NCBI GenBank assembly: GCA_947626475.1
Contig: CANQSK010000014.1
Span: 1-34,159, forward strand
Reading direction: 5' to 3'
DNA from: an uncultured Lachnospiraceae bacterium
Lineage (GTDB): Bacteria; Bacillota; Clostridia; Lachnospirales; Lachnospiraceae
DNA length: 34,159 bases
The notes beneath the pieces are model-generated. The model had not been told where the DNA came from, ran no database searches, and saw only the letters and a list, made by a program, of their open reading frames with translations. Positions 1-34,159 of this stretch are shown piece after piece (the stretch's first letter is position 1; each line of letters opens with the position of its first letter). The position numbers and the translations under genes were made by a program.

Positions 1-57
1 GACACTGTACGATATTTTTCTATTCCGGCGGCCTGAAGAGAAATATCGTACAGTGTC
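1..57. repeat. Inverted repeat at the window edge, likely assembly fold-back
   Basis: Bases 1-21 are the reverse complement of bases 37-57 with one mismatch (the first 17 bases are perfect), separated by 15 bases. The repeat lies inside a coding sequence and gives a peptide start that does not fit the family. A snap-back chimera at a contig end is the simplest explanation. A true hairpin cannot be excluded. Confidence 0.6.
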
Positions 58-722
58 TGGATGACTACGGCATTCCTCTGAAGCTGAGCCACACCGTAAC
101 CCAGATCCACGGCAAAGAGAGGCTTACCGGCATCACCATCGCCGAGGTTGGACCGGACCGCAATCCGGTTCCGGGAACGGAGGAGTATTATTCCTGCGAT
201 ACCCTGCTTCTCAGCGTGGGCCTGATCCCGGAGAACGAGCTGTCCAAGGGAGCCGGCGTGTCCATGAACCGCGTCACTTCCGGACCCAATGTGGATGACC
301 GTCTGGAGACTGAGGTGGAAGGCATCTACGCCTGCGGCAATGTGCTTCACGTTCATGACCTGGTGGATTTCGTGTCCCAGGAGGCCACTCTGGCAGGCCA
401 GAACGCGGCGGCGTATGTGCTGAGAGGAAGAGAGGCGGACAAAGGCCGTCAGGTACCGCTTCTGGCGGAGAACGGCGTCCGCTATACCGTTCCCCAGACC
501 CTTAACGTAGACACCATGGAAGATGCTGTTACGGTGCGGTTCCGTGTGGCCGACGTTTACAAGGACCGCTATATTGCCATTTACTATGACGACAAGCTGA
601 TCTCCAGAAAGAAAAAGAAGGTTCTGGCTCCCGGAGAGATGGAGCAGGTGATTCTGAAGAAAAACAGCTTTGCCGATTACCCGGATATCAGCCGGATCAA
701 GATCTGCACGGAGGTAGAATAA
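1..722 (+). CDS. NAD(P)/FAD-dependent oxidoreductase, C-terminal part (5' end outside window)
   Basis: The reading frame is open from base 3 and ends at 720-722, so this is the C-terminal portion of a larger protein. It contains SGGLKRNIVQCLDDYGIPL, then a CDTLLLSVGLIPENELS strand and an acidic-Gly segment (GIYACGNVLHVHDLVD) typical of the FAD-binding end of pyridine-nucleotide-disulphide-type oxidoreductases. In clostridia this protein sits with a DUF1667 partner beside glycerol-3-phosphate dehydrogenase and is thought to pass electrons from it; that role is inferred from context. The start codon of the next gene overlaps this stop by one base, so the two are translationally coupled. The first ~21 bases repeat bases 37-57 in inverted orientation and encode HCTIFF where the family has unrelated residues, so the extreme N-terminal residues here are probably not real. 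Confidence 0.85.
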   Translation, partial: HCTIFFYSGGLKRNIVQCLDDYGIPLKLSHTVTQIHGKERLTGITIAEVGPDRNPVPGTEEYYSCDTLLLSVGLIPENELSKGAGVSMNRVTSGPNVDDRLETEVEGIYACGNVLHVHDLVDFVSQEATLAGQNAAAYVLRGREADKGRQVPLLAENGVRYTVPQTLNVDTMEDAVTVRFRVADVYKDRYIAIYYDDKLISRKKKKVLAPGEMEQVILKKNSFADYPDISRIKICTEVE

Positions 723-1084
723 TGGAGACGAGAAATCTGATTTGCATCGGCTGCCCTCTGGGCTGCCCTGTAACTGTTACGATTGACGGTGAGAATATCA
801 ATGTGACCGGCAACACCTGCCCGAGAGGAGCGGACTACGCAAAGAAAGAGGTCTTAAGTCCGACCAGGATCGTGACCTCCAGCATCCGGGTGGACGGCGG
901 CGATATCGCCATGGTTTCCGTCAAGACCAAGAGCGACATTCCCAAGTCCAAGATTTTCGACGTTATGAAGGAGATCCGGGCAGCCAGGGTAGACGCGCCG
1001 GTGACTATGGGCCAGGTGCTGATCTCGGACTGCGCCGGAACCGGAGTGGATATTATCGCGACGAAGACCGTAGCAAAGGCTTAA
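722..1084 (+). CDS. DUF1667 domain protein (CxxC small protein of the glp locus)
   Basis: A 120-residue protein beginning METRNLICIGCPLGCPV. It has cysteines at about residues 8, 11, 15 and 33 (the last in GNTCPRGADYA), a four-Cys arrangement suited to a metal or Fe-S cluster. DUF1667 proteins are regularly encoded directly after the FAD oxidoreductase found here, next to anaerobic glycerol-3-phosphate dehydrogenase genes. They are presumed to be an electron-transfer subunit, but the exact function is not established. The length is normal for the family. The ATG overlaps the previous stop codon by one base, indicating coupled translation and probably a stoichiometric complex with the upstream protein. 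Confidence 0.88.
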   Translation: METRNLICIGCPLGCPVTVTIDGENINVTGNTCPRGADYAKKEVLSPTRIVTSSIRVDGGDIAMVSVKTKSDIPKSKIFDVMKEIRAARVDAPVTMGQVLISDCAGTGVDIIATKTVAKA

Positions 1085-1117
1085 GTCCTGGGGCCGGACA
1101 CAGAATGGTGGAACAGA

Positions 1118-1972
1118 ATGAACAAAAACGGAAGATCTGCGCCCGGCGCGCAGGATAAAGACAGGGGGAGAGCGGCTCTTCTTGCCGACATCCGGCTGTT
1201 TGTCCTGGATATGGACGGTACGTTCTACCTGGGAGACCGCCGTCTGGACGGTTCTCTGGAATTTGTCCGGTACGTTCAGGAAAAAGGAAGAAGAATCCTG
1301 TTTTTTACCAACAACTCATCCCGGTCTCCGGAGGTGTATGTGGACCGGCTGGCAGGAATGGACTGCCGGATCAGCCGGGACCAGATCATGACCTCCGGGG
1401 ATGTGACCATCGCCTATCTGAAGGAGAATTATCCGGATAGGACGGTCTACCTGGTGGGTACCGAGGCCCTTGAGGTATGCTTTCGGGGAGAAGGCATTCC
1501 TCTGTGGGAACCGGGAGACGCCAGGCCGGATGTGGTTGTGGTTGGATTTGATAAAACGCTGACTTATGAAAAACTGGAACATGCCTGCACGTTCATCCGG
1601 GAGGGAGCGGTGTTTCTGGCTACTCATCCGGACATCAACTGTCCCACGGAGACCGGGTTCATACCGGACTGCGGCTCAATCTGCGCGGCGATCACGCTCT
1701 CCACAGGGGTAAAACCCAAGTACCTGGGCAAGCCTTTTCAGGAGACGGTGGATATGGTGCGGCTTCGGACAGGCGTGGAACCGGCTCAGATGGCGTTTGT
1801 AGGAGACAGGCTCTATACGGATGTGGCCGCCGGCGTCAACTGCGGAGCCAGGGGGCTTTTGGTGCTGTCCGGTGAGACGAAGCTGGAGGATGTGGCCGCG
1901 TCTCAGATAAAACCAGACGGGATCTACCGTTCTCTGGGAGAAATGAAGGAACTGTTGGAGACGGTGCTGTAG
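1118..1972 (+). CDS. HAD-IIA family phosphatase (NagD/phosphoglycerol phosphatase-like)
   Basis: 284 residues. HAD motif I is LDMDGTFYLGD with nucleophile Asp31 and acid/base Asp33. Motif II is FFTNNSSR, the motif III lysine is in GKPFQETVDM, and motif IV is FVGDRLYTDVAAG. The cap between motifs II and III marks subclass IIA, which includes NagD, p-nitrophenyl phosphatases and glycerol-phosphate phosphatases. The enzyme is cytoplasmic and Mg-dependent, hydrolysing a small phosphate ester. Position after the FAD/DUF1667 pair makes glycerol-3-phosphate or a related sugar phosphate a reasonable substrate, but this is inference. The first ~22 residues precede the conserved core and the upstream SD is weak, so the start is moderately certain. 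A bidirectional terminator follows. Confidence 0.85.
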   Translation: MNKNGRSAPGAQDKDRGRAALLADIRLFVLDMDGTFYLGDRRLDGSLEFVRYVQEKGRRILFFTNNSSRSPEVYVDRLAGMDCRISRDQIMTSGDVTIAYLKENYPDRTVYLVGTEALEVCFRGEGIPLWEPGDARPDVVVVGFDKTLTYEKLEHACTFIREGAVFLATHPDINCPTETGFIPDCGSICAAITLSTGVKPKYLGKPFQETVDMVRLRTGVEPAQMAFVGDRLYTDVAAGVNCGARGLLVLSGETKLEDVAASQIKPDGIYRSLGEMKELLETVL

Positions 1973-2001
1973 AGCCGGAGGAAATATGTGTCGGAACGAT
2001 T

Positions 2002-2046
2002 AAAAAACGCTGCGCAGGGGGCGAGTCCCCGAACGCAGCGTTTTTT
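2002..2046. terminator. Bidirectional intrinsic terminator between convergent genes
   Basis: The stem AAAAAACGCTGCG (2002-2014) pairs with CGCAGCGTTTTTT (2034-2046). The loop contains a second small GGGG/CCCC helix. The A-run and T-run flank the GC stem on both strands, so it can end transcription of the plus-strand HAD gene and of the minus-strand gene ending at 2059. Confidence 0.9.
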
Positions 2047-2058
2047 CTCACTCCCGGA

Positions 2059-2751
2059 TTATGGTTCCGGGTCCATTTCAAAAGCGTAGCGCAGGAATTT
2101 CAGAATAGTATCTTTATGTTTGGTGTAGGAATAGACGATGAGATAATGGGGATTTTCCTTCTGAGCGGCGGAATCCCTGGTGAACCGTGATCCCTCCAGG
2201 CTGAGGGCGCAGGCCTTTCGCTTTCCGGTGCCGTCGGCGGCATAGAGCAGCTGGCCGCGGAACCGTTCCAGCATGTCGTCCGGAAGAAATTCCTCCAGAT
2301 CCTGAATGGGAAAGCTGGGAGCGTAGGTTTCTACCAGGGGGCCGGTGGTGACCAGAAAATCCAGTTCCCGGGCGGATACATAGGCCATGATCTTTCCCTG
2401 GCTGGCAGTGTTGTAATCAGCGGAGGAACCGGTGATCACGTAGAGGCTGTCGTCAAAAATAATCTGCTGTCCTTTGGCCAGACCAAGATAGGCGGAAAAG
2501 TCATCCGCAAGTTTTTGGGCAGGGAACAGATTCTCGTCATCGTTGGAGAAGAAGCCCTCCAGAACCGTATCCCGACGGGTCTCCAGCCACATATCGCCCA
2601 GATAGTAACCCAGGAGGCAGAGACACAGAAAAATGAAGAACGCTCCCTTATAATAGTCCAGGATAAAGCGTATTTTCTGCCGGAAGGGCAGAGATTTCAG
2701 CGTCGCCCGGTCATTTGCAAATTTTTTTTGAAAATTGCGGAAAATTTTCAT
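2059..2751 (-). CDS. Hypothetical single-pass membrane protein
   Basis: 230 residues; I do not recognise the family. The N-terminus is basic (KIFRNFQKKFANDRATLKSLPFRQKIRF), followed by one hydrophobic segment at about residues 36-50 (GAFFIFLCLCLLGYYLGD). The remaining ~180 residues look soluble and mixed alpha/beta, with no catalytic motif I can name. The topology predicts a cytoplasmic N-terminus and a large extracellular domain. An AAGAAGGTG ribosome binding site lies just upstream on the minus strand. It is divergent from the YesL-like gene across a ~60-base gap, so the promoters are back to back and the two may share regulation. Function is unknown. Confidence 0.75.
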   Translation of the reverse strand: MKIFRNFQKKFANDRATLKSLPFRQKIRFILDYYKGAFFIFLCLCLLGYYLGDMWLETRRDTVLEGFFSNDDENLFPAQKLADDFSAYLGLAKGQQIIFDDSLYVITGSSADYNTASQGKIMAYVSARELDFLVTTGPLVETYAPSFPIQDLEEFLPDDMLERFRGQLLYAADGTGKRKACALSLEGSRFTRDSAAQKENPHYLIVYSYTKHKDTILKFLRYAFEMDPEP

Positions 2752-2813
2752 GAAATTTCACCTTCTTTGCCCAAAGTATGATAAAATATATAGAAAAGAA
2801 AGGAGCACGCCCT

Positions 2814-3455
2814 ATGAATCTGAACGGCATTTTCAATCCGGAAAATAAATTCTGGAGCTTTATGGAAAAGATAACGGATGTATTCTTCCTGGGAATCCTG
2901 TGGTTTTTGTTTTCACTGCCCGTTTTTACCGTAGGAGCGGCCACGACTTCCCTCTATCAGTTCACCCTGAAGCAGGCGGACAACGAGGAGGGGTATGTGT
3001 GGAGAAGCTTCTGGAAAGCGTTCCGGAAAAATTTTCTTCCGGCTACGATCTTGTGGCTGATCATTCTGGCGGCCGGCGGTTTTCTGGCAGCTGATCTGTG
3101 GGCCTGCATGAATATCGCCGTGGCCAGACCGGTGCGGACCGTGTGTCTGGGAGTCCTGCTCTGCCTTCTCCTTGTGTACGCGCTGACGGCTCTGTATATA
3201 TTCCCGATTCTGTCCCGGTTCCATATGCCGGTAAGGAAGATCCTGAGCAACAGCTTCATCATGGCCATGGGAAATCTCTACGTGTCCGTGACGATTCTGG
3301 TCATCTATGTGATCTTCGGCGTGCTGACTTACTATATTCCCATTCTGTTTCCCATCTTCATGGCGCTGGCGGCCTTTGTCAGCTCCTATCTGCTGAGGTC
3401 GGTGTTCGCCAGATATCAGGAGGAGGAATCCTCAGAAGAAGATGAGACGGAGTAA
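2814..3455 (+). CDS. YesL/DUF624 family membrane protein
   Basis: 213 residues from the ATG at 2814, chosen because AAAGGAG at about 2799-2804 is correctly spaced; an in-frame ATG at 2778 lies in the promoter region without an SD. The N-terminus has the family pattern of an NPENKFWSFMEKITDVFFLGILW segment leading into SLPVFTVGAATTSLY, then further hydrophobic segments, for about five membrane helices in all. YesL-like proteins commonly sit next to sugar ABC importers and LacI or AraC-type regulators in Firmicutes. Their biochemical role is unknown. A tatgataaaat sequence around 2777-2787 is a possible -10 element. A terminator follows the stop codon. Confidence 0.85.
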   Translation: MNLNGIFNPENKFWSFMEKITDVFFLGILWFLFSLPVFTVGAATTSLYQFTLKQADNEEGYVWRSFWKAFRKNFLPATILWLIILAAGGFLAADLWACMNIAVARPVRTVCLGVLLCLLLVYALTALYIFPILSRFHMPVRKILSNSFIMAMGNLYVSVTILVIYVIFGVLTYYIPILFPIFMALAAFVSSYLLRSVFARYQEEESSEEDETE

Positions 3456-3468
3456 ATTCCTGAAAACT

Positions 3469-3497
3469 GGGAGCCTGCGCAAGTCAGGCTCCCTTTT
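3469..3497. terminator. Intrinsic terminator, probably bidirectional
   Basis: GGGAGCCTG (3469-3477) pairs perfectly with CAGGCTCCC (3485-3493) and is followed by TTTT. It lies between the convergent YesL-like and LacI-type genes. On the minus strand the stem is followed by agtttt, so it may serve both genes. Confidence 0.85.
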
Positions 3498-3512
3498 GGC
3501 TTATTTATAGGG

Positions 3513-4583
3513 TCATGTGGCTTCGACAGGCACAGCAGCCGGTCCGGTAGAGCCTCCTATCATCAGGTCGCTCTGGTATTCCATGCGGGTGATGGCCTTG
3601 CCCTGCGTCTCGTCTTCCTGAGCCTGCAGCTTGTCTGCCAGAAGGCGGACACTGCTTCGGCCGCGGCCGACGATGGAATGTTCGATGGTGGTAAGGTTGA
3701 TCCCTTCAAAACGGGACGGGTAAATGTTGTCGAATCCGCAGAGGCTGATGTCCTCCGGAATCCGTTTGCCTGCTTCCAGGATGGCCTTTCTGACGCCGTA
3801 CGCCACCATGTCGTTGATGGCCACAATGGCGGTGATCTCAGGATGCTCCTTTAAGCACTTCTGGGTCAGCAGATATCCTACTTCCTGTTCTACGGAAATG
3901 ACGTACAGCTCTCTGTGAGGCGATACGTCCTGGCTGTAAACGGTGACGCTGCCGTCCGGACAGGAATCGGCGACTTCGTCCTTCAAGCCGTTACAGCGGT
4001 TTACGCGAGAGGAATGCTCGCTGTTCAGCGTGGTGGACACAAAAGCGATGTGTCTGTGCCCCAGTTCAATCAGATGCGCGGCTACCATACGCCCTGCTGA
4101 ATAGTTGTTCACGTCTACAGTGTCAATGTTAATGTTGTAGGTCTTGTCTCCCACAGTCACCATGGGTACCAGTTTGCTGATTTCCTCCGCGAGGTGAGGC
4201 TGCTGGGGGATCATGGCGAATATAACGCCAACGATCATGGGCCTGGCGGCCAGCTCCAGAATCTCACGCTCCGCGTTCTTATTCCAGTATGTGGTGAAAA
4301 TCAGAGTCAGATATCCACGAACCCGGGCCTCCTGTTCCATGCTCTGGATCAGGGTGGTGTAATAAGGGTTCATAAGCGACGGGCAAACAATGAGGATGAT
4401 ATCTTTGGCGCTTTTGCCTCGCTGTTTTTTAGGCAGATATCCTAATTCGCGGGTAGCCTGATACACATTTTGGATAGTCTGCTCTGAGAAACGCTGCAGG
4501 TTCTTTCCGCTGAGGATCATCGATACACATGCCGGCGATACTCCTGCGTTGGTGGCGATATCTTTGATCGTAGGTTTCTTCAT
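3513..4583 (-). CDS. LacI/GalR family transcriptional repressor
   Basis: 356 residues. The N-terminal helix-turn-helix is the family signature (PTIKDIATNAGVSPACVSMIL, residues ~4-24), followed by the hinge region ending near residue 60. The rest is a periplasmic-binding-like sensor with the usual landmarks: NPYYTTLIQSME, GRMVAAHLIELGHRHIAFV, TAIVAINDMVAYGVRKAI and SLCGFDNIYPS. It binds DNA as a dimer and responds to a sugar or related metabolite. It is divergent from the ABC importer genes starting at 4946, so control of that operon and of itself is likely. An AGGAGGAAG site precedes the ATG on the minus strand. The effector cannot be told from sequence; a glycerol-phosphate ester or sugar is plausible from context. 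Confidence 0.92.
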   Translation of the reverse strand: MKKPTIKDIATNAGVSPACVSMILSGKNLQRFSEQTIQNVYQATRELGYLPKKQRGKSAKDIILIVCPSLMNPYYTTLIQSMEQEARVRGYLTLIFTTYWNKNAEREILELAARPMIVGVIFAMIPQQPHLAEEISKLVPMVTVGDKTYNINIDTVDVNNYSAGRMVAAHLIELGHRHIAFVSTTLNSEHSSRVNRCNGLKDEVADSCPDGSVTVYSQDVSPHRELYVISVEQEVGYLLTQKCLKEHPEITAIVAINDMVAYGVRKAILEAGKRIPEDISLCGFDNIYPSRFEGINLTTIEHSIVGRGRSSVRLLADKLQAQEDETQGKAITRMEYQSDLMIGGSTGPAAVPVEAT

Positions 4584-4945
4584 ACAAACTTCCTCCTGAA
4601 AACGATGGGTCTATGCTTTCATTCTCAAAGTTTAGCATTTTTCAGCAGAAAAATCAATCTTTTTTTCACAAGAATTATGAACAATGTTTATTGAAAAGAC
4701 ATGTTAAATTTGCTTAAATTTTGAAAATAATTTTGTTTAAATATTGACAAACAGCACCAAGATGTGTTACCTTAAAAGAGCGAAGAAATGTCGTAATGTT
4801 ACCGGGCAGCAGTGATAAAAAATGTTGAACCAATTGGATAAATTAATTGAAAAATGAGTAAAATTTTAACCAAAATTTAACAACTTATTCCGGCTGCCAA
4901 AACAAACACTTATATGTTTAACTAAGAATGGAGGGTATGTATCAA
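4584..4945. other. AT-rich divergent control region between the LacI-type repressor and ABC operon
   Basis: 362 bases without a gene. Besides the promoter listed separately it holds TGAAAACGATGGGT at 4597-4610, whose left half fits LacI/CcpA-type operators but whose right half does not. It also holds the palindrome CCAATTGG at 4830-4837 and a near-direct repeat (AAAATTTTAAC then CAAAATTTAAC, about 4860-4881) just before the lipoprotein start. Any of these may bind the repressor. None is a convincing full operator. Confidence 0.5.
4744..4773 (+). promoter_or_regulatory. Candidate promoter of the ABC importer operon
   Basis: A perfect -35 TTGACA (4744-4749) is followed after 18 bases by TACCTT (4768-4773), a weak -10. 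The transcript would have a ~165-base leader before the lipoprotein start. The weak -10 suggests an activator or a tightly regulated promoter. Confidence 0.45.
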
Positions 4946-6337
4946 ATGAAAAAAGTGTTAGCAGTTGTAATGACCATGGCAATGGCTGCCGGCCTGTTGG
5001 CAGGCTGCAGCGGCGGCGGTTCCACAGGCGGCGGAGCTGCTGCTGCGCAGCAGACCACCCAGGAGGCCGCGGCTGATTCATCCGGTAGCGGAGAAGCAGC
5101 GGCGGAGACCGAGGCGGCAGAAGCGGCGGACGCTTCCATGTATGAAGTGACCGAGCCGATCACCATTCAGTGGTGGCATTCCATCGAGGACCAGCACAGC
5201 TGGATCGTGGAAGAAGTAGTGAATGATTTTAACAGCTCCCAGGATCTGATCACCGTTGAGCCTGTCTATGTAGGAAGCTACGCTCAGGTGAACGAGGCTC
5301 TGGTGGCGGCTCACGCGGCAGGCACCGGACTTCCGGCTGTGACCGTGGCCAACACTCCTTATGTTGCTGAGTACGGCGCCGGCGGACTGACTGAGGATCT
5401 GGGACCCTACGCGGCAGCTACCGGGTATGACCTGGAGGACTTCTCAGCAGGTATGCTTCTTGCTTCCCAGTATGAGGGCAAGCAGGTGGCTCTTCCCTTC
5501 CTGATCTCCACGCAGGTTATCTATTATAATAAGGATATCGCTGACGCGGAGGGCATCGAGGTTCCCGAGGACTGGAGCGGAATGGATGAATTCCTGGAGA
5601 AGGCGGCAGCCAACGGCCGCACGGGCCTGAGCATCCCCGGCTGGGACCAGTGGTATTTTGAGACCTTCTATCTGAACAGAGGCCTGAACATCATCAATGA
5701 CGATCAGGTTTCGACGGATCTGGGCAGCGAAGCCGGTCTGGAGCTGGCCCATCAGTTCAAAGACTGGTATGACAAGGGTTGGATCTACTGGACGGACAAC
5801 GGAAGCGACGCTTCCTCCAACATGAGGCAGAGCTTCATCGACGGCAAGGCTTTCGCGGTTTCCCATACCAGCTCCCTGTACACCACCTATGTGGATTCCT
5901 GTGATTTCGAGGTTGGCATGGCATGGCTTCCCGGCTACAACGGCAGCAAGGATCAGGAGATCGGCGGCTGCGTACTGCTGATCCCGTCCAAGAACGACCA
6001 GGCTACCAAGAACGCGGCATGGCAGTTCCTGTGCTATCTGTGCGGCAAAGAGACCAACATGAAGTGGGCCAGCGCCACAGGCTATATGCCCACCAGAAAC
6101 TCTGTGCTGACCACCGACGAAGGCAAGGCGTTCCTGGAAGAGAAACCGGCGTTCCAGTGCATCTTTGACAACCTGAACCTGATTTATCCGAGAATCCAGC
6201 ATCCGGGCTGGAACCAGCTGGCTACCATCTGGAAGAACTACATGATCGAGATCATGTATGAGGATGTGGATATCGACAGCAAGATCGCCGATATGGCGGA
6301 GGAGATCGACGAGGTCCTGGAGGACGCCGTCGGATAA
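4946..6337 (+). CDS. Extracellular solute-binding lipoprotein, UgpB-like (ABC importer)
   Basis: 463 residues from the ATG at 4946, chosen because GGAGGG (4930-4935) is 10 bases upstream and the protein then begins directly with a lipoprotein signal (MKKVLAVV...LLAGC, lipobox Cys21). A low-complexity Gly/Ala/Glu linker follows to about residue 60. The mature domain is a family 1 binding protein: IQWWHSIEDQHSWIVEEVV, DFNSSQDLITVEPVYVGSY and PFLISTQVIYYNKDIA. The DFN-SQ/PVY-GSY pattern resembles UgpB, which binds glycerol-3-phosphate or glycerophosphocholine. Two permease genes and a glycerophosphodiesterase follow, supporting a phosphodiester ligand, though a sugar cannot be excluded. No ATPase gene is in the window; a shared MsmK/UgpC-type ATPase elsewhere is likely. 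Confidence 0.88.
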   Translation: MKKVLAVVMTMAMAAGLLAGCSGGGSTGGGAAAAQQTTQEAAADSSGSGEAAAETEAAEAADASMYEVTEPITIQWWHSIEDQHSWIVEEVVNDFNSSQDLITVEPVYVGSYAQVNEALVAAHAAGTGLPAVTVANTPYVAEYGAGGLTEDLGPYAAATGYDLEDFSAGMLLASQYEGKQVALPFLISTQVIYYNKDIADAEGIEVPEDWSGMDEFLEKAAANGRTGLSIPGWDQWYFETFYLNRGLNIINDDQVSTDLGSEAGLELAHQFKDWYDKGWIYWTDNGSDASSNMRQSFIDGKAFAVSHTSSLYTTYVDSCDFEVGMAWLPGYNGSKDQEIGGCVLLIPSKNDQATKNAAWQFLCYLCGKETNMKWASATGYMPTRNSVLTTDEGKAFLEEKPAFQCIFDNLNLIYPRIQHPGWNQLATIWKNYMIEIMYEDVDIDSKIADMAEEIDEVLEDAVG

Positions 6338-6396
6338 TGTGAGACAGCAGCGAGATGCTAACGGCCTCCGGCATTGGCCGCCGGAGGCCTCACATT
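6336..6396 (+). promoter_or_regulatory. Nested intercistronic hairpin after the binding-protein gene
   Basis: A perfect 10-bp stem GGCCTCCGGC (6363-6372)/GCCGGAGGCC (6380-6389) sits inside an outer pair AATGTGAG (6336-6343)/CTCACATT (6389-6396). No T-run follows. Such structures between binding-protein and permease genes usually stabilise the upstream mRNA or partially terminate, giving excess binding protein over permease. Confidence 0.75.
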
Positions 6397-6413
6397 TATA
6401 GAAGGAGGACAAC

Positions 6414-7322
6414 GTGGAGAAAAAACCATTATTAAATCCAAAGACTACGTCTGCTATAAAGGATTTCGTCTGCGTCCTGCCGTCGCTGATCCTCATAGCA
6501 GTATTTACCTACTATCCCATCTGCAAGCTGGTCCAGATCAGCTTTACCGACTGGAACCTGCTGAATGATACCTGGAATTATGTGGGCATGAAGAACTGGG
6601 TGTGGCTGTTTAACGGTTCCGGAACCAAATATCTTCTGAACTCCCTGAAGGTCACCATCCTGTATTCCATCGGCGAGCTTACCATTACCCTGGTAGGCGG
6701 CCTTATCTTCGCCATGATCTTCAACCGCATGAACGGAGCGTTCTCCATCATGCGCGCCATCGTGTTCATGCCCAAGTACGTGGCTATGTCATCCGCGGCC
6801 GTAGTTTTCCTGTGGATCCTGAACACCGATACCGGTATTCTGAACTATCTTCTTGGTTTCTTCGGCATTGCTCCCGTAGCGTGGCTGCAGAACCGCCACA
6901 CCGCGCTGTTCGCGGTGCTGATGGTTACCGGCTGGAGGGCTATCGGTTACGGCATGATGATCTATCTGTCCGCCATGATCGGTATTTCCAAGGATTACTA
7001 TGAGGCTGCTTCCCTGGACGGCGCGACTGCATGGCAGAGATTCTGGAAGATCACGATCCCCATGCTTTCGCCTACAACATTGTTCCTGTTCGTGACGACA
7101 TTCCTTTCTTCCATGAAGGTATTCCAGTCCATCGATATCCTGACCAGCGGCGGACCTTACCGTTCCACCGAGGTGTTCGTGTACAAGATCTACCAGTACG
7201 CTATGGAAGATTTCCGTATGGACCGGGCGTCGGTTATCGCGATCGCGTTCTTTGTGCTGTTACTGGTGTTTACGGCGCTGACCTTTAAGGTGTCCAACAA
7301 CAGCGTCCACTACGATTCATAA
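6414..7322 (+). CDS. Sugar/glycerophosphodiester ABC importer permease 1 (UgpA/MalF-type)
   Basis: 302 residues with a GTG start; AAGGAGGA at 6402-6409 is ideally placed. It is a MalF-type inner-membrane permease of about six helices, opening with CVLPSLILIAVFTYYPICKL. The cytoplasmic coupling (EAA) loop is YYEAASLDGATAWQRFWKI followed by TIPMLSPT, which docks with the ATPase. It forms a heterodimer with the product of the next gene, 11 bases downstream, and takes substrate from the lipoprotein encoded upstream. UgpA-like assignment rests on the UgpB-like partner and the downstream phosphodiesterase rather than on any residue in this protein. Confidence 0.9.
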   Translation: MEKKPLLNPKTTSAIKDFVCVLPSLILIAVFTYYPICKLVQISFTDWNLLNDTWNYVGMKNWVWLFNGSGTKYLLNSLKVTILYSIGELTITLVGGLIFAMIFNRMNGAFSIMRAIVFMPKYVAMSSAAVVFLWILNTDTGILNYLLGFFGIAPVAWLQNRHTALFAVLMVTGWRAIGYGMMIYLSAMIGISKDYYEAASLDGATAWQRFWKITIPMLSPTTLFLFVTTFLSSMKVFQSIDILTSGGPYRSTEVFVYKIYQYAMEDFRMDRASVIAIAFFVLLLVFTALTFKVSNNSVHYDS

Positions 7323-7333
7323 GGAGGGCGGAT

Positions 7334-8215
7334 ATGAGCGAAGCAAAAACTTCTACCCGGCTGGAGCGGGAGGCGGCGGCCAAGAGAAAGAGAAAGATCA
7401 TAGCCGCCGTACAGTATACCCTGGCCATTATCGTCACCCTGATCGTACTCTTCCCTCTGTACTGGATGATTTCCTCGTCCGTGAAGTCACAGGAGGAGAT
7501 TCTTCTGGCAGTGCCGACTTTGTGGCCTCATGAGATTCATCTGGAGAACTATCTGAGTGTATTTAAGCGGGTTAATTTCGGCAAGTATTATTATAATACC
7601 ATTGTCATGACGGCCGGAATCCTGATCTCCCAGATCGTCACCGGCGTGTTTGCCGCTTACGGATTTTCCAAGGGCAAATTCAAAGGTCAGGGCGTGTGCT
7701 TCCTGTTCGTTCTGGGAGCGCTGATGATACCCATTCAGGTTACGTTCATTCCTATTTACATCATGTGCGCTAACTGGGGACTGAACGATACATTCCTGGG
7801 CCTGATCCTGCCGGAGTGTATTTCTCCATACTACATTTTCATGCTGCGTCAGACCTTCATGGCCATCGACGACAGCTACATTGACGCAGCCAAGGTAGAC
7901 GGCCTGGGCAGAGTCGGAGTCATCACCAAGATCTTGACGCCCATGTGTAAGTCTACACTGTTTACCACCACACTGGTTACGTTTACGAATGGTTGGAACA
8001 GTTACTTTTGGCCCAAGATCATCGCCAAGAACGAGCAGCGCCGCGTGCTTACCGTAGGTCTGGCGCAGCTTAAGAACACCTTCGCAGGGCAGGCGACCAT
8101 GAACAACCATGAGATCATGGCCGGCGCCGTGATGGCGATCCTGCCGGTAGTGATCATGTTCTTTATGTTCCAGAAATACATGCTGACCGGTTACTCCAAG
8201 GCGGCGATGAAGTAA
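7334..8215 (+). CDS. Sugar/glycerophosphodiester ABC importer permease 2 (UgpE/MalG-type)
   Basis: 293 residues; AAGGAGGG is just upstream of the ATG. A basic N-terminus (RLEREAAAKRKRKIIA) precedes a first helix and the LFPLYWMISSSVKSQEEIL segment typical of MalG-type permeases. The EAA coupling loop is YIDAAKVDGLGRVGVITKI followed by LTPMCKST. The protein ends in the common SKAAMK-type tail. It pairs with the preceding permease to form the transmembrane pore. No terminator is evident after it, but a separate promoter lies before the next gene, so the phosphodiesterase can be transcribed independently. Confidence 0.9.
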   Translation: MSEAKTSTRLEREAAAKRKRKIIAAVQYTLAIIVTLIVLFPLYWMISSSVKSQEEILLAVPTLWPHEIHLENYLSVFKRVNFGKYYYNTIVMTAGILISQIVTGVFAAYGFSKGKFKGQGVCFLFVLGALMIPIQVTFIPIYIMCANWGLNDTFLGLILPECISPYYIFMLRQTFMAIDDSYIDAAKVDGLGRVGVITKILTPMCKSTLFTTTLVTFTNGWNSYFWPKIIAKNEQRRVLTVGLAQLKNTFAGQATMNNHEIMAGAVMAILPVVIMFFMFQKYMLTGYSKAAMK

Positions 8216-8263
8216 TAAGACCATTCCAGCCCCGTAATATCTGAGAAAATATCGTTTCGGCAC

Positions 8264-8292
8264 TTGTCGAACGACTGAAGTTCTAGTATAAT
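8264..8292 (+). promoter_or_regulatory. Promoter for the glycerophosphodiesterase gene
   Basis: -35 TTGTCG (8264-8269), a 17-base spacer and a perfect -10 TATAAT (8287-8292). It lies 53 bases before the start codon, giving a short leader. Confidence 0.8.
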
Positions 8293-8344
8293 ATGGTGTC
8301 GGACAATATGATGGCTCAGCATCATCAGGAAAGAAGGCAAAGTT

Positions 8345-9085
8345 ATGAAAGTAATTGCTCACAGGGGCTATAGTGGGAAATATCCGGAAAATACCATGCT
8401 GTCGTTTCAGAAGGCGGTAGAGGCCGGATGTGACGGAATTGAACTGGATGTTCAGACAACAAAGGACGGGGTGGTCGTTGTCATCCACGATGAGAGAGTG
8501 GACCGTACCACCGACGGCGAGGGCTTCGTCAAGGACTATACATTTGAGGAGATCAGGAAGCTGAACGCGGCCAAACTGTTCCCTCACGTGACGGACTTCG
8601 AGCCGATCCCTTCTCTGGAAGAGTACTGTGCCTGGATGGCGCAGAACAACATCTTTACCAACATTGAGATCAAGACAGGCGTTTACTATTATGAGGACGT
8701 GGAAAAGAAGACCGTGGAGATCGTGAAAAAATACGGCCTTGAGGACCGGATCATCTATTCCTCCTTCAATCACATGTCCCTGGAAAAAGTGAAGAGGCTG
8801 CTGCCGGAGGCTTCCTGCGGCGCGCTGATAGGGGGCAATGGCCTGGGCAATGCCGGATATTACTGCGCAAGCTGCGGATTGGAATATTATCATCCGAGCT
8901 ATAAGACCTTAAACGACCAGGTGATCGAAAACTGCAAGGCCCACGGAGTCAAATTAAATGTCTGGACGGTCAATGACATGGCGGAGCTGGAGAAGCTTTA
9001 CGCGTGGGACTGCTGCGGCGTCATTACGAATTTCCCGCAGGTGTGCAAAGCCTACGTGAAGTTTAAGGAGAACGAGAATCGCTGA
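8345..9085 (+). CDS. ugpQ: Glycerophosphodiester phosphodiesterase
   Basis: 246 residues with the GDPD family active site at the start: IAHRGYSGKYPENTMLSF (catalytic His5 and Arg6), then GIELDVQTTKDGVVVVIHDE (metal-binding Glu/Asp and second catalytic His) and DRTTDGEG. Later LNVWTVNDMAELEKLY completes the TIM-barrel pattern. It lacks a signal peptide, so it acts in the cytoplasm, cleaving glycerophosphodiesters to glycerol-3-phosphate and an alcohol. It therefore follows logically from the UgpB-like importer, and the product feeds the glycerol-3-phosphate oxidation genes at the left end. AAGAAGG lies ahead of the ATG. Confidence 0.93.
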   Translation: MKVIAHRGYSGKYPENTMLSFQKAVEAGCDGIELDVQTTKDGVVVVIHDERVDRTTDGEGFVKDYTFEEIRKLNAAKLFPHVTDFEPIPSLEEYCAWMAQNNIFTNIEIKTGVYYYEDVEKKTVEIVKKYGLEDRIIYSSFNHMSLEKVKRLLPEASCGALIGGNGLGNAGYYCASCGLEYYHPSYKTLNDQVIENCKAHGVKLNVWTVNDMAELEKLYAWDCCGVITNFPQVCKAYVKFKENENR

Positions 9086-9121
9086 GTATTATTGAAAAAA
9101 TCTGATATAGGAAGAAATGAT

Positions 9122-9153
9122 AACGACGGAGGGCACAGAAACCCTCTGTCGTT
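9122..9153 (+). promoter_or_regulatory. Stable hairpin between ugpQ and glpP
   Basis: AACGACGGAGGG (9122-9133) pairs with CCCTCTGTCGTT (9142-9153), 12 bp with one G-U pair. There is no T-run after it. It may be an RNA stability element, a weak terminator, or a target for the antiterminator encoded next. The function is unresolved. Confidence 0.55.
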
Positions 9154-9212
9154 GTATGTGGGGGGAAAGCGGACTGAAAAAGAGAAATTTTCGGTCAAAG
9201 TGGCGGCAGGAT

Positions 9213-9241
9213 TTGCATTTTTGGGCAATTTGTTGTATGAT
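9213..9241 (+). promoter_or_regulatory. Candidate promoter for glpP
   Basis: TTGCAT (9213-9218), a 17-base spacer, then TATGAT (9236-9241), 29 bases before the start codon. Five of six consensus bases are present in the -10. Confidence 0.65.
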
Positions 9242-9270
9242 AGGGGAAGAACTGACCAGGAGGATGGTAT

Positions 9271-9831
9271 ATGAGGCTGGAAGATGTTTTTGCGGATTCT
9301 CCGATTATCGCGGCGGTGAAGGATGAGGCCGGGCTTGACAGAGCGCTGGAGACGGACTCGTCCATGGTGTTTATCCTGTACGGGACGATCTGCAGCATTG
9401 CGGGGATCGTGGAAAAGATCAAAGAGAGAGGCAAGCTGGCAATCGTTCATGTGGATCTGATCACAGGTCTGAGCTCAAAGGAAATCGCAGTGGACTTCAT
9501 CAGGGAGAATACCAAAGCGGACGGGATCATCAGCACCAAGCCGGCGCTGGTGAAGCACGCTATGGAGCTGGGCCTGATCGGCGGACAGCGGACATTTCTG
9601 ATCGATTCCATTGCCTTTGAGAACACAGAGCGGCAGCTGGCGGCTTTTCAGCCGGACTTCATGGAAATTCTGCCGGGCGTTATACCGCAGGTTCTGCGCA
9701 GAATCCGGGAGACTACATCGGTGCTTCTTGTAGCGGGCGGCCTGCTTTCTGACAAGCAGGATATTATAGCGGCCTTCCAGGCGGGGGTCGACGCTGTATC
9801 TACAACCAGAGAAGATTTGTGGGAGGTATAA
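9271..9831 (+). CDS. glpP: Glycerol-3-phosphate-responsive antiterminator
   Basis: 186 residues matching the GlpP family along its length: SPIIAAVKDEAGLDRAL, VFILYGTICSIAGIVEKIK, HVDLITGLSSKEIAVDFI, ADGIISTKPALVKHAMELG, DFMEILPGVIPQVL and VAGGLLSDKQDIIAAFQAG. The fold is a small TIM-barrel-like domain. In Bacillus GlpP binds glycerol-3-phosphate and leader RNA to prevent termination in glp operons, and that role is assumed here. The location between a glycerophosphodiesterase and the glp-type electron-transfer genes fits. The ATG at 9271 has AGGAGG upstream. Which leader RNA it acts on is not visible; the hairpin at 9122-9153 is one candidate. Confidence 0.93.
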   Translation: MRLEDVFADSPIIAAVKDEAGLDRALETDSSMVFILYGTICSIAGIVEKIKERGKLAIVHVDLITGLSSKEIAVDFIRENTKADGIISTKPALVKHAMELGLIGGQRTFLIDSIAFENTERQLAAFQPDFMEILPGVIPQVLRRIRETTSVLLVAGGLLSDKQDIIAAFQAGVDAVSTTREDLWEV

Positions 9832-9838
9832 GACCGAA

Positions 9839-10732
9839 ATGAAACTTGTAACTTATGTGGTGGAGAAGAAACAGAAGCTGGGAGTTCTCAGCACGGACGA
9901 GCAGTGGGTGCTCCCCTTCGACGGTCTGGAGATCGATTATAAGGATATGAAGACAGCGGCGGCAAAGCTGTGTGAGTCCGAGCTGCAGAGGCTGGACTAC
10001 GCCGCCTCCCATGATCCCTACCGGGTAAGAGGCGCCGCACGGCGGGAGGAAGTGAAGCTTCTGGCCCCCATTCCGGAACCGGGACAGGATATCATCTGCC
10101 TGGGCATCAATTACATGGCTCACGCGGAGGAATCCGCCAGGTACAGAGGAAAAGAGTTTGACGGCCAGCGGCCTCACGCAGTATATTTCTCCAAGCGTGT
10201 GAACCGGGCGACAGGCGACGGAGAAGAGATCCCCGCCCACCAGGACATTACGGAGCGGCTGGATTATGAAGCGGAGCTGGCGGTCGTCATCGGCCGGGAT
10301 GCCTATCGGGTCCCGGAGGAGAAAGCGGCAGACTACGTCTTCGGCTACACGATTCTGAACGATATCAGCGCCAGAGACATTCAGGACCGCCATCAGCAGT
10401 GGTACTTCGGCAAAAGCCTGGAGGGCGCCTGCCCCATGGGTCCCTGTATCGTGACGGCGGATCAGATTGCCTACCCGCCCAGGCTTGCCATCCGTTCCTA
10501 TGTGAACGGCGAGCTGCGCCAGGACAGCCACACATCCCTTCTGATATTCGGAATCAGCAGCGTCATCAGCGAACTGTCCCAGGGCATGTGCCTGAAGGCT
10601 GGCACCATCATCTCCATGGGAACTCCTTCCGGCGCGGGCATAGGCTTTGACCCGCCCAGATTTCTGAAGCCGGGAGACGAGGTGATCTGCGAGGTGGAAG
10701 GAATCGGACGGCTGAGGAATGTGATAGCCTAG
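9839..10732 (+). CDS. Fumarylacetoacetate hydrolase family protein
   Basis: 297 residues. A variable N-terminal ~75 residues lead into the FAH fold: DIICLGINYMAHAEES, then ERLDYEAELAVVIG with the metal-binding Glu pair, and GYTILNDISARDIQDRHQQWYFGKSLEG carrying the Asp ligand and conserved loop. It ends with GTIISMGTPSGAGIGFDPP. Members are Mg-dependent C-C hydrolases, isomerases or oxaloacetate decarboxylases acting on 2-oxo acids. The exact substrate cannot be read from sequence. The gene starts seven bases after glpP and likely shares its transcript, an odd pairing with no obvious metabolic link to glycerol phosphate. No terminator follows it clearly. Confidence 0.88.
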   Translation: MKLVTYVVEKKQKLGVLSTDEQWVLPFDGLEIDYKDMKTAAAKLCESELQRLDYAASHDPYRVRGAARREEVKLLAPIPEPGQDIICLGINYMAHAEESARYRGKEFDGQRPHAVYFSKRVNRATGDGEEIPAHQDITERLDYEAELAVVIGRDAYRVPEEKAADYVFGYTILNDISARDIQDRHQQWYFGKSLEGACPMGPCIVTADQIAYPPRLAIRSYVNGELRQDSHTSLLIFGISSVISELSQGMCLKAGTIISMGTPSGAGIGFDPPRFLKPGDEVICEVEGIGRLRNVIA

Positions 10733-10776
10733 AGGGCGTGAAGGACAAAAAAGGCCGAAAAAGGCTGAAATAGCAG

Positions 10777-10821
10777 TAAAAGACAGAAAGATAAAAGACA
10801 GAACGATATAAGGCAGAACAA
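10777..10821. repeat. Three imperfect 15-bp tandem repeats
   Basis: TAAAAGACAGAAAGA (10777-10791), TAAAAGACAGAACGA (10792-10806) and TATAAGGCAGAACAA (10807-10821) lie head to tail with a period of exactly 15 bases. Copies 1 and 2 differ at one base. They could be a slippage product or a repeated binding site. Confidence 0.7.
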
Positions 10822-10934
10822 GAGGATAGTAAAGTAAAAAAGCGCAGAGCAGGCCGGTGCAAAAAGAGTCTGAACCAGTATTGGAAGATCTTTGCATTGG
10901 CTTGCTCTTTTTTGATTTTCTTAATAACTGTGCA

Positions 10935-10952
10935 TTTCAGAACATTCTGAAA
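10935..10952. promoter_or_regulatory. 18-base palindrome, candidate operator
   Basis: TTTCAGAA (10935-10942) and TTCTGAAA (10945-10952) are perfect reverse complements separated by CA. The compact half-site spacing fits a dimeric regulator site rather than an RNA hairpin. A second weaker inverted pair (ACAAT/ATTGT, 10978-10992) follows, then the TTGACA element. Confidence 0.5.
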
Positions 10953-11004
10953 AACATCTTTAATTCCGGATTTTTAGACAATTAAATATTGTGTGCGGAA
11001 AGGT

Positions 11005-11034
11005 TTGACAGGCAGACGAGAGCAACATTTTCAT
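11005..11034 (+). promoter_or_regulatory. Candidate promoter of the 22-kb operon
   Basis: A perfect -35 TTGACA (11005-11010) and, after 18 bases, TTTCAT (11029-11034), matching four of six -10 positions. It would give a leader of about 265 bases before the NusG-like gene. The -10 falls inside the hairpin sequence at 11017-11051, so a DNA-binding regulator could occlude it. Confidence 0.4.
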
Positions 11035-11051
11035 ACAAAATGTTGCTCTCG
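11017..11051. repeat. Perfect 15-bp inverted repeat with 5-base loop
   Basis: CGAGAGCAACATTTT (11017-11031) pairs perfectly with AAAATGTTGCTCTCG (11037-11051), loop CATAC. Only CTTT follows, so it is a poor intrinsic terminator by T-run. It may terminate read-through from the gene ending at 10732, be a leader RNA element for the NusG paralogue, or be an operator over the promoter. Confidence 0.8.
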
Positions 11052-11150
11052 CTTTAAGAAGGAATGAGACATGTATTCCATTCTTTCTCCGCACAAAACC
11101 GGACTGGAAGGCGTCGGGTCTGAAGGCCACATCTTCCGGAAAGGGGTCAC

Positions 11151-11220
11151 ACCGGCCGCGGCTTGCCGCGGTAAAGCCATGCTCGGGGGCAGTCTGCAGG
11201 GCCGCCGGGATGGCGGAGCC
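11151..11220 (+). promoter_or_regulatory. GC-rich structured leader segment of unknown class
   Basis: CCGCGG-cttg-CCGCGG (about 11156-11171) can form a hairpin. A second hairpin CCGCC (11202-11206)/GGCGG (11212-11216) lies downstream, and GGCT (11160-11163) can close with AGCC (11217-11220). The GC content stands out from the AT-rich bases around it. I cannot assign it to a known riboswitch. Confidence 0.45.
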
Positions 11221-11256
11221 TATATTAAAAACAGCTCATTAATCGTTTGTTTATCT

Positions 11257-11280
11257 GCCTGGCGGAATGCCGGGCTATTT
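11257..11280 (+). terminator. Weak terminator-like hairpin upstream of the NusG-like gene
   Basis: GCCTGGC (11257-11263) pairs with GCCGGGC (11269-11275) through one G-U pair, and TATTTTATT follows. It ends about 25 bases before the start codon. It could be a leader attenuator that the encoded antiterminator overrides. Confidence 0.4.
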
Positions 11281-11306
11281 TATTGTCTGAAGGAAGGGGG
11301 AGGAAC

Positions 11307-11843
11307 ATGAAATGGTACGCGCTGAAGACCTGGGTCGGCAGGGAGGAAGAATTGGCTGAACTGATTCGAGAGGCTATCCCTCAGCAGTTGTATGAAGATT
11401 GTTTCGTCATCCTTCATGAACGTCTCTGGCGGCGGGAACGGAGGAATATCCTCCATAAGGAAGTGCTGTTTCCCGGATTCGTGTTCCTTACCTGCGGAGA
11501 ATCGGAGTCTTTCTTCCGGTATCTGGAGCAGGCCCCTGTGGTATCTCGAATGATGGCCGAGGGGGAATTCTCCATTTTTCCCATGGATGCGAAGGAAACA
11601 GATTTTCTGGAGCGGCTACAGGATCAGGAGCATGTGGTGAGGCTCTCCTATGTGTCCACGGACGGGATGGGGCATGTGTTCCATATAGAAGGTCCGTTGG
11701 CGCTCTGTCAGGAGAAGGTGGAGAAATATGGTTTTAAGAAGCGGTTTGCCATCATTCGCCTGCAGCTTATGCAGAAGGAGATAACGGCCGCATTGGGGAT
11801 TTATCTGAACGAGGACATAGGAGAGATGAGAGCGACGGGATGA
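11307..11843 (+). CDS. NusG-family specialised antiterminator, LoaP-like
   Basis: 178 residues from the ATG at 11307, preceded by GGAAGGGGGAGG; an upstream in-frame ATG at 11247 has no SD. The N-terminal NGN domain (about residues 1-105) begins WYALKTWVGREEELAEL and includes the LFPGFVFLTC core strand. The C-terminal part holds a KOW-like motif (DGMGHVFHIEGPL, then KRFAIIRLQLM). Length and the MKWYALKT start match NusG paralogues, of which LoaP is the characterised clostridial/bacillus type. These load on RNA polymerase and prevent termination within one long operon. Being the first gene of a ~22-kb run supports that job. It is not the housekeeping NusG, which sits with secE and ribosomal genes. 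Confidence 0.85.
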   Translation: MKWYALKTWVGREEELAELIREAIPQQLYEDCFVILHERLWRRERRNILHKEVLFPGFVFLTCGESESFFRYLEQAPVVSRMMAEGEFSIFPMDAKETDFLERLQDQEHVVRLSYVSTDGMGHVFHIEGPLALCQEKVEKYGFKKRFAIIRLQLMQKEITAALGIYLNEDIGEMRATG

Positions 11844-11881
11844 AGAAGAAAATGAATGCGAGATACGTGGAGAGATGATGG

Positions 11882-14050
11882 ATGACTGATATAAAACATG
11901 ATCTGGGGATAAGGGTCCTGAAGGTTCTGAACGCCGTATTGATAACAGTTCCATTTGCGGCCTGCTGGTATGGGTATTACTCACCAAGGACTTATTCTCC
12001 CTTCTATAATAAAGGGAACTGGGTAATGCTCGCTCTGTTCCTTACAGTCTACGTAATTTACGGAAAAGTCTATGATGTCTTTATGGTGTCATTGAGTCAT
12101 GCTACTGAACTGGTGTACAGCCAGAGTCTTGCCGCGGCGATCGCTGACGGCATTCTGTATGTGGTTACGTATCTGCTGACGAAACGCCTTCCCAGCCCCC
12201 TGCCATTGTTTCAGGCATTCTTGTTTCAGGTGTTCCTGGCTGTAATCTGGTCAGTATTGGCGAGAAAATGGTATTTTGCTGTCAATCCGCCCAAAAAGAC
12301 GGCAGTCATTTATGACAGACGCCCCGGTCTTGAGACCTTGGTCAGTGAATATGGGCTGGGGAAGAATTATGATGTCCGGGTGACAGCAAGCGCCGGGGAG
12401 TGTCTGGCCAATTTTGCAATGCTGGACGGCATGGAAACTGTATTTCTGAGCGGCGTGCACAGTCATGAGAGAAATATCATTCTAAAGCAGTGTATCAGCC
12501 GGGATATCGATATCTATGTGATACCCCGCATTGGAGATACCATCATGAGCGGCGCAAAGCAGATGCATATGCTGCATCTTCCCATCCTGAATGTTGGATG
12601 GCACAAGCCGCCCATAGAGTATCTAATCATAAAAAGAACGCTGGATATTGTCATAGCCGGGCTTATCCTGTTAATTTCCTCTCCTGTGATGCTGGTTACT
12701 GCGATTGCCATTCGGGCGACAGATGGAGGTCCTGTGTTTTACCGTCAGAAAAGACTTACGAAGGACGGACAGGAATTCCGGGTAATGAAGTTCCGTTCCA
12801 TGAAAGTGGACGCGGAAAAAGACGGAGTGGCAAGATTGTCTACCGGGAACAATGATGACCGGATTACGCCGGTAGGACGGATTATCCGGAAATGCAGGAT
12901 TGATGAGCTGCCGCAGCTTTTTAATATCCTTGCAGGTTCCATGAGCCTGGTGGGTCCCAGACCGGAACGTCCCGAGATAGCAGAACAATATATGAGGGAG
13001 CTGCCGGAGTTTGCCCTGAGACTGAAGGGAAAGGCCGGCCTGACCGGTTACGCCCAGGTATACGGTAAATATAATACTCAACCCTACGACAAGCTGGAAA
13101 TGGATCTGATGTATCTTGCCCACCCCAGTATTATCGAAGATCTGAGGATTATGTTCTCAACGGTGAAGATACTTTTTGTACCAGAAAGTACAGAAGGCGT
13201 TGCAATGGGGCAGATGACAGCCGGCTCAGAGGAAACAGCTGCGCTGTCGTTTGAAAATACTGAAGATGTTCTGTTAATAAATAAGAACTCGGAAAAATCT
13301 TCTTATCTGCCTTTGATGCGAGAGCTTATTTCCCGCGATCTGAAATTAAAATATCGCCGCAGCCTGCTTGGATATTGCTGGAGCCTTCTCAATCCGCTGC
13401 TGATGATGGCCATCATGACAATGGTATTCAGCTACATGTTCCGATGGGATGTGCCTAATTTCCCACTTTATCTTATCTGCGGCAACACTCTGTGGTCGTT
13501 CATGAGTGAAGCAACGAACCAGGCAATGTACAGTGTGCTGCAGAACGCGGCTCTTATCAAAAAGGTATATATTCCCAAATATATCTTTCCCATATCACGG
13601 GTGTTTTCCTGTTTCGTGATGATGACCTTCAGCCTGGCCGCAATCCTGATTACCATGCTGATCACTGCGACACCGCTGCACTGGACGCTGCTTTTGTTTC
13701 CGCTGCCACTGATCCTTTTACTTATTTTCAGCTGCGGTATTGGACTTATCTTGTCGTCGCTTAGCGTGTATTTCCGTGATGTGGTCCATCTGTATGGAGT
13801 ACTTACATTGGCGTGGATGTATACCACTCCCATTTTTTATCCGGTCTCAGCGGTTCCGCCGGAGGTCGCGTTTCTGATCAACATGAATCCGATGTATCAC
13901 TACATCACCTTTTTTCGGGATCTTGTGCTTTATGGTCAGCTTCCGCAGCTGGGAACGGTGCAGGCATGTCTTGCGGCCAGCGCTGTTAGCATGCTCATTG
14001 GCTTTCTCCTGTTCCGCGTTTTGCAGCGCAATTTCATCCTGTATATGTAA
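11882..14050 (+). CDS. Fusion: undecaprenyl-phosphate sugar-1-P transferase + ABC-2 glycan-export permease
   Basis: 722 residues in one uninterrupted frame. Residues ~1-130 are the N-terminal membrane helices of a WbaP/exopolysaccharide sugar transferase. At ~249-436 lies the catalytic domain: KRTLDIVIAGLILLISSP, PVFYRQKRLTKDGQEF, MKFRSMKVDAE, RKCRIDELPQLFNIL and GSMSLVGPRPERPE. This enzyme puts the first sugar phosphate on the lipid carrier. After a hydrophilic linker (~437-478), residues ~479-722 form a complete ABC-2 permease of the TagG/RfbA export type: RELISRDLKLKYRRSLLGYCW, SLLNPLLMM and a six-helix core ending NFILYM. These are normally separate proteins. A GGAGAG SD precedes the ATG at 11882; no clear SD precedes internal ATGs near the junction. 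The ATPase partner follows 18 bases later. Confidence 0.9.
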   Translation: MTDIKHDLGIRVLKVLNAVLITVPFAACWYGYYSPRTYSPFYNKGNWVMLALFLTVYVIYGKVYDVFMVSLSHATELVYSQSLAAAIADGILYVVTYLLTKRLPSPLPLFQAFLFQVFLAVIWSVLARKWYFAVNPPKKTAVIYDRRPGLETLVSEYGLGKNYDVRVTASAGECLANFAMLDGMETVFLSGVHSHERNIILKQCISRDIDIYVIPRIGDTIMSGAKQMHMLHLPILNVGWHKPPIEYLIIKRTLDIVIAGLILLISSPVMLVTAIAIRATDGGPVFYRQKRLTKDGQEFRVMKFRSMKVDAEKDGVARLSTGNNDDRITPVGRIIRKCRIDELPQLFNILAGSMSLVGPRPERPEIAEQYMRELPEFALRLKGKAGLTGYAQVYGKYNTQPYDKLEMDLMYLAHPSIIEDLRIMFSTVKILFVPESTEGVAMGQMTAGSEETAALSFENTEDVLLINKNSEKSSYLPLMRELISRDLKLKYRRSLLGYCWSLLNPLLMMAIMTMVFSYMFRWDVPNFPLYLICGNTLWSFMSEATNQAMYSVLQNAALIKKVYIPKYIFPISRVFSCFVMMTFSLAAILITMLITATPLHWTLLLFPLPLILLLIFSCGIGLILSSLSVYFRDVVHLYGVLTLAWMYTTPIFYPVSAVPPEVAFLINMNPMYHYITFFRDLVLYGQLPQLGTVQACLAASAVSMLIGFLLFRVLQRNFILYM

Positions 14051-14068
14051 GGGAAGAGGTGAAATACG

Positions 14069-14815
14069 ATGGCAGGCAAATATATCGTGGAAATCAACCA
14101 TGTATCGATGCGTTTCAATCTTGCGACGGAACGCACTGATACCCTCAAGGAATATTTTCTTAAGCTGATGAGCGGCAAGCTGCTTTTTAATGAGTTCTTT
14201 GCTCTGCGCGATATTAATCTCAAGATATTGCGGGGAGATTCCGTAGCGCTTATCGGCGTCAACGGAAGCGGCAAGAGTACACTGCTCAAGACCATTGCGG
14301 GAGTGATGTATCCTTCAGAAGGAAAAGTCATCCGACGAGGCAGTATCGCGCCGCTAATTGAGCTGGGAGCAGGCTTTGATATCGAGCTGACTGCAAGGGA
14401 GAATATCTTTCTGAACGGCGCCGTACTGGGTCATAACCGCACATTCATGAATGAACATTATAAGGAGATCATGGATTTCGCAGAGCTGTGGGAGTTTGAG
14501 GATGTGCCGGTGAAGAACTTTTCTTCCGGCATGGTGGCGCGGTTGGGCTTCAGCATCGCCACTGTGGTAAGCGCGGACATTCTGGTCGTGGACGAGATTC
14601 TGGCGGTCGGTGATGTGCGCTTTCAGGAGAAATGCCATCAGCGCATGGCAGAGATGCTGGCTGGCGGCACGACGCTGTTCTTCGTTTCACACGATATCAA
14701 GCAGGTACGCAAACTATGCAAAACTGCCATATGGCTAGATCACGGCGTGGTGCGCAAGGCAGGACCAAGTGGGAAAGTGTGCGACGCTTATCTGGAATTT
14801 TTGAACAATGTCTAA
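14069..14815 (+). CDS. ABC transporter ATPase for polysaccharide/teichoic-type export
   Basis: 248 residues. Walker A is GVNGSGKST (63-71), the signature loop FSSGM (151-155) replaces the usual LSGG, Walker B is ILVVDE (171-176), and the switch His is in FVSHD (~206-209). The LKEYFLKLMSGK N-terminal stretch, the FFALRDINLKI strand and the SSGM signature are typical of TagH/RfbB/KpsT-type exporters of lipid-linked glycans. It has no C-terminal carbohydrate-binding domain, so chain-end recognition as in O9a-type systems is unlikely. It would power the permease half of the preceding fusion protein at the cytoplasmic membrane. The GTGAAATACG region upstream supplies an AAGAGGTG SD. Confidence 0.93.
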   Translation: MAGKYIVEINHVSMRFNLATERTDTLKEYFLKLMSGKLLFNEFFALRDINLKILRGDSVALIGVNGSGKSTLLKTIAGVMYPSEGKVIRRGSIAPLIELGAGFDIELTARENIFLNGAVLGHNRTFMNEHYKEIMDFAELWEFEDVPVKNFSSGMVARLGFSIATVVSADILVVDEILAVGDVRFQEKCHQRMAEMLAGGTTLFFVSHDIKQVRKLCKTAIWLDHGVVRKAGPSGKVCDAYLEFLNNV

Positions 14816-14827
14816 GGAGGACAAGAC

Positions 14828-15580
14828 GTGAAAGAAATCTTCACGGCGTATGGGATAACCGTTTACCGCTGGGTCATGCCGGCGATCCTTTCCAATATGT
14901 ATCTTGTGTTGGAAGGAGGACAGGCCCTTATCATAGATCCGCATATCTGTATGCCGGCGTTGGAACTCTTGCGTACCAATGGTGTAGAAAATGTGCTTGT
15001 ACTTCTCAGCCATGAACATTTTGATCATATTTCCGGCGTCAACTGGCTGCGGGAAAACCTGACTCAGGTAACTGTACTCTGCACTGAGGACTGCGCTGCT
15101 TTACTGGGCGATCCGGAAAAGAATATGGCGAAGTTTTATGAGGCGCTTTTTATGGATATGACGCCGGAACAGCGATTGGAAGGTATCAAGCTTCAGGATA
15201 CTGATTATCGCTGTATGGCGGATAAGACCTTTGCAGAAGAGTTACGATTTGACTGGAATGGACATATGGTGCACATGCAGCGGGCACCCGGTCACGCCCG
15301 CGGAGGAAATCTAATCTGGCTGGATGAAAAGATTCTCTTTACCGGTGATAACCTTGTAGAAGGAACCGGGGTCATCCTGCGTTTCCCGGGCGGAAGCAAG
15401 AGGGAATATGCAGCGATTACCCGGCCTATGTTGGAGACGGTGCAAGAGGATACTTTTGTTTTCCCTGGACATGGGGAACCAGGGGAGATGAGAGATTTGC
15501 GCCGGTATCTTGAACCATTCAAACGCAGCGCATCGAGAGCGCCGGGAGGGCTTCCGCATATGAAGGAGACAGAATTATGA
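14828..15580 (+). CDS. MBL-fold metallo-hydrolase
   Basis: 250 residues with a GTG start; AAGGAGGA is seven bases upstream. The metal-binding motif is SHEHFDHISG (His62, His64, Asp66, His67), with later ligands in APGHARGG, FTGDN and FPGHGEPG. This is a complete glyoxalase II-like zinc or iron hydrolase. Its substrate is not evident. In type II polyketide systems related MBL enzymes act as thioesterases on ACP-bound chains, so editing or release from one of the four ACPs is a reasonable inference, but lactone or phosphodiester hydrolysis is equally possible. Its stop overlaps the next start (ATGA), so it is translationally coupled to the hexapeptide transferase. Confidence 0.88.
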   Translation: MKEIFTAYGITVYRWVMPAILSNMYLVLEGGQALIIDPHICMPALELLRTNGVENVLVLLSHEHFDHISGVNWLRENLTQVTVLCTEDCAALLGDPEKNMAKFYEALFMDMTPEQRLEGIKLQDTDYRCMADKTFAEELRFDWNGHMVHMQRAPGHARGGNLIWLDEKILFTGDNLVEGTGVILRFPGGSKREYAAITRPMLETVQEDTFVFPGHGEPGEMRDLRRYLEPFKRSASRAPGGLPHMKETEL

Positions 15581-16224
15581 CTTTGGCCATCTATTGTGCC
15601 GGTGGACTTGGGAAAGAAATACTGGCGCTTGCAAGAGACTTTTCTCACTGGGATGACATTTTGCTTGTGGACGATGTGATTGATGCAGTTGAGTTGAACG
15701 GCGCTCGGATATTGCGCTTTTCAGAGGTAACGACGTTAGGTACTGATGTGGAATTTCTTATTGCCAACGGGGAGCCTATCAACCGAAAAGCATTGTATGA
15801 AAAAATCAAAGCAGCAGGATTTGGGATGGGAACTTTGATTTCGCCGTATGCGACCCTCTCGCCAGGTGTACAGGTTGGCGAAGGTTGTATTGTGTATGAT
15901 ACCATTCTATCAGTCGATGTGACAGTAAAAGAGAATGTTCTTATTAATACACATGTGATTGTTGGTCATGATGCTGTCATCGGGGCAAACAGCGTGCTTT
16001 CTGCTAATACTTTTATAGGTGGTAAGACTGAGTTGGGCGAATGCGTCTATATGGCTCCTGGATCCATGGCCAAAGACCGTATCACAGTAGGGGACAATGC
16101 TCTTGTTAGTTTGGGAGCGGTTCTATTGCGCAGTGTGCGCCCTGGCGCCATTATGGTAGGAAATCCAGCCCGTCATTTAGGACAGAATGAAGGCGGAAAG
16201 ATTTTTGGCATGTTTGATAAATAG
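15577..16224 (+). CDS. NeuD/PglD-like sugar O/N-acyltransferase (hexapeptide repeat)
   Basis: 215 residues. An N-terminal nucleotide-sugar-binding Rossmann-like part (LAIYCAGGLGKEILALARDF, LLVDD) is followed by left-handed beta-helix hexapeptides (LISPYATLSPGVQVGEGCIV, NVLINTHVIVGHDAVIGANSVL, GAVLLRSVRPGAIMVGNPAR). The HVIVGHD segment carries the catalytic His seen in NeuD and PglD. PglD-type enzymes acetylate the 4-amine of UDP-4-amino sugars, so this is one of four candidate enzymes for acylating the amino sugar made by the DegT protein at 30213. It overlaps the MBL gene by four bases. From about here the DNA becomes visibly more AT-rich. Confidence 0.88.
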   Translation: MTLAIYCAGGLGKEILALARDFSHWDDILLVDDVIDAVELNGARILRFSEVTTLGTDVEFLIANGEPINRKALYEKIKAAGFGMGTLISPYATLSPGVQVGEGCIVYDTILSVDVTVKENVLINTHVIVGHDAVIGANSVLSANTFIGGKTELGECVYMAPGSMAKDRITVGDNALVSLGAVLLRSVRPGAIMVGNPARHLGQNEGGKIFGMFDK

Positions 16225-16272
16225 GCTCTGCCTATTTTCAAAATATATCACATTTAAAAAGGAGTTTTAGTA

Positions 16273-16494
16273 ATGACTATTGAAGAGAAAATCGCCATGC
16301 TGGAAGAAATTATGGATCTTGATGAAGGCACACTCTCGGTGGATGACAATTTGGAAGATTATGAGGAGTGGGATTCTCTGAGTAAACTGTCTCTCATCGC
16401 TGAAGTAAAAAAACAGTTTGGAAAGGTGCTGAGTACCAATAGCATCCGCAGTTTCAAAACGGTGCAGGATATTTGTGACTATTTTGAAGACTGA
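16273..16494 (+). CDS. Acyl carrier protein 1
   Basis: A 73-residue stand-alone carrier. The phosphopantetheine attachment site is EEWDSLSKL with Ser35. Helix I is acidic, and the ending KTVQDICDYFED is typical of ACP helix IV. The W-D-S form is shared with ACP 2 at 20270, not with ACPs 3 and 4, so the locus contains two carrier subtypes. It is directly followed by a GNAT-like gene, which may accept its acyl group. No phosphopantetheinyl transferase is encoded in the window, so a housekeeping AcpS or another enzyme must activate it. AAAAAGGAG precedes the ATG. Confidence 0.92.
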   Translation: MTIEEKIAMLEEIMDLDEGTLSVDDNLEDYEEWDSLSKLSLIAEVKKQFGKVLSTNSIRSFKTVQDICDYFED

Positions 16495-16532
16495 ATAGGA
16501 AATGAAAATCCTTTTAAAGAAATGGGGGCACT

Positions 16533-17399
16533 ATGATTAAAGCTGAGAAAAGGCCAATTATGGAACTTCGCCAGGAAATGAATCGCATCCGTCGCTTTGG
16601 AGGATCTGTTATTACCAATTATTTCAACCAATGTAGCCAGTGTATCGAGCCGCTGTCTTGTTGGCTAGGAGAAGGTGCATTGGCATTTGGTTGGATGGAT
16701 GATGATATTTTGCGTATTTATTTTTATGCGATTAATACAGAGGAACTGGTGCAGATATTGGCAATGACACCGGTGGACAGTTGCATTGATTATCTTACGA
16801 AAGAGAGGGAAGAAAACACAGGATTATTTGAAAAAGCCGGATATGAACTTCTGTCGGAATATGGGCGTTATATGATAAAAACAAAGGAAGAAAAGACAGA
16901 AACGGAGTTAAAGGCGACTCAACTTAGAGAAACATTGGTTGTAGATGATACTATTCAAAATGAATTGTATCATGCAGGATATGGCGAACTTGCCGTGGAA
17001 GAGGACGCAGAAGAGCTTGACAGGATGCTGAGAGAGAAGTTTGATGCCCGTGATTCTCATTTTTACGATATGAAAACGTTGTGTGATCACATCCATAAGG
17101 GGTGGGTCTTTGTGGCAAAAGAAAACGATAAGATTATTGCTGCAAATCTAATTGAAATACAGGGGCGAAAATGTTATTGGGCCTACAGTTTTAATGATGG
17201 TCCAGTGGAAGTGTTTACGTCACTAATTGCTTTTTCGATTGGATCAATGGCACGTCAGGGATATAAGCACAACTATTGTTGGATGGATTTGAAAAATAAG
17301 CGAGCTATCCGATTTAACATCCTTTATAACGGATACAAATTTGATGATATGTATGACAGAATTTACATAAAAGGCAATAAATTAGCTGTGGGCAAGTAG
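16533..17399 (+). CDS. GNAT-like acyltransferase 1 (two-lobed, uncharacterised)
   Basis: 288 residues, not firmly assigned. The C-terminal ~110 residues read as a GNAT core: GWVFVAKENDKIIAANLIEIQGRKCYWAYSF matches the beta4/beta5 strands, followed by a helix and YCWMDLKNKRAIRFNILYNGYKF, like the GNAT C-terminal strand pair. The N-terminal ~130 residues resemble a degenerate second lobe ending LFEKAGYELLSEYGRYMIK. The same layout occurs in the protein at 25099 (INAGFEKYRKYLELE), so the two are probable paralogues. Placement just after ACP 1 suggests transfer of an acyl group from a carrier protein to an amine; this is inference. Confidence 0.6.
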   Translation: MIKAEKRPIMELRQEMNRIRRFGGSVITNYFNQCSQCIEPLSCWLGEGALAFGWMDDDILRIYFYAINTEELVQILAMTPVDSCIDYLTKEREENTGLFEKAGYELLSEYGRYMIKTKEEKTETELKATQLRETLVVDDTIQNELYHAGYGELAVEEDAEELDRMLREKFDARDSHFYDMKTLCDHIHKGWVFVAKENDKIIAANLIEIQGRKCYWAYSFNDGPVEVFTSLIAFSIGSMARQGYKHNYCWMDLKNKRAIRFNILYNGYKFDDMYDRIYIKGNKLAVGK

Positions 17400-17410
17400 G
17401 AGGACTATGT

Positions 17411-18148
17411 ATGCAGGAAAAAACGATCATTGTTACTGGTGCAACAAGCGGAATTGGGAAAGCAATGGCACAAAAGTTTTTTGCTGAGGGTGCTCGTATT
17501 ATCGCTGTAGGCAGAAACGAGGCTGCATTGCAGGAGATTTCCAAGGTAGGTGAAAACAATAGCGGCATTGTACCATTTGAGGCGGATCTTGCCCAGTTGG
17601 AGAATGTGCAGGCAATATTTGATTATTGTAAACAAAATGGTTGGAAGATTGATGGAATTGCGCATTGCGCAGGTATAACTCTTAATGTTCCACTTCGAGT
17701 AAATAATATCGAGGATACGGGACGTTTATTCCGTATCAATGTAGAGGCGCTGGCGGAAATATGTCGCATGGCGGCCAGCCGGCGCTATGTCAATGAGGGG
17801 GCATCCATTGTCGCCCTGTCATCTACGGCAGCGTTGGATGGTGGGAAGGGAATTGCAGTGTATTCTGCATCCAAGGCGGCAGTGAGTGTTCTGGTTAAAG
17901 CAGCTGCTAAAGAATTGATCGGGCGCAAAATTCGGGTAAACGCTATTGCTCCTGCAATGGTACGTACACGCATGTACGAGGAAACAATTCGAGAACTTCC
18001 AGATTTGAAAGAATCCTTGCAATGGTCACAACCGTTAGGCTTGATAGAACCAGAAAACATTGCTGAATTAGCTAGCTATTTGATGTCAGAAAAAGCCAGG
18101 TATATTACTGGAACAACGGTTGTTGTCGGTGCGGGATTTATTGTTTAG
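17411..18148 (+). CDS. SDR family 3-oxoacyl reductase 1 (FabG-like)
   Basis: 245 residues of the classical short-chain dehydrogenase family: NAD(P)-binding TGATSGIG (9-16), HCAG (~85-88), catalytic Ser138 in IVALSS, and YSASK with Tyr151 and Lys155. It likely reduces a beta-ketoacyl-ACP made by the adjacent KAS III enzymes to the beta-hydroxy form. The cofactor arm GRNEAALQEI has an Arg after the second strand, compatible with NADPH. The C-terminus TGTTVVVGAGF departs from the usual FabG ending. It closely resembles the second SDR at 20521 (shared EGASIVALSS-like stretch), suggesting duplication. The SD AGGAGG overlaps the end of the upstream gene. Confidence 0.9.
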   Translation: MQEKTIIVTGATSGIGKAMAQKFFAEGARIIAVGRNEAALQEISKVGENNSGIVPFEADLAQLENVQAIFDYCKQNGWKIDGIAHCAGITLNVPLRVNNIEDTGRLFRINVEALAEICRMAASRRYVNEGASIVALSSTAALDGGKGIAVYSASKAAVSVLVKAAAKELIGRKIRVNAIAPAMVRTRMYEETIRELPDLKESLQWSQPLGLIEPENIAELASYLMSEKARYITGTTVVVGAGFIV

Positions 18149-18172
18149 TTACTAGAAAGAAGAGGACTATAA

Positions 18173-19198
18173 ATGTTTGGAGTATTTAATAATATTTCTA
18201 TTGAAGGTATTCAGACGGTTGTGCCATCTCGGATTGTCAATAATCTGGATTTTGCAGATCGGATAGGTGAACGGAGATGTAAAAAGCAAATTCGTTTAAC
18301 AGGTATAAAGGAGAGACATGTCTGCGCACCGGGACAGACGAGTGCAGATTTGGCCTATGCTGCCTGCAGTAAACTTATGAAAAATTTAAGATGGGAACCA
18401 GATAGTGTTGATGTGCTTGTTTTTGCAACGCAAAACCCGTTATTTATCATTCCTTCTACTGCTTTCTTTTTGCAGAAACGATTGCATTTGTCTCAGGACT
18501 GTGTGGTTTTTGATGTTAATCTTGGTTGTTCTGCTGCGACAGCAGGTATCCAGACTGTTTCCTCGCTCTTACAAGGGGCACGACCGGGGGGACGCGGATT
18601 ACTTGTTGTTAGTGATCCTACTTATTATACAGAAGAAACTAACCCTGATGAGCTAGCTGATCAAATGTTGTTCGGTGCAGCAGGTTCTGCGGTTGCTTTA
18701 GAAAAGACGGAGGCCTCCATTTCACCTATATATTTTAAAAATAAGTCTGATGGCAATCGATATAGAGCAATTTTTCGTGCACCTGGGGGAAAGTTTATTA
18801 TGGATGGTGAAGGTGTATTCCAATTTGCTATTAATGATGTTGCTAATGATATTGCAGATTTTCGAGGTGAGATTGGAATATCGACAGATGATGTTGATTA
18901 TTATTCCTTCCATCAGGCTCAAGCGTTGCTGTTATCTACATTAGATGATGCATGTGGTGTGGAATCTGAAAAAGAACTACGCTCTTTAGAAAAATATGGT
19001 AACACCAACGGGAGTTCCCCACTCGTTACTTTGTGTGTCCATGAACAAGAATTGAAAAAAAACGAAACTGCAAATATTCTTATGTGTGGATTTGGTGTAG
19101 GTCTTTCTTGGTGTAGCATTTATACGACTATTAAAACAAGTGGGATTTATCCACTGTCCTATTGTGATGATATTTATCCTTGGCGTGAGGAAAACTAA
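18173..19198 (+). CDS. 3-oxoacyl-ACP synthase III-like enzyme 1
   Basis: 341 residues, a thiolase-fold KAS III. The catalytic triad is intact: Cys119 in VNLGCSAA, His247 in YSFHQAQ and Asn277 in KYGNTNGSS. Such enzymes condense an acyl-CoA or acyl-ACP starter with malonyl-ACP; some relatives (CerJ type) instead transfer acyl groups to sugars. Next to a ketoreductase and ACPs, chain initiation or extension is more likely. It shares a distinctive tail (YPLSYCDDIYPW) and general layout with the next gene's product, so these two look like tandem duplicates that may form a heterodimer or act at successive steps. Confidence 0.9.
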   Translation: MFGVFNNISIEGIQTVVPSRIVNNLDFADRIGERRCKKQIRLTGIKERHVCAPGQTSADLAYAACSKLMKNLRWEPDSVDVLVFATQNPLFIIPSTAFFLQKRLHLSQDCVVFDVNLGCSAATAGIQTVSSLLQGARPGGRGLLVVSDPTYYTEETNPDELADQMLFGAAGSAVALEKTEASISPIYFKNKSDGNRYRAIFRAPGGKFIMDGEGVFQFAINDVANDIADFRGEIGISTDDVDYYSFHQAQALLLSTLDDACGVESEKELRSLEKYGNTNGSSPLVTLCVHEQELKKNETANILMCGFGVGLSWCSIYTTIKTSGIYPLSYCDDIYPWREEN

Positions 19199-19237
19199 AA
19201 CGTAAGAATATAGTATGATTTATGAGGTATCTAAATA

Positions 19238-20245
19238 ATGTTTACTGAATATCATCATGTTGCAATCCGCTCTATTGCGGCTGCAACACCTACTCATGTT
19301 TTAAGTAACATAGAGTATGCGGCAAAGGTAAATGATAAAAAGTATAGGAGACGTATTATTTACACAGGTATTGAGGAACGGCGAGTGGTTTTCGGTGATC
19401 AGCGAACATCTGATTTAGCTAGTATTGCGGCAGATGAAGTAATTAAAAAACTTGGGTGGTCAAAAAATTCTATTTGCTGTCTTATTTTTGTGACACAATC
19501 CCCAGATTTGATTTCTCCTTCGACCGCAATGCTCATCCAGGCAAAACTGGGTTTAGGAAAGGATATTTTGGCATATGATGTAAATCTTGGTTGTTCAGGG
19601 TTTTCGTCTGGAGTACAAATTATGGCGGGGGTTCTAGCTGCGACCAAGGGTCGAGGATTGTTATTGATGGGTGATTGTCAGCATTATGCGCCTGGTACGG
19701 AATATAATCCCGGTGGAATAATTTTTGGTGATGGTGGGGCTGCAGTAGCTATGGAATATGATGAAGATGCACCTGCCATGCCATGTCATCAAATGACAGA
19801 CGGTTCACGTTTTAATGTATTATATGGTAGTTATAAATATGGTCGTGTTATGGATGGAAATGCAATTGTACTGTTTTCACTTAATGAAGTCGTGGATAGT
19901 ATCAATGAATTTCACGAGCATTATAATATTTCTCGGAACGAAGTGGATTTTTATGCATTACATCAAGCGCAGAAAATCATAGTAGAAGGAATATGTCAAA
20001 ATTGTAATCTGCCAAATGATAAAATGTTGCGTGCATATCCTAAGTACGGCAATACTTCATCGGCATCTATTCCGTTTGCCTTATGTACTAATACAAGCAA
20101 ATTGCAGGGAAAAGGTCTCAAAGTTTTTACTTGTGGCTACGGTATTGGCCTTGCTTGGAGTAGTGCCTTAATTACGATAAATGATGATGCGGTTCTCCCG
20201 CTTATTGAAAGCGATTATGTTTATCCAATTCAATTTTCTAATTAA
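19238..20245 (+). CDS. 3-oxoacyl-ACP synthase III-like enzyme 2
   Basis: 335 residues; tandem partner of the previous gene. The triad is Cys119 in VNLGCSGF, His242 in ALHQAQ and Asn272 in KYGNTSSAS, all present, so it should be active rather than a chain-length-factor-like dead copy. The N-terminal AATPTHVLSNIEYA and YTGIEERRV match KAS III. Its tail (VLPLIESDYVYPI) parallels that of copy 1. The SD is weak (GAGGT 11 bases before ATG). ACP 2 lies 24 bases downstream, an arrangement suggesting this enzyme uses ACP 2. The substrate is unknown. The gene is among the most AT-rich in the window. Confidence 0.9.
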   Translation: MFTEYHHVAIRSIAAATPTHVLSNIEYAAKVNDKKYRRRIIYTGIEERRVVFGDQRTSDLASIAADEVIKKLGWSKNSICCLIFVTQSPDLISPSTAMLIQAKLGLGKDILAYDVNLGCSGFSSGVQIMAGVLAATKGRGLLLMGDCQHYAPGTEYNPGGIIFGDGGAAVAMEYDEDAPAMPCHQMTDGSRFNVLYGSYKYGRVMDGNAIVLFSLNEVVDSINEFHEHYNISRNEVDFYALHQAQKIIVEGICQNCNLPNDKMLRAYPKYGNTSSASIPFALCTNTSKLQGKGLKVFTCGYGIGLAWSSALITINDDAVLPLIESDYVYPIQFSN

Positions 20246-20269
20246 ATTTTTACAAGGGGTGAAAGTAAA

Positions 20270-20488
20270 ATGACTGAGCAAGAAAAACTTATTGAAATTG
20301 CAGATATTCTGGAAATGGAACCTGAAGAGTTGACTCCAAATACTGTTTTGACTGAGCTGGATACATGGGATTCTGTTGCAGTATTATCTTTCATTTCTGT
20401 AATGAATGATAATTTTAACAAATTTCCCAATGCCCGTGAAATTCGAGCCTATGAAACAATTGGAGATCTTATGGATGCAATGTGCTAA
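20270..20488 (+). CDS. Acyl carrier protein 2
   Basis: 72 residues. The attachment site is LDTWDSVAVL with Ser35, at the same position and with the same W-D-S context as ACP 1, so the two are a subtype pair. The helical, acidic ACP layout is complete and ends YETIGDLMDAMC. It lies between KAS III 2 and SDR 2, the placement expected for a carrier holding the chain during condensation and ketoreduction. AAGGGGTG precedes the ATG. Confidence 0.92.
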   Translation: MTEQEKLIEIADILEMEPEELTPNTVLTELDTWDSVAVLSFISVMNDNFNKFPNAREIRAYETIGDLMDAMC

Positions 20489-20520
20489 AACAGGCATATA
20501 AACGCATAGGAGGATAAAAG

Positions 20521-21228
20521 ATGGTTGTTCTTATTACAGGCGCTTCGTCCGGTATTGGCCGGGCAACCGCAAAATACCTCGATTCTTTGGGAAATTATGA
20601 ACTTGTATTATTGTCTCGCTCTTTGGAAAGGCTTGAAGCTGTACAGGAGGAATTGAAGAAGCCAGCAGAGCTTATCCCTTTTGATTTAACTAGACTGACA
20701 GAAATTGAGCAAGTTTTCCTACAGTGTAGGAAGAAGGGAATTAAACTTGATGGTATGGTTCACTCTGCAGGCATTGATAAAGGCAGACCGATTCGTAATA
20801 ATACAATAGAATTGACTACAGCTATGATGCAATCCAATTTTTATCCATTTATGGAACTTGGTAGATTTTTTTATTCACGCAATTATTCCAATGATGGTGC
20901 GTCTATTGTTGCCCTTTCTTCCATTTCGTCTTTTACATGCTTTCCAGGCTCTATTAATTATACTACATCCAAAGCAGCTTTGAATGCTGCGGTTACAGTT
21001 ATGGCTAAAGAGTTTTCAAGAAGAAAGATACGAGTAAATGCTGTTCTTCCAGCGGGTACACATACTCCTATGGGGCCAGCCGAAGATGATCCAGCGTATT
21101 TGGAATTGCAAACGTTAGGTGTTATTAAACCGGAATATGTTGCATATTTAGTCGAGTTTTTGCTTTCAGAAAAGGCAAAGTACATGACCGGTACGCTTAT
21201 TCCCATTTCTGCAGGGATGTCTTTCTGA
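20521..21228 (+). CDS. SDR family 3-oxoacyl reductase 2 (FabG-like)
   Basis: 235 residues. NAD(P)-binding TGASSGIG (6-13), HSAG (~81-84), catalytic Ser134 in IVALSS, and YTTSK with Tyr147 and Lys151 are all present. The stretch NDGASIVALSS matches SDR 1 at 17411, and both lack the standard FabG C-terminal sequence, pointing to a duplicated pair with different chain or stereochemical preference. It is likely to make a second beta-hydroxyacyl intermediate on ACP 2. GGAGG is well placed before the ATG. Alternative roles, such as keto-sugar reduction, cannot be ruled out. Confidence 0.88.
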   Translation: MVVLITGASSGIGRATAKYLDSLGNYELVLLSRSLERLEAVQEELKKPAELIPFDLTRLTEIEQVFLQCRKKGIKLDGMVHSAGIDKGRPIRNNTIELTTAMMQSNFYPFMELGRFFYSRNYSNDGASIVALSSISSFTCFPGSINYTTSKAALNAAVTVMAKEFSRRKIRVNAVLPAGTHTPMGPAEDDPAYLELQTLGVIKPEYVAYLVEFLLSEKAKYMTGTLIPISAGMSF

Positions 21229-21269
21229 AAATATATTATGATATTATTTTGGACGGAGGTAGATTGCAA

Positions 21270-22130
21270 ATGGAAATTAATGGTAATGACAGGCTGTTTC
21301 GCTATGGCAACGATCAGTGGGTAACATGTGATGATGTGCGTGTTGCATTACGTGCTGTGGCTGCGGATAAGTGTAAGGTATTGTTTTTACATACGGAGCT
21401 TTCGTTTGGAGCTATTAATCCACAGCTCAAACGTAAGCAGTTGTGTGAAATCTTGTTTGAACTAATTATGGAATTGGGTGTGGAGACTGTCGTATTCCCT
21501 ACATTCACATTTAGCTTTGGTAACCGTGAGGATTTCGATGTTCGTATTACTCCTAGCAGGATGGGATTATTAACGGAGTATGCTCGCAAGCGTCCGGAAG
21601 CTGTGCGATCAGTGGATCCTATTATGTCTGTGGTGGTGTTTGGTAAAAACAAAGATTTGCTTAATGTGACTGGTGTTAAAGTTTTGGGTGAGGGGAGTAT
21701 CTTTGATAATTTGCATAAGGCTGAGGATGTGCGGTTCTTATTTTTAGGTACGCGTTTTGGCATTTGTGGCACACATATGCACTATATTGAAAACGAGTTG
21801 CAGGTGCCTTACCGTTATGATATGGATTTTTATGGCAAGGTAACTGACTATGACGGTAATACCCGCGATGATCATCGCATTATTTTTGTACGATATCGGG
21901 ATGTTATTCCTGCAGTACCGATTTCTTTTGAGGATGGCCTGGTGGAAAAGGGAGTTATGAAATATAGTCCTTTAGGAGCAACTTATGTATTTAGTCTTAC
22001 TGAGAAAGATATGTATCGCGAATGCAAAGAAGCGCTGACGGAGAACGTGAACGCTTTTCTGGCAGAACCGTGGACTACGCATCCTCCTGTCAAAGATTAT
22101 CATTTCGGCAATGTTACCACGGTGCAATGA
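21270..22130 (+). CDS. AAC(3)-family acyltransferase (Antibiotic_NAT fold)
   Basis: 286 residues from the ATG at 21270, which has GGAGG 10 bases upstream; an upstream TTG lacks an SD. The family is recognised from VVFPTFTFSFGNREDFDVR, MGLLTEYARKRPEAVRSVDPIMSV and FLFLGTRFGICGTHMHYIE. The catalytic motif in AAC(3) enzymes is SxHP; here it reads SVDP, with Asp in place of His, while GTHMHYIE retains His. The substitution suggests altered chemistry or substrate. In a glycan operon this is more likely an amino-sugar or amine N-acyltransferase using a carrier-bound acyl group than an aminoglycoside resistance enzyme. It sits before the adenylating enzyme/ACP 3 pair and may be the acceptor step for that pair. 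Confidence 0.8.
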   Translation: MEINGNDRLFRYGNDQWVTCDDVRVALRAVAADKCKVLFLHTELSFGAINPQLKRKQLCEILFELIMELGVETVVFPTFTFSFGNREDFDVRITPSRMGLLTEYARKRPEAVRSVDPIMSVVVFGKNKDLLNVTGVKVLGEGSIFDNLHKAEDVRFLFLGTRFGICGTHMHYIENELQVPYRYDMDFYGKVTDYDGNTRDDHRIIFVRYRDVIPAVPISFEDGLVEKGVMKYSPLGATYVFSLTEKDMYRECKEALTENVNAFLAEPWTTHPPVKDYHFGNVTTVQ

Positions 22131-22166
22131 GTAGAGATTACGCAGCCTAAGAGGAGCATAGTACAT

Positions 22167-23684
22167 ATGACAATTATTTCTTATTTTCTTAAAACAATTA
22201 AGAATCACCCCAATAAAACCGCTGTTATTGATGGCAGCCGCCGCATTACTTTTATGGAGCTTGCCTGTCAAGGGCAGAAGCTGGGAGCGGCTGTAAGCGC
22301 ATTATGCGATGGCGCTATTCGCAAGCCAGTTGGTGTATTGCTTCCAAAAAGTATTGAGAGTGTTGTTTCGGATTTGTCCTGTATCTATGCTGGAAATGCA
22401 TACATGAACCTAGATGTAAAGATGCCGGAACAGCGTATTAGCAATATACTCGATGCCGTGCAGCCACTGTGTATTATTACAGACAGGATACATGCGAAAT
22501 TATGTGCCGGGAGTGATGTACCGATATTGTTGTTCGATGAGATTATCACCCTGGGTGATATTTCTGGAGAACCGGTGCTTTGTGAGCAATACAAAAAGCT
22601 TATCAGTACGGATCCGTTGTGCTTGATTAATACTTCGGGATCGACCGGTACGCCTAAAAGTGTGGTACTGAACCATGCTAGTTTTATTGATTATACTACC
22701 TGGGGTATCGAAACGTTGAATCTGAGTGAGGATGAGATACTTGGCAGCATGGCGCCGATTGTGTTTGATCATTCAAGCTATGAATTTTGCTTGATGCTTA
22801 TCCATAGCTGTACATTGGATTTTATCCCAGAAAGCTACCCTAGCTTTCCTGCGCGTTTGTTGCAGTATATGGTAGCACAGAAGATTACGTATATTTTCTG
22901 GGTGCCAACCATCATGGTGAATATTGCCAATATGGATTTGCTTAGTCGGATCCCGCTGCCGGATGTACATATGGTTTGGTTTGCCGGCGAGGTGTTTCCT
23001 ACAAAGCAGTTTAATTACTGGCGTAAGTATTTGCCGCAGGCGACGTTTGTTAATCTTTATGGTCCGACAGAGATTACGGTGGATTGTACTTATTATGTCA
23101 TTGAGCGTGAATTGCAAGATGATGAACCAATTCCTATCGGATATCCGCGCAGAGAGAATGATATTCTCATTCTTAACGAAAAGAATGAACTTGCTCAGCC
23201 CGGAGAGGAGGGAGAACTTTGTGTGCGTGGCCCGTATTTAGCCATGGGCTACTATAACAACCCGGAGAAAACATCGGCGGCCTTTGTACAGAATCCTCTC
23301 AATACGGCGTATCCAGAGCGTATTTATCGTACCGGTGATGTTGTTTTTACAAATGAACGAGGCGAGATAGTATTCAAAGGTCGCAATGACAGCCTGATTA
23401 AACATATGGGAAAGCGCATTGAATTGGGTGAGATTGAGCATATCATTATCAATACGCTCAAATTAGTTAAAAATGGCTGTGCCGTTTATGACTATAATAA
23501 AAAGCAGATTGTTTTCTACTATGAGGCGGATGCGGAAATTGAAACTTCCGTTTTGCGCAGGGAGATTGGCAAGGATTTGCCGGCTTATATGATTCCCACG
23601 CGATATGTTCATTTCAGAGAACTGCCACGCAATACAAACGGTAAGATTGACCGTCTGCAGTTGAAAAACCTTGCCAATCAATAA
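22167..23684 (+). CDS. DltA-like stand-alone adenylation enzyme
   Basis: 505 residues of the AMP-forming adenylate superfamily. P-loop NTSGSTGTPKSVVLNH (~155-170), the A5 motif NLYGPTEIT (~296-304), A7 IYRTGDVVF, A8 KGRNDSLIKHMGKRIELGEIEH and the A10 lysine in NTNGKIDRLQL are present. The A4 site reads VFDHSSYEF; the Asp (about residue 201) matches the residue that binds the substrate amino group in amino-acid-activating domains. WFAGEVFPTKQ and the motif order are most like D-alanine:carrier ligase DltA. It probably loads an amino acid onto ACP 3, encoded 17 bases downstream. No DltB or DltD is present, so this is not a standard teichoic acid D-alanylation operon. Confidence 0.87.
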   Translation: MTIISYFLKTIKNHPNKTAVIDGSRRITFMELACQGQKLGAAVSALCDGAIRKPVGVLLPKSIESVVSDLSCIYAGNAYMNLDVKMPEQRISNILDAVQPLCIITDRIHAKLCAGSDVPILLFDEIITLGDISGEPVLCEQYKKLISTDPLCLINTSGSTGTPKSVVLNHASFIDYTTWGIETLNLSEDEILGSMAPIVFDHSSYEFCLMLIHSCTLDFIPESYPSFPARLLQYMVAQKITYIFWVPTIMVNIANMDLLSRIPLPDVHMVWFAGEVFPTKQFNYWRKYLPQATFVNLYGPTEITVDCTYYVIERELQDDEPIPIGYPRRENDILILNEKNELAQPGEEGELCVRGPYLAMGYYNNPEKTSAAFVQNPLNTAYPERIYRTGDVVFTNERGEIVFKGRNDSLIKHMGKRIELGEIEHIIINTLKLVKNGCAVYDYNKKQIVFYYEADAEIETSVLRREIGKDLPAYMIPTRYVHFRELPRNTNGKIDRLQLKNLANQ

Positions 23685-23701
23685 AAGAGAGGAAATATAC
23701 C

Positions 23702-23935
23702 ATGGAGAAAAATATCTACAAAATTTTAAATGAATTGCGTCCGGAGTTTGATTTTACCACGAGTAAAGATTTTATCGAGGACGGTCTGCTGGATTCTTTT
23801 GATGTAGTCGCGTTGGTAACTGAATTGGAAACCAATTTCAACTGTCTGATTGATGCTTTGGATATCGTTCCTGAGAACTTTACGTCTATTGAACAAATTA
23901 TTGCTGTAGTGCGCAAGAATGGCGGAACATTGTAA
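23702..23935 (+). CDS. Carrier protein 3 (DltC-like)
   Basis: 77 residues. The attachment site is EDGLLDSFDVVAL with Ser32, the DG-LLDS form typical of DltC, unlike the W-D-S form of ACPs 1 and 2. It follows the DltA-like adenylation gene by 17 bases, the classic pairing of activating enzyme and carrier. It is expected to hold an aminoacyl group as a thioester on phosphopantetheine. AGAGGAAA precedes the ATG. Which downstream enzyme unloads it is open; KAS III 3, encoded next, and the GNAT-like or AAC(3)-like transferases are candidates. Confidence 0.92.
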   Translation: MEKNIYKILNELRPEFDFTTSKDFIEDGLLDSFDVVALVTELETNFNCLIDALDIVPENFTSIEQIIAVVRKNGGTL

Positions 23936-23980
23936 AAGCGAATGGTTATGATGAGATTGTTGTAAAAGGATGGAAAACGT

Positions 23981-25048
23981 ATGTTAGCAAAATTTAATGG
24001 GATTAAAATCAGCGGTGTGCTGGCTGTTCTGCCTAAAACAGAATACGATTATGATGAGGAGACAGCACATTTTGCTACCCCGGCCACTCGCCGCTTGAAG
24101 AGAGTTATGGGTTTCAGTAAACGACGTGCGGCTTTGTCGACTACAACTTCCAGTGATTTAGCGTTATATGGAATACGCTATCTTTTGGAGAATGATTTGT
24201 TAAAAAAAGAAGAGATTGGGGCTTTGCTAGTACTCAGTACTTCGCCGGATTATTATATCCCTCCGATGAGCAATGTTTTACATGGCGAGCTGGGACTGCC
24301 GTTTGATGTGGTCTGTATGGACATATCGCAGGCTTGTGCCGCCTATGTGTTGGGAATGTTCCAGGCCAGTATGCTTTTAGAGCATATGGAGGACGGCAAA
24401 AAAGTTGTTATGTGTACAAGTGATGTGTTATGCCGTAAAGATCCGGAATGGAAGATTGGCGAACCCTCTTTTGGCGGTGATGCTGCTACTATAACCATCA
24501 TGGAAAGGGACGAATCTGCGCCGACGGCTTATTACAGTATTTATAATGACGGCGCCAGGAGGGAGGCCTTGATTATGCATGCCGGCGGATTTCGGATGCC
24601 GCGCACGCCGGAGACAGCTATTCCTAACCATATTGTAGACGGAAAAGTTCGAAGCTATGACGACCTTTGGATGGATGGCTCCGCAGTATTCAACTTTATG
24701 CAGAAAGAGGTTCCGCCGGCCATTGAGGAAATTCTTTCTTATTCAGGCAGAACAAAGGATGAGATTGATTGGTATCTTTTCCATCAACCTAATAAATTTA
24801 TGCTACAGAAATTGTCTCAGCGTCTGGGAGTTCCGCAGGAGAAAATGCCGTGGAATATAGTTGAAAACTTTGGCAATTCCAGCGGAAGCTGTGTCGGTGT
24901 AGACATTGCTTATAATCTTGGTGAAGCCCTGCTGACTAACCGTTACACTTGCTGTTTATCCGGTTTTGGAGGCGGATTGTCGTGGGTTTCTGCGGTGGTT
25001 GAATTGGGTAATGTGGAGTTTTGCAGGATGATAATTTCCGATCTTTAA
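23981..25048 (+). CDS. 3-oxoacyl-ACP synthase III-like enzyme 3 (divergent)
   Basis: 355 residues, more diverged than copies 1 and 2. The triad is complete: Cys119 in ISQACAAY, His268 in YLFHQPN and Asn299 in NFGNSSGS. The FHQPN and NFGNSS contexts are the classic FabH-like ones, while copies 1 and 2 have HQAQ. Its opening (LPKTEYDYDEETAHF, then RVMGFSKRRAAL) differs from FabH, implying a different starter. As it follows a DltC-like carrier, it may condense an aminoacyl-type unit with malonyl-ACP, or act as an acyltransferase like CerJ-type relatives. Both are inference. No housekeeping fab genes surround it. Confidence 0.88.
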   Translation: MLAKFNGIKISGVLAVLPKTEYDYDEETAHFATPATRRLKRVMGFSKRRAALSTTTSSDLALYGIRYLLENDLLKKEEIGALLVLSTSPDYYIPPMSNVLHGELGLPFDVVCMDISQACAAYVLGMFQASMLLEHMEDGKKVVMCTSDVLCRKDPEWKIGEPSFGGDAATITIMERDESAPTAYYSIYNDGARREALIMHAGGFRMPRTPETAIPNHIVDGKVRSYDDLWMDGSAVFNFMQKEVPPAIEEILSYSGRTKDEIDWYLFHQPNKFMLQKLSQRLGVPQEKMPWNIVENFGNSSGSCVGVDIAYNLGEALLTNRYTCCLSGFGGGLSWVSAVVELGNVEFCRMIISDL

Positions 25049-25098
25049 TGTGATTGTAATTAAGCACATTTTGTTCTGGAAAGGGATTGAAAACAAAA

Positions 25099-25947
25099 AT
25101 GGAAAAGCTCTCTACCTGTGAACAGTATGCGGAGATACTTGCGAAGTTCAAGAAAAATGAAGAGAATTACTCCACTAATAAATTATTTATGCGTTCTGAA
25201 TTATCTTCTATGATTAGCGGAGGAAAACTCTGGGCAGAAGAATGCGATGGGACACTTTGGTTTTTTTCGGATGAAGAAGATTATTACAGCGCGCAATTTT
25301 ATGTTCCAGTCAATCAGCCGATTCGATTGGGCTGTCAGAAGAAGGATGTGTTGGTGGAGCTGACTGGTAACGATAAGCGCTATGATTTATCAGATGAGCA
25401 GAAACTGATAAATGCAGGTTTTGAAAAATACCGTAAGTATCTGGAATTGGAGTGTCTGCTGAATAATTCGATTGATGAGATCCGAGAACGGCTTGCAGTG
25501 ATGCGTGCTTTGGGAGAAAAAGAAGGGATTATTTGCCGCAAGGCGGTGAAAAAAGATTATCTTGAAATACGCAAACTTTGGATGACGACGCTTGGAAAAA
25601 AGTGCTATACCATTCCTGTTTTGACGGATGAACAGCTTGACGAGATGGAGCGGTATGGTCGGTGCGCTATTATTTGCGATGCGCAGGGAAATGTCCTTGC
25701 AGCAAGCAACTATTGGAAGAAAGATAAAGCTTTTTACAGTCATATTACGGCCTCATATCGGATGGGATTGGGAGGATGGGCGTCTCTTGAGAAATCCTTG
25801 AGTGAATATATGGAAGGATGTACAAGAGACGTTTCTTGGGTTGCGGATGATAATTACCGTTCCATGGCTATGGCTAAAATCTTAAAAAAGACGACAGGAA
25901 AATATTTTTGGCAGTTTATCTATAGGACAGATAAACATACTGGTTAA
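25099..25947 (+). CDS. GNAT-like acyltransferase 2 (two-lobed, uncharacterised)
   Basis: 282 residues from the ATG at 25099; an in-frame TTG at 25087 is too close to the AAAGGG SD. The C-terminal half carries GNAT-like features: ICRKAVKKDYLEIRKLWMTTL (a helix alpha1-like start), GRCAIICDAQGNVLAASNYWKKDKAFYSHI (beta-strands) and NYRSMAMAKILKKTTGKYFWQFIYR (C-terminal segment). The N-terminal lobe (SGGKLWAEECDGTLWFFSD...) ends INAGFEKYRKYLELE like its probable paralogue at 16533. The protein likely moves an acyl group from a carrier to an amine. The pairing of two GNAT-like copies with two carrier subtypes is suggestive but unproven. Confidence 0.6.
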   Translation: MEKLSTCEQYAEILAKFKKNEENYSTNKLFMRSELSSMISGGKLWAEECDGTLWFFSDEEDYYSAQFYVPVNQPIRLGCQKKDVLVELTGNDKRYDLSDEQKLINAGFEKYRKYLELECLLNNSIDEIRERLAVMRALGEKEGIICRKAVKKDYLEIRKLWMTTLGKKCYTIPVLTDEQLDEMERYGRCAIICDAQGNVLAASNYWKKDKAFYSHITASYRMGLGGWASLEKSLSEYMEGCTRDVSWVADDNYRSMAMAKILKKTTGKYFWQFIYRTDKHTG

Positions 25948-25986
25948 ATATATAAATTCATCTGCACGGAATAGGGAGGTTTCTAT

Positions 25987-27453
25987 ATGCTGACAGTTGT
26001 TGAAAAGCTATTTGAGAACGCTAAACGGAATCCCGACAAGCTGGCAGTAATTTTTGAAAACGAGGAAGTTACATACTGTCAATTGAAAGACTCAACTGTA
26101 CGGTTAGCGAATTGGTTCAAGACACAGGGAATAGAAAAAGGAGATCGTATCGTGGTACAGGCTGCTCATTGTAAATGGTATATTGTCGCCTGCTTTGCTT
26201 CACATTTATGTGGCGCCATCTTTGTACCTGTTGAGAAGACTTTGACGGAGAAAACATTGGAAGATACTGTGAAAAGGTTGAAGGCTAAGGCTGTAGTATC
26301 CAGGCTTGCTCCATTGGCGCATATATCACTGAATTATAGCGATATAGATGCGAAACTGGCAGGTGTGGAAGAAGAGCAACCGTGGCAATTTCCGGAATTG
26401 GAAATGGTTGCCAATATTATGTTAACATCTGGGACCACTGGTATTCCTAAAGGTGCTATCTTGACACAGAAGAATCTTGCTGCTAATTGTTTAGTCAGAC
26501 TTTCGGAAATAGAGATATCTGAGAGTGATGTTGGGATTACATTTATACCTTTGAATCATGTCGCTTGTGAGCGGGTATGGGAAACAGCAATATATACTGG
26601 AAGCACATATATTATGCTGGATGGTATGATAAAGATGAACAGATTCTATGAGTTTATTGATAAATATAATGTAAATACATTTAATATGCCGCCTTCAGGC
26701 ATCGCATCTCTGGAGTATTTATCTCAAAGTAAACTTTATGAATATGCTGAACAAATAGATTATATTTGTATTCAGTCAGCTCCAATACAGGAGCCTCAAC
26801 GGCGCTATTTAAAAGCGATGCTACCGAAAAGCAAATTGTTTTATGTTTACGGCTCAACAGAAACAGGAACTGCAACAATACATCGTTTGGATGAAGATCA
26901 GAAAGAGATCCGTTGCGTGGGTCGCCCATGTGAGGGTGTAGATATAAGAATTTGGGATAACAATATGCAAGATGTTGCGTATGGTGTTCAGGGACGTGTA
27001 GCTATACGAGATGATATGAATTGTAAAGGTTATTGGGGCATGCCAGAAGTGTTGAAAGATGTTTATTATAACGAATTTTTTTTGACTAATGACCTGGGTT
27101 ACTTAGATGAGGATGGATTTTTATATATTCTCGGGAGGATCGACGATGTTATTAATGTTGGCGGTTTGAAATTGCTGCCCTCTGAGGTTGAAAAAGCAAC
27201 GATGGAAATAACAGGAATTGATGAGTGTCTCTGTTATGACGTACCCAACGCAGTCACAGGCAGAGCGGTAAAACTGCTCGTCAGGTTAGCAGGAGATAGT
27301 AGATTGAGTGCAAGTGACATTCGTGCTGCGCTTGCAGTTAAATTGGATAATTATAAAGTGCCGTCAGTGATTGAATTTGTTCCAGAAATTATGAAGAATC
27401 CAAACGGAAAGCCAGACAGGAAGTACTATTATTCAAAAGATGGTGGACATTAA
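25987..27453 (+). CDS. AMP-forming acyl-CoA/acyl-ACP ligase
   Basis: 488 residues. P-loop MLTSGTTGIPKGAILTQ (~145-161), A5 YVYGSTETGTA, A7 LTNDLGYLDEDGFLYILGR, A8 DDVINVGGLKLLPSEVE and the catalytic lysine in NPNGKPDRKYY are present. The motif set is that of fatty acid/aryl-acid CoA ligases (ANL family) rather than DltA, and it lacks the FD-type amino-binding site, so a free carboxylic acid is the likely substrate. With ACP 4 encoded 35 bases downstream it may charge that carrier directly, supplying the starter unit for a KAS III enzyme. AGGGAGG precedes the ATG. Gene composition is still AT-rich here. Confidence 0.88.
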   Translation: MLTVVEKLFENAKRNPDKLAVIFENEEVTYCQLKDSTVRLANWFKTQGIEKGDRIVVQAAHCKWYIVACFASHLCGAIFVPVEKTLTEKTLEDTVKRLKAKAVVSRLAPLAHISLNYSDIDAKLAGVEEEQPWQFPELEMVANIMLTSGTTGIPKGAILTQKNLAANCLVRLSEIEISESDVGITFIPLNHVACERVWETAIYTGSTYIMLDGMIKMNRFYEFIDKYNVNTFNMPPSGIASLEYLSQSKLYEYAEQIDYICIQSAPIQEPQRRYLKAMLPKSKLFYVYGSTETGTATIHRLDEDQKEIRCVGRPCEGVDIRIWDNNMQDVAYGVQGRVAIRDDMNCKGYWGMPEVLKDVYYNEFFLTNDLGYLDEDGFLYILGRIDDVINVGGLKLLPSEVEKATMEITGIDECLCYDVPNAVTGRAVKLLVRLAGDSRLSASDIRAALAVKLDNYKVPSVIEFVPEIMKNPNGKPDRKYYYSKDGGH

Positions 27454-27488
27454 AACAGATGAATTTCATAAATAATAAGGAGTAAAAG

Positions 27489-27722
27489 ATGGAGCAAAGA
27501 ATACGGGAACTGTTGAGTAAGGGAATACCGGAGATTGATTTTTGTTCGTCGGAAGAACTTGTAGATGACGGGATACTCGATTCGCTGTCACTGATGACGG
27601 TTATTGGACTGTTGAATAAAGAATTTGACATCGAAATCTCGTTTAATGAACTGACAGAGGATAATTTTAATTCTATCAAAGGCATGGCAGCTATGATAAC
27701 AAGGCTGCAAAAGGAGAAATAA
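27489..27722 (+). CDS. Acyl carrier protein 4
   Basis: 77 residues, attachment site VDDGILDSLSLMTV with Ser32, the same DG-LDS subtype and serine position as ACP 3. It follows the acyl ligase by 35 bases and precedes the malonyltransferase by only two, so it may carry the ligase-derived starter, the malonyl extender, or both. AATAAGGAG precedes the ATG. This is the last gene of the AT-rich block; base composition changes sharply in the next gene. Confidence 0.92.
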   Translation: MEQRIRELLSKGIPEIDFCSSEELVDDGILDSLSLMTVIGLLNKEFDIEISFNELTEDNFNSIKGMAAMITRLQKEK

Positions 27723-27724
27723 TT

Positions 27725-28639
27725 ATGAAGAACATTGCAATCATTTTCCCTGGCCAGGGCGCGCAGATCGCGGGCATGGCCAGGGATTTTTATGACAACT
27801 ACCCATGCAGCAAGGCTGTATTTGATATTGCCTCGCAGGCCTGCGGACTGGACCTGGCGGAACTTTGCTTTACGGAAAATGACCGTCTCGATAAAACGGA
27901 ATACACCCAGGTTGCTCTGCTTACGGCAGAATTGGCCATGATGGCTGCCGTACGTGAGACAGGCGTGGCGCCTGCTGTCACGGCAGGACAGAGCCTTGGC
28001 GAATATGCGGCGCTGGTTACTGCCGGGTATTTAGATTTGACTGACGCGGTGCGTCTGGTGAGGGAGCGGGGCATCCTGATGCAGAATGCTGTACCGGTAG
28101 GTAAAGGCGCAATGGTGGCGGTGGTTGGTCTGACCGCTGATGCGGTAGAGGAATTCTGCCGCAGGGCAGACGGGGTGGTGGAAGTCTCCAACTACAACTC
28201 ACAGAAACAGACTGTGGTTTCGGGAGAACGTGAGGCTGTCCTTCAGGTCAAGCAGATGGCAGAAGATGCCCATGCCCGTCTGGCAGTAGAGCTTAATGTG
28301 AGTATTCCGTCTCACTCGCCTTTGATGCGTCCGGCGGCCGAAGCGCTGCAAAAAACACTGGCTGGCGTAACGCTGCATACAGGCAGTATCCCTTATGTTG
28401 CCAATGTCAGTGCGGAATATGTTACAGATGCTGCCGCAATTAAGGAATTACTGGTACATCAGATGTACAGCGCTGTGCGTTGGGAACAGAGTATACGCGC
28501 TATGCAGGCGACTGGTGTGGAACTGTTTTTAGAGGTAGGCCCGGGCGAGACGTTGACAAAGATGAACAAAAAGATCGACCGCACGCTGACAGCTCGGAAT
28601 ATCGCTTCTGTTGAAGATCTGCTGGCGCTGCAGGTCTGA
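27725..28639 (+). CDS. Malonyl-CoA:ACP transacylase (FabD-like)
   Basis: 304 residues. The nucleophile motif is GQSLGEYAAL with Ser90, the carboxylate-binding Arg is in VRERGILMQ (~115), and catalytic His197 lies in SIPSHSPLM. The VEVSNYNSQKQTVVSGE and LEVGPGETLTKM segments are also standard FabD. It transfers malonyl, or possibly methylmalonyl, from CoA to a carrier protein, giving the extender for the KAS III enzymes. The Arg supports a carboxylated substrate. It starts two bases after ACP 4, so it is coupled to it. The gene is markedly GC-richer than the upstream block. It appears to be a dedicated second copy, since no other fab genes surround it. Confidence 0.93.
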   Translation: MKNIAIIFPGQGAQIAGMARDFYDNYPCSKAVFDIASQACGLDLAELCFTENDRLDKTEYTQVALLTAELAMMAAVRETGVAPAVTAGQSLGEYAALVTAGYLDLTDAVRLVRERGILMQNAVPVGKGAMVAVVGLTADAVEEFCRRADGVVEVSNYNSQKQTVVSGEREAVLQVKQMAEDAHARLAVELNVSIPSHSPLMRPAAEALQKTLAGVTLHTGSIPYVANVSAEYVTDAAAIKELLVHQMYSAVRWEQSIRAMQATGVELFLEVGPGETLTKMNKKIDRTLTARNIASVEDLLALQV

Positions 28640-28674
28640 ATGCACGGCACAAAGGAAGGAGAGGATATACCTAC

Positions 28675-30216
28675 ATGTGGCAGGATAAGATAGAACAGCT
28701 TAAAGCCCTGCGGGAAAAGGCCGCGGCCGGAGGAGGTCCGGCACGGGTAGAAAAGCAGCATCAGAGCGGCAAGCTGACGGCGCGGGAGCGCATCGATTTG
28801 TTGTTGGATCCGGGCAGCTTTGTTGAGGTCAACGGACTGATGGAATCCCGAATCGATGATTTTGGGCTGGACAAGCGCCGATTTCCCGGAGATGGCGTCG
28901 TCACCGGATACGGAACAGTGGATGGGCGTACAGTGTGCGTTGCGTCAGAGGATTTTACTGTTATTGGCGGTACATTGGGTGAATACCATTCGTTGAAGAT
29001 CTGTGGGATACAGGACATGGCCATGTCAATGCGGGTGCCGTTTATCTCAATTAATGACAGCGGCGGAGCCCGTATTGAAGAAGGTATCTCAGCACTGAGC
29101 GGTTACAGTGGTATGTTCCTGCGCAACACGCAGGCTTCCGGCGTTATTCCGCAGATTGCGGTCATCGTGGGACCGTGTTCAGGGGGTGCGTGCTATGCCC
29201 CTGCCATATGTGATTTTATTTTTCTTGTTAGAAACGTCAGTAAGATGTTTATCACCGGTCCAAAGGTGGTCCAGTCGGTGTTAGGTGAGGTAACGACGGT
29301 TGAAGATTTGGGCGGCGCGGAGATACACGCACACAAAAGCGGTGTCAGTCACTTTCTCTATGATGAGGAGGAGAGTTGTTTTGCCGGTGTGCGGAGACTT
29401 CTTTCTTATTTGCCGCAGAACAATCGGGAACAACCACCGGTTGCAGCTGCCAAACAGGTGGACGGCCCAGCTGATCTGAAGGCTATCGTTCCGGACAACG
29501 CCCGCCGCCCCTATGACGTGCATGAGGTTATTCGCGCTATTATAGATAACGGCAGCTTTATGGAAGTGCAGCAGCAGTTTGCTCCCAATGCGGTGGTCGG
29601 ATTCGGCCGTATGGATGGTGAGACGGTTGGATTTGTTGCCAATCAGCCCGCTTACTTAGGCGGTTCACTGGATTGTGACAGTTCAGATAAGATTGCCCGT
29701 TTCATCCGCTTCTGTGACTGCTTTAATATACCACTGGTTTCTCTTGTCGATGTCCCGGCGTTTATGCCGGGGAGGGATCAGGAACACAAAGGCATCATCC
29801 GGCACGGAGCCAAGATCCTGTACGCTTATTCCGAAGCGACAGTACCTAAGATTTCGCTTATTATGCGCAAGGCTTATGGCGGGGCATACATCGCCATGAA
29901 CAGCAAAAATATGGGCGCGGATATTGTGTATGCCTGGCCCATCGCTGAGATTGCGGTGATGGGCGCAGAGGGTGCTATTAATATATTGTGGAAGAAAGAC
30001 ATGGCGAAGGCGGAAGATCCGCAGGCCTTTATCAGAGAGAAAACAGCTGAATTTGAGGATAAGTTTATGAATCCTTTCATTGCGGCCAAGCGAGGATATG
30101 TGGATGAAATCATTCTGCCGGAGGAGACTCGTCCGCGTATTCGTGCCGCGTTGGATATGCTCAAAACGAAGAAAGCGGAGCTGCCGGCTAAAAAGCATGG
30201 TAACATTCCGCTGTGA
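28675..30216 (+). CDS. Acyl-CoA carboxyltransferase / methylmalonyl-CoA decarboxylase alpha-like subunit
   Basis: 513 residues of the biotin-dependent carboxyltransferase family. The two crotonase-like halves carry the oxyanion Gly pairs INDSGGARIEEG (~126-137), GPCSGGACYAP (~167-176) and MRKAYGGAYIAMNSK (~397-411). GGAYI has Ile at the position that is Asp in propionyl-CoA carboxylases and influences acyl-CoA choice, so acetyl-CoA or a broad preference is plausible; MmdA-type decarboxylases share this residue. No biotin carboxylase, BCCP or membrane decarboxylase subunit is in the window, so partners must come from elsewhere. Beside a FabD-like gene, making malonyl or methylmalonyl extender is the simplest role. 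It ends overlapping the next GTG start. Confidence 0.88.
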   Translation: MWQDKIEQLKALREKAAAGGGPARVEKQHQSGKLTARERIDLLLDPGSFVEVNGLMESRIDDFGLDKRRFPGDGVVTGYGTVDGRTVCVASEDFTVIGGTLGEYHSLKICGIQDMAMSMRVPFISINDSGGARIEEGISALSGYSGMFLRNTQASGVIPQIAVIVGPCSGGACYAPAICDFIFLVRNVSKMFITGPKVVQSVLGEVTTVEDLGGAEIHAHKSGVSHFLYDEEESCFAGVRRLLSYLPQNNREQPPVAAAKQVDGPADLKAIVPDNARRPYDVHEVIRAIIDNGSFMEVQQQFAPNAVVGFGRMDGETVGFVANQPAYLGGSLDCDSSDKIARFIRFCDCFNIPLVSLVDVPAFMPGRDQEHKGIIRHGAKILYAYSEATVPKISLIMRKAYGGAYIAMNSKNMGADIVYAWPIAEIAVMGAEGAINILWKKDMAKAEDPQAFIREKTAEFEDKFMNPFIAAKRGYVDEIILPEETRPRIRAALDMLKTKKAELPAKKHGNIPL

Positions 30217-31331
30217 GGATTATGGGACAGGAAATTTTTGTGACGCGGCCATCGCTGCCGCCTTTTGAAGAATATGCCGCTATGCTGCGGCCTTTGTGGG
30301 AGAGCCGGTGGCTGACGAACATGGGAACATATCATGATCAGCTGGAACGGGAACTAAAGGATTATCTGCAGGTACCGGAGCTTTCCTTGTTCTGTAATGG
30401 GCATCTGGCATTGGAAGGTGCTTTGCAGATAGCGGGACTGTCTGGCGAAGTCATTACTACGCCCTATACTTTTGCTTCTACAGTACATGCCATTGTGCGG
30501 CAGGGGCTCACTCCGGTCCTGTGCGACGTCAAGCCGGAGGATGGTACGCTGGACGAAACACAGCTGGAGAGTCTTATAACCGAAAGAACTTCTGCTATTG
30601 TTCCGGTGCATGTGTACGGACATTGCTGTAATGTAGAAGCAATCGGCAGTATCGCTGAAAAATATGGCTTGAAAGTGATTTATGATGCTGCTCACGCTTT
30701 CGGAGTGACCTTGGGCGGACGGGGAATCGGGACTTTCGGAGATATGTCCATGTTCAGCTTTCACGCAACTAAGATATTCAACACCGTTGAAGGAGGGGCT
30801 GTTGCTTTTCATAACCCTGCCCTGCGGACGAAATTTCGTGCCATCAAGAACTTTGGTATTCAGGACGAAGAAACGATTACCGAGATTGGCGGCAATGCCA
30901 AGCTCAATGAACTGCAGGCGGCCATGGGCTTGTGTAATCTGCGTTATGTTGACCGGGATATCGCTCGCAGCAGGGTATTGAGTGAACGTTATCACGAACG
31001 GTTGTCCTGCGTTTCCGGCATACGCTTTTTCACTCCTCGCGCGGATGCTGCCCCTAATTATGCTTATATGCCTGTGTGTATTGAGCCGGAAACTTTTGGC
31101 GCAGACCGTGACGCCGTGCAGGCGGCGCTGCGTGAGCATGGAGTTTATCTGCGTAAGTATTTTTATCCTATCGTCAGTGAGTATGCGTGCTACCGGCAGC
31201 GTTTCGCAGGATGTTGTCTGCCGCAGGCGGAACGCTTGTCCCGCCAGGTGCTGACACTGCCGATTTATGCCGATTTGGAGCTGCAGGATGTGGACCGCAT
31301 CTGTGATTTGATTCTGCAGGTTGCCCATTGA
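30213..31331 (+). CDS. DegT/DnrJ/EryC1/StrS sugar aminotransferase (VioA/QdtB-like)
   Basis: 372 residues from the GTG at 30213, which overlaps the previous stop by four bases; the in-frame ATG at 30222 is an equally possible start. PLP-enzyme landmarks: FCNGHLALEGAL, TPYTFASTVHAI, Asp158 in IYDAAHAFGV and Lys187 in SFHATKIFNTVEGGA. The TVEGGA context is typical of enzymes acting on dTDP- or UDP-keto-6-deoxyhexoses such as VioA (4-amino product) or QdtB/FdtB (3-amino product). It makes the amino group that the acyltransferases of this operon would acylate. No dTDP-glucose synthesis genes are here, so its keto-sugar comes from enzymes encoded elsewhere. Confidence 0.9.
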   Translation: MRIMGQEIFVTRPSLPPFEEYAAMLRPLWESRWLTNMGTYHDQLERELKDYLQVPELSLFCNGHLALEGALQIAGLSGEVITTPYTFASTVHAIVRQGLTPVLCDVKPEDGTLDETQLESLITERTSAIVPVHVYGHCCNVEAIGSIAEKYGLKVIYDAAHAFGVTLGGRGIGTFGDMSMFSFHATKIFNTVEGGAVAFHNPALRTKFRAIKNFGIQDEETITEIGGNAKLNELQAAMGLCNLRYVDRDIARSRVLSERYHERLSCVSGIRFFTPRADAAPNYAYMPVCIEPETFGADRDAVQAALREHGVYLRKYFYPIVSEYACYRQRFAGCCLPQAERLSRQVLTLPIYADLELQDVDRICDLILQVAH

Positions 31332-31356
31332 GACAACGGAAAGGAGTTTAGATTCG

Positions 31357-32211
31357 ATGATAGATGTCTGTTCCTTGGATATGAGCGTCAAGCCCTTGGT
31401 TTCTATCTGGTGCCTGACCTATAATTTTGCCCCTTTTATCCGACAGGCGATGGAGGGATTTTTGGATCAGGAAACGGATTTTCCCTATGAGATTTTGATT
31501 CATGACGATTTTTCTACTGATGATACGGTCGCCGTTTTGCGGGAATATCAGCAGAAGTACCCAGATAAGATACGGCTGCTGCTGGAAGAGGCAAATCAGG
31601 GGACGAAGCATCTGCACCGTTTCCTCGACAAGGTGCGCGGCGATTATGTGGCGATCTGTGAAGGCGACGATTACTGGACGGATCCGCATAAACTGCAGAA
31701 ACAACTGGGTTTTCTGCGCGAACACCCTGAATATGCGATGGCCTTTACTGCCTGTGATATCGAGGAAAATGGTGTTATCGTGGATGTCAGAGAACCATAT
31801 AAAAAGGTTAAGACTGTCTCAGCAGGGACCGTTATTGTTGTTGGGGGATTTCTCTGCCCGTCTGCCTCTCTTGTTATAAAAAAGGAACATCTGTATACTC
31901 TTCCGGATTACTATTTCCAGGCTGATACAGCAGATTATCCCATGCAGATCCATATGGCGTCCTGCGGCAAAGTATATTACCTGCCTGATCATACTTGTGT
32001 GTACCGGCGCGGGCGGGCTGGTTCCTGGTCCACAAATGTTAAAGCCAGCCAGGAGAGGTATCTTGCTCACTATAAGAATGAGGTGGCCTGGCTGAATGCG
32101 GTAAATACTGCAACAAACGGCCGCTACAGGCTGGCATTGGCCGTGCGGAAGATGATATATCGTATGGGACCGGTCCGAAACTGGTACCGGCTTCACAAGT
32201 CGTCAAAGTAA
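31357..32211 (+). CDS. Family 2 glycosyltransferase
   Basis: 284 residues from the ATG at 31357, chosen because AAAGGAG at 31340-31346 fits; the frame is open further upstream into the preceding gene. GT-A fold motifs: PLVSIWCLTYNFAPFI, YEILIHDDFSTDDTV and VAICEGDDYWTDPHKL, whose DD pair binds nucleotide sugar and metal. It adds one sugar to the lipid-linked oligosaccharide on the cytoplasmic face. It is the only glycosyltransferase in the operon besides the initiating transferase, so the repeat unit is either short or completed by enzymes outside the window. The product of the DegT/acyl pathway is a good candidate donor, by adjacency. Confidence 0.92.
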   Translation: MIDVCSLDMSVKPLVSIWCLTYNFAPFIRQAMEGFLDQETDFPYEILIHDDFSTDDTVAVLREYQQKYPDKIRLLLEEANQGTKHLHRFLDKVRGDYVAICEGDDYWTDPHKLQKQLGFLREHPEYAMAFTACDIEENGVIVDVREPYKKVKTVSAGTVIVVGGFLCPSASLVIKKEHLYTLPDYYFQADTADYPMQIHMASCGKVYYLPDHTCVYRRGRAGSWSTNVKASQERYLAHYKNEVAWLNAVNTATNGRYRLALAVRKMIYRMGPVRNWYRLHKSSK

Positions 32212-32245
32212 TATCTGGTAATAAATGGATGCAGGGAGATTCAGC

Positions 32246-33388
32246 ATGAATCACTTGGGGTCTTATATTTTATATTTAAGTGTATTTGCAGTATCCATTC
32301 TTGGAAGCTGGTGTTACAGCCGGGATCAGAAGATATCTTTTCGGAAAAAATTTCTGTATTTTGTTCTTATAGCGGGTCCTGTTATCCTGCTTCAGGGTTT
32401 GAGATACAATGTAGGTACGGATTACCAGAGTTATGCGGAGTTGAGTGAAGGGTTTGCCCTAGGCGATGCGGAATGCATTTCCAGGTTTGAGAAAGAGCCT
32501 CTTTTTATCTTATTCTCAAAAACGGCGTATTTGGTTGGGCAGAGCAGATATTTTTTCTTCCTGGCGGATGCGGTTGTGATGAACACCATTCTGTTTCTGG
32601 CATTTGACTACTATAGAAAAGAAGTTAGCCTGCCGTTATTGTACCTGCTGTATTATTCGTGGTGTTTTGGATATTTTCTGAATATAGAGCGCCAGGGTCT
32701 TGCCGTTATTATATTATGGTTTTCAATCCGATATGTGAAAGAGAGAAAACCGATTCGATTTCTGCTCTGTATTTGTCTTGCGTTCCTGTTTCACAATACA
32801 TCTGTTGTAGGACTCATATTATATCCAGCCTATTGGTTTTTAAGCAAAAAAGATACAAGAGTCATGAAGTTTCTGCTGATAACGATAAGCTTTTTTGTTC
32901 CGGCTCTGTTCGGAGTAAGTATAGCTTTTTTGCAAAATTATGTGCCCATTTTTTCAAAATATGTAAGTTATCTAACTCAGGTATTGCAAATAAAAATTGA
33001 AGCAAACTGGGTTTTGAACTGGACTTACATGGTATGTGTATCCATAGTTCTGGTGCCTTTTTTGCGCATGCTGCGTCAGTCTGAAGTTGGTATGGAATGG
33101 CTGCTCTTTTTATGTTTCTGGCAGCTGTCATCATATCTGCTGAGTGCTTATATTTCATCGGGATATCGCATGGCATTCTATTTTGAGATAGGGATTATGC
33201 TGTGTTATGCGTATATTGTGCCAAGACTAAAAAGCCGATTTAATCGTGTGGCTTTGAATAGTTTTATATTAGGCGCATGCCTGTTTCATTTCACCTATAA
33301 ATTCTATATCAGAGGAAAAGCGGAAATCTTTCCGTATCAGACGGTGCTGTCAGTTATCAGGAACGTACAAAAATATTTTGCTGTATAA
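32246..33388 (+). CDS. EpsG-family polysaccharide polymerase/membrane protein
   Basis: 380 residues from the ATG at 32246, with AGGGAG at 32233-32238; the in-frame ATG at 32225 would lie upstream of that SD. It is a polytopic membrane protein of roughly ten helices. The EpsG signatures are LQGLRYNVGTDYQSY (an RxxVGTDY loop) and FGYFLNIERQGLAV. EpsG proteins resemble Wzy polymerases that join repeat units outside the membrane. Finding one in an operon whose exporter is an ABC type rather than a Wzx flippase is unusual. It is the last gene of the run; a terminator-like hairpin follows within ten bases. Confidence 0.88.
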   Translation: MNHLGSYILYLSVFAVSILGSWCYSRDQKISFRKKFLYFVLIAGPVILLQGLRYNVGTDYQSYAELSEGFALGDAECISRFEKEPLFILFSKTAYLVGQSRYFFFLADAVVMNTILFLAFDYYRKEVSLPLLYLLYYSWCFGYFLNIERQGLAVIILWFSIRYVKERKPIRFLLCICLAFLFHNTSVVGLILYPAYWFLSKKDTRVMKFLLITISFFVPALFGVSIAFLQNYVPIFSKYVSYLTQVLQIKIEANWVLNWTYMVCVSIVLVPFLRMLRQSEVGMEWLLFLCFWQLSSYLLSAYISSGYRMAFYFEIGIMLCYAYIVPRLKSRFNRVALNSFILGACLFHFTYKFYIRGKAEIFPYQTVLSVIRNVQKYFAV

Positions 33389-33393
33389 AATGT

Positions 33394-33427
33394 AAGGAGC
33401 AGCCGGTCATCAAACCGTCTCCTTTCC
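33394..33427 (+). terminator. Imperfect intrinsic terminator at the end of the glycan-acyl operon
   Basis: AAGGAG (33394-33399) pairs with CTCCTT (33419-33424), and CGGT (33404-33407) with ACCG (33414-33417), followed by a pyrimidine tract (TTTCCCT). The stem is interrupted, so termination may be partial. Confidence 0.55.
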
Positions 33428-33438
33428 CTCCCCATCTA

Positions 33439-33447
33439 TGCTATAAT
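33439..33447 (+). promoter_or_regulatory. Extended -10 promoter for the Rpn-type gene
   Basis: TGCTATAAT gives a TGn-extended, perfect TATAAT at 33442-33447. No good -35 is present, which such promoters do not need. It lies 47 bases before the start codon. Confidence 0.6.
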
Positions 33448-33494
33448 ACCCCTGACAGGATATCCTCCGGCGTTCTTGGATAAGGAGGAGAAGC

Positions 33495-34159
33495 ATGAAT
33501 ACGAGATTTCAGGATCTGAACCTGTCAAACTATTTTCTGTTCGCCGCTGCGGCGGAGGACGAGGAGACCAGCCAGCTGCTGATCGAGACTCTTCTAGGAG
33601 TCAGGATTGGCAGAGTGAAGGTACGCATCGAGAGGTCCATGATGTTCAGCTCGGATTTCCGGAGCCTGCGTCTGGACGTGTACCTCAGCGATGAGGCGCA
33701 GGTTCAGTACAACCTGGAGATGGAGAACCGGGGAGAAGAAGAACTGCCGAAGCGGAGCCGGTTCCACCAGGCACAGATGGATGTGCTGGGCTTGAGGCCC
33801 GGGGAGGCGTTCGCGGCGCTGAAGCCGGTGTACGTGGTGTTTATCTGTACCTTCGACCCGTTTGGGAAAGGGCTGTACCGATATACGTTCGAGAACCGGT
33901 GTCTGGAGAGGGATTTTGCTCTGGGAGATGAGGCGGTACGGGTGTTTCTGAGCACCAAGGGGACCAATGACGGTGAGGTGCCGGAAGAGCTGGTGAATCT
34001 GCTGCACTATCTGGAAGATACGACGGACGCGTACGTAGGCCGGGTGGATGACCCGAATGTGAGGAAGCTTCACGGGCGGGTCGCGCAGCTGAAGCAGGAC
34101 AGAGATATGGAGGCGCAGTATATGTTGTTTGAGGAACTGATCCAGTGGGAGCGGAAAGA
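33495..34159 (+). CDS. Rpn family PD-(D/E)XK nuclease / transposase-like protein, 3' end outside window
   Basis: The first 221 codons are open to the window edge. AAGGAGGAG (33482-33490) is well placed before the ATG. The protein starts NTRFQDLNLSNYFLFAAAAED with a short helical N-terminus, then LLIETLLGVRIGRVKV and the nuclease core RLDVYLSDEAQVQYNLEMEN, whose Asp and E-x-E arrangement fits the PD-(D/E)XK pattern. Then come KRSRFHQAQMDVLGL and VYVVFICTFDPFGKGLYRYTFEN. This is the Rpn/PDDEXK family abundant and multicopy in clostridia, first named recombination-promoting nuclease. It belongs to the GC-richer background, not to the glycan operon, and marks its right border. The C-terminal part cannot be seen. 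Confidence 0.85.
   Translation, partial: MNTRFQDLNLSNYFLFAAAAEDEETSQLLIETLLGVRIGRVKVRIERSMMFSSDFRSLRLDVYLSDEAQVQYNLEMENRGEEELPKRSRFHQAQMDVLGLRPGEAFAALKPVYVVFICTFDPFGKGLYRYTFENRCLERDFALGDEAVRVFLSTKGTNDGEVPEELVNLLHYLEDTTDAYVGRVDDPNVRKLHGRVAQLKQDRDMEAQYMLFEELIQWERK

Follow-up and report, generated by a model that had tools for sequence, protein, structure and literature searches.

A Lachnospiraceae glycan operon with a putative amino-acid-primed acyl assembly line

Several described glycan loci carry their own ACP, ketoacyl synthase and reductase genes. The viosamine island of Pseudomonas syringae (vioA, vioB, vioS, vioR and acp) encodes a sugar aminotransferase, VioB, a KAS III, a reductase and an ACP, and N-(3-hydroxy-1-oxobutyl)viosamine is found on the flagellin glycan, with vioR and vioM mutants analysed by mass spectrometry (PMC3927599). 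In Flavobacterium psychrophilum, the wfpC-wfpG genes (two 3-ketoacyl-ACP synthases, an ACP, a 3-ketoacyl-ACP reductase and a PglD-type acyltransferase) are predicted to place 3,5-dihydroxyhexanoyl on UDP-Qui2NAc4N, and the R-group of the O-polysaccharide has been seen by NMR (PMC6519341). Flagellin islands of Aeromonas group II and of enterobacteria place an ACP and a 3-oxoacyl-ACP reductase among glycan genes, along with an AMP-dependent synthetase or CoA ligase, LuxE and LuxC, the enterobacterial islands also with formyltransferases and acetyltransferases; their authors propose a liposugar made from fatty acids (PMC7874193, PMC4875605).

We analysed a 34,159-nucleotide stretch of DNA from an uncultured Lachnospiraceae bacterium (contig CANQSK010000014.1 of GCA_947626475.1; hereafter, the window) that resembles these loci and differs from each. 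As described, the P. syringae island has seven genes, one KAS III and one ACP, lists neither an adenylation enzyme nor a GNAT, and serves a flagellin glycan, whereas an ABC-exported polymer is predicted here (PMC3927599). The wfpC-wfpG set numbers five genes, compared with the 18 acyl-related ones here (g04-g21); it serves a Wzx/Wzy O-antigen in a Gram-negative host and includes no adenylation enzyme, and the words "adenylation" and "AMP" are absent from the main text of that study (PMC6519341). The accounts of the Aeromonas and enterobacterial islands name no KAS III (PMC7874193, PMC4875605). A preliminary description had held that no locus of this composition was known; given the published ACP, synthase and reductase sets (PMC6519341 and, with no KAS III named, PMC7874193 and PMC4875605), only the apparent amino-acid priming is unusual, and the unusual core is the adenylation enzyme g14, the carrier g15 and the dedicated KAS III g16.

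The operon occupies positions 11307-33388 of the window and comprises 24 same-strand genes, two more than first counted, all with intact frames and assigned to families by Pfam and NCBIfam profile searches (Table 1). The 23 intergenic gaps range from -11 to 48 bases, in line with the co-directional, tightly spaced run reported initially. The parts list also stands: four ACPs, three KAS III, two reductases, two AMP ligases, FabD and a carboxyltransferase are all matched by Pfam or NCBIfam, and the "four acyltransferases" correspond to g05, g13 and the tandem-GNAT-family proteins g07 and g17.

Table 1. Genes of the operon, with window coordinates and basis of assignment.
Gene	Assignment	Position	Strand	Basis
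g01	LoaP-like NusG paralogue	11307..11843	+	Pfam NusG 29.6 bits
g02	Polyprenyl sugar-phosphate transferase fused to ABC-2 permease, 722 aa	11882..14050	+	Pfam
g03	TagH-type exporter ATPase	14069..14815	+	Pfam/NCBIfam
g04	Metallo-beta-lactamase-fold hydrolase	14828..15580	+	Lactamase_B; HxHxDH
g05	NeuD/PglD/VioB hexapeptide acyltransferase	15577..16224	+	Pfam, NCBIfam, PDB match
g06	ACP1	16273..16494	+	PP-binding; DS motif
g07	Tandem-GNAT-family protein	16533..17399	+	Family membership, jackhmmer
g08	SDR ketoreductase 1	17411..18148	+	Pfam; YSASK
g09	KAS III, clade KAS1	18173..19198	+	Pfam; Cys-His-Asn; tree
g10	KAS III, clade KAS2	19238..20245	+	Pfam; Cys-His-Asn; tree
g11	ACP2	20270..20488	+	PP-binding; DS motif
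g12	SDR ketoreductase 2	20521..21228	+	Pfam; YTTSK
g13	AAC(3)-like N-acyltransferase (Antibiotic_NAT)	21249..22130	+	Pfam
g14	Stand-alone amino-acid adenylation enzyme (AMP1)	22167..23684	+	TIGR01733; LgrA match
g15	DltC-like carrier protein (ACP3), g14 partner	23702..23935	+	NCBIfam
g16	KAS III, clade KAS3	23981..25048	+	Pfam; C119, H268, N299
g17	Tandem GNAT	25087..25947	+	Family membership; fold
g18	Acyl-CoA-ligase-type adenylating enzyme (AMP2)	25987..27453	+	Pfam/NCBIfam
g19	ACP4	27489..27722	+	PP-binding; DS motif
g20	FabD	27725..28639	+	TIGR00128
g21	MmdA/PccB-type carboxyltransferase	28675..30216	+	Carboxyl_trans; TIGR01117
g22	DesI-like sugar 4-aminotransferase	30213..31331	+	DegT; TIGR04427; PDB match
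g23	Family 2 glycosyltransferase (GT2)	31321..32211	+	Pfam
g24	EpsG-family membrane protein	32225..33388	+	Pfam

Catalytic motifs are intact across the KAS III, ACP, SDR, FabD and g04 proteins, so that the locus encodes its own complete-motif set of ACPs, KAS III and ketoreductases. All three KAS III proteins retain the Cys-His-Asn triad of condensing enzymes, all four ACPs the DS phosphopantetheine site, and both SDRs YxxxK. Three ACPs (g06, g11 and g19) are recognised by Pfam and g15 by NCBIfam alone, its DltC-like score of 30.9 bits lying under the cut-off of 68. FabD scores 298.5 bits with TIGR00128 (cut-off 260.9) and contains GQSLG and PSHS, and g21 scores 768.7 bits with TIGR01117, under the cut-off of 998.8. 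Elsewhere, the genome encodes two phosphopantetheinyl transferases.

Glycan genes do lie at both ends of the operon as first described, but transferase and exporter are not separate: g02 joins a Bac_transf domain (residues 251-432) to an ABC2_membrane domain (480-681). Among the matches listed for 299 family genomes, none outside the window matched both halves. The C-terminal half of g02 and g03 make up an ABC-2 permease and cognate ATPase of the kind used in TagGH/Wzm-Wzt-type export, and Pfam and NCBIfam found no C-terminal glycan-binding domain in g03. The aminotransferase g22 (DegT, 311.9 bits; TIGR04427, 303.9 bits, cut-off 650) has a DesI-type enzyme, 2po3, as its best match of solved structure, which suggests C-4 specificity by similarity only. 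The acyltransferase g05 exceeds the Pfam cut-offs for PglD_N and Hexapep, scores 145.4 bits with the NeuD model TIGR03570 (cut-off 160.8) and is closest in the PDB to VioB, 7txp. These two matches agree with the earlier view of a much larger relative of viosamine-type loci, and from them the acyl group would probably sit on the 4-amine of a 4-amino-4,6-dideoxyhexose, by analogy with the viosamine and F. psychrophilum R-group loci. RmlB is encoded elsewhere in the genome (two matches over cut-off). At the head of the operon, g01 scores 90.1 bits with the NCBIfam LoaP model, under the cut-off of 125, and hence is called LoaP-like; it is predicted to be a processive antiterminator of the operon. 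A search for the LoaP leader hairpin (UNCG loop, stem of at least 3) found none in 10733-11306 or 11844-11881. A terminator-like hairpin lies ahead of g01, at 11257-11275.

The adenylation enzyme g14 contains the motifs TSGSTGTPK and YGPTE, scores 301.2 bits with the AA-adenyl-dom model TIGR01733, short of the cut-off of 317.4, and has linear gramicidin synthetase LgrA (6mfy, 340.5 bits) as its nearest solved structure; these features suggest that it works like an NRPS-type adenylation enzyme although TIGR01733 does not file it as one. Motif anchoring onto PheA numbering gave the code DHYFWALVDK. Its first residue is Asp and its last Lys in 72 of 72 aligned adenylation enzymes (g14 and 71 from the surveyed loci, short or weakly matching sequences dropped); we take these to be equivalent to the amine-binding Asp235 and to Lys517 of PheA. 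LgrA is a multimodular peptide synthetase with formylation-adenylation-carrier logic. It resembles g14/g15-type systems in that a formyltransferase works beside an adenylation/carrier pair, as in the fusion of relative L081 described below, and differs in that here all parts are separate proteins, followed by a KAS III.

The operon seems to assemble a tailored acid, starting from an amino acid and adding malonate units, and to join this acid to a sugar in an exported surface glycan. From family assignments, active-site motifs, linkage and synteny we infer the reactions, their order and the product as follows. dTDP-4-keto-6-deoxyglucose, from RmlB, would be aminated by g22, while g14 would activate an alpha-amino acid and load it onto g15, where g17, perhaps with g07, would acylate its amine; in some relatives a formyltransferase would take this slot. 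With malonyl-ACP supplied on ACP1/ACP2 by g21 (malonyl-CoA) and g20, g16 would condense primed g15 with malonyl-ACP, g09/g10 may extend the chain and g08/g12 would reduce the ketones. The 24-gene operon contains neither a dehydratase nor an enoyl reductase, so the hydroxyls would stay in the chain. The acyltransferase g05 would place the chain on the sugar nucleotide, at its 4-amine; a second acyl group, or a starter, may come from g13 and g18/g19, and g04, a possible editing thioesterase, would clear stalled chains. Finally, g23, g24 and the priming half of g02 would assemble the glycan on lipid for export by the permease half and g03, with g01 keeping transcription running throughout. That the operon makes and exports a glycan whose 4-amino-4,6-dideoxyhexose bears an acyl group built by this route is, in our judgement, an evenly balanced proposition.

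Gene order is conserved, as the preliminary proposal implied: on a 47-kb contig from a second Lachnospiraceae MAG, 17 of the 24 genes have reciprocal best hits (positions 10638-34470), and a smaller core extends further. We surveyed the loci of the 80 best g16 relatives. Homologues of both g14 and g15 lie within three genes of KAS3 in 57, and a g15 homologue occurs somewhere in the locus in 74. Within 1.5 kb of the g16 relative we found g14 homologues in 61, g15 homologues in 66, GNAT-family members in 44 and formyltransferases in 16, and none of the four within that distance in 21 control KAS III loci of the same order, indicating association beyond chance. Homologues of g04 and g13 occur in 20 and 21 of the 80 loci. 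The core recurs in several other phyla and is present in Bacteroides luti, Eudoraea adriatica, Maribacter polysiphoniae and Paenibacillus cellulosilyticus. We tentatively propose, with a probability of about 0.4, that these loci form an unrecognised modular class, found in Bacillota, Bacteroidota and further phyla. In it, a stand-alone NRPS-type pair like g14/g15 would prime a dedicated KAS III with an amino acid masked by N-acylation or N-formylation, and the resulting ketide acids (gamma-amino-beta-hydroxy acids and longer amino-polyol ones), made in glycan loci, would decorate surface sugars of polysaccharides and flagellins.

The masking step of this proposal draws on the acyltransferase neighbours. 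Neither g07 nor g17 has a Pfam or NCBIfam match of its own; they belong to one tandem-GNAT family, with 63 jackhmmer matches to g07 in open reading frames of the 80 loci (fragments included), and g17 folds as two GNATs in one chain. Acetyltransf_1 matched 26 of 50 aligned family members at E values up to 1, and not g07 itself. Within five genes of KAS3, a GNAT occurs in 50 of 80 loci, a formyltransferase in 16, and one or the other in 61. Where a single gene separates the g14 and g15 homologues, it is a GNAT in nine cases and a formyltransferase in six, and in one of the 80 loci (L081, B. luti, 8892-9992) Formyl_trans_N is fused to a PP-binding carrier.

Several points count against this reading of the operon. 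We know of no characterised KAS III with an aminoacyl carrier as primer, and the full g14 code matches none known to us, its LVDK tail alone being reminiscent of serine. Four proteins (g05, g14, g21 and g22) fall under the cut-offs of their best NCBIfam models, and the sequences of g07 and g17 have drifted a long way from those of ordinary GNATs. In 19 of 80 loci both GNAT and formyltransferase are absent within five genes, and 14 of these are not flagged as cut short near KAS3; the 14 include the closest relative, L056, which scores as GNAT-less because the GNAT beside its KAS3 is too weak to pass the profile threshold and its g07 homologue is more distant. Three loci (L086, L113 and L123) have KAS3 without a nearby g14 homologue; each instead carries a ligase of the g18 type together with a long protein. 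The one in L113 is a LuxE-LuxC fusion, matching the pair reported in the Aeromonas and enterobacterial islands. The exporter is outside the widespread core: within flanks of at most 10 kb, g03 homologues occur in three of the 80 loci (22-23% identity) and no g02 homologue was counted. The acceptor sugar varies, given that two relatives checked have flagellin genes or a NeuB gene as neighbours.

A somewhat unlikely alternative is that two independent acyl groups are made: an acetyl-primed 3-hydroxyacyl or 3,5-dihydroxyacyl group from the KAS III proteins, reductases and ACP1/ACP2, and an amino acid placed directly on the sugar by g14/g15 together with either a GNAT or an AAC(3)-like protein, KAS3 never handling the amino acid. 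Two described loci offer precedent for the first group (PMC3927599, PMC6519341), and the window holds two types of sugar acyltransferase, g05 and g13. In relative L071, an Acetyltransf_6 protein at exactly the cut-off of 22.0 bits is a possible second acyltransferase. That formyltransferases and GNATs can also work on amino sugars directly favours this alternative and counts against amino-acid priming. Gene adjacency speaks the other way: KAS3 comes right after ACP3 in 57 cases, ACP3 right after AMP1 in only 33, and a compact AMP1-ACP3-KAS3-ACP-PglD cassette occurs in four Bacteroidota loci (L071, L080, L092 and L117, of which L117 has two PglD). The formyltransferase-carrier fusion in L081 points the same way.

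We consider it improbable that the product of the acyl line is a small molecule, free or lipid-linked, such as a secreted hybrid peptide-ketide, and that the glycan genes are mere neighbours. LoaP of Bacillus velezensis controls the difficidin and macrolactin operons (PMC12691694), and g01 is LoaP-like; moreover, the GC content of 0.35-0.45 for genes in 16273-27722, versus 0.52-0.54 for g20-g22, suggests a separately acquired block. Against this stand the gaps of at most 48 bases throughout, the aminotransferase, VioB-like acyltransferase and exporter that accompany the acyl genes on the second Lachnospiraceae contig, and the flagellin or NeuB genes beside the two relatives. Least probable is a CerJ-like role in which KAS3 passes the amino acid to sugar and makes no carbon-carbon bond: KAS III acyltransferases are known and the window has two other KAS III, but KAS III-type transfer enzymes have a changed Asn, while g16 C119, H268 and N299 are invariant across seven aligned KAS3 sequences and FabD and a carboxyltransferase lie within the operon.

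Because the core consists of four to five small proteins in named strains, amino-acid priming is directly testable in vitro. For annotators, the core also supplies a rule that separates such loci from fatty-acid synthesis genes. If the proposal is true, there is a KAS III that takes an N-masked aminoacyl carrier, and surface glycans of some clostridia and of Bacteroidota would bear small hybrid peptide-ketide acids that sugar-only structural analysis would overlook.

The operon lies on the plus strand of contig C14, which the window spans completely, in a 3.1-Mb draft genome. It contains 24 same-strand open frames, rather than the 22 genes of the preliminary description, with 23 intervening gaps of -11 to 48 bases. 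Pfam and NCBIfam searches bore out the gene types of the proposed inventory: four ACPs, three KAS III enzymes, two ketoreductases, two adenylating ligases, FabD, a carboxyltransferase, and four acyltransferases are present, with glycan genes at both operon ends. Active-site motifs are unbroken in the operon enzymes. The priming transferase and ABC permease, listed as two items in the preliminary description, are both present, but as one protein: g02 joins a priming sugar-phosphate transferase to an ABC-2 permease in a single 722-aa frame. This fusion could be an isolated event, since contig C134 of the same genome encodes a separate 462-aa transferase, adjoining a NusG-like gene, that is 84% identical to the first half of g02.

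Coordinates of the operon and of features in and around it and in related loci
Feature	Sequence	Coordinates	Description
Operon	window (+)	11307-33388	genes g01-g24
g02	window (+)	11882-14050	transferase-permease fusion
Upstream genes	window	7334-10732	just upstream, a separate region: sugar-type ABC permease, GDPD, G3P-responsive antiterminator, FAA-hydrolase-family genes
3' frame	window	33495-34159	Rpn/PDDEXK_2 transposase-like similarity, scoring under the cut-off of either model; adjoins the operon 3' end and runs off the contig
Conserved protein	locus L071	7221-7709	~160 residues, upstream of AMP1; no Pfam match (L071 scanned)
LuxE-LuxC fusion	locus L113	7384-9867	fused LuxE-LuxC protein plus AMP2-type ligase; flavobacterial KAS3 locus with no nearby adenylation enzyme

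The first operon gene, g01, encodes a LoaP-like NusG paralogue scoring 90.1 bits against a model cut-off of 125. We looked for a LoaP-type UNCG hairpin at the operon and did not find one, the operon leader folds no better than shuffled sequences (z -0.38), and Rfam at gathering thresholds gave no match within the window. Terminator-like sites in positions 16000-34159 number 23 versus 14.9 (sd 4.1) in shuffles, an excess too weak to rely on.

A second species carries most of the locus. On a contig of Lachnospiraceae bacterium ABMPRH_140_2 (JAAWAR010000102.1; contig C21 of genome G468), reciprocal best hits, at 35-72% identity, were obtained for 17 of the 24 window genes. Gene order there begins with a family 2 glycosyltransferase, an ABC permease that lacks a fused priming transferase, an ATPase, carboxyltransferase, DegT aminotransferase, one unassigned gene, MBL-fold protein, and PglD. 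It continues with ACP1, KAS1, GNAT, SDRs, KAS2, ACP2, and SDR, and then with AMP1, ACP3, SDR, KAS3, and a GNAT-type gene, with FabD further on. Reciprocal best hits are absent from this contig for g01, g13, g17, g18, g19, g23, and g24. The lack of hits for g18 and g19, with AMP1, ACP3, and KAS3 retained, marks AMP2 and ACP4 as accessory and AMP1/ACP3/KAS3 as the core. The position of g17, a tandem GNAT, is held by a g17-type protein scoring 26.6 bits against the family profile. A single-sequence search with g17 had returned no match in 144 other genomes and none in plasmids; we rejected uniqueness of g17, as that blank reflects search sensitivity and the family profile does recover g17-type proteins.

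We used g16 (KAS3) as bait against 392 genomes from the order (among them the window's own) and found relatives above 40% identity in five other genomes. Their neighborhoods have in common homologues of g14 (AMP1), g15 (ACP3), g16, SDRs, and ACPs, and several also contain g13- and g07-type genes. A search of contigs from 84,980 species with an alignment of seven KAS3 sequences (A1) yielded 203 relatives, of which the best 80 were kept; the fractions below apply to these, with flanks of up to 10 kb, some of the loci being short. By record title they span Lachnospiraceae and other Clostridia, Paenibacillus, Neobacillus, Trichococcus, many Bacteroidota, Geothrix, one Verrucomicrobiota, and one Fibrimonadales MAG. 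At coverage of at least 60%, homologues were found of g15 (74 of 80 loci), g14 (70), g06 (47), g08 (44), g13 (21), g04 (20), g05 (17), g21 (8), g20 (7), and g03 (3), and none was counted for g02 within these flanks. Set against the near-absence of g03 and g02, the g14 and g15 counts (70-74 of 80) indicate that the acyl core travels widely and that the window's exporter does not. Homologues of g14 and g15 both lie within three genes of KAS3 in 57/80 loci.

As controls we used 21 low-identity KAS III loci of the order (L022-L042), not all of which are proven housekeeping FabH. Within 1.5-kb flanks, g14, g15, GNAT-family, and formyltransferase homologues occur in 0/21 controls, versus 61/80, 66/80, 44/80, and 16/80 KAS3 loci, respectively. 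FabD shows the reverse pattern (15/21 control loci versus 0/80 KAS3 loci). Among the 72 of 80 loci with full 1.5-kb flanks, the counts are 56 for g14, 59 for g15, 39 for GNAT, and 15 for formyltransferase.

Several of these loci carry further genes. Counterparts of the conserved L071 protein (table) occur in the Bacteroidota cassettes L072, L080, L092, L115, and L117. Loci L086 and L123 share the gene sizes and order of L113, including the long protein, of which L113's alone was scanned with Pfam.

A quick tree of 144 KAS III rows, with long branches present and KAS1 and KAS2 labels given by best match, separates the window's three enzymes, with g16 falling into a 17-row KAS3-only set (SH-aLRT 99), g10 in a 12-row KAS2-only set (97), and g09 in a 7-row KAS1-only set (95). 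The labels need two changes on the tree for KAS3, seven for KAS1, six for KAS2, and five for controls; given seven and six changes, the KAS1 and KAS2 labels as wholes are not clean clades. KAS1 homologues in several Lachnospiraceae (L057, L059, G213) are ~540-560 residues long, with an extra C-terminal region compared to the 341-residue g09.

Our proposed reaction steps derive from these locus facts and known family chemistry. Extension of an amino acid by KAS3 is the weak link, and the main rival is that the locus makes two separate acyl groups instead of one amino-acid-primed chain. The adenylation code of g14 gave no confident amino-acid substrate. A genome search found KAS III solely in the operon; we do not use this as evidence, as FabH is perhaps absent from the assembly, given that contig C61 ends ~1.5 kb from the FabD gene in the FAS II cluster of this genome. 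Hydroxyls should remain, because Pfam identified none of the 24 genes as a likely dehydratase or enoyl reductase; for the SDRs the match is to the broad adh_short_C2 model. Hydroxyls are also kept in F. psychrophilum, where the group is 3,5-dihydroxyhexanoyl (PMC6519341).

On the sugar side, the best solved-structure matches are a DesI-type enzyme for the aminotransferase g22 (2po3, 221 bits) and VioB for the acyltransferase g05 (7txp, 84 bits). Elsewhere, the genome encodes RmlB twice, over its cut-off, and two phosphopantetheinyl transferases. Together these point to a dTDP-4-amino-4,6-dideoxyhexose that would be acylated at N-4, by analogy with Vio and Wfp loci the most economical reading. 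Already described are glycan loci that combine ACP and KAS genes with a reductase (PMC3927599, PMC6519341), and others that combine ACP and reductase genes with a ligase (PMC7874193, PMC4875605). Among the titles listed from the open-licence literature, none concerns a glycan locus whose KAS III line is adenylation-primed (amino-acid-primed). The operon may resemble Campylobacter Cj1298-Cj1308 (compare the fabH2/acpP genes).

GC content is 0.35-0.45 for genes in positions 16273-27722, 0.52-0.54 for g20-g22, 0.46-0.50 for g02-g05, 0.39 for g24, and 0.53 for the upstream 10.7 kb; the acyl block appears to be a mosaic insertion. The core occupies other settings in relatives, lying near flagellin, FliS, and FliD in one genome (G405) and having NeuB and a cytidylyltransferase close by in another (G423), and is thus a portable cassette.
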